Shown here: positions 1 to 50,783 of the stretch, piece after piece
How the letters are laid out: every line of letters starts with the position of its first letter
Position numbering within the stretch: position 1 is the stretch's first letter
Virus record (IMG/VR): IMGVR_UViG_3300008107_004055
Coordinates: 1 to 50,783 of that record
Direction: 5' to 3' (one strand)
DNA from: a virus
Length of the DNA: 50,783 nucleotides
Notes under the pieces: model-generated
The model's database searches: none
Told to the model about the DNA's origin: nothing
The model's input: the letters and a program-made list of their open reading frames with translations, nothing else
Made by a program: the position numbers and the translations under genes

Positions 1-16
1 TTGATAGGAAATAATT

Positions 17-1471
17 ATGACAGATATATTGTTCGTACACCCTAATGCATCAGAAAAGATTTATCAGGGACTAGCAAAGAATAATGCCGCTATTGAACCA
101 CCTATTTGGGCAGCCATGCTTGCCAATAGTGTTCGTACAAAAGGGCATCGACCAGAAATCTTAGATGCTGAAGTAGAAGGTTTAGATTACCTATCTGCGG
201 CAAAAAGAATCACCGAATACAAAGCAAAGGTTGTTTGTTTTGTTGTCTATGGCCAACAACCATCCGCATCTTCACAAAACATGGAAGGTGCAACTGCAAC
301 CGCAAGAGAACTAAAGAACTTGGCACCAGATACATTCGTTGTATTTGTTGGTGGCCACGTTGCTGCATTGCCAATAGAAACGATGAATAACGAAACATGT
401 ATTGATGCCGTTTGCCAAAACGAAGGTGTATACACTCTACATGCTTTATTAAGCTTAACCAAAATTGATGATACAGAGATGAAACGTGTTCCCGGTTTGG
501 TCTTTAGAGACCGGGAAGGCAATGTGATTATGAATGAATCGTCTGCCATTGTAGCTAAAGAAGATTTAGAACAAGACTTACCAGGTATGGCATGGGACTT
601 GTTGCCACCTTTGAGTCGTTATCGTACCGCAGGTTGGCATTCATGGTCAAACAATACTGAAAAACAACCCTTTGCGGCATTGTACACAAGTCTTGGTTGT
701 CCATACAAATGTTCTTTCTGTATGATTAATATTATCAACAGAACAAAACAAGGACCAAATGTAACTAGCCAAGATCGACAAGGTGTTCGTAACGTAAAAA
801 TTGCCGATGAGTTGTTTGTTTTAAACCCAAGGCACTTTGAAGCCATTTGTGATTTGATTATTCAACGTGGATATGATTTCAATATTTGGGCATACTCAAG
901 GGTTGATACCTGCAAGCCTAAGTATTTGGCCAAGTTGGAAAAGGCTGGTGTTAAATGGTTAGGTCTTGGTATTGAGAACCCTAACAATGAACTGCGTAAA
1001 GAAATTCACAAAGAAGGATTTCAGGATGTTAAGGTGTTAGACCTTATCAATAACATCCGTGATGCAGGTATCAATGTTGGTGGTAACTATATCTTTGGTC
1101 TGCCATACGATACAAAAGAATCTATGGAGGCTACATTGCAGTTTGCAATAGAGAACCCAACAGAGATGGCCAATTTCTATTCTGCAATGGCTTATCCAGG
1201 TAGTCCATTGTATAATCAGGCTCGTCTTTTTGGCCAAGAGTTGCCAAGTACCTATTCAGGTTTTAGTCAGCACTCTTATGACACATTGAATTTAGGTAAT
1301 AGTCATGTGTCTTCATCAGAAATACTTGCCTTTAGAGACAAGGCGTGGGATACTTACCACTCTAGTGAAAAATATTTGAATCTATTAGAGAACAAGTTTG
1401 GCCAAAAGGCAAGAGATGAACTTGATTCAACTAAGACGATTAAACTAAAACGTAAATTATTAGGAGATTAA
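17..1471 (+). CDS. B12-binding radical SAM protein
   Basis: The 484-residue product has the two-domain layout of cobalamin-binding radical SAM enzymes. An N-terminal Rossmann-like region (about 1-150) carries the hydrophobic strand FVVFVGGHVAALP. A radical SAM barrel follows with the iron-sulphur motif CxxxCxxC at C228, C232 and C235. LGLGIEN and GGNYIFGLP further on match SAM-binding strands of the family. Such enzymes use a 5'-deoxyadenosyl radical, often with methylcobalamin, for methyl transfer or rearrangement; the substrate cannot be read from sequence. The start at 17 follows an AGGAAA ribosome site. The gene is two bases upstream of the DJ-1-like gene and heads the sugar cassette, so a sugar or glycan substrate is an inference. 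I do not see the conserved HExxH of B12-dependent methionine-synthase-like domains, so cobalamin binding is likely but unproven. Confidence 0.8.
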   Translation: MTDILFVHPNASEKIYQGLAKNNAAIEPPIWAAMLANSVRTKGHRPEILDAEVEGLDYLSAAKRITEYKAKVVCFVVYGQQPSASSQNMEGATATARELKNLAPDTFVVFVGGHVAALPIETMNNETCIDAVCQNEGVYTLHALLSLTKIDDTEMKRVPGLVFRDREGNVIMNESSAIVAKEDLEQDLPGMAWDLLPPLSRYRTAGWHSWSNNTEKQPFAALYTSLGCPYKCSFCMINIINRTKQGPNVTSQDRQGVRNVKIADELFVLNPRHFEAICDLIIQRGYDFNIWAYSRVDTCKPKYLAKLEKAGVKWLGLGIENPNNELRKEIHKEGFQDVKVLDLINNIRDAGINVGGNYIFGLPYDTKESMEATLQFAIENPTEMANFYSAMAYPGSPLYNQARLFGQELPSTYSGFSQHSYDTLNLGNSHVSSSEILAFRDKAWDTYHSSEKYLNLLENKFGQKARDELDSTKTIKLKRKLLGD

Positions 1472-1473
1472 TT

Positions 1474-2034
1474 ATGAGAGCATTGATTATTACATGGGAA
1501 AACTTTCAAGACCAAGAGTTGGTTTATCCATTTTACCGATTGAAGGAAGAAACTAATGAAGTGGTTGTTATGTCAAATGTGGTTGGTAAATTCTTTGGCA
1601 TCATGGGTTCAAACATGACCTCACATGTCAATGTTGAACAGTTACATTACACCACAAATACTAATGGTGATTACTTCAATTATTATTTGGACAATTTTGA
1701 CCTTCTTGTTTTGCCGGGTGGTGTTAAGGCTTTGGAAAAACTAAGACAAGATAAGACAGTCATTCGTTTCATCTCTGAATGGAACAAACGAGGTAAAGTA
1801 ATTGCCTCTACATGTCATGGTGCTCAGTTGATGATTTCAGCCAAGATTGTTGCAGGTCGTGAGATTAGTGGTTACTATAGTCTTGAGGATGATATCAATA
1901 ACTCAGGCGCTAAATATGTTAATGCACCCGTAGTTGTAGATGGTAACATCGTATCATCACCACACTATGACCACATGGGTATTTGGATGAAAACTGCTAT
2001 TGATATGGTGAAACAAAATGCCGCTAAGTTATGA
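1474..2034 (+). CDS. DJ-1/PfpI family protein (class I glutamine amidotransferase-like)
   Basis: The 186-residue protein has the DJ-1/PfpI fold signature. LLVLPGGV lies at the end of a beta strand, and STCHGAQLM forms the nucleophile elbow with Cys114 followed by His115. The family includes deglycases/glyoxalases, protein chaperones and ThiJ-like enzymes acting on reactive carbonyls. In T4-like aquatic phages such genes are accessory. It starts two bases after the radical SAM gene and overlaps the next gene by 17 bases, so it belongs to the same transcription unit. A role in handling a reactive keto-sugar or aldehyde intermediate fits the neighbouring thiamine enzyme and dehydratase, but this is inference. 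The length is typical for the family. Confidence 0.8.
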   Translation: MRALIITWENFQDQELVYPFYRLKEETNEVVVMSNVVGKFFGIMGSNMTSHVNVEQLHYTTNTNGDYFNYYLDNFDLLVLPGGVKALEKLRQDKTVIRFISEWNKRGKVIASTCHGAQLMISAKIVAGREISGYYSLEDDINNSGAKYVNAPVVVDGNIVSSPHYDHMGIWMKTAIDMVKQNAAKL

Positions 2035-2845
2035 ACGTGAAAAAGAAATCTTCCGCAAGGCCTCATTGTGTCGGGCGTTTGAAGAAGAAGTTTACAGACG
2101 GGTACAAGATAAAACTATAAAGATACCTGTCTATCTTTCTGCTGGACAAGAGTACACATCTGCTACTCTTGCCACTTACCTAGAATCAATTGGTAAACAA
2201 ATCTTTATTCAACACCGAGGACATTCTACATACTTGTCCTTTGGTGGTGACATTGAAGCTCTTGTTTATGAATTGATTGGTGACCCAAGAGGTTGCGCCA
2301 ACGGCATGGGTGGTTCTGCCTCAATCCAATCCAGAGAAAAACAAATCTATGGCCATGATGGTCTGATGGGTTCACATGTGCCTATTGCAACAGGCATGTG
2401 TTATGGTAATAAGAAACTAACATTGTGTTTTACTGGTGACGCAGCCGCAGAAGAAGACTATTCACTAACTGCAATTGGATGGGCATCAACAAAGAACTTA
2501 CCTATTTGGTACATCGTTGAAGATAACAACCTATCAATTCTTACTGAGAAGAAAGTAAGACGCAATTGGGAGTTACAAGATGTAGCAAAGAGTATGAATG
2601 TAAGTGCATCTGGTTTACCTGATGACCCATTAATGATTTGGAATTTTATTGAGTCACATAACATGGATAAACCTATGTTATTAAACGTGACAACAAATAG
2701 GTTGTTCTGGCATGCAGGTGCAGGCATTGATGACCCACATACATTCGACAGACACAAAATTTATATTGATAAGTTCGGCACAGATATTGTTAAAGAGGCT
2801 GAACAGAAGGTGAAGGAGGCGTGGTCAAAATGTCTATCACATTAA
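2018..2845 (+). CDS. Thiamine-diphosphate-dependent E1 component, alpha subunit-like
   Basis: The 275-residue product resembles the alpha subunit of pyruvate/2-oxoacid/acetoin dehydrogenase E1. HRGHSTYLSFGG and the glycine-rich GCANGMGGS match the substrate/ThDP channel. The ThDP-Mg site is present as G140-D141-AAAEE followed about 28 residues later by N170-N171. Real alpha subunits are usually 320-360 residues, so this one is short at the C-terminus. The start at 2018 lies inside the end of the DJ-1 gene. The beta subunit follows with an overlap, which supports an alpha2-beta2 enzyme. No E2 or E3 is seen, so a classic dehydrogenase complex is unlikely. Transketolase-like two-carbon transfer or acyloin-type chemistry on a sugar is the inference drawn from the neighbours. 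Confidence 0.85.
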   Translation: MPLSYEREKEIFRKASLCRAFEEEVYRRVQDKTIKIPVYLSAGQEYTSATLATYLESIGKQIFIQHRGHSTYLSFGGDIEALVYELIGDPRGCANGMGGSASIQSREKQIYGHDGLMGSHVPIATGMCYGNKKLTLCFTGDAAAEEDYSLTAIGWASTKNLPIWYIVEDNNLSILTEKKVRRNWELQDVAKSMNVSASGLPDDPLMIWNFIESHNMDKPMLLNVTTNRLFWHAGAGIDDPHTFDRHKIYIDKFGTDIVKEAEQKVKEAWSKCLSH

Positions 2846-3732
2846 GAGATACTATTAAAGATACAGTAAGACACCATTTAACTAAAGAGAATGGTCTTGC
2901 TATGGGTCAATGTTTGACCGCAGTTGGTTGGGTTGGCGGTACATTACCAGAACTATACGAAGAAGATGGTATGGTAGAGTTGTCTATGGCTGATGTTGCA
3001 GGTGGTGGTTTTGCCGTTGGTGCCGCACTTGCAGGTCGTAGACCAATGTATGTCATTCGTTATCAAGGTTTTAATTGGTTCAATGCACCAATGATTATCA
3101 ACTATGCAGCCAAATCAAAAGAGATTTGGGGTGTACCATGTCCTATGATGGTTCGTTCTATTGCCATGGAAGGTGGCATTGGTCCTGTTGCAGGTTCATC
3201 ACATCATGCATTGTATTATAGAATGCCTGGTGTTAAGATTGTATCACCAATGACCCCATATGAATATGCAAACATGTATTTGGAGTTTATGGATTCTGAT
3301 GATGTATTGTATGTGTCAGAACATCGTGGTGCATACGGCAATACAGAAGAATTACCTAACATCGAGTATAATATTCCTGATATCGTTTTGTTTCCTATTT
3401 CTATTACCAGATTTGCAGCTGTTGAAGCGGCAAAAGAATTGGAGAAAGAAGGCTACAGAGTTGCAGTACATCACATTGTAAACATTAAACCATTTCAACC
3501 ATCAGAGAGTGATAGAACTGCTTTGATGAGAGCAAGATATGGTATAGTTTTAGATGATGACTATGTTGATGGTATTGCAAAGAGTTTGGCATTTGACTTA
3601 TCTAAAGGTATTAATGCAGATATGCATGTCATGGGTTTAAAAGATAGGTCAGCAGGTTTTTATCCACAGGTTGATAATCTACCACCTTCTAAAGATGAAA
3701 TTATTGCCAAAATTAAAGAGATATTAAAATGA
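2830..3732 (+). CDS. Thiamine-diphosphate-dependent E1 component, beta subunit-like
   Basis: This 300-residue protein has the transketolase-like pyrimidine-binding domain of E1 beta subunits. It carries GGTLPELYEEDG near residue 40, DVAGGGFAVGAALAGRRPM, and a C-terminal domain (about 200-300). I place the start at ATG 2830: AAGGAGG at 2813-2819 is ten bases upstream, whereas the in-frame GTG at 2821 is only one base from that ribosome site. It overlaps the alpha-subunit gene by 16 bases and the next gene by an ATGA junction. Alpha and beta together would form the ThDP active site. No lipoyl-bearing E2 partner is encoded nearby, so the acceptor may be a sugar or small aldehyde rather than lipoamide. 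Confidence 0.85.
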   Translation: MSITLRDTIKDTVRHHLTKENGLAMGQCLTAVGWVGGTLPELYEEDGMVELSMADVAGGGFAVGAALAGRRPMYVIRYQGFNWFNAPMIINYAAKSKEIWGVPCPMMVRSIAMEGGIGPVAGSSHHALYYRMPGVKIVSPMTPYEYANMYLEFMDSDDVLYVSEHRGAYGNTEELPNIEYNIPDIVLFPISITRFAAVEAAKELEKEGYRVAVHHIVNIKPFQPSESDRTALMRARYGIVLDDDYVDGIAKSLAFDLSKGINADMHVMGLKDRSAGFYPQVDNLPPSKDEIIAKIKEILK

Positions 3733-4634
3733 GTTCGTTGCAGTACCGCAAAGATAGAATGACTACAATGGCAAATCAATGGGGTGCCAGTAAAGTAAAC
3801 GACTTGTTTATTCATAAAAAGATTCCTGATGCCTTATATGATGAGTTGCGTAGGTCAATTGGCATGTATATTGCCAAGGCATTACACTTTGATTATACAG
3901 ATGACGAAGACCTATTCATACAAAGATTAAATGATAATCGGCATGATAGAACGAATGTTACACCAAATGGTGGTGTTGTACCTAAAAAAGAATATGCCTT
4001 AGAGTATAATATGTTCATTCGTAGTTGGTGTAACATAGTCAAAGAATTTATCAAAGATGACCCAAGTTATCTAAAAAAGTTTAGGTTAACACCAAACATT
4101 CGTATCAAATATGCGGAAGAATTAGAAGATAATGTTGGTCGTGGTCTTGATACCGCATGGCCACATTCAGATGGTTGGGTTGAAGGACCTTGGGGTATGA
4201 ATTGCCATTTACCAATCTTTGGTGATACAAAGAACAATTATCTTCACTTCTACAAATTGAAGGATGAATCAGCCTTTGAAGACTTTTTCTTAGATACCTC
4301 TGAGGTGTATACCAATATGCAATGGGTGGTTGACTTCTACGAAGATGATACATTGGTGCCTGAACGTGGTTATATTAATGTGAGTGACTATGCCTTATTA
4401 CATAAGACTAAGAGAAACCCTGGCGCAGGCACTAGAGTCTCTATTGATACAACCATCTTTGCTGGTGACCACGATGTACATCCAGACCGCAAAACAGAGT
4501 ACCTAGATACTATACCAAACATTGGAGAAGAATTGTTTATTGCTTGCCTAAGAAGCGAAGTAGATAAAATCTCTGATAAGAAAACTGTATTCAGTCACTA
4601 CACAAGTGGCTCATTGAAACATATAACATTATGA
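3729..4634 (+). CDS. Putative Fe(II)/2-oxoglutarate-dependent oxygenase
   Basis: The 301-residue protein has the metal and cosubstrate motif expected of a 2-oxoglutarate oxygenase: H146-x-D148 in WPHSDGW, a distal H225 in ALLHKT, and R236-x-S238 eleven residues later for 2-oxoglutarate binding. Spacing between HxD and the distal His (about 77 residues) fits a jelly-roll core. I do not recognise a named subfamily. It overlaps the E1 beta gene by an ATGA junction and the kinase gene by ATGATG, so it belongs to the sugar cassette. Hydroxylation or oxidative modification of a sugar, lipid or nucleobase is possible. The assignment rests only on the motif pattern. Confidence 0.6.
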   Translation: MSSLQYRKDRMTTMANQWGASKVNDLFIHKKIPDALYDELRRSIGMYIAKALHFDYTDDEDLFIQRLNDNRHDRTNVTPNGGVVPKKEYALEYNMFIRSWCNIVKEFIKDDPSYLKKFRLTPNIRIKYAEELEDNVGRGLDTAWPHSDGWVEGPWGMNCHLPIFGDTKNNYLHFYKLKDESAFEDFFLDTSEVYTNMQWVVDFYEDDTLVPERGYINVSDYALLHKTKRNPGAGTRVSIDTTIFAGDHDVHPDRKTEYLDTIPNIGEELFIACLRSEVDKISDKKTVFSHYTSGSLKHITL

Positions 4635-5626
4635 TGGTTATCTCAAAAACTCCGTATCGTTTATCTTTATTTGGTGGCGGTACGGATTATCCAGCTTGGT
4701 TTCAAACCAATCCAAGTAAAATTATTTCGGCAGCTATGCAACAGTATTGTTATATTACTGTTAGAGATGTACCACCATTCTTTGACTATGATACAATAGT
4801 TACCTATTCTGAAATTGAAAAAGTAAATTCTCTTAATGATATAAGACACCCATCAGCAAGAGAATGTTTAAGATATATGGGTGTTCAGAGAGGCGTATCG
4901 GTGGTATATGAGGGTGACTTACCTGCTCGTACTGGTATTGGTTCTAGTTCTTCTTTTACTGTCGGACTCTTAAATGCTTTACATGCCTATAATAATACAA
5001 ACATTACCAAGTTTGATTTGGCATCAGAAGCAATTTATGTAGAACAACAGATACTGAAAGAGAATGTTGGTGTACAAGACCAAATTATGGCATCTTATGG
5101 TGGCATTCGGTTAATTGATGTTGGACCACATGATAGATGGAGAGCTGCTAAGATGTATTTGTCTAGCAACTATATGAAAGAGTTTGAATCTCATATCATG
5201 CTTGGGTTTTCTGGTGTCAGTAGATATGCAGAAGAACAATCTAAGGTGCAAGTAAACAACATCAAAGAAGGCAAATCAGAAATGGAACTGAGAGCCATGG
5301 TTGCTCTGGCCGATGACGCTATAGATAGTATAGGGCGTGAAGATGATATGTATGTCTTAGGTAATTTATTGAATCTAGGTTGGAGTATCAAACGCAAGCT
5401 TGCCGATGGCATCAGTAAAGATTGGATAGATGATATTTACCAACAGTCACTAGAATGTGGTTCACTAGGTGGTAAATTGATGGGTGCAGGAGGCGGTGGT
5501 TTCTTTATGTTTTTAGTACCACCAAAACAACAAGAAGAATTCAGAAAGAAAATGAGTTCTATTAAAGTGTGGGTGCCATTTAAGTTTGATACACATGGCA
5601 GCCAAATTATACATGAATCTAATTGA
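4631..5626 (+). CDS. GHMP family sugar kinase (heptose-7-phosphate/fucose kinase-like)
   Basis: The 331-residue product starts with a substrate-binding strand ending in SLFGGGTDYPAWF, as in HddA-type D-glycero-D-manno-heptose 7-phosphate kinases and fucokinases. It carries the GHMP ATP-binding loop PARTGIGSSSS at P98-S108. The C-terminal GGKLMGAGGGGFF (about residues 277-290) is the third GHMP motif. The family phosphorylates sugars at C1, supplying sugar-1-phosphate for nucleotidyl transfer. The start overlaps the oxygenase stop. A nucleotidyltransferase-HAD fusion that could use the product lies in the second sugar cassette (38090-39115). Exact sugar specificity cannot be read. Confidence 0.85.
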   Translation: MMVISKTPYRLSLFGGGTDYPAWFQTNPSKIISAAMQQYCYITVRDVPPFFDYDTIVTYSEIEKVNSLNDIRHPSARECLRYMGVQRGVSVVYEGDLPARTGIGSSSSFTVGLLNALHAYNNTNITKFDLASEAIYVEQQILKENVGVQDQIMASYGGIRLIDVGPHDRWRAAKMYLSSNYMKEFESHIMLGFSGVSRYAEEQSKVQVNNIKEGKSEMELRAMVALADDAIDSIGREDDMYVLGNLLNLGWSIKRKLADGISKDWIDDIYQQSLECGSLGGKLMGAGGGGFFMFLVPPKQQEEFRKKMSSIKVWVPFKFDTHGSQIIHESN

Positions 5627-5633
5627 GGTGATT

Positions 5634-6803
5634 ATGAAATATCCATTGATGCGAAATAATATATTGAGAAGTGAGTTAGATGCCGTCATTGAGCATTTGA
5701 AACAAGATGACCCTATTCTTACCAACGGCCCAAACTGCCGTGCGTTTGAAGAAGAATGGTCTAAGTGGTTAGGTGTAAAGTATTCTGTGTTTGTTAACTC
5801 AGGTGCTTCTGCCAATCTATTGTCAATGACAGTATTGAAGATTCAAAATCCATTTGGTGGCGAAGTCATTGTACCGCCATTAACATGGGTGTCTGATATT
5901 GCTTCTGTACTCCAATGTGGCTTTACTCCTGTGTTTGTTGATGTTGACAAATCTACATTGGGTATGGACACACAAGGCATTCTTAATGCCCTTACACCAA
6001 ATACTAAAGCAGTTTTTCTATCTCACATTCAAGGTTACAATGCCTTGACTGATGAGTTGTTAGATGAATTAAAGAAACGAAACATTGCATTGATTGAAGA
6101 TGTTTGTGAATCACATGGTGCAACACACAATGGTAAAAAAGTTGGTTCATTTGGTTCAACATCCAACTTCTCATTCTACTATGCACATCACATGACCACA
6201 ATCGAAGGTGGTATGGTTTGTACCGATGATGAAGAAACATATCAGACATTGAGAATGCTTCGGTCACATGGTATGGTTCGTGAGCTATCTAACCAAGATT
6301 ATAAAGATTCTTGGATTGAAGGTAATCCTGGTTGCAACCCTGAGTTCATCTTTGCTTATGCAGCCTACAACATGCGTAACAACGAAATAGGTGGCATACT
6401 TGGTCGTAAACAGTTGCCAAACCTTGATGAAAATGTTAAACTAAGGAACTTTAATAACGAAAGGTTCTTGCGTAAGATTGACCAAGACAAATACTTTACT
6501 GATTTTAAATTAGAAGGCGCAAGTAACTATGCCTTTAATTTGATAATGAAAGAGAAAGATAATGTCCATTTGGCCAAACTTATGACGGCAATGCGAGAGA
6601 ATGGCATTGAGTTTCGTAGAGGTAGTGCAGGTGGTGGTAATCAACTAAGACAACCATACTTAAAGAACTTGGTACCACCAATGCACCATGAACAATTTAA
6701 AAACACAGAACACATTCACTTCTATGGGTTCTATATTGGTAATTTTCCATCAATGCAAGTAAGAGAGATTGATGAGATTTGTGAAATAATTAATAAGGTA
6801 TAA
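5634..6803 (+). CDS. DegT/ColD-like PLP enzyme with His in place of the PLP lysine (sugar 3-dehydratase-like)
   Basis: The 390-residue protein has the fold-type I DegT/DnrJ/EryC1/StrS pattern: SGASANLL for phosphate binding, IEDVCESHGA with the PLP-ring Asp, and a FYYAHHMTTIEGGMV segment. In aminotransferases this last segment carries the Schiff-base lysine; here the aligned position is His185, followed by His186. The same Lys-to-His change defines GDP-4-keto-6-deoxymannose 3-dehydratase (ColD) and CDP-4-keto-6-deoxyglucose 3-dehydratase (E1/RfbH), which make 3,6-dideoxysugars. The length matches ColD (about 388). I chose ATG 5634 because GAGGTG lies just upstream; an in-frame start at 5586 would overlap the kinase by 41 bases. 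A 3-deoxysugar product is inferred. Confidence 0.85.
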   Translation: MKYPLMRNNILRSELDAVIEHLKQDDPILTNGPNCRAFEEEWSKWLGVKYSVFVNSGASANLLSMTVLKIQNPFGGEVIVPPLTWVSDIASVLQCGFTPVFVDVDKSTLGMDTQGILNALTPNTKAVFLSHIQGYNALTDELLDELKKRNIALIEDVCESHGATHNGKKVGSFGSTSNFSFYYAHHMTTIEGGMVCTDDEETYQTLRMLRSHGMVRELSNQDYKDSWIEGNPGCNPEFIFAYAAYNMRNNEIGGILGRKQLPNLDENVKLRNFNNERFLRKIDQDKYFTDFKLEGASNYAFNLIMKEKDNVHLAKLMTAMRENGIEFRRGSAGGGNQLRQPYLKNLVPPMHHEQFKNTEHIHFYGFYIGNFPSMQVREIDEICEIINKV

Positions 6804-6804
6804 T

Positions 6805-7731
6805 ATGGCAAATATTTTAGTGACAGGCGGCGCAGGTTATATTGGTTCAACACTTGTACCAATGCTTCTGAGTAAAGGACATAATGTAACTGTACTTGAT
6901 AACTTCATGTATGGTCAAACATCATTGAACCAATTATCGCACTTGAAAAACTTTAACGTATTCAATGGTGATGTTCGTATCAAATCAGATATTTTTCCAA
7001 TTCTGAAACAGGCCGATGTTGTTATTCCATTGGCGGCATATGTTGGTGCACCATTGTGTAACAAAGATCCAATTGGTGCATCTTCTACAAACAAAGATGC
7101 CATCTTTATGATGCTTGATTACCTATCTAAAGACCAAGTTGTATTGATGCCAACAACCAATAGTGCCTATGGTACAGGATTATTCTGTACTGAAGAATCA
7201 GCCTTGAATCCTATTTCATTATATGCCAAAGATAAGGTTGAAGTAGAAAAGAAATTAATGGATCATCCAAACTCCATCAGTTATAGATTGGCAACTGTAT
7301 TTGGTATGTCACCTCGTATGCGAATTGATTTACTTGTCAACGACTTTGTACACCGAGCCGTTACAGATGGATGTGCCGTTCTATTTGAAAGTCATTTCAA
7401 ACGTAACTATGTCCATGTCAGAGATGTATCTAACGCTTTTATTCATGCGCTAAATAACTTTGAAGATATGAAAGATGAAATCTACAACGTGGGTCTGTCT
7501 GAAGCAAACATATCTAAATGGGAATTGTGTGAGGCCATTAAGAAGTATGTTCCTAAATTTACCTTTGTAGAAGCAGAAGTCGGTAAAGACCCTGACCAAA
7601 GAAATTATATTGTGTCAAATGCCAAACTTGAGGCAACTGGATTTCAAACACAACATGGTTTAGATGCAGGCATTCAAGAGCTAATCAAAGGCTTTAAAAT
7701 GATTAACAACCGCAAATATGGTAATGTTTGA
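6805..7731 (+). CDS. NAD(P)-dependent sugar-nucleotide epimerase/dehydratase (extended SDR)
   Basis: This 308-residue extended short-chain dehydrogenase has the N-terminal nucleotide-binding glycines G8-x-x-G11-x-x-G14 (VTGGAGYIG). LDNFMYGQ follows at the second strand. The catalytic pair is Y140-x-x-x-K144 in SLYAKDK, with PTTNSAYG supplying the upstream Ser/Thr. Family members epimerise or dehydrate NDP-sugars via a 4-keto intermediate. It starts one base after the ColD-like gene and would act in the same pathway, for example to reduce or epimerise the 4-keto-3-deoxy product. A second, different SDR is at 39112-40110. The substrate is unknown. Confidence 0.9.
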   Translation: MANILVTGGAGYIGSTLVPMLLSKGHNVTVLDNFMYGQTSLNQLSHLKNFNVFNGDVRIKSDIFPILKQADVVIPLAAYVGAPLCNKDPIGASSTNKDAIFMMLDYLSKDQVVLMPTTNSAYGTGLFCTEESALNPISLYAKDKVEVEKKLMDHPNSISYRLATVFGMSPRMRIDLLVNDFVHRAVTDGCAVLFESHFKRNYVHVRDVSNAFIHALNNFEDMKDEIYNVGLSEANISKWELCEAIKKYVPKFTFVEAEVGKDPDQRNYIVSNAKLEATGFQTQHGLDAGIQELIKGFKMINNRKYGNV

Positions 7732-8129
7732 TGGATTATAATAGAGATAATTTAGAATTGGTGTCGGGCATTATCATAATGAACCTGACACCTGACTTAT
7801 TACCTAAGAAGTGGGTTGAACGCAATGCATCTAACCCAATGTTCGGTCATTGCCATACTGCTTCTGGTTGCCTACAGAAAGTGTTTGGTACAAAGAACAT
7901 CAAACTGTACCGAGCATTAGATGATGAAGATATCTGGCATTGGTGGGTAGTAGATTTGAATGGCCAACTAATTGATTTGACTGTTGACCAATATCATTCT
8001 CAAGGTAGAAACCCGCCTTACGATACAGGCACAAAGGCATCAATACTTGGATTTGATTATCGAAAGCGTGTCTTACGGTTACTGGAAAAGGTAACTAAAG
8101 ATTTATCTGAAAACGGAACACCGCTATGA
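7731..8129 (+). CDS. Conserved phage protein with Cys/His/Asp pattern, possibly papain-like
   Basis: The 132-residue protein begins at ATG 7731, which shares one base with the preceding TGA. It contains FGHCHTASGCLQKVF followed about 35 residues later by IWHWWVVDLNGQLIDLT. Cys near an N-terminal helix, then His-Trp on a strand, then Asp within LIDLTVDQ, is the order seen in papain/transglutaminase-like folds. Similar HWW...LDPTADQF proteins occur widely in phages without a proven function. Catalysis is only a suggestion. It is the last gene of the first cassette; the next gene has its own promoter. Confidence 0.5.
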   Translation: MDYNRDNLELVSGIIIMNLTPDLLPKKWVERNASNPMFGHCHTASGCLQKVFGTKNIKLYRALDDEDIWHWWVVDLNGQLIDLTVDQYHSQGRNPPYDTGTKASILGFDYRKRVLRLLEKVTKDLSENGTPL

Positions 8130-8188
8130 TATGCTTATTGAACGAAGTTGTCAAGCGCTAATGTAGGCAAATGTGAGCTTAATAAAGC

Positions 8189-8217
8189 TTGACATTAGTG
8201 TTCCTTTATAGTATAGT
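8189..8217 (+). promoter_or_regulatory. Host-type (sigma70-like) promoter for gp55-gp47
   Basis: TTGACA at 8189-8194 and TATAGT at 8212-8217 are separated by 17 bases, an almost perfect sigma70 promoter. Transcription would start near 8224, giving an 18-base leader to the gp55 gene at 8242. The -35 box lies in a hexamer-plus inverted repeat (TGTCAAGC at 8149-8156 against GCTTGACA at 8187-8194). Confidence 0.75.
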
Positions 8218-8241
8218 AACACAAATGAATTGGAATCGTCT

Positions 8242-8781
8242 ATGACCGAAAAGAAAACAAAACACTATATCAACAACCCAGACTTCCTTGCCGCATTGAT
8301 TGACTATCAAACCAAATGCGATGAGGCTAAGGCTGCAGGTAAGGATGACCCACAAATACCAAATTATATTGGTGAATGTTTCCTGAAAATTGCAGAACAC
8401 TTGTCACGCAAACCCAACTTCATCTCCTATTCCTTCCGAGATGAAATGATTGCAGATGGTATTGAAAACTGCCTAATGTATTTCAGAAACTTTAACCCGG
8501 CAAAGAGTAGTAATCCATTTGCTTATTTTACTCAGATAGTGTATTATGCTTTCTTGCGCCGTATTATGAAAGAGAAGAAACAACTCTATGTCAAATACAA
8601 GGCAACAGAACAGATTGGTATCTTAGACGAATTTGAAATGTATGAAGATGCAGACGGGCATCAGAGACAGTTCCAACTTTACGATAATATTTCTGAATTC
8701 ATCCATAACTTTGAAGAAAGTAAACGGAAGAAGAAAGAAGGTAAAGCAAAAGGTCTAGAAAAGTTTATTGAAGAAGCATGA
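8242..8781 (+). CDS. 55: Late-transcription sigma factor gp55
   Basis: The 180-residue protein matches T4 gp55, the sigma-like subunit that directs host RNA polymerase to late promoters together with gp33 and the gp45 clamp. NPFAYFTQIVYYAFLRRI and the preceding DEMIADGIENCLMYFRNF are the region-2-like helices that contact the core and the -10 sequence, and are typical of T4-like gp55. The length fits (T4: 185). I use ATG 8242; an in-frame TTG at 8230 is possible but less likely. The gene overlaps gp47 by an ATGA junction. Matching NATAAATA elements exist at several sites in the window. A gp33 gene was not found here. Confidence 0.85.
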   Translation: MTEKKTKHYINNPDFLAALIDYQTKCDEAKAAGKDDPQIPNYIGECFLKIAEHLSRKPNFISYSFRDEMIADGIENCLMYFRNFNPAKSSNPFAYFTQIVYYAFLRRIMKEKKQLYVKYKATEQIGILDEFEMYEDADGHQRQFQLYDNISEFIHNFEESKRKKKEGKAKGLEKFIEEA

Positions 8782-9854
8782 AATTAGTTATATTAGGTGA
8801 TACACATTTTGGAGCTCGAGGTGATTCGTTAGACTTTCACAAGTTCTTTCAAAAGTTTTATGATGAGGTGTTCTTTCCCTACCTGTTAGAGAATGACATT
8901 AAGGTTGTGGTACAACTTGGTGATTTGTTTGACCGAAGAAAGTTTATCAATTTTAATTCATTGTACCTTGCTCGTAAATATTTCTTTACCAAGTTGCAAG
9001 ACCACGGCATTCAAATGTACACTCTGTTAGGTAACCATGATGTTGCTTATAAGAATACACTTGAAGTCAACTCATCAGGTATGTTATTGAATGAGTATGA
9101 AAATGTTGCTGTGTTTGATAATTTCTATTCAGAAGAATTTGATGGTGTGTCGATTGATTTTATACCATGGCTCTGTGATGAGAATGAGTCAGAAATCTTT
9201 GCTAAGATTAAAGAATCTAAATCACAAATTTGTTTTGGCCACTTTGAGATTTCAGGCTTTGAAATGGACAGAGGCAATGTTAGCGATGTGGGTATTGACA
9301 AGAAGACATTAAACAAGTATGATATGGTCATTACTGGCCATTTCCATCACAAGTCAGATGATGGGCATATCTACTATACAGGTACGCCATATGAAATGAC
9401 ATGGGCTGACTATAAGGATCCAAAAGGCTTTCATGTCTTTGATACCTCTACTAGAGAATTGGAATTCATTGAGAATCCAAATCAGATGTTTATCAAAGTT
9501 ACCTATGATGACTCAGATGAGAAACAAGATTTCAATTTTTGGAAATCATATGACTATGGTAAACTCAAAGGCACTTATGTAAAGGTAATTGTTGTACACA
9601 AACAGAACCCATACCTGTTTGACAACATGTTAGATAACCTATACAAATGTGGTGCATGTGACATATCAATCGTTGAAGACTTTACTGATACTGAATTTGA
9701 TACTGACCAGGAAATTATTGACCAAGCTGAAGACACAATGACAATATTATCCAAGTACATTGACAACCTTCAGTTACAGGTTGAACCAGATAAACTAAAA
9801 TCCATAATGCGTGAACTCTATGTTGAGGCATTGAATACAGAAGTTGCTGAATGA
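8778..9854 (+). CDS. 47: Recombination endonuclease subunit gp47 (SbcD/Mre11-like)
   Basis: The 358-residue protein has all the calcineurin-type phosphoesterase motifs of Mre11/SbcD: GDTHFG (D8, H10), GDLFDRR (D49), GNHD (N86-H87-D88) and GHFHH with paired metal-binding histidines. With gp46 it forms the nuclease that resects double-strand ends for recombination-dependent replication and host DNA breakdown. The length is close to T4 gp47 (339). It overlaps gp55 by ATGA. Its partner gp46 is separated from it by the HNH gene at 9906-10361. Confidence 0.95.
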   Translation: MKLVILGDTHFGARGDSLDFHKFFQKFYDEVFFPYLLENDIKVVVQLGDLFDRRKFINFNSLYLARKYFFTKLQDHGIQMYTLLGNHDVAYKNTLEVNSSGMLLNEYENVAVFDNFYSEEFDGVSIDFIPWLCDENESEIFAKIKESKSQICFGHFEISGFEMDRGNVSDVGIDKKTLNKYDMVITGHFHHKSDDGHIYYTGTPYEMTWADYKDPKGFHVFDTSTRELEFIENPNQMFIKVTYDDSDEKQDFNFWKSYDYGKLKGTYVKVIVVHKQNPYLFDNMLDNLYKCGACDISIVEDFTDTEFDTDQEIIDQAEDTMTILSKYIDNLQLQVEPDKLKSIMRELYVEALNTEVAE

Positions 9855-9873
9855 TTGTGAAAGAATTGATTTG

Positions 9874-9881
9874 TATAAATA
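9874..9881 (+). promoter_or_regulatory. T4-type late promoter TATAAATA
   Basis: The octamer at 9874-9881 is identical to the T4 late promoter -10 element. It lies in the gap between gp47 and the HNH gene, 24 bases before that gene's ATG and upstream of a GGGAG ribosome site (9896-9900). gp55, encoded just upstream, would recognise it. Confidence 0.65.
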
Positions 9882-9905
9882 AACTATATTACATAGGGAG
9901 TTTAT

Positions 9906-10361
9906 ATGAAAAATTGTACTAGATGCCAACAGACAAAACCGTTTACTGAGTTTTTTAGAGGCCGTATTAATAAAGACGGAAGTCAAGGATATGGTGCAAA
10001 ATGTAAAGATTGCATACGTGAGTATCAATTAGAATTATACCACAAAATGCCTGTAGAAAAGAAACGCCAAAGAAAAGAAAAATCTGTTCAATCTTTAGGT
10101 GTAAATTATTTTAAAAGATATAAGTTAAATCGTTATTATAATATAACCTTGGAAGAATACAATAAAATGTATGATGACCAAAATGGTAAGTGTTATATAT
10201 GTGAAAAAGAGATTTTTGGTAGAGAAGTTAAAGTTGACCATAATCATTTGACTGGAAAAGTTAGAAAATTATTGTGTCATAACTGTAATACTTCTTTAGG
10301 TTTGTTGAATGAAGATGTTAAGATTTTTGAAAAGTGTATTGAGTATTTAAAAACTATATGA
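9906..10361 (+). CDS. Endonuclease VII-like HNH endonuclease (probable homing enzyme)
   Basis: The 151-residue protein has a zinc-binding N-terminus with CTRCQQTK and KCKDC, then a C-terminal recombination endonuclease VII/HNH fold. That fold carries CYICEKE, the active-site VDHNHLTG (D111, H112, N113, H114) and LLCHNCNTSLGLL with the second zinc pair. It sits exactly between gp47 and gp46, which normally adjoin; T4 itself carries small inserted ORFs here. It is more AT- and Lys-rich than its neighbours. It has its own late promoter and overlaps gp46 by an ATGA junction. A free-standing homing endonuclease is the best reading; a resolvase-like role as in T4 gp49 is the alternative. Confidence 0.8.
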   Translation: MKNCTRCQQTKPFTEFFRGRINKDGSQGYGAKCKDCIREYQLELYHKMPVEKKRQRKEKSVQSLGVNYFKRYKLNRYYNITLEEYNKMYDDQNGKCYICEKEIFGREVKVDHNHLTGKVRKLLCHNCNTSLGLLNEDVKIFEKCIEYLKTI

Positions 10362-12070
10362 TTATATTTCGTTATGTCCGATGGAAAAACTTGTTAAGTA
10401 CCGGTAACTATTACACCGAGATTAAACTTGACTCGAATGCAAACACACTAGTTGTAGGTGAGAATGGTTCTGGCAAGAGTACAATGCTTGATGCATTGTG
10501 CTTTGGTCTTTTTGGTAAGGCCTTTCGTAATGTTAACAAACCACAATTGATTAACTCTATCAATGGTAAAGATTGTGTGGTTGAAATCGAACTTGACTGT
10601 AACAACAAGTCATACAAGATTATTCGTGGTATCAAACCAAATGTGTTTGAAATCTATCAGAATGGTGACTTGTTAAATCAAGATGCAGCTGTGAGAGACT
10701 ACCAAGAATACTTGGAGAAGTTTATTCTAAAGATGAACTACAAGTCATTCACACAAATTGTTATTCTTGGCTCTGCATCATTTGTTCCTTTCATGCAGTT
10801 GTCTGCCTCTGATAGAAGAAACATCATTGAAGATTTATTAGACATTCAAATCTTTTCTACAATGAACTCTCTTGTAAAAGATAAGTTGTCAACTAATAAA
10901 GATGCAACAGGTACCAAGAAGTATGATATTGATTTGACTAAACAGAAATATGATTTAGAAAAGAAACATATTGATGAGTTGAAACAAAACAATGATGACA
11001 AGGTGAAAGAGTATGAGAGTGAAGTACTTAATAGCAACCAGACCATACAAGCCTTACATGCAGAGATTGCTAATGCCACAGTACAAGTTGAGTTATACTC
11101 TGCCGATGTGGCATTACAAACTGAAACTGAGAGTAAGGTCAAGAAACTTGGCAAACTTGAATCGCAGATTGAAAGCAATCTCTCCAAGTTTCAGAAAGAT
11201 ATTAGTTTCTTTCAACACAATGATGATTGTCCAACGTGTAGGCAATCCATTGCCTCCGAGTTTAAAGAGGGACAGATACAGTCTTTGCAAACGAAAACGA
11301 CCCAATGTGAATTAGGTTTGAAAGACTTAGAAGCAAAGTTGTTAGAGGAACAGGATAAACTGAATAAGATTGCTGAGACTCAAAAGACAATTCAGAAGTT
11401 ACAGATTAATATTGCCACTAAGAACACTTCAATCGTAGAAGTTAACAAGTACATTGTTAAAATACAGAAAGAAGTTGCGGCATTGAGAGAGACAAAAGGT
11501 TCAACACAGCTGCAAGAGACACAGCTGCAAGAACTCGCAAGTCAGTTGAAACAACTAGAATCAGACTTAAAAGAATTAATAGAAGAAAAGACATATTACG
11601 AAGCCGCCACATCATTGTTGAGAGATACTGGTATTAAGACCAAGATTATCAAACAGTATTTACCTATCATCAATAAGTTGGTCAACAAATATTTATCGTC
11701 ATTAGATTTCTTTGTGAACTTTAACCTTGATGAATCGTTTAAAGAAACAATCAAGTCAAGGCATCGTGATGACTTTTCTTATCATAATTTTTCTGAAGGT
11801 GAGAAACAACGCATTGACATGGCATTGATGTTGACATGGCGTGCAGTTGCCAAGTTGAAGAATTCATCTAACACCAACCTGTTAATATTGGATGAGACAT
11901 TCGATTCATCACTAGATACTACAGGCACAGAAGAACTGATGAAGATTCTCCATATGTTAGAAGGTGTTAACTTGTTTGTTATCAGTCACAAAGGTGATAT
12001 ACTACAAGACAAGTTCCTAAATGTAATTAGATTTGGAAAAGAAAAGAACTTTTCAAGGATATTAAAATGA
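10358..12070 (+). CDS. 46: Recombination endonuclease subunit gp46 (SbcC/Rad50-like)
   Basis: The 570-residue SMC-like ATPase carries Walker A GENGSGKST (G34-T42). Long coiled coils (about 180-280 and 300-410) flank a zinc hook C291-P-T-C294. Near the C-terminus it has the ABC signature FSEGEKQR and Walker B LLILDETFDSSLD. With gp47 it forms the Mre11/Rad50-type complex. The length matches T4 gp46 (560). It overlaps the HNH gene upstream and peptide deformylase downstream by ATGA, so translation is probably coupled. Confidence 0.95.
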   Translation: MIIFRYVRWKNLLSTGNYYTEIKLDSNANTLVVGENGSGKSTMLDALCFGLFGKAFRNVNKPQLINSINGKDCVVEIELDCNNKSYKIIRGIKPNVFEIYQNGDLLNQDAAVRDYQEYLEKFILKMNYKSFTQIVILGSASFVPFMQLSASDRRNIIEDLLDIQIFSTMNSLVKDKLSTNKDATGTKKYDIDLTKQKYDLEKKHIDELKQNNDDKVKEYESEVLNSNQTIQALHAEIANATVQVELYSADVALQTETESKVKKLGKLESQIESNLSKFQKDISFFQHNDDCPTCRQSIASEFKEGQIQSLQTKTTQCELGLKDLEAKLLEEQDKLNKIAETQKTIQKLQINIATKNTSIVEVNKYIVKIQKEVAALRETKGSTQLQETQLQELASQLKQLESDLKELIEEKTYYEAATSLLRDTGIKTKIIKQYLPIINKLVNKYLSSLDFFVNFNLDESFKETIKSRHRDDFSYHNFSEGEKQRIDMALMLTWRAVAKLKNSSNTNLLILDETFDSSLDTTGTEELMKILHMLEGVNLFVISHKGDILQDKFLNVIRFGKEKNFSRILK

Positions 12071-12642
12071 GTGATGTAATTAAAATTGATACAGGTGCAG
12101 GCCTGTTTGGTGGTGAAGCGGTCATTGAACCATTGCCGTTGTATGATGACCATCATCCGATGTTGAGTATCAGAATGCCTGAACACACAATGCCTTTACC
12201 TAATCCATTGATGAGTAAGTTGGTCAAACGATTGAAACTTACCAAGAAGATGTATGGTGGTATTGGTCTATCAGCCAATCAATGTGGTATTGTTCAGAGG
12301 GTATTTGTTATTGGGTATGAAGACTTTGATATGGTCTGTATCAACCCAAAAGTAATCAATGCTTCGGCAGAGTTGTTGAAAGAGAACGAAGGTTGCCTCT
12401 CTTTTCCTGGTTTGTATGTTAAAATACCAAGAAATAGCTGGATAGAAGTTGAATATTATACTGAAGAAGGTAAGATGATTCAGACCAGACTAGAGGGTCT
12501 ATCGGCAAGATGCTTCTTGCATGAGTTAGACCATATGAATGGTATTAAATTAACACAACACGTTGGTCCTGTTGCCTTGAAACTAGCAAGGCAGAAACAG
12601 GAGAAACGTATTAAGAAACACTTGAGAGCAAAAAATAAATAA
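12067..12642 (+). CDS. def: Peptide deformylase
   Basis: The 191-residue protein has the three deformylase motifs in order. They are GGIGLSANQCG (motif 1), EGCLSFPG with the metal ligand C110 (motif 2) and HELDH with H152, E153 and H156 (motif 3). The enzyme removes the N-formyl group from nascent proteins. Phage deformylases are common in aquatic T4-like phages and are thought to maintain protein maturation during infection. The C-terminus is Lys/Arg-rich (RQKQEKRIKKHLRAKNK), somewhat beyond the catalytic domain. It overlaps gp46 by ATGA and the next gene by one base. Confidence 0.95.
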   Translation: MSDVIKIDTGAGLFGGEAVIEPLPLYDDHHPMLSIRMPEHTMPLPNPLMSKLVKRLKLTKKMYGGIGLSANQCGIVQRVFVIGYEDFDMVCINPKVINASAELLKENEGCLSFPGLYVKIPRNSWIEVEYYTEEGKMIQTRLEGLSARCFLHELDHMNGIKLTQHVGPVALKLARQKQEKRIKKHLRAKNK

Positions 12643-13919
12643 TGGCTTACGCATTTGATCCTAAAGATGATGTTGAAACACAATGGCAAAAGTGGTCTGC
12701 ACAGTTTGTAGAACCACCAATTCTAACTGATGAGGCATTGAGAGAAAACATTATCAGAGACCTGACATTTGTATCAGGTATGGATGTTAAAGAGTACACA
12801 CTATACCAAAAGTGGTGTGAGGTGCAAGAGAAGTACCCATCTGTTGTTGTGAATGACTTATGGGAAGGTGAAAAACGGGTGCTAGAAGATGAAGGTCAAC
12901 GCCTTGCAATTGAAGAAATCAAAAGAAACTTTTGGATTCCAGAAACACCTGATGACTATCTAAGCCTACAACCAGAGATGTTGTACACCAGTAAGCAAGA
13001 AGACCTGCCTGAATTGTGGAATTGTATTCGTACATTCTCATCCACAATGAAGAACAACTCCAACATTGGTCGTAACCTTAACTTTGTGGTTCGTGATAAG
13101 GTAAGTAAGAAGTATCTTGGTGTTATCTGTATCTCATCCGACTTCCTTGATTTAACACCTAGAGATAATCACATTGGTTGGCCTAGAGAACTGAAGACAC
13201 AAGGTGGTATGATTAACCATACGGCCATTGGTTCTACAATTGTTCCATTACAACCACTTGGTTTCAATTATGTTGGTGGTAAACTACTTGCATTGTTATG
13301 TCTTGCCGATCCTGTACAAGAACTATGGAAGAAATTGTATGGTGATGTACTTGTTTCGGTAACAACAACATCTTTGTATGGTAGAACCAAGGCTGATGGT
13401 CTATCACAATATGATAACTTAGACCACTGGCAGAAGATGGGATTTACGGCAGGTTCTGTATCATTTGAACCAGAAAAAAATACTCGTTATGAAATCCGTG
13501 ATTGGTTGAAAGTAAAACATACACGTAAATACTTTGAGTGGTATGCCGCAAAGAAAGCAAGTGGTCAACCACATAAGCGTGACCATAAGAATCGTTCACT
13601 TCAATTTGTGTATAGTAAACTGAACATACCTAAAGAGTTGATTCGTACAGACCATGCTCGAGGCATTTATTGGTCACCTCTGTATGATAACTCTATTGAC
13701 CGCCTCAATAATAGAATCGGTGATGATGCATTGATTAAATCATTTGACACAAGCGTAGAAGCCTTGACTGAGATTTGGAAAACTAAACATGCCAAACCTC
13801 GTATTAAGCAGTTGGTCAAAAAAGGTCGTAACAATAATGAGACCTTGTTCTATGATGACCTTACCACCCTAACATGGGAACAGGCAAAGAATAAATATTT
13901 GCCTGCGGTTGGTCGATAA
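12642..13919 (+). CDS. DUF4338/DruA-like protein (paralogue 1)
   Basis: The 425-residue protein resembles the DUF4338/DruA superfamily, where a strand ending in VVRD is followed by an IGW turn and a variable P-x-x-P-G core. Here the segments are LNFVVRDKVSKKYLGVIC, DNHIGWPRELK, LQPLGFNYVGGKLLALLC and TTTSLYGRTK. The same blocks recur in the gene at 31043-32158, so the two are paralogues (shared QPxGFNYxGGKLLA and TTSLYG). DruA belongs to the Druantia defence system, but the biochemical role of this family is not settled. I see no nuclease motif. It follows peptide deformylase with a one-base overlap and ends just before a promoter. Confidence 0.5.
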   Translation: MAYAFDPKDDVETQWQKWSAQFVEPPILTDEALRENIIRDLTFVSGMDVKEYTLYQKWCEVQEKYPSVVVNDLWEGEKRVLEDEGQRLAIEEIKRNFWIPETPDDYLSLQPEMLYTSKQEDLPELWNCIRTFSSTMKNNSNIGRNLNFVVRDKVSKKYLGVICISSDFLDLTPRDNHIGWPRELKTQGGMINHTAIGSTIVPLQPLGFNYVGGKLLALLCLADPVQELWKKLYGDVLVSVTTTSLYGRTKADGLSQYDNLDHWQKMGFTAGSVSFEPEKNTRYEIRDWLKVKHTRKYFEWYAAKKASGQPHKRDHKNRSLQFVYSKLNIPKELIRTDHARGIYWSPLYDNSIDRLNNRIGDDALIKSFDTSVEALTEIWKTKHAKPRIKQLVKKGRNNNETLFYDDLTTLTWEQAKNKYLPAVGR

Positions 13920-13923
13920 ACGC

Positions 13924-13952
13924 TTGACAAAGTGCATATATATTGATATAAT
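13924..13952 (+). promoter_or_regulatory. Host-type promoter upstream of tRNA-like RNA
   Basis: TTGACA (13924-13929), a 17-base spacer and TATAAT (13947-13952) make a consensus sigma70 promoter. The start site, near 13959, is only a few bases before the tRNA-like element at 13963. Confidence 0.8.
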
Positions 13953-13962
13953 AGACACAAAT

Positions 13963-14025
13963 GCGGAGAGTCCGAGACAGCCTATCCCAATAGGCAGACA
14001 GGTTTAACTCCTGTTATCCGCTCCA
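13963..14025 (+). ncRNA. 63-nt tRNA-like element ending in CCA, lacking a normal D arm
   Basis: A 7-bp acceptor stem is formed by GCGGAGA (13963-13969) and TATCCGC (14015-14021) with one G-A mismatch. It is followed by a T discriminator and an encoded CCA. A T arm is clear: ACAGG and CCTGT pair around a 7-base loop TTTAACT. The anticodon-like arm GCCTA/TAGGC has only a 6-base loop, TCCCAA. The D arm is replaced by nine bases that can fold as GTC-CGA-GAC. At 63 nt it is about 13 bases shorter than a normal tRNA. It could be a degenerate tRNA, a tRNA mimic, or an unrelated structured leader RNA. The promoter immediately upstream shows that it is transcribed. Confidence 0.45.
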
Positions 14026-14075
14026 TCCCTAAGTCCCATGCGACTTCCCGACTGTTGTTTTTACGCAACAGGCTC

Positions 14076-14103
14076 TTGACAAATCCTCCAGTTTTGATAT
14101 AAT
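14076..14103 (+). promoter_or_regulatory. Host-type promoter for the HExxH-VWA gene
   Basis: TTGACA (14076-14081) and TATAAT (14098-14103) are spaced 16 bases apart. The predicted start near 14110 gives a leader of about 20 bases with AAGG (14121-14124) before ATG 14131. Upstream, CTGTTG/CAACAG can form a hairpin (about 14052-14071) that may end the tRNA-like transcript. Confidence 0.75.
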
Positions 14104-14130
14104 GGACACATAGATTCAAAAAGGTTTTGC

Positions 14131-16452
14131 ATGACAGCGTTTACAGTAGAACAAAAATCTCAGCTTGCCAAGTTGATGGCAACTGAGAACCTTACCATTC
14201 AACATTCAAAAATCCATACTGCTAAGTTCGATACTAAAAATCGTATTCTATATCTTCCTATCTGGAAAGATATGTCAAGCTTCATGTATGATTTGCTTGG
14301 CGGCCATGAGGTCGGTCATGCTCTTTATACTCCTGCCGAAGGTTGGCATGATGTTGCTACCGATAAAAGCAGAGGTAAAAATTACAAAGCTTTCCTTAAT
14401 GTGATTGAAGATGCTCGCATTGAGAAAAAAGTTATTCGTAAATATCCAGGCCTCAAATCATCATTCAGAAAAGCATATGTTGAATTGAATGACCGTGATT
14501 TCTTTGGTATTCAATATCGTGACATTAACCATATGTCATTCATTGACCGATTAAATCTTTATACCAAAAGCCAATACAGCGAAAACATTAAATTTTCTGT
14601 TGAAGAAATGCAATTGATTGGCGAAGTTCAAATGCTTGAAACATGGGACGATGTGCTTCGGGTAACTGAAAAGATTTATGGTTATTGTAAGAATGAGCAA
14701 TTCGAATTATCAATTGGTGATGACTTTGAATATGACGTTGAAGGCAATCCAATAAATGGAGAAGATACCGATTCCGAATCTGATTATGAATATGATGATG
14801 AAGCGGATAACGGTGATGATGGTGAAGGTAAAAACTCTGATAAAGAATCAGATGAACCATCCACAGATGAAGAATCAAATGGTGAATCTGGCTCAGATGA
14901 TGATTCTGAAACGGAAAGTGAATCAGAGGAAGACGGCAATCAATTCATTCACAATAAAGAATCAAAAGAATCTAGTTTTGATTCGGATGATTTGGATCCA
15001 CAATGTGTAACTGACGATAACTACCGCAGAAACGAAGTGATGTTGCTTGATGAAAAATGCAAGCCTTATGTGTATGTTAATATGCCTACACCTATTTTGT
15101 CCAACATTATTACACCTGCAAAACGGGTGCAAGAATTGATGACAATGCATTTTGAAAATCAAGTATCAAACGGTTATATAACGAATGATAAAATCAATGG
15201 TTTTGTACAAGAATTCCGTAACAGAAATGAGCGTTACATTGCGTTACTTGCCAAAGAGTTTGAAATGCGTAAGGCTGCCAGTTCATTCAGTAAGGCAAAA
15301 CAATCTGATACTGGTGATATTGATGTTAACAAATTGGCTTCGTACCGCTTCGATGACAATATCTTCCGTAAAATCATGCAAGTACCAAAAGGTAAATCTC
15401 ATGGTTTGATTCTGTTGCTTGACTATTCTGGTTCTATGTCAGATAACATGGCAGGTTCTATTGAACAAATCTTGGTTCTTTCCATGTTCTGCCGTAAAGT
15501 AAACATTCCATTCCATGTGTATGCATTCAGTAATGATTCTTCCATATGGGCAATTGATAACCCCAAGACTCCTGCTGCACCACTTAACCTTCTTGGAAAT
15601 CCTATGGAGTCTCGTCAATGTTTTATGTACCAATCTGGTGAATTAAAGTTTGATACTGTTACATTGCGTGAATACTTAAATTCTAAAATGACAAATGCTG
15701 AATTTACCAAAGCATTGCGTAACATGATATTGTTGAAGAAGTCTTATGAAGGCAATCGTTATGTCCGTCCAATTGAAAGACCACAGTCTGAAAGACTGTC
15801 GAACACTCCTTTGACCGAAGCCTTGGTTGCAACACAAGCAATTATGAAAAACTTCAAACGCTCAAACAATTTAGATATTACAAACTTGGTAATTATCCAT
15901 GATGGTGATGCTGATTGTACTAATTGTTTGGCTAATAATGAAGGCGGTTATACGTACTTTCATCCAACATATGAGAATGTTATCCTTCAAGATAACAAAT
16001 ACAAGCATCAGAAACAAGTTAAGGCTAATGCCTTAGGTAATGAAATGTTTGTTTCGGTTGCTGAATGGTTTACCGCTACAACCAACTCTAAGATTTTTGG
16101 TTTCTTTATTGTTCCTCCTCATCGTTCAAAAGGTATCATTAGACATTACTACCATAATGAAAATAGATTACCTCTATACACTAAGCGTTCTGATGCTAAC
16201 ATTGATGCTGAGTTGATTAAACAACTGAAACGTAAATTGGATACTCAGAAGTTTTTACATTCATTCAATCCTGGTTATGATTCATTCTTCCTAATTTCTG
16301 GTGGAAATGATTTGATGGCCAATGATGGTGAAATTGAGGTTGATGGTAAACTTACATCATCTAAGCTCAAGAATGCTTTTATGAAATTCAATAAAAGCAA
16401 ACAGATTAACCGAGTGACCTCCTGTTGTGTTATAATATACCCTATATTATGA
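14131..16452 (+). CDS. HExxH metallopeptidase-like + VWA domain protein (CobT-like)
   Basis: The 773-residue protein has three parts. The N-terminal domain carries a zinc-peptidase-like H59-E-V-G-H63 with NVIEDARIE about 35 residues later as a possible third ligand. A very acidic Asp/Glu/Ser linker spans about 198-285. The C-terminal domain is a von Willebrand A domain with the MIDAS motif D431-Y-S433-G-S435. VWA proteins with acidic linkers are partners of MoxR/CobS AAA+ ATPases, as in cobalt chelatase CobS-CobT, and CobT-like proteins occur in T4-like aquatic phages. The paired AAA+ gene is the next one. No CobN is present, so metal insertion into cobalamin is unlikely. A protein-remodelling or proteolytic module is the inference. 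Confidence 0.75.
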   Translation: MTAFTVEQKSQLAKLMATENLTIQHSKIHTAKFDTKNRILYLPIWKDMSSFMYDLLGGHEVGHALYTPAEGWHDVATDKSRGKNYKAFLNVIEDARIEKKVIRKYPGLKSSFRKAYVELNDRDFFGIQYRDINHMSFIDRLNLYTKSQYSENIKFSVEEMQLIGEVQMLETWDDVLRVTEKIYGYCKNEQFELSIGDDFEYDVEGNPINGEDTDSESDYEYDDEADNGDDGEGKNSDKESDEPSTDEESNGESGSDDDSETESESEEDGNQFIHNKESKESSFDSDDLDPQCVTDDNYRRNEVMLLDEKCKPYVYVNMPTPILSNIITPAKRVQELMTMHFENQVSNGYITNDKINGFVQEFRNRNERYIALLAKEFEMRKAASSFSKAKQSDTGDIDVNKLASYRFDDNIFRKIMQVPKGKSHGLILLLDYSGSMSDNMAGSIEQILVLSMFCRKVNIPFHVYAFSNDSSIWAIDNPKTPAAPLNLLGNPMESRQCFMYQSGELKFDTVTLREYLNSKMTNAEFTKALRNMILLKKSYEGNRYVRPIERPQSERLSNTPLTEALVATQAIMKNFKRSNNLDITNLVIIHDGDADCTNCLANNEGGYTYFHPTYENVILQDNKYKHQKQVKANALGNEMFVSVAEWFTATTNSKIFGFFIVPPHRSKGIIRHYYHNENRLPLYTKRSDANIDAELIKQLKRKLDTQKFLHSFNPGYDSFFLISGGNDLMANDGEIEVDGKLTSSKLKNAFMKFNKSKQINRVTSCCVIIYPIL
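16428..16436 (+). promoter_or_regulatory. Extended -10 promoter (TGTTATAAT) before the AAA+ gene
   Basis: TGTTATAAT lies at 16428-16436, inside the last codons of the VWA gene. It matches the extended -10 consensus, and no good -35 is seen. Transcription would start near 16443, 20 bases before ATG 16463. The same nonamer recurs at 17687-17695 and 25212-25220. Confidence 0.5.
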
Positions 16453-16462
16453 AAGATTTATT

Positions 16463-17629
16463 ATGACAGCTCGTACTGAAATCCGTGAAAAGTTTATGTC
16501 CACTCTGCAAGGCCTTGGCAAAGCTGAAGTGACCAAAGCAGAAATCAAATCCATTTGTGCAAGTCTAGGCATTTCTGGTGCTCAATGGTTTACCAAAGAT
16601 GAATCTAACCGTGTTGGTCGTGGTAAATACCTTGTACCTAATCCCGCATTGATATCAATGCAAGCCAATGTTGTGCCTATGAAAAAGCCTGTTGAACAAT
16701 CAAAGAATAAAATTGTCAATGTCATTACAGACCTTGATTCTGCTAATTTAATTCCAACACCATATCGTAACTATGTCCCATTCGGTGACTTTGAAGATAT
16801 CGTTTCAATCGTAAAATCAAATCGATTCTTTCCTGTATTCATTACTGGTCATTCTGGTAATGGTAAAACAATGTCTATTGAACAGGCTTGTGCGAAGGCT
16901 CGCCGTAAATTCATTTGCGTATCAATGACACCTGAAACCGATGAGGGTGATTTGCTTGGTAACTATGTGCTGATTGACGGCAACATGGAATGGCGTGATG
17001 GTCCTGTGACCACTGCCGCTCGTCAAGGCGCTGTGTTATGTATTGATGAAATCGATTATGGTGCTCAGAACCTTTCCTCATTGCAACGTGTACTTGAAGG
17101 CAAACCTTTCATGTTGAAAAAGAAAGGTGAATTGATTACACCTGCTGAAGGTTTCACCGTGTTTGCTACTGCAAATACTAAAGGTAAAGGTTCAGATGAT
17201 GGTCGTTACATGTTCACCAATGTTTTGAACGAAGCATTCCTTGAGCGTTTCCCTAACACATACGAACAACAATGGCCACCAACTACTGTTGAAAAGAAAA
17301 TCATTAAGAAAGAATTGGATTCTGTTGGTCGTGAAGACGATGACTTTGCCGACAAACTGGTAATGTGGGCAGATACCATTCGTAAAACATTCTTGGATGG
17401 TGGTTGTGATGAAGTGATTTCCACTCGCCGTTTGGTACACATCGTGAATACATTTGGTATTCATGGTAATAAAATCAAGGCAATCAATCTTTGCTTGAAC
17501 CGCTTTGATGATGATACAAAGGCAAGTTTCATTGACTTGTATACCAAGATTGATGCAGGTATTAATCCTGATGCCATCATTACACCTGTGGTTGAAGAAA
17601 CCAAATCTGAGGAAGAAATTCCATTCTAA
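16463..17629 (+). CDS. cobS: CobS/MoxR-type AAA+ ATPase
   Basis: The 388-residue protein has a small N-terminal domain (about 1-65, DNA-binding-like GISGAQWFTKDE). A MoxR/CobS AAA+ core follows, with Walker A GHSGNGKT (G129-T136), Walker B LCIDEID (D195-E196), a sensor 1 strand VFATANT and the arginine-finger region ERFPNTYEQQWP. CobS-like genes are a hallmark of T4-like cyanophages and relatives. The preceding gene supplies the VWA partner, so the pair probably forms a MoxR-VWA chaperone rather than a chelatase. It has its own extended -10 promoter, and a hairpin follows its stop codon. Confidence 0.85.
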   Translation: MTARTEIREKFMSTLQGLGKAEVTKAEIKSICASLGISGAQWFTKDESNRVGRGKYLVPNPALISMQANVVPMKKPVEQSKNKIVNVITDLDSANLIPTPYRNYVPFGDFEDIVSIVKSNRFFPVFITGHSGNGKTMSIEQACAKARRKFICVSMTPETDEGDLLGNYVLIDGNMEWRDGPVTTAARQGAVLCIDEIDYGAQNLSSLQRVLEGKPFMLKKKGELITPAEGFTVFATANTKGKGSDDGRYMFTNVLNEAFLERFPNTYEQQWPPTTVEKKIIKKELDSVGREDDDFADKLVMWADTIRKTFLDGGCDEVISTRRLVHIVNTFGIHGNKIKAINLCLNRFDDDTKASFIDLYTKIDAGINPDAIITPVVEETKSEEEIPF

Positions 17630-17634
17630 TAAAT

Positions 17635-17662
17635 GCGGCAGAGAATATTCTTTGCCGTAAAA
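17635..17662 (+). terminator. Hairpin after the AAA+ gene
   Basis: CGGCA (17636-17640) pairs with TGCCG (17653-17657) around an inner palindrome AGAATATTCT, followed by TAAAAAG. The stem is strong but there is no real T tract, so it may be a weak terminator or a processing site. Confidence 0.4.
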
Positions 17663-17666
17663 AGTG

Positions 17667-17695
17667 TTGACACACTTACTTAATCGTGTTATAAT
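17667..17695 (+). promoter_or_regulatory. Consensus host-type promoter for the winged-helix gene
   Basis: TTGACA (17667-17672), 17 bases, then TATAAT (17690-17695) with the extended TGT (17687-17689). It is the best host-type promoter in the window. The start, near 17702, leaves a 72-base leader to ATG 17774. Confidence 0.85.
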
Positions 17696-17715
17696 ACATC
17701 ATAATTTGAGAGAAT

Positions 17716-17753
17716 GAATCTCCTCTTGAATATTTTATCGTTAATAGAGATTC
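17716..17753 (+). promoter_or_regulatory. 5' leader stem-loop of the winged-helix gene
   Basis: GAATCTC (17716-17722) and GAGATTC (17747-17753) are perfectly complementary and enclose a 24-base AT-rich loop, inside the 72-base leader. The stem ends about 11 bases before the GGAG ribosome site (17765-17768). It could stabilise the RNA or bind a regulator. Confidence 0.45.
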
Positions 17754-17773
17754 GTGTTTATTATGGAGACAAT

Positions 17774-18046
17774 ATGTCCGCTAAATCTAAAGTCCTCGCC
17801 TATCTTTCCAAGACTGGTTCTTACAACACATTGACAGCTGCTAAGATGCAATCTGTTTTTGGTGTTTCAAATCCTTCAGCAACAATCAATGAGTTGCGTA
17901 ACGAAGGTTATTCAATCTATTTGAATACACGCACGACTCAAAGTGGTGGGAAAGTTTCTTTCTACCGTTTGGGCACACCAACTAAGCGTGTTGTTGCCGC
18001 AGGCATTGCTGCAATCCGTTCACAAGGACAACGTGCTTTTGCCTAA
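17774..18046 (+). CDS. Small winged-helix/HTH DNA-binding protein
   Basis: The 90-residue basic protein starts at ATG 17774, five bases after GGAG. AYLSKTGSYNTLTAAKMQSVFG followed by SNPSATINELRNEGY has the helix-turn-helix spacing of a winged helix (residues about 7-45), and SGGKVSFYRLG would be the wing. Similar small proteins occur in aquatic T4-like phages without a known target. It is a single-gene unit: strong promoter upstream, strong terminator downstream. That suggests abundant early expression and a regulatory or DNA-organising role. Confidence 0.6.
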   Translation: MSAKSKVLAYLSKTGSYNTLTAAKMQSVFGVSNPSATINELRNEGYSIYLNTRTTQSGGKVSFYRLGTPTKRVVAAGIAAIRSQGQRAFA

Positions 18047-18066
18047 TATTTCTTAGGAAACCACTT

Positions 18067-18108
18067 GAGGGAGTGATACATATAGGTGTCACTCCCTCTT
18101 TTTATTTT
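18067..18108 (+). terminator. Strong rho-independent terminator
   Basis: GAGGGAGTGA (18067-18076) and TCACTCCCTC (18089-18098) form a perfect 10-bp stem with a 12-base loop, followed by TTTTTATTTT. It closes the winged-helix unit before the glycosyltransferase gene. Confidence 0.9.
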
Positions 18109-18119
18109 ATGGAAACCTT

Positions 18120-18935
18120 ATGGAAATTGAAGTTAAAATTGATGAATTGAAAAAGCACAAAGTCTTTATCGCCACACCAATGTATGGCGGCATGGCTCAT
18201 GGTCTTTATATCAAATCCTGTCTGGACTTACAGACAACTTTTGCAAAGTACGGAATTGAAACCAAGTTTTCTTTCCTGTTTAACGAATCACTTATTACCC
18301 GAGCACGAAATTACCTTGTAGATGAATTTCTCCGTTCAGGTTACACACACTTGTTGTTCATTGATTCGGACATTCACTACAACCCGCAAGATGTTCTTGC
18401 ATTACTAGCTCTTGATAAAGATGTTATCGGTGGGCCATATCCTAAGAAATCTATCAACTGGCCTAATGTTGCAGCCGCAGCAAGAAACCATCCAGAAATG
18501 GAACCTCGTGACCTAGAAGGTCTTGTTGGTGAATACGTTTTCAATGTGGTAAAAGGCACCTCACAGTTCCAAGTTACTGAACCTCTTGAGGTTATGGAAA
18601 TTGGTACAGGTTATATGATGGTTAAACGTGAAGTGTTTGAGAAAATGGAAACAGAATATCCATCTATCAAGTACAAACCAGACCATGTTGGTCAAGCCAA
18701 CTTTGATGGTACACGATACATCCATGCTTACTTTGATACAGTAATTGACACCAAAGATTCTATCACAGGTGGTGGTTCTGAAAGATATTTGTCAGAAGAT
18801 TATATGTTCTGCCAAATGTGGCGTAAGATGGGTGGAACAATCTACTTGTGCCCTTGGATGAAAACACAACACATTGGTACATATGCCTTTAGTGGTAATA
18901 TGCCTGCTGTTGCACAGTACACAGGAAAACTATAA
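18120..18935 (+). CDS. GT-A fold glycosyltransferase-like protein
   Basis: The 271-residue protein begins VFIATPMYGGMAHGLYI and carries LLFIDSDIHYNP, whose D82-x-D84 is the metal/nucleotide-sugar motif of GT-A enzymes. A later acidic ERYLSEDYMFCQMW and a conserved His in TQHIG complete the pattern. Homologues of this form are frequent near gp45 in aquatic T4-like phages. The acceptor (DNA base, protein or glycan) is unknown. It lies directly after the terminator and overlaps the next gene by one base. Confidence 0.7.
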   Translation: MEIEVKIDELKKHKVFIATPMYGGMAHGLYIKSCLDLQTTFAKYGIETKFSFLFNESLITRARNYLVDEFLRSGYTHLLFIDSDIHYNPQDVLALLALDKDVIGGPYPKKSINWPNVAAAARNHPEMEPRDLEGLVGEYVFNVVKGTSQFQVTEPLEVMEIGTGYMMVKREVFEKMETEYPSIKYKPDHVGQANFDGTRYIHAYFDTVIDTKDSITGGGSERYLSEDYMFCQMWRKMGGTIYLCPWMKTQHIGTYAFSGNMPAVAQYTGKL

Positions 18936-19276
18936 TGGCAAGGTTTGAAGAAGATGTTGTAAAAGCTTCTCAAACCGCCACTACTGGTGGCCGCAAATTT
19001 GATGGTAACAAACTTGAATTTGGTTTGTTGCCACCAAAAGCGTTAGAAGCTACTGTTGATGTTCTTACTTTTGGCGCTCAGAAGTATGAACGGGATAATT
19101 GGAAAAAAGTACCTGATTCAAAGCGTAGGTACTTTGATGCGCTACAGAGACATATGTGGGCATGGAAAAGTGGTGAGACCCTAGACCCTGAGTCTGGCAA
19201 ACATCACCTTGCTCACGCTATGTGTTGCCTCATGTTTCTCTATGAACATGATACAATCTATTCTGTGAATGATTAA
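18935..19276 (+). CDS. dATP/dGTP diphosphohydrolase-like protein (DUF5664)
   Basis: The 113-residue protein contains GGRKFDGNKLEFGLLPPKAL, then FGAQKYERDNW and RHMWAWKSGE with a distal HHLAHAMCCLMFL. This is the order of the DUF5664 dATP/dGTP diphosphohydrolase N-terminal domain, an all-alpha MazG-like pyrophosphatase. It may trim deoxypurine pools. Some relatives (MazZ) act in 2-aminoadenine DNA synthesis, but no PurZ or DatZ is seen here. It directly precedes the sliding clamp gene. Confidence 0.65.
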   Translation: MARFEEDVVKASQTATTGGRKFDGNKLEFGLLPPKALEATVDVLTFGAQKYERDNWKKVPDSKRRYFDALQRHMWAWKSGETLDPESGKHHLAHAMCCLMFLYEHDTIYSVND

Positions 19277-19293
19277 TTTTTTTGGAGTATATT

Positions 19294-19983
19294 ATGAAAC
19301 TATCTAGTGACACACTATCAGTATTGAAAAACTTTGGTTCTATCAACCAAGGCTTACTGTTCAAACAGGGCAAGACCCTAAAAACTGTTTCTTCACACAA
19401 GAATATTCTTGCTGAAGTTACAATCTCGGAAGAAATCCCTACAGACTTTGGTGTTTATGACCTAAACAACTTCTTGTCTGTGGTTTCTTTGCATAAAGAC
19501 GATACATCATTTGACTTTGATGAGAAGCATGTTGTAATCGTTGGCAACAAAGGCCGTAGTAAAATCAAGTATCGCTTCTGCGACCCTACTATGATTAACA
19601 CACCGCCTGAGAAACCTCTGACGATGCCTGAAGCAGAGATTACATTCAAGTTGACCTCTGAAGACTTTGATTGGATTCTCCGTGCCGCTTCTGTATTGTC
19701 TTCACCACAAGTTGCTATCGAATCTGATGGTACTGAAGTGAACATTGTTACTATTGATTTGGCAAATGATTCTGCTCACACCGATGCACTCAAACTAGAT
19801 GCCGCTGGTGATGGTAGTAAGTATCGTATGGTATTCAAAACAGAAAACTTGACAAAGGTATTGCCAGGTTCTTATGTTGTATCCATTTCTTCAAAGGGTA
19901 TTTCAAACTTTAAGAATTCAAATGTACCACTACAATATTGGATTACTACTGAACAAGGTAGCAAGTTTGAGAAGGCTAACTGA
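19294..19983 (+). CDS. 45: Sliding clamp gp45
   Basis: The 229-residue protein matches the T4 gp45 trimeric clamp in length (228) and pattern. The N-terminal MKLSSDTLSVLKNFGSINQG helix is followed by FGVYDLNNFLSVVSL and IKYRFCDPTMI, typical of phage clamps. It tethers gp43 to DNA and activates late transcription with gp55. The start is ATG 19294, six bases after GGAG; an in-frame TTG at 19282 lies within that ribosome site. It is followed by a small gene and then gp44-gp62, the T4 order. Confidence 0.92.
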   Translation: MKLSSDTLSVLKNFGSINQGLLFKQGKTLKTVSSHKNILAEVTISEEIPTDFGVYDLNNFLSVVSLHKDDTSFDFDEKHVVIVGNKGRSKIKYRFCDPTMINTPPEKPLTMPEAEITFKLTSEDFDWILRAASVLSSPQVAIESDGTEVNIVTIDLANDSAHTDALKLDAAGDGSKYRMVFKTENLTKVLPGSYVVSISSKGISNFKNSNVPLQYWITTEQGSKFEKAN

Positions 19984-20210
19984 TGTTAAAATACTTCACT
20001 AATGCACTCGAAGGTAATGCTTCACAATCATTAGCAATTAACCCTGCTCATGTTGTAACAGTATATGAAAACAACCTTACGTTTAAGGATGCTGAAGATA
20101 ATGTTACAGAAGTGCAACCAGTTACAAGTATCTTTACCTTGAATAACATTACATATAATGTAACTGATACTTACCTTGATGTTGTTGCTCGCTTCAATGA
20201 GCGTGACTAA
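19983..20210 (+). CDS. Small hypothetical protein between gp45 and gp44
   Basis: The 75-residue product overlaps the gp45 stop by one base. It has alternating hydrophobic strands (VVTVYENNLTFKD, SIFTLNNITYNVTD) and no recognised motif. It is acidic and probably a small beta-rich fold. The conserved position inside the clamp-clamp loader cluster suggests expression with the replisome, but no function can be assigned. Confidence 0.55.
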   Translation: MLKYFTNALEGNASQSLAINPAHVVTVYENNLTFKDAEDNVTEVQPVTSIFTLNNITYNVTDTYLDVVARFNERD

Positions 20211-20240
20211 TTTTTATTATGATTTATGTGAAAGGTTCCT

Positions 20241-21173
20241 ATGGAACATTTGTTATGGACAGAGAAGTATCGCCCGAAAACAATCGAAGATTGTATTCTA
20301 CCAGAACGGTTGAAACTGCCGTTTCAGGAGTACGTCAACCAGAGAAACATTCCAAATCTTCTTCTGGCTGGTGGGGCGGGAGTAGGCAAGACGACCGTAG
20401 CCAAAGCACTTTGCAACGAAGTGGGTTGCGACTACATCGTAATCAATGGTTCTGATGAATCAGGTATCGACACATTCAGAACCAAGATTAAAAATTATGC
20501 ATCGTCAATGAGTTTAACTGGTGGCCGCAAGGTCATCATCATTGATGAAGCTGATTATCTAAATCCAAATTCTACGCAACCTGCTTTGCGTAATGCGATT
20601 GAAGAATTTGCAAGCAATTGCTCATTCATCTTTACTTGTAATTACAAGAACCGCATCATTGAACCATTGCATTCACGTTGTGCAGTTATTGAGTTCTCTC
20701 TAAAGAATGGTGAGAAGGCCAAGATGGCCAGTGCATTCTTTAAGCGAATCCAGTCTGTTTTGCAAAGTGAATCCGTTGACTATGATGACAAGGTTATTGC
20801 TGAACTAATCAAGAAGCACTTCCCAGACTTTCGCCGTATCATTAATGAGTTACAGCGGTATTCACAGTTTGGTAAGATTGATACTGGTGTCTTGGCACAG
20901 ATTGGTGATGTATCTATTTCAGAGATTGTAAAATTCATCCGTGATAAAGACTTTGGTTCTATTCGTAAATGGGTTGCTACTAATGATGTTGACTCTAATA
21001 CCTTGTACCGCAAGCTATATGATTCAATGTATGATTTAATGAAACCTCAATCTATTCCACAGGCTGTGTTGATTCTTGCTGACTATCAGTACAAGGCTGC
21101 ATTCGTTGCTGACCAAGAGATTAATACTGTGGCTTGCCTGACCGAGATTATGGTCAACTGTGAGTTCGTATGA
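20241..21173 (+). CDS. 44: Clamp loader large subunit gp44
   Basis: The 310-residue AAA+ protein starts LLWTEKYRPKTIEDCILP, the signature of RFC/gp44 subunits. It has Walker A GGAGVGKT (G44-T51), Walker B VIIIDEAD and the SRC arginine-finger motif in HSRCAVIEF. Four gp44 with one gp62 load the gp45 clamp. The length matches T4 gp44 (319). The Walker A region is locally GC-rich. It overlaps the following membrane-protein gene by ATGA. Confidence 0.95.
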   Translation: MEHLLWTEKYRPKTIEDCILPERLKLPFQEYVNQRNIPNLLLAGGAGVGKTTVAKALCNEVGCDYIVINGSDESGIDTFRTKIKNYASSMSLTGGRKVIIIDEADYLNPNSTQPALRNAIEEFASNCSFIFTCNYKNRIIEPLHSRCAVIEFSLKNGEKAKMASAFFKRIQSVLQSESVDYDDKVIAELIKKHFPDFRRIINELQRYSQFGKIDTGVLAQIGDVSISEIVKFIRDKDFGSIRKWVATNDVDSNTLYRKLYDSMYDLMKPQSIPQAVLILADYQYKAAFVADQEINTVACLTEIMVNCEFV

Positions 21174-21463
21174 TTATAGACCTATTTAAACCAACCATCG
21201 AATGGATTAAAGATGACTGGAATTCTAATCGTTTTCGCTTTTGCGTTGAGCTGCTTGCTTGGTGCATTAGTATTGGGTGTTCAATTACCATGGCTCTCAC
21301 GGTTCCCAGCCCGCCTTTACTTACTCTTTATCCTATTTGGATCATCGGTTGTGGTCTTTATGCTTGGGCTGCTTTTACTAGGAAATCATTTGGCATGTTG
21401 GCTAACTACCTGCTACTTGTGACTATAGATTCCGTTGGCCTGATCCGGATGGTAGTAAATTGA
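21170..21463 (+). CDS. Small conserved membrane protein
   Basis: The 97-residue protein begins DLFKPTIEWIKDDWNSNRFRF and has about three hydrophobic segments (around 27-45, 52-70 and 76-93). This form, with ITMALTVPSPPLLTLYPIW, is common in marine and freshwater T4-like phages and is sometimes found in bacteria. Function is unknown. It is translationally coupled to gp44 by ATGA and lies between gp44 and gp62, which are adjacent in T4. Confidence 0.65.
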   Translation: MIIDLFKPTIEWIKDDWNSNRFRFCVELLAWCISIGCSITMALTVPSPPLLTLYPIWIIGCGLYAWAAFTRKSFGMLANYLLLVTIDSVGLIRMVVN

Positions 21464-21532
21464 CCGCCGGCGAACCGTCCGTAAAATGTCTAAATCTTAC
21501 GGATACTAAATATTTGGTTAAGCATTAAAATT
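21464..21532 (+). promoter_or_regulatory. Intergenic hairpin and GC-rich palindrome before gp62
   Basis: CGCCGGCG (21465-21472) is a perfect palindrome in AT-rich surroundings. TCCGTAA (21478-21484) pairs with TTACGGA (21497-21503) around a 12-base loop. No T tract follows. It may control translation of gp62 or RNA processing. Confidence 0.35.
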
Positions 21533-21916
21533 ATGAATCCATTTGATTATGTTAACGCTATCTTGCAGAACAAGAAGCAATTGATTGTTGATGAAATTAC
21601 TGAGAAAGACTATACACCTTTCTTGGTCAACCGAAGCCTTTCCTATCATAAAGACTGTATCATGTATGCCAATGAAATGAATCGTAGGCACTTCATTGAT
21701 AAAAAACTACAAAATGATTTCCTTCTAAATACCGTACGGTCACAGAAAAGACCATTTGCTAAGTGGGCTAAAGTTGAAAAGAATGATGATTTGGAATGTA
21801 TAAAGCAAATCTACAATTTTTCTGACTCTAAAGCTCGTGACGCTCGGCGTTTACTCAGCAAAGAACAAATCCAAGAACTAAAAGAAAAAACCGATACTGG
21901 TGGATTAAGGAAATGA
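21533..21916 (+). CDS. 62: Clamp loader small subunit gp62
   Basis: The 127-residue protein has the gp62 pattern of T4-like aquatic phages: NPFDYVNAILQNKK at the N-terminus, LVNRSLSYHKDCIMYANEMN, HFIDKKLQNDFLLNTVR and KRPFAKWAK. It is shorter than T4 gp62 (187), as in related phages. It completes the clamp loader with gp44. It sits between gp44 and RegA as in T4. The pattern is recognisable though sequence in this family diverges quickly. Confidence 0.8.
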   Translation: MNPFDYVNAILQNKKQLIVDEITEKDYTPFLVNRSLSYHKDCIMYANEMNRRHFIDKKLQNDFLLNTVRSQKRPFAKWAKVEKNDDLECIKQIYNFSDSKARDARRLLSKEQIQELKEKTDTGGLRK

Positions 21917-21917
21917 T

Positions 21918-22322
21918 ATGGTTGATTTGTCAAAGTTTGTTGAGGTATCACTCAACGAACAGGATGATTTTTTAAAGGTACGTGAAACACTAACTCGGAT
22001 TGGTGTATCTTCTCGCAAAGAGAAGGTTCTTTATCAGTCTTGCCACATTCTACACAAACAAGGCAAATACTATATCGTTCACTTCAAAGAACTATTTGCA
22101 TTGGATGGTAAACCATCTAATATTTCAGAGAATGATATTCAAAGGCGCAACGCCATTGCTAATTTGTTAGAAGAATGGGGTTTGATTAAAGTGTTAAATA
22201 AAGATATACTAGTTGACAACATTGCACCATTGCACCAGATTAAAATTATATCATTCAAAGAAAAAGACCAATGGGAACTTATTGCTAAGTATAACATTGG
22301 AAAGAAAACACCAGAATATTGA
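21918..22322 (+). CDS. regA: Translational repressor RegA
   Basis: The 134-residue protein matches RegA: VRETLTRIGVSSRKEKVLYQSCHILHK, YIVHFKELFALDGK and RRNAIANLLEEWGLIKV. RegA binds AU-rich sequences near start codons of early genes, including replication genes, and blocks translation. It directly follows gp62 and precedes gp43, as in T4, although here hsp20, an HNH gene and others separate it from gp43. Confidence 0.9.
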   Translation: MVDLSKFVEVSLNEQDDFLKVRETLTRIGVSSRKEKVLYQSCHILHKQGKYYIVHFKELFALDGKPSNISENDIQRRNAIANLLEEWGLIKVLNKDILVDNIAPLHQIKIISFKEKDQWELIAKYNIGKKTPEY

Positions 22323-22471
22323 AGAACCCACCTTAGGGCCGTTTGATGCTACGGTAACAAGGCGTCCGTGCAATTGAACTGACATACGTTAATTGTCCCT
22401 GTATAAAGTAAGCAGGAAGATATGCCTTCGGGGTATCATTTTTATCAACTCGCTTAATAGGAGAAAAAACT
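22323..22471 (+). promoter_or_regulatory. Structured leader upstream of hsp20
   Basis: This 149-base gap holds several hairpins. CAATT/AATTG (22371-22395) is extended by AAC/GTT with one bulge. A UUCG-capped stem (22419-22437) has GATA/TATC pairs and is followed by ATTTTTATC. CTC (22449-22451) can pair with GAG of the ribosome site (22461-22463). No promoter was seen after the UUCG hairpin, so the region probably belongs to the hsp20 mRNA. A terminator, an RNA thermometer or a processing site are the options. Confidence 0.4.
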
Positions 22472-22939
22472 ATGACACGCTTTACAACATTGTATCCTCA
22501 GTTTGTCGGCTTTGACCAACTATTCAATGAACTCGAAAGAATCGTTGAAGGTCAGGCTGTACCAAAACTTAATACTTTCCCACCACACAACGTACTCAAA
22601 GTAGATGACAGTCATTATGTCGTTGAAATGGCAGTTGCTGGTTTTAGCAAAGAAGAAATCGATATCCAATTGGATGACGGTGTTCTAATTGTTAAAGGTG
22701 ACAAGAAAGAAAAAGAGGAATTTGAATATGTGTATCGTGGTATTGCAACACGTTCATTCACTAAATCAATTCGTTTGATTGACACGATTGAAGTCCGTGG
22801 TGCAGAATTCAAGGACGGCATTCTACGCATTGCATTGGAGAATGTTATTCCTGAGAATAAGAAACCACGTAAAATTGAAATTGGTAACAATTTAAAGTTA
22901 CCTAAGGCTCAGTTGTTACAAGAAAAAGTAGCAGCTTAA
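22472..22939 (+). CDS. hsp20: Hsp20/IbpA small heat-shock protein
   Basis: The 155-residue protein has the alpha-crystallin domain: HYVVEMAVAGFSKEEIDIQL, then GDKKEKEEFEYVYRGIATRSFTKS, and the C-terminal GILRIALENVIPENKKPRKIEI. Hsp20 genes are a conserved feature of aquatic T4-like phages, where the protein is thought to help capsid or replisome folding. A good AGGAG lies eight bases upstream. A strong terminator follows directly, and the upstream gap is structured, so the gene may be regulated separately from its neighbours. Confidence 0.95.
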   Translation: MTRFTTLYPQFVGFDQLFNELERIVEGQAVPKLNTFPPHNVLKVDDSHYVVEMAVAGFSKEEIDIQLDDGVLIVKGDKKEKEEFEYVYRGIATRSFTKSIRLIDTIEVRGAEFKDGILRIALENVIPENKKPRKIEIGNNLKLPKAQLLQEKVAA

Positions 22940-22941
22940 CC

Positions 22942-22965
22942 AAGAGGGCTTCGGCCCTCTTTAGG
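22942..22965 (+). terminator. Rho-independent terminator after hsp20
   Basis: AAGAGGGC (22942-22949) and GCCCTCTT (22954-22961) form an 8-bp stem capped by a stable TTCG tetraloop. A short T run follows. It ends the hsp20 message. Confidence 0.8.
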
Positions 22966-22971
22966 AAAATT

Positions 22972-23808
22972 ATGAATATTAATATGATGATACATACTCA
23001 CAAAGAGTATGCTTTTAATTTCGATTCAAGTTGGGTTAAAGCTTCCTATGCTGGAGGTTCTGGTCCATTTGAATGGCATCCACCAAGTCCCAATGGTGAG
23101 TACACTAATGTAAATAGTGGATTGAATACTATCAGTAAGTATCGCCATTATTATTCACAAGTTGATGAGCTTGATTTTCTCAAAGCTTTAGGTCAACAAG
23201 CAACCGATTACTACCTTGCAAACAATGATACTGAATCAGAGTATCTTGGTGTTGGTTCATATCGTAGATACTTAGCAATTCAACAAGGTGTTGGTTTTGT
23301 TGGTGAAAAACTTCATGTACCATCTAATGTTGACTCATGTAAGATGTTAACATCTGAATCTCAAAAAGAAGCCGCATTAAGATATTTACAATCAGCTGAT
23401 GTTGTTTGTAGTCGTTATCGTATGATGCATAATTCTATTGAGAATCAATACTTAGAATCACAACTGCCTGAATATTGGAATCTATTCAAAGAAGGCATTC
23501 AAGTTGTAAATCCAAGTTATCGTAAACATATGTTATGGTTTACTGATTACAGTATTTGTAATTATGAATGTGTTTATATTCTACCTAGACACCTATTCAA
23601 ACAACTGGTAAATGAGTATTTTGAAATTATGGAATTTATTTGGAAGAATTGTTCTAACACATTCCCTGATAAAAGCAAACAACAATACAACTGTACAGAG
23701 ATTAACCCATGGAGATATCCTGGTTTCTTAAATGAGAGATTTGTACCATTCTTCTTCTATGCAAATGGCTTGCGTAAGATGGAAGTACCATTGGCGTTTT
23801 TAGAATGA
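22972..23808 (+). CDS. DUF4422-like putative glycosyltransferase
   Basis: The 278-residue protein ends with a pattern like DUF4422 capsular/LPS glycosyltransferases: CVYILPRHLFKQLVNEYFEIM followed by YPGFLNERFVPFFF. It also has YLGVGSYRRYLAI, matching the HYRRYF motif of that family. These enzymes transfer sugars, often galactofuranose-like residues, to polysaccharides. It has its own ribosome site after the hsp20 terminator. Its presence fits the other glycosyltransferases at 18120 and 35189 onward. Assignment is by pattern recall and moderate in strength. Confidence 0.6.
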   Translation: MNINMMIHTHKEYAFNFDSSWVKASYAGGSGPFEWHPPSPNGEYTNVNSGLNTISKYRHYYSQVDELDFLKALGQQATDYYLANNDTESEYLGVGSYRRYLAIQQGVGFVGEKLHVPSNVDSCKMLTSESQKEAALRYLQSADVVCSRYRMMHNSIENQYLESQLPEYWNLFKEGIQVVNPSYRKHMLWFTDYSICNYECVYILPRHLFKQLVNEYFEIMEFIWKNCSNTFPDKSKQQYNCTEINPWRYPGFLNERFVPFFFYANGLRKMEVPLAFLE

Positions 23809-23852
23809 AACAGAAATTTATTGATTTTATGTGACTTTCTGCATGTAAAACT

Positions 23853-23860
23853 TATAAATA
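23853..23860 (+). promoter_or_regulatory. T4-type late promoter TATAAATA
   Basis: The octamer at 23853-23860 exactly matches the T4 late -10 element. The HNH gene starts at 23866, so transcription would begin about at its ATG and the message would be leaderless or serve genes further on. Confidence 0.5.
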
Positions 23861-23865
23861 AGAGT

Positions 23866-24411
23866 ATGAAACATAAACACCACATACTACCTAAACATAT
23901 GGGCGGGTCAGATGACTCATCTAACTTAATCGAATTGACTAGGGAAGAACATGCTCAAGAACATTTAAAACTATATGAACAATATGGTAAAAAAGAAGAC
24001 TTGGGCGCTTACTATTTGCTTACAGGACAAACCGATGAAGCTATGAAAATATGCTCTTCATTGGGTGGAAAAATCCAAGGACCTAGAAATAGAGAATCCG
24101 GCCATATGAAAAATATACAAACTTTAGGCTCTTCTATTGGTGGTAAAAAAAGTTCTATAGTGTGTAGAGAAAAACAAGTAAATGCTTTTTTTGATCCAGT
24201 ATTGAGAACTGAAATTGCTAGAATGGGTGGTCAAGTTCAAGGTAAAATAAATTCCAATTCTGGGCATTTGAAAAGAATTGCTCAATTGCCAAATAAAAGA
24301 AATAATGGAATGTTTTGGATAACAAATGGTTTAACGAATAAGATGGTAAAAAAAGAAAGTGAAATTGAAAATGGATGGCGAAAAGGAAAAACTCAAAAAA
24401 CGAAGATATAA
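23866..24411 (+). CDS. HNH homing endonuclease-like protein
   Basis: The 181-residue protein starts MKHKHHILPKHMGGSDDSSN and continues LTREEHAQEHLKL, the HNH pattern of phage free-standing homing enzymes. Two related blocks follow, GGKIQGPRNRESGHMKNIQ and GGQVQGKINSNSGHLKRIA, like NUMOD DNA-contact repeats, and it ends with MFWITNG...NGWRKGK. The gene is more AT- and Lys-rich than its neighbours, as expected for a mobile gene. Its 3' end overlaps the dCMP deaminase gene by 41 bases. Confidence 0.75.
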   Translation: MKHKHHILPKHMGGSDDSSNLIELTREEHAQEHLKLYEQYGKKEDLGAYYLLTGQTDEAMKICSSLGGKIQGPRNRESGHMKNIQTLGSSIGGKKSSIVCREKQVNAFFDPVLRTEIARMGGQVQGKINSNSGHLKRIAQLPNKRNNGMFWITNGLTNKMVKKESEIENGWRKGKTQKTKI

Positions 24412-24829
24412 TGACCTTTATATGGATTTGGCAATCAGAATTTCTGAAATGTCTTATGCTACAAGACTTCATGTTGGTTCTGTTATAGTAAAAGATTCTA
24501 ATATTATTAGTTTTGGATGGAATGGAATGCCAGCTGGTTGGGATAATAATTGTGAAATGGTTAAGCATACTGATTTTACAGGTACTGTGGTAACTATGAC
24601 CAAGCCAGAGGTTATTCATGCTGAACAAAATGCACTAATTAAATTATCCAAATCTACCAACTCTACAGATGGTGCAACAATGTTCATTACACATGCGCCT
24701 TGTTTAGATTGTGCCAAGTTGGTTTACCAATCTGGTATCAATAGTGTTTATTATAGAGACACATATAAAAATGATGATGGTTTAAAATTTTTAGAAAAAT
24801 GTAATATTAAGGTTGAAAAATATGAGTGA
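24371..24829 (+). CDS. cd: dCMP deaminase
   Basis: The 152-residue protein has the zinc-dependent cytidine/deoxycytidylate deaminase motifs H83-A-E85 and P-C111-L-D-C114. VGSVIVKDSNIISFGWNGMPAG is the typical N-terminal strand of T4-like dCMP deaminase. It converts dCMP to dUMP, feeding dTMP synthesis. The start is uncertain: ATG 24371 lies inside the HNH gene, GTG 24359 is possible, and the next in-frame ATG (24422) would still leave the catalytic core intact. It overlaps the MazG-like gene by 8 bases. Confidence 0.88.
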   Translation: MDGEKEKLKKRRYNDLYMDLAIRISEMSYATRLHVGSVIVKDSNIISFGWNGMPAGWDNNCEMVKHTDFTGTVVTMTKPEVIHAEQNALIKLSKSTNSTDGATMFITHAPCLDCAKLVYQSGINSVYYRDTYKNDDGLKFLEKCNIKVEKYE

Positions 24830-25187
24830 TGTATTCAGAGATGTGGAAACATTTATGGTCGCAGCAGGCCAAACCACAAAAGAAGATAATGCAGAACAAT
24901 CTCTTTTGTATCGTAGGTTAATCAATGAAGAATACCATGAATTCATTGATGCTGTTAGCAAGAATGATGATGTTGAAACTATTGATGCCTGTTTTGATAC
25001 CATTTGGGTAATCATTGGGTACATGAAATCCCGTGGATGGGATTGTACAGGTGCTTGGGACGAAGGTGCTCTAAGTAACCTAAAGAAGATTGACAAGGAA
25101 ACTAAAACTGTCCTGAAACGGGCAGACGGCAAGGTTCTTAAGCCTGCCGATTGGAAGAAACCAGATTTTACCAAGTTTGCCAAGTAA
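24822..25187 (+). CDS. MazG-like nucleotide pyrophosphohydrolase
   Basis: The 121-residue protein shows the all-alpha NTP-PPase pattern: RRLINEEYHEFIDAV (ExxE on one helix) and ETIDACFDTIWVIIGYM (ExxD on the next). These glutamates and aspartates bind Mg and the pyrophosphate. Phage MazG-type enzymes hydrolyse NTPs or dNTPs, and possibly alarmones. I use ATG 24822 with AAGG nine bases upstream rather than TTG 24813. It overlaps dCMP deaminase, forming a nucleotide-pool pair. Confidence 0.75.
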   Translation: MSDVFRDVETFMVAAGQTTKEDNAEQSLLYRRLINEEYHEFIDAVSKNDDVETIDACFDTIWVIIGYMKSRGWDCTGAWDEGALSNLKKIDKETKTVLKRADGKVLKPADWKKPDFTKFAK

Positions 25188-25191
25188 AGCC

Positions 25192-25220
25192 TTGCAATTG
25201 TTAGTATATTGTGTTATAAT
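25192..25220 (+). promoter_or_regulatory. Host-type promoter with extended -10
   Basis: TTGCAA (25192-25197) and TATAAT (25215-25220) are 17 bases apart, and TGT precedes the -10, giving TGTTATAAT. Transcription from about 25227 would serve the small gene at 25250 and continue into gp43. Confidence 0.7.
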
Positions 25221-25249
25221 TATTTTATCGTATTTAAATGAGGATGTAT

Positions 25250-25474
25250 ATGAATCTACGTGAATTGGCAAAGAAGTTAGTTGTTGAGCATAAGTTGCCA
25301 CATGCAGACAGGTATGAACTGTTCCTGCGTGACTTTGACAACATGGTCGAAGTTGTTGGTTGGATGCAAGATCCAACTATCAATGTTCGGGAATTTCAGA
25401 ATCGGGAAATGCTGATTCCGAAACGATGGGTTACCATCGGTGTGTTAGATGGTAACATGAGGGTTAAAGGATGA
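25250..25474 (+). CDS. Small hypothetical protein upstream of gp43
   Basis: The 74-residue product starts at ATG 25250, six bases after GAGG; upstream in-frame ATG codons at 25238 and 25244 overlap that ribosome site. LRELAKKLVVEHKLPHADRYELFLRDFDNM is amphipathic helical and the C-terminus is short beta (WVTIGVLDGNMRV). I do not recognise a family. It is coupled by ATGA to the next gene and driven by the promoter at 25192-25220. Confidence 0.5.
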   Translation: MNLRELAKKLVVEHKLPHADRYELFLRDFDNMVEVVGWMQDPTINVREFQNREMLIPKRWVTIGVLDGNMRVKG

Positions 25475-25764
25475 TTAAGCTTTTAACTTTTAAAACTAAT
25501 CACTCAATCATGGGTGATGTTACAGAAACACCTATCACGTTTACTATTTCTAAACCTGTTCAGGTTATCATGCAACCAACTAAAGATGGTGCATCAATGG
25601 GATTTGTACCCTATGTTCAATTCTGTGAAGAATGGAAAACAGGCATTACATTTAAGAAAGAGGATATTCTTTTTGAAAGTACACCTGTATTAGAATTGAC
25701 AAATCAATATAATGATATGTTCGGTTCTGGCATACAGATTGCCACATCCATTCCAAAACTATGA
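25471..25764 (+). CDS. Small conserved protein, possibly Sm-like fold
   Basis: The 97-residue protein reads as a strand-rich domain: LLTFKTNHSIMGDVTET, TFTISKPVQVIMQP and GASMGFVPYVQF, then NQYNDMFGSGIQIA. A first strand with a modifiable polar residue, a 'GDV' turn and a central 'VQV' strand recalls Sm/Lsm proteins. The same form is conserved before gp43 in aquatic T4-like phages. RNA binding is only a suggestion. It overlaps the preceding gene by ATGA. Confidence 0.5.
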   Translation: MIKLLTFKTNHSIMGDVTETPITFTISKPVQVIMQPTKDGASMGFVPYVQFCEEWKTGITFKKEDILFESTPVLELTNQYNDMFGSGIQIATSIPKL

Positions 25765-25770
25765 TATAAT
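25762..25770 (+). promoter_or_regulatory. Possible extended -10 element abutting gp43
   Basis: TGATATAAT (25762-25770) fits an extended -10, without a recognisable -35. Start-site geometry would put +1 at or next to the gp43 ATG (25777), implying a nearly leaderless message. It may be a chance match. Confidence 0.3.
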
Positions 25771-25776
25771 GTGTGA

Positions 25777-28314
25777 ATGTCTAAAAATTATTACACCAAT
25801 GTTGCGGCAGTAGGCAACAATATTTTTTATCGAGGTGTAAAAGACGGTCGGCGCATTAAGCTTAAAATTGCTTATGAGCCGACTTTGTTTTTGCGCTCGA
25901 ATAAAACAACAACCTTCAAGTCACTTGAGGGTGTTTATCTTGAGCCAATGAAATTCGAATCGATGCGTGAGGCTCGAGACTTTGTTAAGCGGTACGATGA
26001 AGTACAAGGTTTTGAAGTCTATGGCAATTCTAGTTATCAATATGCCTTCATTGCAGATGAACAAAAAGGCATGGTCGAATGGTCAATGGAAGAATTGTCA
26101 ATTGCAGTTATTGATATTGAAGTTGGCTCTGAGAATGGTTTTCCCGACCCATATCTTGCTAACGAAGCGATTACTGCTATTGCTGTTCGTCAGTTGAATG
26201 GCGGCACTACAGTCTATGGTTGTGGTGAGTACAAGAATGATGATGAGACTGTTACATATCATAAGTGCCGTGATGAGTATGATTTGTGTAAGAAGTTTTT
26301 ATCTGACTGGAATACAAACCCACCAGATGTAATCTCTGGTTGGAATATTAAGTTCTTTGATATTCCATATTTGGTTAATCGTTTCACAAAACTATTTGGT
26401 GAAGATGAAACACGCAAGTTATCTCCTTGGGGTCTAATCAATAGTCGTAAGGCTGTGGTTAATAACCGAGAGTTAACTGCATATGAGTTTGTTGGCATTT
26501 CCACACTTGATTACATTGAACTATACAGATGGTATGCGCCAGGTGGTAAATCACAAGAGTCATATCGCCTTGATAATATTGCTCAAGTAGAACTTGGTGA
26601 AGGTAAGATTTCTTATGATGAATTCGAAAACTTGCACCAATTGTATCGTTTGAATTACCAAAAGTTTATTGAGTACAACATTAAAGACGTTGACTTGATT
26701 TTAAAACTTGAGAACAAGTTGAAGTTGATTGAACTTGGTCTGACCTTGGCCTATGATACAAAGACCAACTATGAAGATATCTTTGCACAAACTAGAATGT
26801 GGGATGCTCTAATTTACAACTATCTGTTGGACAAAAACATTGTTGTGCCACCGAAAGTTACTAAGAGTAAATCAGAAGCGTTTGAAGGTGCCTATGTTAA
26901 AGACCCACAAACAGGTATGCATCCATGGATCGCATCGTTTGACTTGAACAGTTTGTATCCGCATTTGATGATGCAATACAACATCTCACCTGAGACATTG
27001 GTTCAACCAACCGATTACACCGATGAGATGCGTAACATCATTATGAATACGGTCTCTGTAGATAAACTTCTAACTAAAGAAGTTAACTTAGATAAACTTG
27101 AAGGCGCAACCATTACACCAAATGGCCAATTCTTCCGTACTGACAAACAAGGCTTTCTGCCTAAGATGTTGGAAGAAATGTACATTGACCGTTCCAAGTT
27201 TAAGAAGATGATGATTCAGGCTAAGAAAGATTATGAAGTTGAGACTGATTCATTCAAAAGAAAAGAATTAAAGAATAAGATTGCTCGTTATGATAACCTG
27301 CAATTGGCAAAGAAAGTTTCTCTCAATAGTGCTTACGGTGCCCTTGGTTCTCAGTATTTTAGATTTTACGATTTACGTATGGCCTTGGGTGTTACTACTG
27401 CTGGTCAATTATCAATCCGTTGGATTGAACACAAGATTAACCAGTATATGAATGGCTTATTGAAAACAAATAATGATTATGTTATCGCCTCAGACACGGA
27501 CTCGATATATCTCAAACTTGGTCCACTTGTTGATAAAATGTATAAAGACACGACAGATGTTAATAAAGTTATCGCCTTCATGGACAAAGTCTGTGAAGAT
27601 AAGATTCAACCTTTTATTGACAAAAGCTATCAAGAACTTGCTACGTATGTCCATGCGTATGACCAAAAAATGCAAATGAAGCGTGAAGGTCTTTCTAACA
27701 AGGGAATCTGGACTGCCAAGAAGCGTTATATTCTAAACGTGTATAACAACGAAGGTGTGCAGTACAAAGAACCTCAGATGAAAGTTATGGGTCTGGAAAT
27801 GGTTAAATCTTCCACACCATCGGCAATCCGTGAGAAGATGAGACAGTCTATCAAGCTGATGATTAATGGTACAGAAGATGACATTCATACCTTTATTGAT
27901 GAGTTTAGAAAAGCATTCAAGGCAATGCCACCTGAAGAAGTATCATTTCCCCGTGGAATGAATGGTTTGAAGGAGTATTCTGATGCAGCTACTCTATATA
28001 AAAAGGGAACACCGATTCATGTGAAGGGCGCTATTCTGTATAATGCCAAACTCAAGCAATTGAAACTAGATAAGAAGTACCCATTGATTCAAGAAGGCGA
28101 AAAGATTAAATTCTCCTATCTGAAACAACCAAACCCTATGAAAGATATGGTCATTTCATATCCAAATAGATTGCCACCTGAATTTGGTTTGCAAGAGTAT
28201 ATTGATTACGATTTACAATTTGAGAAGGCATTTCTTGAGCCAATCAAAGTGATTTTAGACCAGATTGGTTGGTCTACAGAGAAAACAAATTCTCTCGAAA
28301 GTTTTTTTAACTAA
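25777..28314 (+). CDS. 43: DNA polymerase gp43 (family B)
   Basis: The 845-residue protein is the phage replicative polymerase. The 3'-5' exonuclease begins with VIDIEVG (D113, E115). Polymerase motif A is DLNSLYPHLM (D389), motif B is KKVSLNSAYGALGS and motif C is SDTDS with D573 and D575. The length is slightly below T4 gp43 (898). It ends with ...SLESFFN, a hydrophobic tail that may be the clamp-binding peptide. No intein or intron interrupts it. It is followed by UvsX, as in related phages. Confidence 0.98.
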   Translation: MSKNYYTNVAAVGNNIFYRGVKDGRRIKLKIAYEPTLFLRSNKTTTFKSLEGVYLEPMKFESMREARDFVKRYDEVQGFEVYGNSSYQYAFIADEQKGMVEWSMEELSIAVIDIEVGSENGFPDPYLANEAITAIAVRQLNGGTTVYGCGEYKNDDETVTYHKCRDEYDLCKKFLSDWNTNPPDVISGWNIKFFDIPYLVNRFTKLFGEDETRKLSPWGLINSRKAVVNNRELTAYEFVGISTLDYIELYRWYAPGGKSQESYRLDNIAQVELGEGKISYDEFENLHQLYRLNYQKFIEYNIKDVDLILKLENKLKLIELGLTLAYDTKTNYEDIFAQTRMWDALIYNYLLDKNIVVPPKVTKSKSEAFEGAYVKDPQTGMHPWIASFDLNSLYPHLMMQYNISPETLVQPTDYTDEMRNIIMNTVSVDKLLTKEVNLDKLEGATITPNGQFFRTDKQGFLPKMLEEMYIDRSKFKKMMIQAKKDYEVETDSFKRKELKNKIARYDNLQLAKKVSLNSAYGALGSQYFRFYDLRMALGVTTAGQLSIRWIEHKINQYMNGLLKTNNDYVIASDTDSIYLKLGPLVDKMYKDTTDVNKVIAFMDKVCEDKIQPFIDKSYQELATYVHAYDQKMQMKREGLSNKGIWTAKKRYILNVYNNEGVQYKEPQMKVMGLEMVKSSTPSAIREKMRQSIKLMINGTEDDIHTFIDEFRKAFKAMPPEEVSFPRGMNGLKEYSDAATLYKKGTPIHVKGAILYNAKLKQLKLDKKYPLIQEGEKIKFSYLKQPNPMKDMVISYPNRLPPEFGLQEYIDYDLQFEKAFLEPIKVILDQIGWSTEKTNSLESFFN

Positions 28315-28323
28315 GGAAATATT

Positions 28324-29382
28324 ATGAGTCTACTAGACAAAATCAAAAAGAATTCGACTATTAAAGATAGTGCCATTCTTGCTAATTCAAAGTTCTTTAA
28401 CGCAAAGGACATGATTACAACCGATGTGCCAATGGTCAATGTTGCACTATCTGGTAATTTAGATGGTGGCCTAACACCAGGTCTTACGATGTGGGCAGGT
28501 CCATCAAAACACTTTAAGACTGCTTTCTCTTTATTGATGGCCAAGTCCTACATGGACAAGTATTCTGAATCTGTATTGTTGTTTTATGATTCTGAGTTTG
28601 GTACTCCACAAGCATACTTTGATACCTTTGGTATTGATACAGAAAGAGTTATTCATACTCCGTTGACTGATATTGAACAGTTGAAGTTTGATATTATGAA
28701 ACAACTTGAAGGCATTGACCGTGGCGACCGAGTGATGATTATCATTGACTCAATCGGTAATTTGGCTTCAAAGAAAGAAGTTGAAGATGCACTTGAAGGC
28801 AAGTCTGTTGCTGATATGAGTCGTGCAAAACAAGTTAAGAGTTTGTTCCGTATGGTAACACCACACTTGAACTTGAAAGATATTCCAATGGTTGTTGTGA
28901 ATCACACATACAAAGAGATTGGTATGTTTCCTAAAGATATTGTTGGTGGTGGTACAGGTTCATATTACTCAGCTGATAACATTTTTATCCTTGGTCGCCA
29001 ACAAGAAAAAGAAGGCACCGAAATTGTCGGTTACAATTTTATTATCAACGTAGAAAAATCCCGTTATGTTAAAGAAAAATCTAAAATACCCGTTAATGTA
29101 TCTTTTAATGGTGGCATTAATAAGTGGTCTGGTCTACTTGACATTGCTCTTGAATCCGGACATGTGGTTAAACCAACCAATGGTTGGTATGCCAAAGTAA
29201 ACCAAGATACTGGTGAAGTTGGTGATAAGAAACGATACAATGATACTCAAACAGCTGAATTCTGGAATGATATTCTTTCTACAGATTCATTTAAAACTTT
29301 TGTGAGAAAGAAATATGAAATCACTTATGGCAGCATTATGGGAAAAGATCCAGTTTTGGAAACCGAAGATGAAGAAGTTTGA
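28324..29382 (+). CDS. uvsX: Recombinase UvsX (RecA-like)
   Basis: The 352-residue protein has Walker A GPSKHFKT (G59-T66), the phage UvsX form of the RecA P loop, and the ATPase strand VMIIIDSIGNLASKKE. VVVNHTYKEIG and VGGGTGSYYSAD match DNA-binding loop regions. UvsX drives strand invasion for recombination-dependent replication. AAGGAAA provides a ribosome site. The length is close to T4 UvsX (391). Confidence 0.95.
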   Translation: MSLLDKIKKNSTIKDSAILANSKFFNAKDMITTDVPMVNVALSGNLDGGLTPGLTMWAGPSKHFKTAFSLLMAKSYMDKYSESVLLFYDSEFGTPQAYFDTFGIDTERVIHTPLTDIEQLKFDIMKQLEGIDRGDRVMIIIDSIGNLASKKEVEDALEGKSVADMSRAKQVKSLFRMVTPHLNLKDIPMVVVNHTYKEIGMFPKDIVGGGTGSYYSADNIFILGRQQEKEGTEIVGYNFIINVEKSRYVKEKSKIPVNVSFNGGINKWSGLLDIALESGHVVKPTNGWYAKVNQDTGEVGDKKRYNDTQTAEFWNDILSTDSFKTFVRKKYEITYGSIMGKDPVLETEDEEV

Positions 29383-29689
29383 AGAAGATAAAGATTTTAA
29401 ATTTGTTGACTTTAAAAACTCTGATATCACTGGCATAGGCATTCTTGCTGGTGATTTCAAAGGCGTCCTTTACCATTATACTGGTGCAAGGGTCAAACAT
29501 GATACAGGTTTGCCAGTATTGGAATTCGGTTATACTATCGTTGATGCAGGCAAACACGACATAGACCTCTTGCAAAAAGATGAGGAATTTCATACAATGA
29601 TAGGTGACATACTCACCGAGTTAATTATTAACAACCGATATAATGAAACGATTAGAACAAACAATCCTGAAGAACCTGATTTACAATGA
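29369..29689 (+). CDS. Small conserved protein between UvsX and gp41
   Basis: The 107-residue product starts at ATG 29369, overlapping UvsX by 14 bases; an upstream in-frame start at 29315 would overlap more. FVDFKNSDITGIGILAGDFKGVLYHYTGARV then LEFGYTIVDAG are beta strands, and EFHTMIGDILTELI is a helix. Proteins of this form are common at this position in aquatic T4-like phages; function is unknown. It overlaps gp41 by 47 bases. Confidence 0.6.
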   Translation: MKKFEEDKDFKFVDFKNSDITGIGILAGDFKGVLYHYTGARVKHDTGLPVLEFGYTIVDAGKHDIDLLQKDEEFHTMIGDILTELIINNRYNETIRTNNPEEPDLQ

Positions 29690-31046
29690 GGACTTCACAC
29701 GTAAAGTATTGCCTTTCATGCGAGCCGATTACTTTGGTGACAATACTGAAAAGGTTGTCTTCAAAGAAATCTTTGAGTTTGTAAACAAATACAAGAATCT
29801 TCCCACGCACGAATCTTTGGTGATTAATTTCACCGAAAGTAAATCTCTGACAGAGGTTGAAGTCCGTGACTCTATTGAGTTGCTCAATGAAATGCACATG
29901 TCAAGGGAAGAAAAGGTCGAAAGTAAATGGCTTGTTGAGCAGACTGAAAAGTTTTGCCAAGACAAAGCCATTTACAATGCCATTATGGAATCAGTATCAA
30001 TACTTGATGACAAGAATGGTATCAAACCAAAAGGTGAGATTCCAAAACTGTTGAGTGATGCACTTGGTGTTTCATTTGACCAACACATCGGCCATGATTA
30101 TATGTCCGACTATGAATCTCGTTTTGACTTCTATCACAAGGTTGAATCCCGTGTCAAATTCGACCTTGATATCTTCAATAAGATTACAAAGGGCGGCCTG
30201 CCAACTAAGACATTGAACATTGCACTTGCTGGTACTGGTGTTGGTAAGTCCTTGTTTATGTGTCATGTGGCAGGTTCTTGTTTGTCACAAGGTCAGAATG
30301 TATTGTACATTACAATGGAAATGGCAGAAGAACGTATTGCTGAACGTATTGATGCTAATTTGCTAAATATTGATTTGAATGAATTGCAAACAATGACTAA
30401 GGCAGATTATGAACGCAAGTTTAAAGTTTTACAAAACAAGGCACATGGTAAATTGATTATCAAAGAATATCCAACTGCTAGTGCTTCATCTCTACACTTC
30501 AGAGCCTTGTTGAGTGAGTTACATTTGAAGAAGAACTTTGTGCCAGATATTATCTTCATTGATTACCTAAACATCTGTGCATCTTCTCGTATCAAGGCTG
30601 GTGGTTCTGTAAATTCTTACACATACATCAAGTCTATTGCTGAAGAACTCCGTGGCTTGGCTGTTGAACACAATGTGCCAATTGTATCTGCAACACAAAC
30701 AACTCGTAGTGGTTTCAGCAACTCTGATGTTGGTCTAGAAGATACTTCTGAATCTTTTGGTCTGCCTGCAACTGCTGACTTTATGTTTGCTTTGATTACA
30801 ACTGAAGAACTGCAACAACTAAACCAAATTATGGTGAAACAGTTGAAGAATCGGTACTCTGACCCTAACAATAACAAACGATTTGTTGTTGGTGTTGACC
30901 GTTCTAAGATGCGATTGTATGATGCAGAAGATTCAGCACAGGCAGATATTACCGATTCTGGTCAAGTGAAGAATGATGCACCACTTAATACATTTGGTAA
31001 CCGTGAGAAGAAATTCAATAAGAACTTTGGTGGTCTTAAAGTATGA
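29643..31046 (+). CDS. 41: Replicative DNA helicase gp41 (DnaB-like)
   Basis: The 467-residue protein has an N-terminal helical domain (about 1-150) and a RecA-type core with Walker A GTGVGKS (G197-S203). It also has NVLYITMEMAEERIAER, Walker B-like DIIFIDYLNI and IVSATQTTRSG, the DnaB-family set. It unwinds DNA at the fork and normally partners with primase gp61. The length equals T4 gp41 (475). The next gene, coupled by ATGA, is a DUF4338-like protein rather than a recognisable primase. Confidence 0.95.
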   Translation: MKRLEQTILKNLIYNEDFTRKVLPFMRADYFGDNTEKVVFKEIFEFVNKYKNLPTHESLVINFTESKSLTEVEVRDSIELLNEMHMSREEKVESKWLVEQTEKFCQDKAIYNAIMESVSILDDKNGIKPKGEIPKLLSDALGVSFDQHIGHDYMSDYESRFDFYHKVESRVKFDLDIFNKITKGGLPTKTLNIALAGTGVGKSLFMCHVAGSCLSQGQNVLYITMEMAEERIAERIDANLLNIDLNELQTMTKADYERKFKVLQNKAHGKLIIKEYPTASASSLHFRALLSELHLKKNFVPDIIFIDYLNICASSRIKAGGSVNSYTYIKSIAEELRGLAVEHNVPIVSATQTTRSGFSNSDVGLEDTSESFGLPATADFMFALITTEELQQLNQIMVKQLKNRYSDPNNNKRFVVGVDRSKMRLYDAEDSAQADITDSGQVKNDAPLNTFGNREKKFNKNFGGLKV

Positions 31047-32158
31047 CGCTAACTAAAGAACAAGCCGTACATTGCGCTGATGTATTCTCAAACTACTTTG
31101 ATAAGTTTGGTCGTATTGATGAATACATGCGTGAACAAAAACTAAACTCAATGGCAGAAAGACCATTTACTTTGCCTGGCATGGGACCAGAAGAAGATTT
31201 GTTCTCTGATTTTACTATGTCACCTGCTGATATGGAATTTGAAATCATTGAGTTGCCACAAGATAGATGGGACATTTATCTTAATATGATTTCTAGTCAT
31301 TCAAACATGACCAGTATTCCTGGCCGTTGTTTGCGTTTGGCTGTATTTGAAAAGAAGTCACAGAAGTGGGTTGGTTTCATTCGTCTTGGTTCTCCTGTTA
31401 TCAATTGTAAACCTCGTAATGAAATGCTTGGTCAAGTATTCACACAACATGAAGGTGGTGCTCAATTGTTCAATCAATGTGCCGCAATGGGTTTTGTGAT
31501 TGTACCTGCACAACCATTTGGTTTCAATTATCTTGGTGGTAAATTACTTGCAGCCATCTGTACCTCACATGAAGTACGTAGAATGTTGGATGAAAAGTAT
31601 AAGATGACCACCTGCCTATTTGAGACAACCAGTTTGTATGGTTCTTCAAAGGCAGTATCACAATATGATGGTATGAAACCTCTGATTCGTTTCAAAGGTT
31701 TAACTGATAGTGATTTCTTGCCAATGTTGCATGGTAAAACATATACTGACCTCAAAGATTACATAGAGAATATCATTGGTGAACCATTGGCACCAGAAGG
31801 TGCTTCATCACGCAAGTTGAAGATTTCTAATGCAATGGTGTCTATGATTAAGATTGGCCTCAAAGGCACACCAGAGGCTGTTAAGTTTGCACAGACTATT
31901 GACAATGCCAAAAACCTAAACGAACAGAAACGATACTTCATCTCTGATTATGGGTTTAAAAACATGGTTGATTTTGTAAATGGAAAGACTGACAAGTTAA
32001 TTCCAGGTGAAAACTATGAGAAACATAATCTGGCCAACATTACAGAGTGGTGGCGTAAGAAGGCTATCAATCGATTTGATACGTTAAAGACTGATAATCG
32101 TATCAGAACCGAACAAGAAGTTTGGACTGGTGATAAAGTGCTTGACATAATTAGATAA
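31043..32158 (+). CDS. DUF4338/DruA-like protein (paralogue 2)
   Basis: The 371-residue protein shares its core with the gene at 12642-13919: RLAVFEKKSQKWVGFIRLG, QPFGFNYLGGKLLAAIC and ETTSLYGSSKAVSQYDGM. It has a different, basic C-terminus (EWWRKKAINRFDTLKT). It is translationally coupled to gp41 by ATGA, in the place where a helicase-associated primase might be expected. No TOPRIM or zinc-finger primase motif is seen in it. A role linked to the replication fork is inferred from position only. Confidence 0.5.
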   Translation: MTLTKEQAVHCADVFSNYFDKFGRIDEYMREQKLNSMAERPFTLPGMGPEEDLFSDFTMSPADMEFEIIELPQDRWDIYLNMISSHSNMTSIPGRCLRLAVFEKKSQKWVGFIRLGSPVINCKPRNEMLGQVFTQHEGGAQLFNQCAAMGFVIVPAQPFGFNYLGGKLLAAICTSHEVRRMLDEKYKMTTCLFETTSLYGSSKAVSQYDGMKPLIRFKGLTDSDFLPMLHGKTYTDLKDYIENIIGEPLAPEGASSRKLKISNAMVSMIKIGLKGTPEAVKFAQTIDNAKNLNEQKRYFISDYGFKNMVDFVNGKTDKLIPGENYEKHNLANITEWWRKKAINRFDTLKTDNRIRTEQEVWTGDKVLDIIR

Positions 32159-32167
32159 TTCAGGTAG

Positions 32168-32175
32168 GATAAATA
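32168..32175 (+). promoter_or_regulatory. Late-type promoter GATAAATA
   Basis: GATAAATA fits the NATAAATA late consensus described for T4-like aquatic phages. It lies 25 bases before ATG 32201, with CGGAG between as ribosome site. It marks the change from replication genes to probable late genes. Confidence 0.55.
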
Positions 32176-32200
32176 CTTCAATAACAATCGGAGTGTTTAC

Positions 32201-33322
32201 ATGGCCAAATCTTATTCAGCAGCTGAATTAACAAGAATGCAAGAACTAGGTTCTGCGTGGATTTTTCGCAGAGTATTAAATGACAATCAAAGATACAATA
32301 GTCCAGAAGATATTGTAAAAGATAAAAAATATAAAGAACTAGTAGCAATATATCCAGCAATAAATGCTGAATGGCTAAAAGCTTTTTACGCTCAACAGAA
32401 AACCATGTTTAAAGAATTTGCACCATCCAAATTTACAGAATTCAATAGAGATGGTGGATTCATGGACTTTATTACGGATCTTGTTCGTACAAAATTCAAA
32501 ATTTCTAAAAAAGATTCATGGGATCCTGCTGATATTTGGTGTGTCCAAAATGAACAGAAAGTTATCTCAGATATTAAAAAAGTAGTTGAAGATGGTAAAG
32601 CTTCTAGTTTGTTAGAGTTAAATGCTCTTATGAGGACTTTATACAAAGAACGAAGACTTGTTGGAATTTCTTTAAAATTAATTTCTGGTAAAGAAGCTAA
32701 ATATGAAGAAGTTAATATTAATGAAGCTGATTTTCCCGATAAGAAAAATTATAATTTTAACATTTCATCTATGAAGTGTCCGTTAAGTTTAAAAAACGGA
32801 ACGCAATTTGCAACACAAGATACAAGAATTGTTGTAGATGGCGGGGGTGTAAAATACGATTTTCAAATTAAAGCAAATAGTACATCAGGATATAATAATT
32901 TGAAGTTTGAACCAACCTCTTCTGCTGGAACCAAAGCACGATTAGGTAAAACACCACTTGATTTGTTAGCTAAATTATTAAAAGATTATAAAGTTGCTTT
33001 TAAAAATAGTCACAAAGAATATCCAATGACTGGTGCAGATTTCAATGATAAAACTTCCTTACAGTATGCTAGAACTGTATTCGAAACAATTAATGCAGCT
33101 GGTGTTGATACAGGTGTAAAAAATACAGAAGAATTTATTTCTAATATGCAGAAAGTTTTTACTCTTGAGCCACATACAGCAAATTCTAAATTAATGCAAT
33201 TAAATTTTTTATATGGTATTTGTTCTATGAAAAAAGAAGAAAGAGACAGTCTTTTAACCGATATGTGTTTCTTAGCTCAGAAAAAAGGTAGTCAGTTTGG
33301 TCCGTTTGGAAAATTATACTAA
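32201..33322 (+). CDS. Unrecognised phage protein, probably late
   Basis: The 373-residue protein begins MAKSYSAAELTRMQELGSAW and has an N-terminal helical part (1-180) and a mixed part with VVDGGGVKYDFQIKANST. It ends QFGPFGKLY, a short conserved tail. It is more AT-rich at third positions than the replication genes, with many AAA/AAT codons. Similar proteins seem to occur in aquatic T4-like phages, but I cannot name a function. A late promoter precedes it. The 'GGG..YDFQIK' strand could belong to a nuclease or binding fold, which is a guess. Confidence 0.45.
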   Translation: MAKSYSAAELTRMQELGSAWIFRRVLNDNQRYNSPEDIVKDKKYKELVAIYPAINAEWLKAFYAQQKTMFKEFAPSKFTEFNRDGGFMDFITDLVRTKFKISKKDSWDPADIWCVQNEQKVISDIKKVVEDGKASSLLELNALMRTLYKERRLVGISLKLISGKEAKYEEVNINEADFPDKKNYNFNISSMKCPLSLKNGTQFATQDTRIVVDGGGVKYDFQIKANSTSGYNNLKFEPTSSAGTKARLGKTPLDLLAKLLKDYKVAFKNSHKEYPMTGADFNDKTSLQYARTVFETINAAGVDTGVKNTEEFISNMQKVFTLEPHTANSKLMQLNFLYGICSMKKEERDSLLTDMCFLAQKKGSQFGPFGKLY

Positions 33323-33323
33323 A

Positions 33324-34553
33324 ATGAACTTTACACAATTTTTAACCGAATCAAAAGAAGGTAAGAACCTTCACCTAGAACACATTGAAGATGAGGTTCT
33401 GAATCGTGGTGTCTCTGGTGCTCGTGAAGCAATTAATTTCTTGCAATCTCTCCGAGATATGTTGGCAGGCCACTCACAATCACGGGTGAATGTTACAACA
33501 AAATGGGATGGTGCACCTGCTGTATTTTGCGGTATCAACCCTGAGAATGGTAAATTCTTTGTTGGTACTAAAGGCATATTCAATGCAAATCCAAAATTGA
33601 ATTATACTGATGCAGACATTGATGCAAACCATACTTCAGAAGGTTTAAACTCTAAACTCAAAGTTGCATTGCGTTATCTGCCTAAGTTAGGCATTAAAGG
33701 TATTCTGCAAGGCGACATGATGTTTGCAAAAGGTGATATTAACAAACAAGTTATTGATGGTCAATCATACATCACCTTTCAACCAAATACAATTGTTTAT
33801 GCCGTTCCTTCTGATGCTAAGTTGGCTCGTATGATGCTTGATGCTCAAATGGGTATTGTGTTTCATACATCATACACAGGCAAGACGATGGCTGATATGA
33901 AGGCCTCATTCAATATTGATATTGGCCATTTGACTACAACTAAAGATGTTTGGTTCCGTGATGCATCATTCACCGATGCTTCTGGTACTGCCACATTTAC
34001 CGCAGAAGAAACTGCTGCTATTACTGGTATACTCTCACAAGCGGGCAGAACATTTCAAACAATCAACCCATTGAATTTGAATCGTATTTCTAATAGTGAA
34101 ATTATTATGACTTACATTAAGACTTTTAATAACACAAAAGTCCGTGCAGGTCAAGCTATCAGAGACACAAGAGCTCACACATTTGAACTAACACGATGGG
34201 TTGAAGCAAAGCTAAATAAAGATATCATTGATGCAAAGAAAGATGAAACTAAAAAGAAACGTGTCAAAGAGAAAACAGAGATTATGCGTTTCTTCAATAG
34301 TGCAGCCAGAGATTTAAAGGCTATATTTGATTTGATGAACCTGTTGGTTAATGCAAAGAATATGATTGTTAAAAAGTTACAACAAATGAAACAAGTTACT
34401 GGTACATTCTTACGTACAGACGATGGTTTCAAAATTACTAACCCCGAAGGTTTCGTGGCGGTTGATAGACTAAAAGGCAATGCAGTTAAACTGATTGACC
34501 GATTAGAGTTTGCACACGCTAACTTCAATGCAACCAAAAATTGGAGCAATTAA
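33324..34553 (+). CDS. Nucleotidyltransferase/ligase-like protein with capsid-targeting-like N-terminus
   Basis: The 409-residue protein has the covalent nucleotidyltransferase motif I K60-W-D-G63 in TTKWDGAPAVF. It also has GTKGIF (motif III-like), LQGDMMF (Q129-G-D131, motif IV-like) and EGFVAVDRLKGNAVKL near the C-terminus as motif V. This is the order found in RNA/DNA ligases and capping enzymes. Family members in aquatic phages are mostly unnamed (DUF6267-like). The N-terminus MNFTQFLTE^S resembles the T4 capsid-targeting sequence. I start at ATG 33324, one base after the previous stop. A basic helical segment (KKDETKKKRVKEKTE) precedes motif V. Confidence 0.6.
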   Translation: MNFTQFLTESKEGKNLHLEHIEDEVLNRGVSGAREAINFLQSLRDMLAGHSQSRVNVTTKWDGAPAVFCGINPENGKFFVGTKGIFNANPKLNYTDADIDANHTSEGLNSKLKVALRYLPKLGIKGILQGDMMFAKGDINKQVIDGQSYITFQPNTIVYAVPSDAKLARMMLDAQMGIVFHTSYTGKTMADMKASFNIDIGHLTTTKDVWFRDASFTDASGTATFTAEETAAITGILSQAGRTFQTINPLNLNRISNSEIIMTYIKTFNNTKVRAGQAIRDTRAHTFELTRWVEAKLNKDIIDAKKDETKKKRVKEKTEIMRFFNSAARDLKAIFDLMNLLVNAKNMIVKKLQQMKQVTGTFLRTDDGFKITNPEGFVAVDRLKGNAVKLIDRLEFAHANFNATKNWSN

Positions 34554-34834
34554 TGGCTGAACAAAAGTTTAATATCAATGAGATTATGGCTGAGTATGGT
34601 GATAATGATTTTGGTTTTACTGCAATAGATGAAGAAGAATACAATGCCGTTATTGCTGAAAAAGAAGAAACTGTAGATGAATACAAAACTAGACTTAAAG
34701 AAGTTGAAAAGATTATTCTGCCATTCTTAACTAAACTATTGAAGACTGCCGACCAACCAATCATCAAGTGGCCAAATCGGGCACCACAGTTGGAGACACA
34801 AATTCAAAAGATATTGAATTTGACCAGAGGTTAA
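34553..34834 (+). CDS. Small conserved coiled-coil protein
   Basis: The 93-residue protein starts at ATG 34553, sharing a base with the preceding stop. It has FGFTAIDEEEYNAVI, a helical heptad region (EKEETVDEYKTRLKEVEKIILPFL) and KTADQPIIKWPNRAPQLETQIQKIL. The WPNR segment is a conserved tag of small T4-like phage proteins found next to this ligase-like gene. Function is unknown; a short coiled coil suggests oligomerisation. Confidence 0.6.
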   Translation: MAEQKFNINEIMAEYGDNDFGFTAIDEEEYNAVIAEKEETVDEYKTRLKEVEKIILPFLTKLLKTADQPIIKWPNRAPQLETQIQKILNLTRG

Positions 34835-34835
34835 T

Positions 34836-35171
34836 ATGCGATTTAAAGAATACGAAGAATTGTTAGAAGCCGCATATGCCGGCAACATTGGTATTATGGA
34901 ACTAATCAAGTTCAAACAGAAGGCAAACGACAAACAGAAAAAAGAGTTTGATGACCATGTGAAGAACAAACGTCACGAACAGGCTTGGAAAGTCGTCCAA
35001 GATGTGACTGGCGTAAAACTACATAAGAGTGTGCATGAAGAAACAAAGCCTGATATTCTTCCTAAATCAGGTGCAGGTGCATGGGGAACAGATGAATTGG
35101 CAAACACCTATAAAAAGGGAACGCCAGGTCAAAACATTGCCAAATTTAAAGATTACAAACGAACTAAGTAA
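34836..35171 (+). CDS. Small conserved phage protein (YAGNIG-type) with targeting-like N-terminus
   Basis: The 111-residue protein begins MRFKEYEELLE^AAYAGNIGIMELIKF. The first eleven residues resemble a capsid-targeting peptide with an L-L-E cleavage-like site, followed by a common phage helical domain (QKKEFDDHVKNKRHEQAWKVVQDVTGVKL). The C-terminal half is Lys/Gly-rich. It follows the WPNR protein by one base. Function is unknown; packaging in the head is a hypothesis. Confidence 0.5.
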   Translation: MRFKEYEELLEAAYAGNIGIMELIKFKQKANDKQKKEFDDHVKNKRHEQAWKVVQDVTGVKLHKSVHEETKPDILPKSGAGAWGTDELANTYKKGTPGQNIAKFKDYKRTK

Positions 35172-35188
35172 ACCAACTGGAGTATATT

Positions 35189-36022
35189 ATGAAAGACTTG
35201 ATTATAGGTGCAAGTACCAATTACGATTGGAACAAATTAAAATATTGGATTAATTCCATTAACAAATCAGGGTTTGAAGGCGATAAAGTCCTTATTCTGA
35301 TGAACTGTGATGCAGCCACAGTTAAGAAAGTGAACGAAGCAGGTTTCAAGGTCATTGGTTTTAACCAAGACCAACAAGGCAACCTGCAATACGAATCACA
35401 AATGCCGATTCACGTTGAACGATTCGGCCACATCTACGAATATCTCCGTAAAAACGAATATCGCTACGTCATTACTACAGACGTAAAAGATGTAATCTTC
35501 CAACAAAACCCTGTTGACTGGTTAGAAGCAAATCTAACCTCTGAAAATTTGGTCTTCTCATCTGAAAGTATTTTATACAAAGATGAACCATGGGGTGACC
35601 AAAATCTATTAGAAACCTACGGCCCATACGTACACGAAAATTTTAAAAACAATGAGATATTTAATGTTGGCGTTCTTGCTGGTACTGGTAGTGCGATGCG
35701 TGATTTGGCTATCAACATCTTCACAGCAGCAACAAACAGGCCGATACCTATATGCGACCAATCTACGTTCAACTTCATGGTCTCTATGAGTCCATATCGT
35801 GAAACAAGTTTGTACAAACGCTCTGAAGATGGTTGGGCTTGCCAGTTGGGTACAACAGTTGACCCATCTAAGATTCATCAATTCAAACCATTGTTGTTAG
35901 AACCATCACCAACTATTGATGGTGATACAGTAACTACATCAAAGGGTACACCATACTATATCGTACACCAGTATGATAGAGTTCCTGAATGGCGTAAATT
36001 GATTGAGGTGAAATATGGCTAA
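35189..36022 (+). CDS. Putative glycosyltransferase (nucleotide-diphospho-sugar family)
   Basis: The 277-residue protein contains YVITTDVKDVIFQQNP, where D98 and D101 form the DxxD/DxD-like motif at the end of a Rossmann-like strand. SSESILYKDEPWGDQNL follows, as in a group of phage and bacterial nucleotide-diphospho-sugar transferases. FNVGVLAGTGSAM and DQSTFNFMV are further family-like blocks. GGAG precedes the ATG. It opens the second glycan cassette and overlaps the next gene by 8 bases. The acceptor is unknown. Confidence 0.65.
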   Translation: MKDLIIGASTNYDWNKLKYWINSINKSGFEGDKVLILMNCDAATVKKVNEAGFKVIGFNQDQQGNLQYESQMPIHVERFGHIYEYLRKNEYRYVITTDVKDVIFQQNPVDWLEANLTSENLVFSSESILYKDEPWGDQNLLETYGPYVHENFKNNEIFNVGVLAGTGSAMRDLAINIFTAATNRPIPICDQSTFNFMVSMSPYRETSLYKRSEDGWACQLGTTVDPSKIHQFKPLLLEPSPTIDGDTVTTSKGTPYYIVHQYDRVPEWRKLIEVKYG

Positions 36023-36257
36023 TGCCTTAGTAATGTCTGGTCATCTACGGACATTTAAAGACATTGCTGAAGAGGTTAAACATTTTGTTTCGTTGAATGA
36101 ACTTGATGTTTACCTTTATATTTGGGATGAAAACAACCAAGATGATATTGATTATGTTGTAAAGACCTTACAACCAGTTAAATGGTTGGCTGAGAAGAAT
36201 GAACTGTATGCACAAGAATTCTTTGATGCTGAAGACCGAATCTCAAAGAAGAAATGA
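36015..36257 (+). CDS. N-terminal part of a frameshifted glycan-synthesis protein
   Basis: The 80-residue frame begins MANALVMSGHLRTFKDIAEEV, similar in form to the next intact gene (36656), and runs to TGA at 36255-36257. The downstream frame continues the same protein as NELIEKEYDNIVYSRFDTRL. Removing one A from the AAA before the TGA (36252-36254) would join the two into about 212 residues. It could be a disrupted gene, a sequencing or assembly indel in an A-rich run, or a +1 frameshift at AAA-TGA. Confidence 0.6.
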   Translation: MANALVMSGHLRTFKDIAEEVKHFVSLNELDVYLYIWDENNQDDIDYVVKTLQPVKWLAEKNELYAQEFFDAEDRISKKK

Positions 36258-36654
36258 GTTGATTGAAAAAGAATATGACAACATTGTGTACAGTCGTTTT
36301 GATACTAGGTTGACCACATTCAAGGTACGACCATTGGTTGAACAGTACAAAGATGCCGTGATTACACCAACAAATGAACAATATGGTATGGTGTCTGATA
36401 TCTTTGCTATTATTCCATGGCAACACAGAGAAGGCTATTTCTTCTACAATCGTGCAGAAGATATTTTGAATCGTAGGTTTAATAAGAAGACCAAAGAATG
36501 GTTGACTGAGAAGTTTTTCTGGCCAACTGGTCAAAGAGATATTGTTTTACACGATGAGAACAGATATTGTCCTCACCTGTTGTGTATGAGAAACTATTTT
36601 GAATCTAATACACCATACCTTGTGATTGATTTGCCTGTTTATATTAAGAGATAA
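36199..36654 (+). CDS. C-terminal part of the frameshifted glycan-synthesis protein
   Basis: This frame can be read from ATG 36199, but the first part overlaps the upstream frame and looks out of register. The meaningful protein starts near 36250 with NELIEKEYDNIVYSRFDTRLTTF. YSRFDTRL parallels IRSRFDFAL in the next gene, and VSDIFAIIPWQHREGYF parallels its FGNDQFAFSSSRNM region. So this is the C-terminal half of a paralogue of 36656-37360. A start codon with a ribosome site is not evident, which supports a frameshifted single gene. Confidence 0.6.
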   Translation: MNCMHKNSLMLKTESQRRNELIEKEYDNIVYSRFDTRLTTFKVRPLVEQYKDAVITPTNEQYGMVSDIFAIIPWQHREGYFFYNRAEDILNRRFNKKTKEWLTEKFFWPTGQRDIVLHDENRYCPHLLCMRNYFESNTPYLVIDLPVYIKR

Positions 36655-36655
36655 T

Positions 36656-37360
36656 ATGAAAATTGCATTATGTGTATCTGGCCAACCTAGAGGCCTTGCA
36701 ACTGCCTTCCAGTATGTCAAAAAGAATCTGCTTGACAAACACGATGTGACAGTATTTGCTCATCTTTGGCAAGACTCAACTAAAGATTTGGCACCATTGT
36801 GGATGTACGAGCCAAAGAAATTTGAACTTGAACAACCAATGAACCCTGATTTGTCAAAGTACACCAGAGTTCCACCTCCACAACCAAACTGGAAAGTAAA
36901 GAATCCTGCCCTATCAACATATGCACAATTCTACTCTTTGATGAAGGCTAATAATTTAAAGAGAGAACATGAAAATGATTACAAGATGACCTTTGATTGG
37001 GTCATTCGTTCTCGTTTTGATTTTGCATTGAATACTGAAATACCATTTGCAGAGTTGGACAATACCAAGTTGTATATTCCAAACTGCCGAATGACACCAA
37101 ACAGAGATTTTGGAAATGACCAGTTTGCTTTCTCATCGTCACGCAACATGGATAAGTATTGTAATGTGTTTAATCGTATAGATGAATTCTATGACATTGG
37201 TGTTACGATGATTGGTGAAGATATGATGAGTATGAATTGGAAAACCACAGGTTTAACTGGTGAGAACCTTGTGTACTGCAATATGAATCATGCTTTCCCT
37301 CCCGGCCCACACAATGGAACATGGCATTCATTGGTGAGGGAAGACTTTGAAAAGTGGTAA
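36656..37360 (+). CDS. Putative glycan/capsule biosynthesis protein
   Basis: The 234-residue protein starts MKIALCVSGQPRGLATAFQYV at ATG 36656, two bases after the previous stop. It has VTVFAHLW, FDWVIRSRFDFAL and NDQFAFSSSRNMDKY. These blocks occur in small phage and bacterial proteins of glycosyltransferase type encoded near polysaccharide genes. The RxRFD motif may replace DxD. It is a paralogue of the frameshifted gene before it. Function beyond glycan synthesis cannot be specified. Confidence 0.55.
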   Translation: MKIALCVSGQPRGLATAFQYVKKNLLDKHDVTVFAHLWQDSTKDLAPLWMYEPKKFELEQPMNPDLSKYTRVPPPQPNWKVKNPALSTYAQFYSLMKANNLKREHENDYKMTFDWVIRSRFDFALNTEIPFAELDNTKLYIPNCRMTPNRDFGNDQFAFSSSRNMDKYCNVFNRIDEFYDIGVTMIGEDMMSMNWKTTGLTGENLVYCNMNHAFPPGPHNGTWHSLVREDFEKW

Positions 37361-38099
37361 AGTATTAAAAGAGTTAAAGGGTCATTCTAACAGCCATGTT
37401 TACCTAATGCAAGATGGTGATACTGTCTTTGTTAGGAAAACTGGTGACATTGACCGAAACTTGGAAAGATTTGATTCTCTTTCCAAGTTAAACTTGAGCC
37501 TGCCTAAAATCTATGAGATTACAGGCACATATTATGATATGGAATATATCTCTAGTTTAGAGATGAAGAAGTATTTGCCTACAAATAAAGTTGATAAATT
37601 AGTTGACTTTATTAAGAATACCATGTATAATCTATCAAAGAATACCATTGAGAAAGATTATACTGAAACTTACCGCAAGAAACTGGCCTCGTTTGACTTC
37701 AACAAGTTTGATATGCCATTCACATCCGAAGAACTACTAGATAAGTTACCAAAGGTTCTTCCATCTTCAGAGTATCATGGTGATTTCACACTAGAAAACA
37801 TTCTCTATGATACAAACCAAGATGAGTTTGTATTGATTGACCCATTGACTACAGAGTATGATTCGTTTGTATTTGACTTGGCCAAATTAAGACAAGACCT
37901 TGTGTGCAAGTGGTTTATCAGAAATGACAATGTATATTTGGATTCAAAACTGTATGCCATCATAGACAAATTGAATGGTTTTGTCTATAATGAGAATCAT
38001 AACTTACTGATTCTGATGTTGATGAGAGTTTTGCCTTATACACACAATGAAAAAGATAAAGAATTTTTAATGACAGAAGTGAGAAGATTATGGAAATAA
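37347..38099 (+). CDS. APH/choline kinase-like phosphotransferase
   Basis: The 250-residue protein has the aminoglycoside-phosphotransferase/choline-kinase catalytic loop H144-G-D146-F-T-L-E-N151 and the metal-binding I-D165-P in FVLIDPL. An N-terminal beta sheet with VFVRKTG supplies the ATP-binding lysine. The likely start is TTG 37347, six bases after GAGGG, because the next ATG would delete that sheet. It overlaps the preceding gene by 14 bases and the nucleotidyltransferase gene by 10. In glycan clusters such kinases phosphorylate sugars, choline or ethanolamine. Confidence 0.75.
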   Translation: MKSGKVLKELKGHSNSHVYLMQDGDTVFVRKTGDIDRNLERFDSLSKLNLSLPKIYEITGTYYDMEYISSLEMKKYLPTNKVDKLVDFIKNTMYNLSKNTIEKDYTETYRKKLASFDFNKFDMPFTSEELLDKLPKVLPSSEYHGDFTLENILYDTNQDEFVLIDPLTTEYDSFVFDLAKLRQDLVCKWFIRNDNVYLDSKLYAIIDKLNGFVYNENHNLLILMLMRVLPYTHNEKDKEFLMTEVRRLWK

Positions 38100-39115
38100 T
38101 TATGCCTTGTGCGGGTCTATCGACTCGCTTTCCCAATATGCGACCAAAGTACCTGTTGTCAGACTATAACAATAGGTTGATGATTGAGAATGCAGCCAAG
38201 AACTTTATTGGTAAATACAACGTCACGATTGCTATTCTGAAACAACACAATGAGATGTTTAATGCAGAGAATAAATTGCGTGAGGCCTTTGGTGATAAAG
38301 TTAACATTGTTGTGTTAGATGAACCAACAAGTGGTCCTGCCGATACAGTCTATCAGGCCATTATGAAGGCTGAATATTTCTTCACATCAGTCTCACCAAT
38401 GTTAATCAAAGACTGTGATGGTTTCTACGATTCAGATTTGGTTGATGGTAATGCCATCTATGTTTCTAAGTTGTCAAAGAATCCAGACATTCGTAATGCA
38501 CCTGCAAAGAGTTACACCATCACCAATGAACAAGGCATTATTACCTCTGTTGTTGAGAAACAGATTGTCAGTAATTCATTCTGTGTTGGTGGTTATCAGT
38601 TTGCAAGCATTGGTGAGTACGTTGATACGTTTGAGAAACTGAAAGACAATGCCACTTCTGAAATCTTTGTGTCAAACATCATTGATTATATGATTTCAAA
38701 TGGTGCAGTATTCAATGAGAAAGAAGTTGAGAACTTTGTTGATGTTGGTACTGCCGATGATTGGTTTAAATTCAATAACAAGCCAACATACTTCTGTGAC
38801 ATTGATGGTACAATCATTAAGACTAAAGACTTCCATGATGACCCATATGAACCAATTCAAAAGAATGTTGATGCCTTGTTGAAAGAACAAGCCCGTGGTT
38901 GTAAACTGGTGTTTGTAACTGCTCGTAAGAAACGATATGAAGAATACACCAATAAGATTCTGACTGAGATGGGTTTTGTAAACTATGTGTTGGTGATGGA
39001 AGCAAATCATTCACGCCGTGTATTGATTAATGATTATGCCAACTCCAACCCATTCCCTTCTGCTGTTGCGTTGAACTTGAAACGTGATAGTGATAATCTT
39101 GGAGATATGATATGA
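38090..39115 (+). CDS. Sugar-phosphate nucleotidyltransferase fused to HAD phosphatase
   Basis: The 341-residue protein has an N-terminal NTP-transferase domain starting MPCAGLSTRFPNMRPKYLL, with the nucleotide loop and the Lys of PKYLL. LDEPTSGPADTVYQA and KDCDGFY follow as in GlmU/RmlA-like enzymes. From about 230 a HAD domain follows with FCDIDGTIIKT (D237, D239) and VTARKKR. Together it could activate a sugar-1-phosphate and hydrolyse another phosphate. It overlaps the kinase-like gene upstream and the epimerase downstream (ATGA). Such fusions occur in LPS and capsule clusters. Confidence 0.8.
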   Translation: MEIIMPCAGLSTRFPNMRPKYLLSDYNNRLMIENAAKNFIGKYNVTIAILKQHNEMFNAENKLREAFGDKVNIVVLDEPTSGPADTVYQAIMKAEYFFTSVSPMLIKDCDGFYDSDLVDGNAIYVSKLSKNPDIRNAPAKSYTITNEQGIITSVVEKQIVSNSFCVGGYQFASIGEYVDTFEKLKDNATSEIFVSNIIDYMISNGAVFNEKEVENFVDVGTADDWFKFNNKPTYFCDIDGTIIKTKDFHDDPYEPIQKNVDALLKEQARGCKLVFVTARKKRYEEYTNKILTEMGFVNYVLVMEANHSRRVLINDYANSNPFPSAVALNLKRDSDNLGDMI

Positions 39116-40110
39116 ACATTCTGATTACTGGTGGTGCAGGTGGTATTGGTTCAACTCTATGCATTGAATTGGCCAAGAACGGTCATACAGTAGTTGCACT
39201 AGATGATTTCAGTCATGGTTACATGGAGAATCTATTTGATGGTGGTAAACAAGTCTGTGATGCAGTACCACTTGATATCAGAAAGACAAAGAAACTAACA
39301 AAGCTTTTGCTATTTAACAAGACTGATGTTATAGTGCATTTGGCAGCGTTAACATCTTTACCTGAGTGTGAATCTAATCCTGCTGAGTGCTTGAGTGTGA
39401 ATGTTGCAGGTACTGCCTCTGTTCTCAAGGCAGCCAAAGATGCAGGTGTCAAACGAACCATTGTTGCCAGTACATCAGCCATCTATGAAGGTAATACTGA
39501 ATCAGAGGCACCATTTACTGAGGACATACAAGTTAAACCATCATTGTTCTATCCATTGTCAAAGAAACTAATGGAAGATGTGGTGCAATCATATATTGCC
39601 AACTATGACATGGATATTGTGACACTACGATTCTTTAATGTGTTTGGACCAAGGCAAGATGTTCATCGTCCATCACCACCACTTCTAAATTATATCGTAA
39701 AACAAGTTGCTAAGCAAGAACCATGCACGTTCTATTCAAATGGTGAGCAAAAGCGGGATTATGTTCACGTTGATGATGTGGTAAAGTTGATTGAACTTTG
39801 CATTAATAAACCAAAGGCCAAAGGACAAATATACAATGTGTGTACCGGCACATTAACATCGGTGAAAGATGTTATTGGTTCTGCTGTGACCGTATTCGGT
39901 GATTTGAAGTATGAATTTAAACCTTCAAAAGAATATTGGTCTAGTTACAATCTATCTATATCTAAATTGGCAGTTGAAAGAGAAGTCAATAAGTTTTCTT
40001 TAGGTTCTTGTTCAAAGGCCATGTGGGAACTTGGTTGGACACCAAACAAAGGTATTGAATACTTGATGGCAGAAACTATGAAACAAAATTATGAGCTTAT
40101 TACTAGATAA
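39112..40110 (+). CDS. NAD-dependent sugar-nucleotide epimerase
   Basis: The 332-residue extended SDR has G7-x-x-G10-x-x-G13 (ITGGAGGIG), LDDFSHGYMENL, and the catalytic Y147-x-x-x-K151 in FYPLSKK. VVASTSAIYEG precedes it with the catalytic Ser. RFFNVFGPRQD and KRDYVHVDDVV are classic UDP-hexose 4-epimerase family segments. It acts on NDP-sugars, probably the product of the nucleotidyltransferase just upstream. It overlaps the next gene by 20 bases. Confidence 0.92.
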   Translation: MNILITGGAGGIGSTLCIELAKNGHTVVALDDFSHGYMENLFDGGKQVCDAVPLDIRKTKKLTKLLLFNKTDVIVHLAALTSLPECESNPAECLSVNVAGTASVLKAAKDAGVKRTIVASTSAIYEGNTESEAPFTEDIQVKPSLFYPLSKKLMEDVVQSYIANYDMDIVTLRFFNVFGPRQDVHRPSPPLLNYIVKQVAKQEPCTFYSNGEQKRDYVHVDDVVKLIELCINKPKAKGQIYNVCTGTLTSVKDVIGSAVTVFGDLKYEFKPSKEYWSSYNLSISKLAVEREVNKFSLGSCSKAMWELGWTPNKGIEYLMAETMKQNYELITR

Positions 40111-40804
40111 AAACTTATTCATCGTTACCTCTGCATTGGTGCCAAACATTGGTGTGATTCCACCACAAGATAGATTCTATCAAACTATTAGTACATTGAT
40201 ATCGTTGCGTAAAAAATTACCTGATGATTACATCTTCTTCTCTGATGGTTCACCTAATCCTGTGCCTAAAGAATGGGAAGATGAGATTTCAAAGTATGCT
40301 AATGCAATGGCGTTTTGGGCTCAAGACCCTGAGATTAAACAATTAGCAGGTGCAGGCCAAAAGAGTCAGGCTGAGATTGTGTTATTGTTTAAGACACTAC
40401 AGGCCTTGAAAGGCAACCCACAATTACATCCAATCATGCAGGATACAAAACGAATCTTTAAGTTCTCTGCACGAAGTATATTGCATGATAGCTTTGATAT
40501 TAAAGAATATGATAACCTATTTGGCAAGTATGTGTTTAAGACACGAATACCATCTTGGTTGTCACAAGATAAACAGGCACAAACAACTGACAATTTGTTT
40601 ATCACACGCATGTATTCTATGTGTCCATCACTTATAGATGATTATTTGCAAACATTAGTTAAGTGTTATAATACTGTAAACGAACATGGGATTGATACAG
40701 AACACGCCCATTATCAGCACATAGATAAGAAGTATCTGATTGAATTTGACAAACTGCATTGTGAAGGCATTATGGCCGGAACAGGCGCTACTGAGGTATA
40801 TTAA
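40091..40804 (+). CDS. Unrecognised protein of the glycan cassette
   Basis: The 237-residue protein starts with NLFIVTSALVPNIGVIPPQDRFYQTISTL, a typical Rossmann-like first strand and loop. It has YIFFSDGSPNPVP, FKFSARSILHD and ITRMYSMCPSLIDDYL. SARS-x-L and the F..R.PSW block resemble glycosyltransferase-like proteins (a lid with a Tyr/Arg-rich C-terminus), but no family is certain. The neighbours (epimerase before, methyltransferase after) support a glycan role. Confidence 0.45.
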   Translation: MSLLLDKNLFIVTSALVPNIGVIPPQDRFYQTISTLISLRKKLPDDYIFFSDGSPNPVPKEWEDEISKYANAMAFWAQDPEIKQLAGAGQKSQAEIVLLFKTLQALKGNPQLHPIMQDTKRIFKFSARSILHDSFDIKEYDNLFGKYVFKTRIPSWLSQDKQAQTTDNLFITRMYSMCPSLIDDYLQTLVKCYNTVNEHGIDTEHAHYQHIDKKYLIEFDKLHCEGIMAGTGATEVY

Positions 40805-41488
40805 ATGAACTTAAAAGAATATTGGCTGAACAACACCGGCAAAAAGATTACAAAATGGACACATTACTTTTGGGTGTATGACCGACACTTTGCGGCACTA
40901 AGAGATAAACCAATTAAGATGTTGGAGATTGGTGTATTGAATGGTGGTTCACTAGAGATGTGGAAGAAATACTTTCATCCTGATAGTACAATCGTTGGTA
41001 TCGATATCACACCAAGTTGCAAAGACTTTGAAGATACAGAAAACAATGTGCATGTACGCATTGGTGACCAATCTGACCCTGAGTTTCTGCAAAGCCTTGT
41101 AGATGAATTTGGTGAGTTTGATTTGGTGTTGGATGATGGCAGTCACCATGTTGCACATGTGAACAAAACATTCCAGTATTTGTATCCAAAGATTGCAAAG
41201 AATGGTACTTACTTCATTGAAGACACACATGCGGCCTATTGGTCATCACATGGTGGTTCTATTGACCATCCAGATTCTATCAACAATGTGACTAAGAAGA
41301 TGGTCGATAAGATTAATGCTGAACACACCCGTGGTCAGGTGGAACCAGATTTCTTCACATATGAAACTAAATGCATGTCGGTGTATGATAGTATGGTTGT
41401 ATTTGAGAGAGGAAATGTAGGCGCCAAACGACCAGAGGAGTATGGCGGACCAAAATCTGATGAGGTATTCATCATCAAAACTCACTAA
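40805..41488 (+). CDS. Class I SAM-dependent methyltransferase
   Basis: The 227-residue protein has the SAM-binding loop MLEIGVLNGGSLEMW (L40-W52) and TIVGIDITPSCK. FDLVLDDGSHHVAH is the form found in CmcI/rhamnosyl O-methyltransferase-like enzymes that need a metal bound to the DDGSHH motif. YFIEDTHAAYW is a further family-like block. It would methylate a hydroxyl of a sugar or small molecule. It ends the second glycan cassette. Confidence 0.8.
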   Translation: MNLKEYWLNNTGKKITKWTHYFWVYDRHFAALRDKPIKMLEIGVLNGGSLEMWKKYFHPDSTIVGIDITPSCKDFEDTENNVHVRIGDQSDPEFLQSLVDEFGEFDLVLDDGSHHVAHVNKTFQYLYPKIAKNGTYFIEDTHAAYWSSHGGSIDHPDSINNVTKKMVDKINAEHTRGQVEPDFFTYETKCMSVYDSMVVFERGNVGAKRPEEYGGPKSDEVFIIKTH

Positions 41489-41528
41489 ATACTAAATAAG
41501 ACATTAACAACTGCTGCAGAGGCGGGAC

Positions 41529-43928
41529 ATGAAATTTAGAGAATTTATTACTGAGAATAAAGAAAAACATGCGGTCATGGCGTTTGGCCGTATGAACCCA
41601 CCTACAACCGGACATGAAGTTCTGGTTCATAAGGTTAAATCAGTAGCGAACCAAGTTGGTGGTTCTCATCACATTGTCCTGTCCCACTCACAAGATGCCG
41701 CTAAGAACCCTCTTACATCGGCACAAAAAGTCAAGCACGCTAAGAGATTCTTTCCTGATACGAACATCTCTGTAGCAACCAAAGAAGAACCAAACTTCTT
41801 AACACAAGCAGCCAAACTACACAAACAAGGTGTTACTCACCTTCACATGGTTGCTGGTTCTGACCGTGTTGCCGAATACCATAAATTGTTACACAAATAC
41901 AATGGTACACACGAAGGCGCACTATTCAATTTCAAAAAGATTACACTTCACAATGCAGGTGCTCGTGACCCTGATGCTGAAGGTACATCTGGTATGTCCG
42001 CTTCAAAAATGAGGTCACATGCTAACACAAACAGTTTTGATGACTTTAAACAAGGCATTCCAAAACATGTACCTGAACACCATGCAAAAGAATTGTTCCG
42101 TGATGTTCGTAAAGGTATGAACATTAAAGAATCTGTAGACCTCAACGAAGAATTCGAAATGCTTTCTGAAGGTGTACACGACCAAGGCATCTTCAAGGCT
42201 GTGTTCTTAGCAGGCGGTCCAGGTTCTGGCAAAGACTATGTGATGAATAACACATTAGATGGCCAAGGTTTAACTGAAATCAATTCTGATAAGGCACTTG
42301 AGTTCTTAATGGACAAAGAAGGCCTTGACAAGATGATGCCTGCTGACGAAACAGAGAAACGAAACCTTGTCCGTGGTCGTGCAAAGAACATTACAGAATT
42401 ACGTCAACAACTTGCATTGTTAGGTCGCAATGGCCTGATTATCAATGGCACAGGTGATGATGTAACTAAAACCAAAAACATCAAAGACCAATTAGAAAAG
42501 TTGGGTTATGAAACATCTATGTTACTGGTTAACACAAGAGATGATATTTCAGCACAACGCAACCTAGAACGTGGTCAACGTGGTGGTCGTGCAGTACCAG
42601 AACCAATTCGTAAAGAGAAATGGGACAATGTACAGTATGCTCGTACTGAGTATGCACAAATGTTTGGTGCAAACTATTCTGAATTTGATAACTCTGAAGA
42701 CTTGCGTGAAGCCGATCCAGAAACAGTTAAGGCTAAGAAGGCTGAGTTACTGAGTTTGTTTAACAAGTTCAAAGAGTTTGTTGCGGCACCACCAAAGTCA
42801 CAAGAGGCACAATTCTGGACTGCCAATGAATTGGATAAGAAAGATTCTCTACCAGTTCCTAAAGATGGTGCAGAACAATTACCTGCATCTAATGATGAAA
42901 CTGCTAGTGAAGCAAGTAAACTAGGTTTACAATACTATGGTTTCGGTCGTTATGGTAAGAATGGTAAAGTAACACACCGTTCTGTGCATGGCCAGTTGGT
43001 AATGGTTAATAAAGAAGAACCAAAACAACCAAAGATTCCAGTTAATAGTTCATCACAAAAACCTGCTAAGAAGGTTGTTAATGAATCTGTTACAGTTTCC
43101 ATTACTGGTGACACAGCAGAAGAAGTTAATCAGATGTTTGCTATGATGCATGGCGGAACAACATCAGAAAATAAACAAACAGAACAATATCAATTCACAG
43201 ACAATACGGAAGTATTGACTCTTGGTACAAGATATGAATCTATTGGTGATAGACCAGATAGTATGACGTTCACCAATGATGATGTTCTTATAGAAAAAAA
43301 TGAAGTGTTGAAAGACAAAAATGGTAAAGTGCGTGTCTTTATGCTTAGAAATTCAGCAGCAAAAGAAGCACACACTAAAAATGGAACTATTGTAAAATAC
43401 AATAATGGTTATATTGTTAAACTTAATGGAGAAAATAAAAATGCTAGATTATCTGAAAAAACTATTCACACCAAAACAACCGGCACCAGTGGAAGCCTCA
43501 TTACCGAAAGTAGAGGAAGCACCATTGGTTCAGTTGGAACAAGTGGCACCGCAAGAACCATTGCAGAGCACAGAGCCAGTGGTAACTACACCAGAACCAG
43601 CTCCAGTGCAACAGACAGCACCGGTACCGGCACAGAAACCTGCGCCGAAGAAACAACCCGTAGCAAACTCACGCTCTCAGAAATCCGTACCCGCCAAAAA
43701 GAAAAAGTAATAGAGTCTATTAATAATGGCGAATCTGGTCTATCAATGGCTGCATCTGGTGAAAACCTTGGTCGTGATGGTTTGACAAGAACCAAAACAC
43801 TAAAGAAACCACTAGAAGAATTAACTGGTGATGAAACTGGTGCATCAATTGGTGACCAAAAAGAAGGTGAACTGAAAAGAGTTGGCATTAATCTTAAAAC
43901 ATTTAAATCAAAGAAGTTTGTAGGATGA
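41529..43928 (+). CDS. Nucleotidylyltransferase-kinase fusion with capsid-targeting-like N-terminus
   Basis: The 799-residue protein begins MKFREFITE^NKEKHA, like a T4 capsid-targeting peptide. A nucleotidylyltransferase domain (about 12-200) carries AFGRMNPPTTGHE, the (H/T)xGH motif, and GMSASKMR, the ISxxxxR-type motif. A P-loop kinase domain follows with FLAGGPGSGKDYV. This is the NadR-like order (adenylyltransferase plus kinase), though NMN specificity is unproven. A Ser/Thr/Gly-rich stretch (about 640-725) overlaps a nested gene in another frame. The C-terminus (ELTGDETGASIGDQKEGELK) is common in these phage fusion proteins. Degenerate TAAATA repeats (41487-41500) precede it. Confidence 0.75.
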   Translation: MKFREFITENKEKHAVMAFGRMNPPTTGHEVLVHKVKSVANQVGGSHHIVLSHSQDAAKNPLTSAQKVKHAKRFFPDTNISVATKEEPNFLTQAAKLHKQGVTHLHMVAGSDRVAEYHKLLHKYNGTHEGALFNFKKITLHNAGARDPDAEGTSGMSASKMRSHANTNSFDDFKQGIPKHVPEHHAKELFRDVRKGMNIKESVDLNEEFEMLSEGVHDQGIFKAVFLAGGPGSGKDYVMNNTLDGQGLTEINSDKALEFLMDKEGLDKMMPADETEKRNLVRGRAKNITELRQQLALLGRNGLIINGTGDDVTKTKNIKDQLEKLGYETSMLLVNTRDDISAQRNLERGQRGGRAVPEPIRKEKWDNVQYARTEYAQMFGANYSEFDNSEDLREADPETVKAKKAELLSLFNKFKEFVAAPPKSQEAQFWTANELDKKDSLPVPKDGAEQLPASNDETASEASKLGLQYYGFGRYGKNGKVTHRSVHGQLVMVNKEEPKQPKIPVNSSSQKPAKKVVNESVTVSITGDTAEEVNQMFAMMHGGTTSENKQTEQYQFTDNTEVLTLGTRYESIGDRPDSMTFTNDDVLIEKNEVLKDKNGKVRVFMLRNSAAKEAHTKNGTIVKYNNGYIVKLNGENKNARLSEKTIHTKTTGTSGSLITESRGSTIGSVGTSGTARTIAEHRASGNYTRTSSSATDSTGTGTETCAEETTRSKLTLSEIRTRQKEKVIESINNGESGLSMAASGENLGRDGLTRTKTLKKPLEELTGDETGASIGDQKEGELKRVGINLKTFKSKKFVG
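43441..43710 (+). CDS. Nested out-of-frame Pro/Ala-rich protein
   Basis: This 89-codon reading frame lies inside the 799-residue gene in a different frame. It starts MLDYLKKLFTPKQPAPV, continues as a Pro/Ala/Val/Gln-rich chain (TPEPAPVQQTAPVPAQ) and ends in KKKK. GGAG at 43428-43431 is nine bases before its ATG, a good ribosome site. The composition looks like a real linker or tail-like protein, while the main frame here is a low-complexity Ser/Thr/Gly stretch. It could be an overprinted gene or an insertion kept in frame by the larger gene. Confidence 0.45.
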   Translation: MLDYLKKLFTPKQPAPVEASLPKVEEAPLVQLEQVAPQEPLQSTEPVVTTPEPAPVQQTAPVPAQKPAPKKQPVANSRSQKSVPAKKKK

Positions 43929-44218
43929 AATCATTTAAAGCATTCATAACAGAAACGCCTGCTTGGACACGCAAAGAAGGCAAGAACCCTGAGGGTGGTT
44001 TAAACCGCAAGGGTATTGCTTCTTATCGTGCTGCAAATCCAGGTTCTAAACTATCGATGGCGGTTACAACTCCACCATCAAAGTTGAAACCTGGTTCTAA
44101 AGCGGCTAATCGTAGAAAATCATTCTGTGCTCGTATGGGTGGCATGGAAGGTCCAATGAAGAAACCCAATGGTGAACCAACACGCAAAGCATTAGCGTTG
44201 AGGAAGTGGAACTGTTAA
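43925..44218 (+). CDS. DUF6321-like protein with capsid-targeting-like N-terminus
   Basis: The 97-residue protein starts MKSFKAFITE^TPAW, the closest match in the window to the T4 internal-protein targeting peptide. The rest, RKEGKNPEGGLNRKGIASY, then RRKSFCARMGGMEGP and KPNGEPTRKALALRKWNC, is a compact basic domain found in many phages (DUF6321-like) with a conserved Cys at the end. It overlaps the preceding gene by ATGA. Nucleic-acid binding in the head is a reasonable inference because it is strongly basic. Confidence 0.6.
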   Translation: MKSFKAFITETPAWTRKEGKNPEGGLNRKGIASYRAANPGSKLSMAVTTPPSKLKPGSKAANRRKSFCARMGGMEGPMKKPNGEPTRKALALRKWNC

Positions 44219-45076
44219 ATGGCACAGTATAGAGTAGAAACTGGTTCTTACGACCCAAAAATATCCAATCATTTTGAAGTAATGATGTTGGCTAATAATG
44301 CGGCCGGAGATATCGTTACACAAAGTAATCCATTACCAGTTTCATTGATTAACACCAATACTACTCTAAATGCACCTTGGGAACTTCAAGTTGGCCGAGG
44401 AAAAGTTGCTACTGTAACTTCAATTAACATTCAAGGTTACAATGTTGCTATGCCATCAAGTTGGTGTACCGCATGGGAACTTGCTAATAGTGCTGGGGAT
44501 TATGTATATCCTTCTTCTTCAGTTGCAATGACATTTACAAGTGAATCAGCAGAATCATTGACAATGACAGTTTCTGGTTTAGATTCTTCTTACACACCAA
44601 AGATTTCTACTGTAACATTTACAAACAGTAATACTGGAGTTGTAACGAGTGGAACGAATTCATTTTTCCGTATTAATAGAATGCAGATTACATCAAATAC
44701 TTCTGTTGGTGCTATATCTGCAACAAATAATGGAACAACATATTCATATATAGCTCCTGGAACAGGTATTAGTCAAGCTAGTATATACACAGTTCCAGCT
44801 GGTCACACATTTTATTTACTCCGTGTAGTTGCATACACCACAAATAATGGTAATCAACATTGCACATACAGAATTTCTACACAAACAATTTCTGGTGGAA
44901 TAACAACGCCACAAATTGTTTTAACGGCACCGTTTCAACAAGTATATTCAACATTAAGAGTTGTACCAAGAGCTTATTCTGCTAACACAGACATTAAATG
45001 GCAGTTGTATCAAACATCACCTGCACCAGGTTCGGTACAACTTGAAGGTATATTAATTCCCAATTCTGCACCATAA
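44219..45076 (+). CDS. Probable virion structural protein (beta-rich)
   Basis: The 285-residue protein is Ser/Thr/Asn-rich with repeated beta strands (ATVTSINIQGYNVAMPSSW, ITSNTSVGAISATNNGTTYSY, TFYLLRVVAYTTNNGNQHC). It ends SVQLEGILIPN, a tail seen in T4-like aquatic phage structural proteins. No enzymatic motif is visible. It starts directly at the previous stop codon and precedes other late-type genes. A decoration, fibre or neck protein is the guess. Confidence 0.55.
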   Translation: MAQYRVETGSYDPKISNHFEVMMLANNAAGDIVTQSNPLPVSLINTNTTLNAPWELQVGRGKVATVTSINIQGYNVAMPSSWCTAWELANSAGDYVYPSSSVAMTFTSESAESLTMTVSGLDSSYTPKISTVTFTNSNTGVVTSGTNSFFRINRMQITSNTSVGAISATNNGTTYSYIAPGTGISQASIYTVPAGHTFYLLRVVAYTTNNGNQHCTYRISTQTISGGITTPQIVLTAPFQQVYSTLRVVPRAYSANTDIKWQLYQTSPAPGSVQLEGILIPNSAP

Positions 45077-45099
45077 CAAATAACTAAAAGGAGAACACC

Positions 45100-46287
45100 A
45101 TGTTCGGAGATAACAAACAAATTAGAGATGTAGCTGAAGTAGCTAGAAAAATTATGATGGGTGAGAAACTTCATCCAAACCAACAAAAGTTGGATGTACA
45201 TGAGCCAGAGAAAGACAAATTGACGGCTGATGACTTCAAAAAACTTCGTGCAGGCAAAAAACCTGATGTAAAGAAAGAAGAAGTTGAGATTGAAGAAGAA
45301 AGCCATCAGTCAAAGACTACAATGAAGCACATTCCAAATCCATCACCTGCACAAAAACAAGCAGCTAAAGATATTAAACCTGGCGTTGGCGGTTATCGTG
45401 ACCGTATTGATATGCTTAAAAGTGCCGGTGTTAAAGAAGAAGTTGAAGAAATTGATGAAGCTACGATGACACACATCACTCTTGGTGCGAAAGTTAAAGA
45501 TAAAGAAGGTGGTTATAATCAAGATGTACACCATAAAGGTAAAAAGATTGGTCACATTGAAGCATATAAACACCGCACTGGGATGAGATATGGTTCACAC
45601 CATGATGCTTCTGGTGACTCAACAGCTGGCAACAGAGATGCGGAAGAATCTATTGCTGATATAAGATTTGCTCATGCCGACCACTTGAAGTCTATGAAGA
45701 AAGAGCAAGTTGAACAGATGGATGAAGTTAAGATGGCTGATTTGCCATCAACTAAAGTTCAAGGCCGTTCATATGGTTCATCTAAGCCACAACCAAGTGC
45801 CTTTGATGTGCTAAAAGGACCAAAAGAAAAAGAATTGAAATCTATTGAATCTGAGAAGAAGAAAAAGAAAATGTCTGAAATGGTTGCCCTCTATAAAGAT
45901 GGTGGCATGAAGGCATTCTTTGAATCTATTAAGAAAGAAGATTTGATTTCAGAAGAACCTGATTCAGAACAATTCGCAAAAGAATTGGAAGACCAAAAGA
46001 AACGTGCCGCTGGTACTAAACCACAAGCTGATGTTGCAAAGGCTGCTGTTTTATCAGTTAAGCAAGAAGCAACTGAACAAGACATTCAAGTTATCAATGC
46101 AGATGCAGCCAATGGTGTTGACCAAGTTAACATTGAAGAACGCACATTGACTGCTGCTGAGACAGACAAGAAAGAAGAAATTGTTAAATCTATGAAAAAA
46201 GGTTTAGCAGGTTTTAAAGAGCGTTATGGTAAAGATGCTAAGTCTGTAATGTATGCAGCTGCCACAAAGCAGGCCAAAAAAGACTAA
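45100..46287 (+). CDS. Lys/Glu-rich phage protein with repeated acidic cleavage-like motifs
   Basis: The 395-residue protein is rich in Lys, Glu and Ala. Spaced along it are EEVEIEEE (I64-E67), EEVEEIDEA (I118-D-E120) and EQVEQMDEV (M207-D-E209). These fit the (I/L/M)-x-E pattern of T4-type prohead protease sites. The C-terminus (LAGFKERYGKDAKSVMYAAATKQAKKD) is a common ending of T4-like aquatic phage proteins. A ribosome site AAGGAGAA precedes the ATG. Scaffold or internal-head protein is the inference. Confidence 0.55.
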   Translation: MFGDNKQIRDVAEVARKIMMGEKLHPNQQKLDVHEPEKDKLTADDFKKLRAGKKPDVKKEEVEIEEESHQSKTTMKHIPNPSPAQKQAAKDIKPGVGGYRDRIDMLKSAGVKEEVEEIDEATMTHITLGAKVKDKEGGYNQDVHHKGKKIGHIEAYKHRTGMRYGSHHDASGDSTAGNRDAEESIADIRFAHADHLKSMKKEQVEQMDEVKMADLPSTKVQGRSYGSSKPQPSAFDVLKGPKEKELKSIESEKKKKKMSEMVALYKDGGMKAFFESIKKEDLISEEPDSEQFAKELEDQKKRAAGTKPQADVAKAAVLSVKQEATEQDIQVINADAANGVDQVNIEERTLTAAETDKKEEIVKSMKKGLAGFKERYGKDAKSVMYAAATKQAKKD

Positions 46288-46288
46288 A

Positions 46289-48652
46289 ATGGAAAACTTC
46301 AAAAGTTTTTCTGAAGCAATACAACCTGGTTCTGTTCCTGAACCAGGTCGTGAAGCTGTTGGTGGTAGATTTAAATCTGCAGCACCAAAGAAACCAACAA
46401 AACCTGCACCATTTGTAACTAGTGAAGACACAAAGGTTGATGTGCAAAGTTTTTCTGATTTCTTAGAGGGTAGATGTTGGCCTGGTTATAAACCAAAACC
46501 AGGTAAGACACCTTACTCACCTGGTTCTTGCGTGAAAGAATCTCCTGATGCAGAACTTAAAGAAGATTTGCGTAAATGGTTTAGTAAAACTGATCCAAAA
46601 GGTGGTTGGAAAAGAATCAATAGTAAAGGTGAGGCCATTGGTCCTTGTGCAAGAGAGCCTGGTGAACCTAAACCTAAATGTATGTCTAACGAAAAGAGAG
46701 CTGCTCTAAGTAAGAAAGAAAGAGCATCTGCCGTTGCAGCTAAAAGAAAACATGACCCTAATCCTGAGAGAAAGGGTGCACCAATAAATGTGTCTAACTT
46801 TGGAAAAGGAAAGATAAGCGAAGATATGGAAAACTTAGAAGAAAAAAATGTACCAACTAGTCCTGAAAAGTGGGCACAGGCCAAAGCACAAGCAAAGGCT
46901 AAATTTGATGTGTACCCTTCGGCATACGCCAATGGTTGGGCATCTAAAAAATATAAAGAGATGGGTGGCGGATGGAAATCTGTTGCAGAAGAAACAGAGA
47001 ACCTTGAAGAAGGTCGCCCATCACAACGCCATCCATTGGAAGGCCATGAGTATCACAAAAAGTCTGATGAGGCTTTAATCCACATTGCTAAAGATGCTCA
47101 TGCAGCCGCAGAAGCAATGAAGTCACACAATACTACTGCTGAGAACAAGTATCGTGACCAGGCCAATGACTCTGCAACAGTAAGACATTTCCGCAAAACA
47201 AGTGGAATGCCTGACTGGTATAAAAAGAAGTATGGTCATATGAAAGAAGATGCTAAACAAGATGATAAGTCTTCAACTGCTTTAAGTGGACTTGTTGCTA
47301 AAAAGAATTTGAAACAAGCCGAAGGCAAAAATAAGTCGCAAGAGTTTATCAATAAAATGACAAGTAAAGTGAATGCAGCTAAACGTCTTAAAGAAGAAGA
47401 TGCATACGATAAAGATGCTAAACCTTCTGACAAACCACATGATAAAGAGGCGGCTGCAAAGCGTGCTAAGATTGCCGCAGTAATGGCAAGAAGGAAAATG
47501 GCTAAAGAAGAAGTTGAACAATTAGATGAGTTGTCACCTAGTACTTTACAAAGTTATAAAGTTGCTGGTCACAAGAAATATGATAGTATTAGAAACAATA
47601 CTGATGCCGATTCGATGACTAAGAAATCCAAATTGGAAAAAGGTATTAAAACTGCTCACGCAAAACAATATCCATCCAAACCTGCAGCAGCTGCACCAAA
47701 GAAAGACCCTAATAGTCGTGGCTATGAACAAGGTCGTTACATGGGTGACAGCGTTGAACAAGATAATGAAAATAGAATTGATGAATTGTCCAATGATATG
47801 TTGGGTCGTTACAAGACTGCCGCTGGTGCCGATGCATCTAAGGCTGACAAAGCTGGTGACTATAACAAAGGCAACAAACGATTTAGTGGTATTATGAGAG
47901 CAACTAAGAAACAAATGGCTAATGACATTGTTACACGAGCATCTGCTGTTACAGAAGCTGCAGTTGTTACAGATAAAGATAAGATTGTTTCTGTACATGA
48001 CAAAAAAGGCAGTAGCCTCCGTGTGTTAGCAAGTAACCTTGGTCATTACAGAGATGCAGGTTACAAAGCCGTTAGAGAAGCAAAAGAGAAAACTGAGTAT
48101 GATTACGAAGGTGACATGGCCCGTGGTCAATTACAAAGTGTAATCAATAATGCTCAAAGAGTACATGACATGTTAGAAGATAATGATAATCTTCCTGAGT
48201 GGGTACAATCAAAGATTACCCTTGCAGAAGATTATATCTCAACAGTTGCCAACTATATGATGAGTGAGATTGATGAATCCATTGCTGATGACAAGTATGG
48301 TTCTGCAGCCTCTGAAACATTAGTCACTAAACCTTACAAAGAACCGGCTAAGAAGATGAAAGAATCTAAAGATGAATCACCACCTTTTGATGGTCCATAC
48401 GTTAAGCGCACAGGTACAGTAACAGACAAATCTGGTGCTAAACACACAGATATGTCCAGAGTTAGAGACTTGGCTCGTACAGCAATGAAGAAACAAGCCA
48501 GTTCTTACAAAGCACCTAAGAAACTAGGTGAAGAAGCTTCTCGCAAGGCAGAGATTGTCAAAACTGCTGCCAAGAAGAAAAAACCTGATAGTAAAGAAGA
48601 TACATTCCAGGCAGAACCTGAGTTGTCATCTACTATCACTAAAAATTATTAA
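46289..48652 (+). CDS. Large Lys/Ala/Glu-rich mosaic protein with repeated DELS motifs
   Basis: The 787-residue protein begins MENFKSFSEAIQPGS. It contains a small conserved phage domain (about 90-170) with DPKGGWKRIN, a separate block KWAQAKAQAKAKFDVYPSAYANGW (about 200), and repeats of the form (L/I)DELSxxxLxxYKxA at L412-D-E414 and I497-D-E499, plus I661-D-E663. The modules are those of DUF5872-like phage proteins. (L/I)-D-E fits prohead protease sites. It starts one base after the previous stop. It may be a head-internal or scaffold protein processed into peptides. Confidence 0.5.
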   Translation: MENFKSFSEAIQPGSVPEPGREAVGGRFKSAAPKKPTKPAPFVTSEDTKVDVQSFSDFLEGRCWPGYKPKPGKTPYSPGSCVKESPDAELKEDLRKWFSKTDPKGGWKRINSKGEAIGPCAREPGEPKPKCMSNEKRAALSKKERASAVAAKRKHDPNPERKGAPINVSNFGKGKISEDMENLEEKNVPTSPEKWAQAKAQAKAKFDVYPSAYANGWASKKYKEMGGGWKSVAEETENLEEGRPSQRHPLEGHEYHKKSDEALIHIAKDAHAAAEAMKSHNTTAENKYRDQANDSATVRHFRKTSGMPDWYKKKYGHMKEDAKQDDKSSTALSGLVAKKNLKQAEGKNKSQEFINKMTSKVNAAKRLKEEDAYDKDAKPSDKPHDKEAAAKRAKIAAVMARRKMAKEEVEQLDELSPSTLQSYKVAGHKKYDSIRNNTDADSMTKKSKLEKGIKTAHAKQYPSKPAAAAPKKDPNSRGYEQGRYMGDSVEQDNENRIDELSNDMLGRYKTAAGADASKADKAGDYNKGNKRFSGIMRATKKQMANDIVTRASAVTEAAVVTDKDKIVSVHDKKGSSLRVLASNLGHYRDAGYKAVREAKEKTEYDYEGDMARGQLQSVINNAQRVHDMLEDNDNLPEWVQSKITLAEDYISTVANYMMSEIDESIADDKYGSAASETLVTKPYKEPAKKMKESKDESPPFDGPYVKRTGTVTDKSGAKHTDMSRVRDLARTAMKKQASSYKAPKKLGEEASRKAEIVKTAAKKKKPDSKEDTFQAEPELSSTITKNY

Positions 48653-48664
48653 GTGGTTGACAGG

Positions 48665-48672
48665 CATAAATA
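48665..48672 (+). promoter_or_regulatory. Late-type promoter CATAAATA
   Basis: CATAAATA (48665-48672) matches NATAAATA. It lies 31 bases before ATG 48704, with AGGAG (48692-48696) between as ribosome site. It should drive the small virion-type genes that follow. Confidence 0.6.
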
Positions 48673-48703
48673 AACAATCAAACCAGATAACTAGGAGAAA
48701 TAT

Positions 48704-49057
48704 ATGTCTTTATGGGGAAATTTAGATGCTGCTAACAATGCACCAAAGTTCGCAGGAACTGGTGGTATTGGCTTGACAGCTAACACACAACAATTATTTT
48801 CAAACACAACTTTTGCTACAACAAGTTCTACATTAGGTGTAGCAGGTCAAGCAATTGGTGTTTTTGGACTTAGTGCTTTAGAAGCATCCAATACAGGCGC
48901 TGGAAAAGCTAATACAGCTAGCGCACATGCTGGTTGGGTGATGCGTAAAGAAGGCACTGGCGGCCGTGCTGGTCGTATTCAAACAGAAACATTGGTTGCT
49001 ATGGGTTCCATGACTGGTGACCACGCAGCTGCGAATACGACTTACCCAGGCGTCTAA
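48704..49057 (+). CDS. Small Gly/Ala/Thr-rich putative virion protein
   Basis: The 117-residue protein starts MSLWGNLDAANNAPKF and is Gly/Ala/Ser/Thr-rich, with AGWVMRKEGTGGRAGRIQTETLVAMGSM near the end. MxLWGN openings are common in T4-like aquatic virion proteins. It has a late promoter and a strong ribosome site. It overlaps the next gene by one base. A structural role is inferred from composition and expression context. Confidence 0.5.
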   Translation: MSLWGNLDAANNAPKFAGTGGIGLTANTQQLFSNTTFATTSSTLGVAGQAIGVFGLSALEASNTGAGKANTASAHAGWVMRKEGTGGRAGRIQTETLVAMGSMTGDHAAANTTYPGV

Positions 49058-49434
49058 TGCGATTCTCTGAATATATCCGTGAGATGGGTGTTGGTGCGGT
49101 GGCAACACCGATGGCCACGCCTTCTCTCATGGATACTAATTTAGATAGTCTTAACACACGTTTAGATTATGATACTGATGAGAAATTTATGTCTCCTGAA
49201 TCTGGTATACAAAGGATTCGTAGAGTGTTGCACCTATATGGGTATGACTTAGCACCACTCTACGATGCCGATCCAGAAGGAGAAGAAATAGTTATTGATT
49301 TGGATAATAATGTAGGCGTATACATTTTATATACTCTCACCGATGATAATCGTTATGAATTTTATGCTGAAGTAGGCAATGAAAGTCGTATGCAAGAACT
49401 TTTATCGGACGAGGGCACAGAAGAAGAAGAATAA
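49057..49434 (+). CDS. Conserved phage protein with capsid-targeting-like N-terminus
   Basis: The 125-residue acidic protein starts MRFSEYIRE^MGVGAV, a weaker match to the targeting peptide. It has FMSPESGIQRIRRVLHLYGYDLAPLYDADPEGEE and YILYTLTDDNRYEFYAEVGNES. This pattern resembles a conserved T4-like phage family with a helical then beta region. It ends with a run of Glu. Function is unknown; the neighbours suggest a virion context. Confidence 0.5.
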   Translation: MRFSEYIREMGVGAVATPMATPSLMDTNLDSLNTRLDYDTDEKFMSPESGIQRIRRVLHLYGYDLAPLYDADPEGEEIVIDLDNNVGVYILYTLTDDNRYEFYAEVGNESRMQELLSDEGTEEEE

Positions 49435-49824
49435 ATGTCCTTTGATGATTTGAATAATGATAATATAATGATGTATGCAATGAAAGCTTATGATAAGCCT
49501 GATTGCATTATGAGTGAGTTTAAAGATGATATGAAACGATTCAACTACCTAAAAAGGTTGTTTCGTAGGTACCGCAAGGTTGACGAACTTAGAGAGCAAT
49601 TGGTCTTAAACCATCTAGTTGTTCTCTATAATGTTTTTGGACCAGAGGTAACTTCAAGAATGTTATTCTTTAAAATGTCAAAAGACGATTATCCTGCTTT
49701 GAAGACTTATTTGTTGTTTTTGAGTATTATGCCTGATAGAATTCGTGGTATTAAAGGACAAGATATTATATCTTCGGATATTCCAATTGACCCTAGAGTT
49801 GCAGAAGTATTAAGACAAAAATGA
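49435..49824 (+). CDS. Conserved small phage protein (NYLKRL-type)
   Basis: The 129-residue protein has MMYAMKAYDKPDCIMSEFKDDMKRFNYLKRLFRRYRKVDELREQLVLNHLVVLYNVFGP, then MLFFKMSKDDYPALKTYLLFL. This helical protein family is common in T4-like aquatic phages, usually near virion genes. It is basic in the middle. It starts immediately at the preceding stop. Function is unknown. Confidence 0.6.
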   Translation: MSFDDLNNDNIMMYAMKAYDKPDCIMSEFKDDMKRFNYLKRLFRRYRKVDELREQLVLNHLVVLYNVFGPEVTSRMLFFKMSKDDYPALKTYLLFLSIMPDRIRGIKGQDIISSDIPIDPRVAEVLRQK

Positions 49825-49858
49825 ATATTGAAACAGACAAATAAAGGTTTGGAGTATA

Positions 49859-50053
49859 ATGACCAACGAATTAAATACTGATAAAAAATGTAAACCAATG
49901 CAAAAAGAAGATGCACCAATCAACGCAGTTGGTGGTGGTCAAATTGCAGGTCTTGGTATTGGCCAAGACGGCGAGCCAGGTATTAAAAAGAAAAAGAAAG
50001 GTGTATCATCCTTTACATCATTCATAAAGAGAAAATCAAATGTGGCTTCTTAA
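49859..50053 (+). CDS. Small phage protein with GGGQIAGLGIG motif
   Basis: The 64-residue protein has APINAVGGGQIAGLGIGQDGEPG followed by a Lys run (KKKKKG) and a basic tail. The same VxxGxIAGxGxGxxGEPG ending is a common short protein or C-terminus in T4-like aquatic phages, probably late. GGAG precedes the ATG by a few bases. It overlaps the spanin gene by 14 bases. Function is unknown. Confidence 0.5.
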   Translation: MTNELNTDKKCKPMQKEDAPINAVGGGQIAGLGIGQDGEPGIKKKKKGVSSFTSFIKRKSNVAS

Positions 50054-50510
50054 TTGGTTACCTAATTGGTTATTCTATGCAATAGGATTTACAGGTTTAT
50101 TAACTTTAGCCGTTACTTATTTTATTAAGTTTTTACCAATTCCATTTGTTTACGTGTACAAGACTCCATTGCAATTATTAGCAATTGTGATGATAGGGTT
50201 TGGCACATTCATGGCTGGTGCAATACATGACAATGAAGCATGGCTTGCTCGTGTTAAAGAATTAGAAGGTCAAGTAGCTGAATCAGAAAAGAAAGCTGTT
50301 GAGAAGAATGTAGAGATAGTGGAAAAGATTGTACAGAAAGATAAAATCATCAAACAAAAAGGTGATGACATTATTAAGTATATTGATAGAGAAATAGTTA
50401 AAAAAGAAGAAGTAATTAAGTATATTGAAAATTGTCCTGTGCCAAAAGATATTATTGATGCACATAATGCCGCCGCTACCTTAAATAAAGCGGCAGAGGC
50501 TAAGAAATGA
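50040..50510 (+). CDS. Putative inner-membrane spanin (Rz-like)
   Basis: The 156-residue protein has two N-terminal hydrophobic segments (about 9-27 and 35-58). A long charged coiled coil follows with KELEGQVAESEKKAVEKNVEIVEKIV and ends in a short soluble tail. This matches inner-membrane spanins. The following 88-residue lipoprotein is a fitting outer-membrane partner, and the genes overlap by four bases. Together they would disrupt the outer membrane at the end of infection. Confidence 0.65.
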   Translation: MWLLNWLPNWLFYAIGFTGLLTLAVTYFIKFLPIPFVYVYKTPLQLLAIVMIGFGTFMAGAIHDNEAWLARVKELEGQVAESEKKAVEKNVEIVEKIVQKDKIIKQKGDDIIKYIDREIVKKEEVIKYIENCPVPKDIIDAHNAAATLNKAAEAKK

Positions 50511-50773
50511 AAAAACTTATAATTATTGTTTCTTTATTTTTAACTGGATGCACTATGTTTGTACCAGTTAAAAGAAACTTCCCTGAAGCTTCGGCCACAT
50601 TGATGGTTAAATGTCCAGAATTAGAAACTGTGCAAGGTGACCGAGTTGCAATAACAGAAATGTTAAGAGCAGTTGTTAACAATTATAGATTGTATTACGA
50701 ATGCTCAAACCGTGTTGATGGTTGGACAGAATGGTATACAGAACAGAAAAAGATATTCGATAGTGTTAAATAA
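50507..50773 (+). CDS. Putative outer-membrane lipoprotein (o-spanin-like)
   Basis: The 88-residue protein has a signal peptide with lipobox L-T-G-C (MKKLIIIVSLFLTGC). The mature part ends in NNYRLYYECSNRVDGWTEWYTEQKKIF, a form seen with T4-like phage spanin pairs. It overlaps the inner-membrane protein gene by ATGA. The pairing implies it forms the envelope-spanning complex of lysis. It implies a Gram-negative host. Confidence 0.65.
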   Translation: MKKLIIIVSLFLTGCTMFVPVKRNFPEASATLMVKCPELETVQGDRVAITEMLRAVVNNYRLYYECSNRVDGWTEWYTEQKKIFDSVK

Positions 50774-50783
50774 AGGAAAGTAT

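Follow-up and report, generated by a model that had tools for sequence, protein, structure and literature searches.

Capsid-targeting-like N-terminal peptides on enzymes and small proteins of an uncultured T4-type phage

In phage T4, residues 4 and 7 of internal protein IPIII serve in targeting and residues 8 and 10 in processing, the cut falls after L/I-x-E, and the leader is sufficient for packaging a reporter, according to the part of the published account available to us (PMC9026906); the same source bears out the gp21 cut after (L/I)-x-E that a first-pass annotation of the DNA examined here had stated. Replacing residue 10 of IPIII by Asp prevents processing. The T4 internal proteins (IPs) are small anti-restriction proteins (PMC12373910). 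Enzymes have also been detected in cyanophage particles, and the authors of two such studies, in the sections available, allow that these may have co-purified. The DNA examined here (the window, the whole stretch of 50,783 nucleotides) comes from an uncultured T4-type phage. It is very probable, in our assessment, that the short leaders on its proteins are capsid-targeting sequences like those of the T4 internal proteins, set on enzymes and cut by gp21, with delivery of the cargo, some of which is probably made as polyprotein.

N-terminal peptides of the window

The following peptides were found (a slash marks the putative cut).

33324..33350, plus strand, capsid-targeting-like peptide MNFTQFLTE/ of a DUF6267 protein
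34836..34868, plus strand, stretched peptide MRFKEYEELLE/AAY on a 111-residue protein (gene 34836-35171)
41529..41555, plus strand, capsid-targeting-like peptide MKFREFITE/
43925..43954, plus strand, capsid-targeting-like peptide MKSFKAFITE/TPAW, identical in relatives G002 and G003
49057..49083, plus strand, capsid-targeting-like peptide MRFSEYIRE/ on a 125-residue protein (gene 49057-49434)

All six N-termini listed by the first-pass annotation (these five and one at 46289) are present on ATG-initiated, plus-strand reading frames. Its statement that all of them fit M-x-x-F/Y-x-x-F/Y-I/L-x-E was too generous: MNFTQFLTE, MKFREFITE, MKSFKAFITE and MRFSEYIRE match the strict pattern ^M.{1,3}[FY]..[FY][IL].E, the peptide at 34836 is stretched by two extra residues that precede L-L-E, and the N-terminus at 46289 does not fit. 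The strict matches amount to 4 of the 62 coding sequences in the window. Shuffled N-termini gave a mean of 0.013 matches and reached at least four in 0 of 20,000 trials, which rules out chance similarity, and none of the 438 internal Met positions matched.

The conserved positions of these peptides are those tested in T4 IPIII. Aromatic residues at 4 and 7 followed by L/I-x-E at 8-10, as in the T4-type peptide, were recognized in the same four proteins, the spacing being one residue shorter in three of them. Contigs carrying an 85% identical DUF6267 keep the peptides, and the relatives of the 49057 protein begin with MRFSEYIRE, MRFKQFVEE or MKKFADYLTE. An L/V-x-E site is also kept at 34836, since relatives read MKFTEFDELME/ and MFKSKVDE/ ahead of the same AAY.

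Tagged enzymes and the basic protein cluster

The proteins that carry the peptides, together with their neighbors, are as follows.

33324..34553, plus strand, DUF6267 (PF19782) protein with a KWDG motif (Pfam E 2.7e-113)
41529..43928, plus strand, cytidylyltransferase/NMNAT-like domain, Zeta/AAA_33-like P-loop kinase domain and variable C-terminal region (Pfam/PHROG)
42153..42170, plus strand, internal site FEMLSE/G where the kinase domain starts
42903..43013, plus strand, recurrent domain of about 37 residues, GLxxxGxGxYxxxGKVxHR...GxL (seed alignment, hmmsearch)
43925..44218, plus strand, small basic DUF6321 (PF19846) protein (Pfam E 1.7e-22)
44219..45076, plus strand, homologue of S-CREM2 gp176 (phmmer E 9e-12)
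45100..46287, plus strand, basic low-complexity protein with sites EEIDE/A and EQMDE/V
46289..48652, plus strand, modular basic protein, homologue of S-CREM2 gp160
46835..46843, plus strand, site NLEE/KNVPT ahead of a DUF5872-like module
47522..47530, plus strand, inter-module site QLDE/LSPSTLQSY
47777..47785, plus strand, inter-module site RIDE/LSNDMLGRY

The DUF6267 protein is a probable covalent nucleotidyltransferase or ligase-like enzyme as judged by motif. K60, D62, G63, E375, G376, V378 and K389 are invariant, and its KxDG, EGxV and K-L residues resemble those of ligase-type nucleotidyltransferases; because the fold model is poor (pLDDT 55.6) and a comparison with solved structures gave no sequence match, this identity is a motif-level guess. 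The peptide was kept in 79 of the 79 DUF6267 loci examined, a count that is not independent evidence because the loci are close relatives and the query used to find them included the peptide. It is absent from the homologues S-CREM2 gp87, S-SZBM1_141 and those of S-8S53 and P-HM1, and peptide-less homologues are not among the virion proteins of S-CREM2 or S-SZBM1 in the available portions of the published mass spectrometry.

The best Foldseek match of the 41529 protein was NadR, which joins an NMNAT to a kinase, and its kinase domain was close to polynucleotide kinase. Among 80 cytidylyltransferase loci the strict peptide was present in 57 and a strict or near form in most; some homologues (S-8S53, P-HM1) lack it. 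In the structure model MKFREFITE is disordered and the linker at residues 202-212, within which the junction site lies, is predicted to be disordered, so that both sites would lie in or beside disordered segments.

Several proteins of the cluster have homologues detected in virions, as given in the accessible parts of the published tables: the DUF6321 protein matches S-CREM2 gp137, the 44219 and 46289 proteins correspond to gp176 and gp160, and the 37-residue domain recurs in S-CREM2 gp12 and gp14 and in the S-SCSM1 NMNAT, all of which were in the seed. The 45100 protein is a possible multi-site substrate, judging from its sites. MENFKSFSEA of the 46289 protein was rejected as a targeting peptide because it has F-S-E instead of L/I-x-E and the N-termini of its homologues differ; the suggestion that it might be one is thus unsupported, although gp160 is virion-detected.

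The cluster includes homologues of virion proteins, and several of the tagged proteins resemble T4 gp67 and gp68 in being small, basic and modular. Both would also be expected if the tagged proteins formed part of the core or scaffold of the head and were not effectors sent into the host. Among them, the basic ones may well belong to the head core. As an account of the tagged proteins at large we consider this unlikely, though worth keeping in mind, since assembly has no need of the catalytic domains found in the cytidylyltransferase, kinase and SAM hydrolase homologues.

The gp21 protease and sites at domain junctions

The gp21-type protease anticipated by the first-pass annotation was not found on the 50.8-kb window fragment; it is encoded by the nearest relatives bearing the same peptides (the contigs with the 85% identical DUF6267) and by all of the named relatives tested (T4 and six other phages). 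Maturation sites read from the sequences of relatives are VKYLSE/A (gp21) and MLYE/TAPTN (gp23) in G002 and VKYLTE/K and ILQE/T in G007, and we infer that gp23 and gp21 of these phages mature at sites ending in the same L/I-x-E motif.

Similar sites stand between domains. [LIVM]xE immediately precedes the kinase domain in 44 of 44 distinct contexts, and sites are enriched at the junctions of DUF6321, DUF5824 and DUF5872-like modules. DUF6321 junctions carried a site in 6 of 7 gp21-positive contigs versus 2 of 15 (p=0.002), a rough contrast in which the second group consists of contigs that are 50 kb or longer and gave no gp21 match; elsewhere, gp21 missing from fragmentary contigs was not counted as absence. 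L/I-x-E was found exactly at the module boundaries of fusions, and the N-terminal leader on the standalone versions. The junction LxE could in part belong to the domain itself.

Phages with the kinase homologue and without gp21 were sought as a control. The 26 phage records obtained belong to Kyanoviridae of Pelagibacter and Methylophilales, to phages of Aeromonas and Cronobacter (Straboviridae where read) and to Atu_ph07, a jumbo phage, and no clean control was available because the homologues in the three phages read carry leader-like N-termini or an xTE/G junction.

It is very improbable that the conserved N-terminal and junction motifs simply belong to the enzyme folds and play no role in targeting or cleavage. 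In the kinase family LxE-G is fully conserved beside the domain, which would be expected of a structural element, but the same peptide is present on unrelated families, the DUF6267 and cytidylyltransferase homologues that lack it start at the domain, and the peptide segments are disordered in the model. Given the position of L/I-x-E at the domain junctions of fused cargo, part of this cargo is probably synthesized as polyproteins that gp21 splits. We lean, with little more than even confidence, toward a general form of this proposal, in which phages of the T4 superfamily that infect aquatic bacteria produce cargo polyproteins: several folded enzymes or basic modules would be strung on L/I-x-E linkers, taken into the prohead by a single N-terminal leader and parted by gp21 once packaged. 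If so, the shared motif would let modules move between fusions and genes that stand alone with a tag of their own.

Particle proteomes of cyanophages and comparison with known systems

The evidence from particles consists of published mass spectrometry tables, available in part and giving coverage rather than termini, and of homologue N-termini read here. In these tables the tagged proteins detected are homologues in three cyanophages, S-CREM2, S-SZBM1 and S-SCSM1. Leaders on detected S-CREM2 proteins are MKDFDSFLEE (SAM hydrolase), MKRFDAFLTE (kinase), MKNFSSFLTE (cytidylyltransferase), RFASFMAE (Cas9-annotated nuclease) and MKDLHSFLTE (gp13); the strict pattern occurs in 3 of the 52 proteins detected and in 0 of the 167 that were not (p=0.013), and a relaxed one in 7 detected versus 4 undetected (p=0.0045). 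The S-SZBM1 cytidylyltransferase (MRFRQFIIE) and the S-SCSM1 NMNAT (MKSFLQFLKE) were likewise detected. Strict peptides also stand on two small proteins of S-SZBM1, near 122.6-123.1 kb, that are not on the detected list as available. It is likewise very improbable that these detections reflect abundant cytosolic enzymes that co-purified, the peptides meaning something else: the virion cytidylyltransferases gave few peptides (3 and 2) and the authors themselves were cautious, but the four S-CREM2 virion proteins in the accessible tables that have neither a lysis nor a structural role are all tagged, three of them with 19-28 unique peptides, and detection tracks the peptide, peptide-less DUF6267 being undetected.

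The first-pass annotation had proposed that a ligase/nucleotidyltransferase, a nucleotidylyltransferase-kinase and basic small proteins are packaged. For the cytidylyltransferase-kinase this is well supported, because virion-detected homologues in three cyanophages bear the peptide, and the DUF6321 protein has its counterpart in gp137; for the ligase-like DUF6267 protein the one pointer to packaging is the conserved peptide. On the strength of the T4-like tag and the tagged relatives in three particle proteomes, the enzymes are probably carried in the head, trimmed by the head protease and delivered with the DNA, cleavage and delivery being proposed by analogy with T4. During head assembly the aromatic residues would dock each tagged protein into the prohead core, gp21 would then cleave after L/I-x-E, and the freed enzyme would remain beside the DNA inside the head and enter the cell at infection, where it might perhaps support NAD or nucleic-acid repair. 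The peptide would thus act as a transferable tag. In the window it is borne by the NMNAT/cytidylyltransferase-kinase, the ligase-like DUF6267 protein, DUF6321 and small proteins; relatives have it on a SAM hydrolase, on kinases of the APH type and of a standalone form, and on a Cas9-annotated nuclease. In Melnitz, a cultured phage, ATP-grasp, DUF6267 and kinase proteins bear the peptide. Such a tag would make it possible to tell from sequence which proteins a phage sends into the host along with its DNA, among T4-like phages that are widespread in oceans and lakes and have few known delivered proteins, and would provide a possible mechanism for the puzzling metabolic enzymes of cyanophage particles.

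In phiKZ and SPN3US a gp21 relative also cuts head cargo after a short x-x-E motif; in the accessible part of that account the phiKZ motif is S/A-x-E and a T4-type aromatic leader is not described (PMC9026906). Polyvalent proteins are likewise multi-domain injected cargo, likened to polyproteins by their authors (Iyer et al. 2017, PMC5512222); they depend on embedded peptidase domains, whereas the sites in the window match gp21, a head protease that is a protein of its own. S-CREM2, S-SZBM1 and S-SCSM1 share with the window the cytidylyltransferase/NMNAT family, the leader and, by the published tables as available, detection in virions; the virion papers, in the parts available, name no packaging signal, and two of them allow for co-purification; the window protein differs in its additional kinase domain after the junction site. 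T4 IPI-IPIII (MKTYQEFIAE) are similar in design, with a motif that agrees position by position, an N-terminal location, a gp21-type protease in relatives, and unrelated bodies that have only the leader in common. Unlike those of the T4 internal proteins, the window leaders stand on large enzymes and some are one residue shorter, and L/I-x-E occurs here also at internal domain junctions.

Leader peptides in the window

The uncultured virus record is 50,783 bases long and is covered completely by the window, which carries T4-type replication genes and a DNA polymerase whose best matches are marine T4-like phages. Six N-termini had been described in the first-pass annotation as fitting one capsid-targeting pattern. 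All six were found where it placed them and four fit the strict form (M, one to three residues, then F/Y-x-x-F/Y-I/L-x-E), but the peptide at 34836 is stretched by two residues and that at 46289 fails L/I-x-E. The tagged proteins, by start coordinate, are:

33324, MNFTQFLTE, body DUF6267
34836, MRFKEYEELLE, no family found in the search
41529, MKFREFITE, cytidylyltransferase/NMNAT-like domain joined to a Zeta/AAA_33-like kinase
43925, MKSFKAFITE, body DUF6321
49057, MRFSEYIRE, no family found in the search

Four strict matches among 62 predicted proteins greatly exceed what chance would give: after shuffling of each N-terminus the mean was 0.013 matches, 0 of 20,000 trials reached four, and none of the 438 internal methionines of the window fit. 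In the stretched 34836 peptide L-L-E still stands ahead of AAY, where relatives have L/V-x-E. MENFKSFSEA (46289) was rejected as a targeting peptide, as it breaks the L/I-x-E rule and homologues do not keep it.

The tagged bodies are unrelated to one another, and recognised domains start directly after the peptide. In T4-like cyanophages (S-SZBM1_141, S-CREM2 gp87, S-8S53 and P-HM1) DUF6267 can begin at the domain itself, with no peptide in front, so the peptide acts like a module that has been added.

Host-like genes for metabolism and sugar nucleotides, called by eye from translations (dehydrogenase E1-like, GHMP kinase, aminotransferase, epimerases, glycosyl-/methyltransferase-like), form two blocks, at 2018-8129 and 35189-41488; the latter separates the DUF6267 gene from the cytidylyltransferase gene. 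Two overlapping ORFs at 36015-36654 match a single intact ORF (46090-46782) of the relative G002, which suggests a frameshift or sequencing error.

Tagged proteins in cyanophage particles

Every annotated gene of the cyanophage S-CREM2 was translated and its N-terminus compared with the published virion list (PMC10665884, Table 3). The peptide is on all four listed proteins outside the structural and lysis sets, namely a SAM hydrolase, an APH-like kinase, a cytidylyltransferase and a Cas9-annotated nuclease. The strict peptide occurred in 3 of the 52 listed proteins versus 0 of 167 undetected ones (p=0.013), and a relaxed form in 7 of 52 versus 4 of 167 (p=0.0045). The S-SZBM1 cytidylyltransferase (MRFRQFIIE) and the S-SCSM1 NMNAT (MKSFLQFLKE) are likewise reported in virions (PMC9146016; PMC9602691), and peptide-less DUF6267 is absent from the detected lists published for S-CREM2 and S-SZBM1. 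The proposed packaging of the 41529 enzyme and the small basic 43925 protein is supported by virion-detected S-CREM2 homologues, which also exist for 44219 and 46289. Co-purification was left open in the S-CREM2 and S-SCSM1 reports (PMC10665884; PMC9602691); because the detected enzymes share a leader, their sequences argue for true packaging.

The virion-detected nuclease, S-CREM2 gp12 (OR473000, 7704-10313), has the leader core RFASFMAE/A (slash, predicted gp21 cut) among residues 1-25; delivery of such an enzyme, if true, would be remarkable. A domain of ~37 aa (GLxxxGHGxWYDxxTGxxVARTxxGxL) recurs in unrelated tagged proteins (window 42903-43013; S-CREM2 gp12 and gp14; L594:4220-5449); in S-CREM2 it occurs only in virion-detected gp12 and, twice, gp14, both in the search seed. 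In the cultured methylophage Melnitz (MZ577097), two more proteins bear leaders: an ATP-grasp protein at 82-1131 (MTQKFSQFITE) and one encoded at 12203-13288 (MQGFKTFLSE).

Internal junction sites and probable cargo

FEMLSE/G lies just ahead of the 41529 kinase domain. Among all loci fetched, L/I/V/M-x-E directly preceded the kinase in 44 of 44 distinct contexts (48 of 56 with a wider search pattern). The boundary is the same in fused kinases, after the cytidylyltransferase, and in standalone ones, after a short N-terminal leader (MKVNSFIQHLSE/G, MKTFAELQE/G, MIPFILKE/G); kinase homologues in Cronobacter S13 and Aeromonas CC2 begin MNFKEFCQLDE and MKMKFSEFVQLEE. DUF5824 and a DUF5872-like module show an equally sharp site peak at the domain start. 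Of the contigs with gp21, 6 of 7 have a site ahead of DUF6321; among those that gave no gp21 hit and reach 50 kb or more, the count is 2 of 15 (p=0.002). In the 41529 model (residues 1-430), segments 1-8, 148-153 and 202-212 are of low confidence; leader and junction linker are both predicted to be disordered because the first and last of these segments fall there. A possible polyprotein reading is drawn from motif position; the LxE adjoining the kinase could instead have an intrinsic structural role.

The best structural match of the 41529 model is NadR, an NMNAT-kinase with identical domain order; taken by itself, the kinase domain is similar to bacterial polynucleotide kinase. DUF6267 loci, which are close relatives of one another, share invariant K60-x-D62-G63, E375-G376-x-V378 and K389, apparently the arrangement of covalent nucleotidyltransferases. 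It is a plausible guess that the cargo supports NAD metabolism or nucleic-acid repair in the first minutes of infection.

Comparison with the T4 signal and gp21

The gp21 protease expected by the first-pass annotation was not found on the 50,783-base window; it is encoded by contigs whose DUF6267 is 85% identical, and these keep the peptides. Sites in such relatives include VKYLSE/A in gp21 and MLYE/TAPTN in gp23. A small window protein (49859-50053) has E-DAPINAVGGGQIAGLGIGQDGEPGIKKKKK, like the mature gp23 N-terminus (E/APTNSTG), plus a basic tail; similar stretches occur in DLP6, the Atu_ph07 C-terminus and G010.

The packaging signal itself is of a known kind. Three points seem not to have been reported before in the literature searched: the leader on large enzymes in these phages, its agreement with published proteomes of particles, and the junction sites. 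There, "capsid targeting sequence" together with "cyanophage" returned only a T4 head assembly review. The same pattern search run on T4 recovers the internal proteins, plus gp61.1 (NC_000866, 18966-19130; annotated hypothetical), whose N-terminus, MKTFKEFIKE, makes it look like an additional internal protein. In T4 IPIII, the first ten residues are reported to be enough for packaging, with residues 4 and 7 serving targeting and 8 and 10 processing; L/I-x-E is the motif behind which gp21 cleaves (PMC9026906). MKSFKAFITE of 43925 has F4, F7, I8 and E10 at these tested positions.

Follow-up and report, generated by a model that had tools for sequence, protein, structure and literature searches.

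Candidate head-internal cargo polyproteins in a T4-like phage fragment, with module joins resembling prohead-protease sites

The question raised by this locus is whether a short motif that recurs along two adjacent long reading frames marks places at which their products are cut and, if so, by what and to what end. The window, i.e. the whole stretch of DNA analysed, is a virus record of 50,783 bases in which replication genes of T4-like type are found, and is a fragment; the two proteins, here called P1 and P2, are listed with the other features in Table 1. From comparative evidence we regard it as very probable that they are polyproteins of head-internal cargo, cut by a gp21-like prohead protease after [LIVM]-x-E.

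The two proteins and their repeated sites

A preliminary description had quoted five strings as recurring in these adjacent reading frames, and all five are indeed present. In P1, EEVEEIDE/A ends at residue 120 and EQVEQMDE/V at 209 (a slash marks the predicted cut throughout), and in P2, EEVEQLDE/L ends at 426, NENRIDE/L at 511 and SEIDE/S at 675. Residue numbers in P2 count from the ATG at 46253; each becomes 12 lower if counted from the ATG at 46289 (MENFKSFSE), which is likely to be the true start. P1 and P2 together contain 9 copies of [LIM][DE]E, where shuffles that preserve their composition contain 1.9 (1 of 1000 being as high). Of the longer pattern [ED]..E.[LIM][DE]E they contain 5 copies, where the shuffles contain about 0.0 (0 of 1000), and all other proteins of the window have only one. 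Since plain [LI].E in P1 is not enriched (4 against 3.7 expected), the signal is that of a sited motif rather than of a triplet count.

Beyond these five, at least seven more sites lie at module joins, those passed over earlier being IEE 66, ISE 285 and IEE 347 in P1, and LKE 104, ISE 190, LEE 197, LEE 253, MKE 332 and VRE 609 in P2. What had been put forward as (I/L/M)-D-E in an acidic context is therefore better written as [LIVM]-x-E: the site itself stands, while an Asp ahead of the Glu and a run of acidic residues, though frequent, are dispensable, the middle residue being Asp or Glu in 61 of the 130 upstream contexts described below.

Searches of Pfam and PHROG found no peptidase domain in P1 or P2, and likewise no match of either to T4_CASP or gp22. 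The suggestion that they are self-processed was rejected because neither has a protease domain, the candidate enzyme being a separate gp21-like Peptidase_S77, and the best reading is one of head-cargo polyproteins processed in trans. An AlphaFold model of P2 (70 rows) gave a poor fold (mean pLDDT 59), in which sites 190, 197, 253 and 332 fall within loops of low confidence or next to them, 511 and 609 inside predicted helices and 426 between two helices, while Foldseek against the PDB gave no match at E ≤ 0.001. Segments of the proteins are Lys/Ala/Glu-rich, and in the model of P2 they are partly helical or of low confidence. A late-promoter scan found no late promoter directly 5' of either.

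Table 1 Features of the window discussed in the text (predicted cuts are named by protein and residue).
Feature	Positions	Strand	Description
DUF6267 protein	33324..34553	+	leader MNFTQFLTE; KWDGAP nucleotidyltransferase-like motif; Pfam E 2.7e-113
AAYAGNIG protein	34836..35171	+	leader MRFKEYEELLE; module internal elsewhere after [LIVMF]xE, 6/6 contexts
Companion protein	41529..43928	+	leader MKFREFITE, NMNAT-like nucleotidyltransferase, EMLSE/GVHD join, zeta-toxin-like P-loop kinase, long tail (Pfam/PHROG)
Predicted cut LSE/G before kinase module	42162..42170	+	19/20 contexts
DUF6321 stand-alone cargo (putative)	43925..44218	+	leader MKSFKAFITE/TPAWTRKEGK; Pfam E 1.7e-22
P1	45100..46287	+	395 aa mosaic protein (ORF, module recurrence)
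P1 predicted pieces			1-66, 67-120, 121-209, 210-285, 286-347, 348-395
Predicted cut IEE/E, P1 66	45289..45297	+	relatives: IEE or QDE at same join before SHQ[SA]KTTMKH module
Predicted cut IDE/A, P1 120	45451..45459	+	E 4/4, hydrophobic site P3 4/4 dissimilar contexts
Predicted cut MDE/V, P1 209	45718..45726	+	E and hydrophobic site P3 6/6 contexts
Predicted cut ISE/E, P1 285	45946..45954	+	E 11/11, hydrophobic site P3 10/11
Predicted cut IEE/R, P1 347	46132..46140	+	E and hydrophobic site P3 12/12 contexts
P2	46253..48652	+	799 aa mosaic protein (ORF; DUF5872-like and other modules)
Leader MENFKSFSE of P2 (FSE/A)	46289..46315	+	capsid-targeting-like, weaker; predicted from T4 IPIII/IPII/IPI leaders
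Internal leader-like join SFSDFLE/GRCWPGYK, P2	46460..46468	+	
Predicted cut LKE/D, P2 104	46556..46564	+	E 17/18, hydrophobic site P3 17/18 contexts
Predicted cut ISE/D, P2 190	46814..46822	+	cluster of local-alignment ends
Predicted cut LEE/K, P2 197	46835..46843	+	13/13 contexts
Predicted cut LEE/G, P2 253	47003..47011	+	28/28 contexts
Predicted cut MKE/D, P2 332	47240..47248	+	cluster of alignment ends
Predicted cut LDE/L, P2 426	47522..47530	+	5/5 contexts
Predicted cut IDE/L, P2 511	47777..47785	+	7/7 contexts
Predicted cut VRE/A, P2 609	48071..48079	+	E 20/26, hydrophobic site P3 18/26; weakest site
Predicted cut IDE/S, P2 675	48269..48277	+	IDE or VDE after same module in listed relatives
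Leader MRFSEYIRE protein	49057..49434	+	sequence

Shuffled modules and the residues at their joins

P1 and P2 are mosaics, the modules of which recur in shuffled order, one module per match, across hundreds of viral contigs. For P2 there were more than 599 pattern matches among viral contigs (560 confirmed, 80 loci kept) and for P1 there were 25; among isolates, P2 matched 349 phage records, nearly all of cyanophages. The ends of local alignments pile up at [LIMV]xE sites, and in a motif-blind test on 577 such ends [LI]xE lay no more than 5 residues away in 28%, against 16% for shifted positions (z 5.5), with no enrichment of [LI]xD or [LI]xK.

The residues upstream of ten module starts were gathered from all relatives and reduced to a set of contexts of which any two shared less than 35% identity. 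Aligned in this way across related phages, as had been suggested, the sites prove to be conserved: in 130 dissimilar contexts Glu stands directly before the module (site P1) in 123, and Leu, Ile, Val, Met or Phe two residues earlier (site P3) in 120 (L 52, I 31, V 23, M 13), the information content being 2.70 bits at site P1, 2.25 at site P3, 0.87 at site P2 and at most 0.57 elsewhere. Because the starts were placed at the Glu of the window proteins, it is the contexts from outside the window that constitute the evidence, the window's own being few of the 130. T4 gp21 cleaves on the C-terminal side of the Glu of L/I-x-E (PMC9026906); as far as sequence can tell, the junction rule is the same as this prohead-protease rule, with L/I-x-E, the gp21 substrate sequence, found at the module joins where processing is predicted, and the sites appear to be built for the release of modules.

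Two modules that had played no part in finding the rule conform to it. One is that of the AAYAGNIG protein (Table 1), and the other is the kinase module, in which [LIVMF]xE falls exactly at the predicted cut EMLSE/GVHD in all but one of 20 contexts, including short starts such as MIPFILKE/, MTEISKQLDE/ and MKSFYSFLEE/; the stand-alone kinase of Pelagibacter phage HTVC008M, for instance, starts MIPFILKE/GLYDPGIF. The NMNAT module failed as a further test, the rule being obeyed at its start in no more than 4 of 11 contexts, and where DUF6267 and NMNAT are fused the boundary lacks a site, so that the rule is not valid for every domain fusion. DUF6321 also failed when taken as a whole (site exactly placed in 22 of 53), before division by viral background: the site is present at 30 of 32 loci with other markers of the system against 6 of 47 without (Fisher p 1e-13), and no S77 protease was found in nine long DUF6321 contigs (51-118 kb) that lack the site. 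The presence of the site in front of DUF6321 thus depends on the viral background, which speaks against its being a structural element of the domain.

Within eight module families the number of internal [LI]xE is 0 against 20 expected, an avoidance that is no more than suggestive since the family members are related and two families, those starting after P2 609 and P1 285, were left out. The omitted P2 609 family has conserved internal LPE and LAE.

Leaders, protease and virion contents

Among T4 internal proteins, IPII and IPIII start MKTYQEFIAE/A and IPI starts MKTFKEFTSTTTPVSTITE/A, and in the IPIII leader residues 4 and 7 matter for targeting and 8 and 10 for processing, replacement of the Glu at position 10 by Asp being reported to block the cut (PMC9026906). 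Leaders ending in [LI]xE are present in the window proteins that begin at 41529, 43925, 33324 and 49057; that of P2 is weak, and the N-terminus of P1 shows no classical capsid-targeting leader. Modules of P2 are found behind such leaders elsewhere: the GRCWPGYK module, when it comes first in other proteins, follows MKKWSEFLE, MKSFKQHLE or MKRYKDFIAE, while the contexts of P2 104 include a stand-alone MKTFNTFVVE/DLRKWFSK and those of P2 253 include stand-alone MIKFNEYTVLEE/GRPSQR and MKSLKQHITE/GRPSQR. Whatever lies upstream, then, the pattern in these sequences is of a [LIVM]-x-E join at the module start, with solo modules placed behind leaders that resemble the ones on T4 internal proteins; the companions of P1 and P2 in the window (the NMNAT-like and kinase protein, DUF6321 and DUF6267) have leaders or joins of this same type. 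Strings resembling a leader are found within chains as well, as in KSFKDFTE/GAAWTKKSGK (DUF6321, S-BM3), QSFKSFISE/GRPSQR (locus L004) and TYREFIAE/G in S-SZBM1_194, the last nearly identical to the T4 leader, so that the chains look like fusions of what may once have been separate leader-tagged internal proteins.

Although no prohead protease was found within the 50.8 kb fragment itself, a gp21-like Peptidase_S77 scored above cut-off in all nine of the long relatives searched. In one near relative (G001) the gene order is portal, two small proteins, a decoration-like protein, protease, gp22 scaffold and gp23. The gp23 proteins of relatives retain [LIM]xE close to the place where the T4 protein is cut on maturation, FLTE/A (MLYE/T, MIYE/A, MLTE/A, LLTE/A, IMNE/T and AMFE/A), and those with Met at site P3 provide a precedent for the Met at site P3 of QMDE in protein P1.

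Some indication of where such proteins end up comes from the published mass spectrometry of S-CREM2 virions (PMC10665884, Table 3), mapped here onto OR473000, in which gp160, gp137, gp136, gp154, gp6, gp13 and gp14 were detected. Of these, gp160 is a chain of P1/P2-type modules joined at LEE and ISE (7 unique peptides in virions), gp137 is a terminase-flanked homologue ending in DUF6321 (4 peptides, with 8 for gp136), gp154 is a cytidylyltransferase, and gp6, gp13 and gp14 bear leaders. A strict T4-like leader pattern is present in 6 of the 218 S-CREM2 proteins, 5 of which were found in virions (p 0.003, or 2.4e-4 with the named structural proteins left out), while a loose pattern over 20 residues gave a weak result in this phage (7 in virions, 7 not). 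Virions of S-SZBM1 also contain a cytidylyltransferase (PMC9146016), and this starts MRFRQFIIE. The authors of the S-CREM2 study considered that such virion enzymes may be contaminants (PMC10665884), an origin against which their leaders would argue. It must be remembered, though, that peptides of the scaffold and protease were likewise detected in S-CREM2 virions (PMC10665884), so that detection in virions is no proof of retained cargo as opposed to leftover core. The earlier proposal of a head-internal polyprotein cut by a prohead protease after (L/I)-x-E thus draws strong support from comparison and indirect support from virion proteomes, the published tables of which list peptide coverage, the cleavage being predicted.

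Alternative explanations and relation to known systems

If P1 and P2 are indeed cargo polyproteins, they would be recruited into the prohead core, P2 by way of a T4-like capsid-targeting leader at its N-terminus, and the gp21-like prohead protease (Peptidase_S77) would cut after each [LIVM]-x-E, freeing about 6 small modules from P1 and 9-12 from P2. These would remain in the head with the DNA and would probably be ejected into the next host, and fusion or swapping of modules at a cut site would allow the payload to be changed with no new gene or leader. What we infer here is that the chains are cleaved, that the proteins of this window are packaged, and that the modules are retained and injected.

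The same cuts could have another purpose if P1 and P2 belonged to the core or scaffold, like T4 gp22 and gp67, and were broken down to free space for the DNA, with the modules serving as spacers rather than as delivered cargo. Their Lys/Ala/Glu-rich composition and their partly helical or low-confidence segments would suit such a role, as would the several sites at which gp22 and gp67 are cut and the scaffold and protease peptides in S-CREM2 virions, but the near relative G001 has a separate gp22 homologue (T4_CASP), conservation of the modules begins at the cut site, they are found alone behind leaders, a P-loop kinase stands among them at the same kind of join, and the dearth of internal [LI]xE, with the reservations already given, points the same way; we consider this reading improbable. 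The parallel previously drawn with the T4 scaffold survives for the gp21-type sites but probably not for degradation to peptides, the sites marking the exact N-terminal edges of conserved modules. Several observations do count against the polyprotein reading: the site at P2 609 is weaker, the NMNAT module and the DUF6267-NMNAT fusions depart from the rule, the P2 model is poor and has some sites in or between helices, P1 shows no classical leader, detection in virions does not tell retained cargo from leftover core, the linkers are somewhat alike in DNA, and module 610-672 of P2 has internal LPE and LAE sequences, also conserved, which should remain uncut.

It is highly improbable that the joins are uncut recombination linkers, i.e. 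repeated acidic DNA that promotes module shuffling: EEVEQ(L/I)DE does recur with somewhat similar codons (identity 0.72 against 0.63 expected overall), and module order is strongly shuffled, but codon identity at site P3 is at chance (0.329 against 0.318) while the amino-acid class is kept, many joins that have no acidic run (GMIKE/, SPISE/, VVLE/) are still [LIVM]xE, the site is also found at gene starts, and DUF6321 possesses it only in the right viral background. Structural conservation, with the Glu and the hydrophobic residue forming part of the module fold as an N-terminal cap, would agree with their presence at module starts whatever the upstream sequence; nevertheless, the same two residues at the same spacing in a dozen unrelated modules, together with a DUF6321 fold that does without them in other viruses (the 6 of 47 loci mentioned above), make this barely credible.

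As cargo polyproteins, P1 and P2 would resemble T4 IPI, IPII, IPIII and Alt, which are processed by gp21, in the cut rule L/I-x-E and, the likeness being one of leaders, in the form MK-x-(F/Y)-x-x-F-(I/L)-x-E; T4 internal proteins are also small basic or enzymatic cargo that varies between phages. Each of these has its own gene and a single leader cut (Alt having a C-terminal cut as well), whereas P1 and P2 string many modules into one chain, in which every join bears a site and the leader is sometimes repeated internally. Several gp21 cuts are made in T4 gp22 and gp67, as is predicted for P1 and P2; the T4 proteins are degraded and mostly leave the head, whereas in P1 and P2 conserved modules have their edges at the sites. 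The polyvalent proteins described from phages and conjugative elements (Iyer et al. 2017, PMC5512222) similarly carry many unrelated domains per chain and are thought to enter the host with the DNA, but are linked to zincin-like autoproteases, while the joins of P1 and P2, which lack a metallopeptidase domain of their own, fit a prohead protease acting in trans; the text of that paper was found to contain no mention of cyanophages. In phiKZ and SPN3US, to go by the parts of the published accounts available, a gp21-like protease cuts head and ejection proteins after x-x-E, with long propeptides cut several times, but the SPN3US motif is AxE, the cuts remove propeptides, and those parts describe no multi-cargo chain. 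Open-access papers on DUF6321/DUF5872, on cyanophage prohead proteases and on polyproteins with capsid targeting yielded no previous account of such cargo chains, most subscription journals lying outside that scope.

Polyproteins of this kind appear to be made in a large family of T4-like aquatic phages. They would enable a virus to package numerous different proteins together and then set them free, and would, if real, point to a natural means of filling a single head with several proteins. The chances seem evenly balanced that there is a more general plug-in payload system in Kyanoviridae-like and related aquatic T4-like phages, in which any domain placed behind a [LIVM]xE join or a capsid-targeting leader would be packed, freed and injected, so that a small number of genes would supply each phage with a dozen or more small effectors in a combination open to change. 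The rule would allow one to tell from sequence which of the unknown proteins of very abundant aquatic phages travel inside the head, and at which points they are cut, would split many hypothetical proteins into definable modules, and would explain the recurrence of NMNAT-like enzymes and kinases in cyanophage virion proteomes, which has been noted as a puzzle (PMC10665884, PMC9602691). In two cyanophages the homologous gene sits between the genes for the small and large terminase subunits (T4-GC 119).

A likely virion protein beside the P1 and P2 genes

The protein encoded at 44219-45076, a member of phrog_8198, matches gp176 of cyanophage S-CREM2 (24% identity, E 3e-11), which has been detected in virions at 39% coverage, and is itself likely to be a virion protein. 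Its gene neighbours those of P1 and P2, the proposed head-cargo polyproteins.

Leader-like and join-like sequences elsewhere

The 799 aa protein at 41529-43928 fuses an NMNAT-like nucleotidyltransferase to a zeta-toxin-like P-loop kinase, with an [LIVM]xE join (a predicted prohead-protease cut site) between the two parts; in Pelagibacter phage HTVC008M these are two distinct genes. In the DUF6267 protein (33324-34553), a capsid-targeting-like leader precedes the part bearing a KWDGAP motif, which resembles motif I of nucleotidyltransferases or ligases. The S-CREM2 virion protein gp12 (L128 7704-10313), a putative Cas9-type nuclease by annotation, carries a leader-like RFASFMAE|A at about residue 25.

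DUF6321 and other genes

In contigs L165-L244, which have neither the proposed head-cargo system nor an S77 (gp21-like) protease, DUF6321 makes up a small protein by itself, beginning MA(K/T)..AAW; it is thus a wider viral domain.

By eye only, the phosphoesterase-like and ATPase-like ORFs resemble the T4 gp47/gp46 pair, and the phage-borne sugar block holds glycosyltransferase-, nucleotidyltransferase-, epimerase- and methyltransferase-like genes.

Further window features, assigned by eye only
Feature	Position	Placement
Phosphoesterase-like ORF	8778-9854	
HNH-type endonuclease-like ORF	9906-10361	between the phosphoesterase-like and ATPase-like ORFs
ATPase-like ORF	10358-12070	
Sugar-handling gene block	35189-41488
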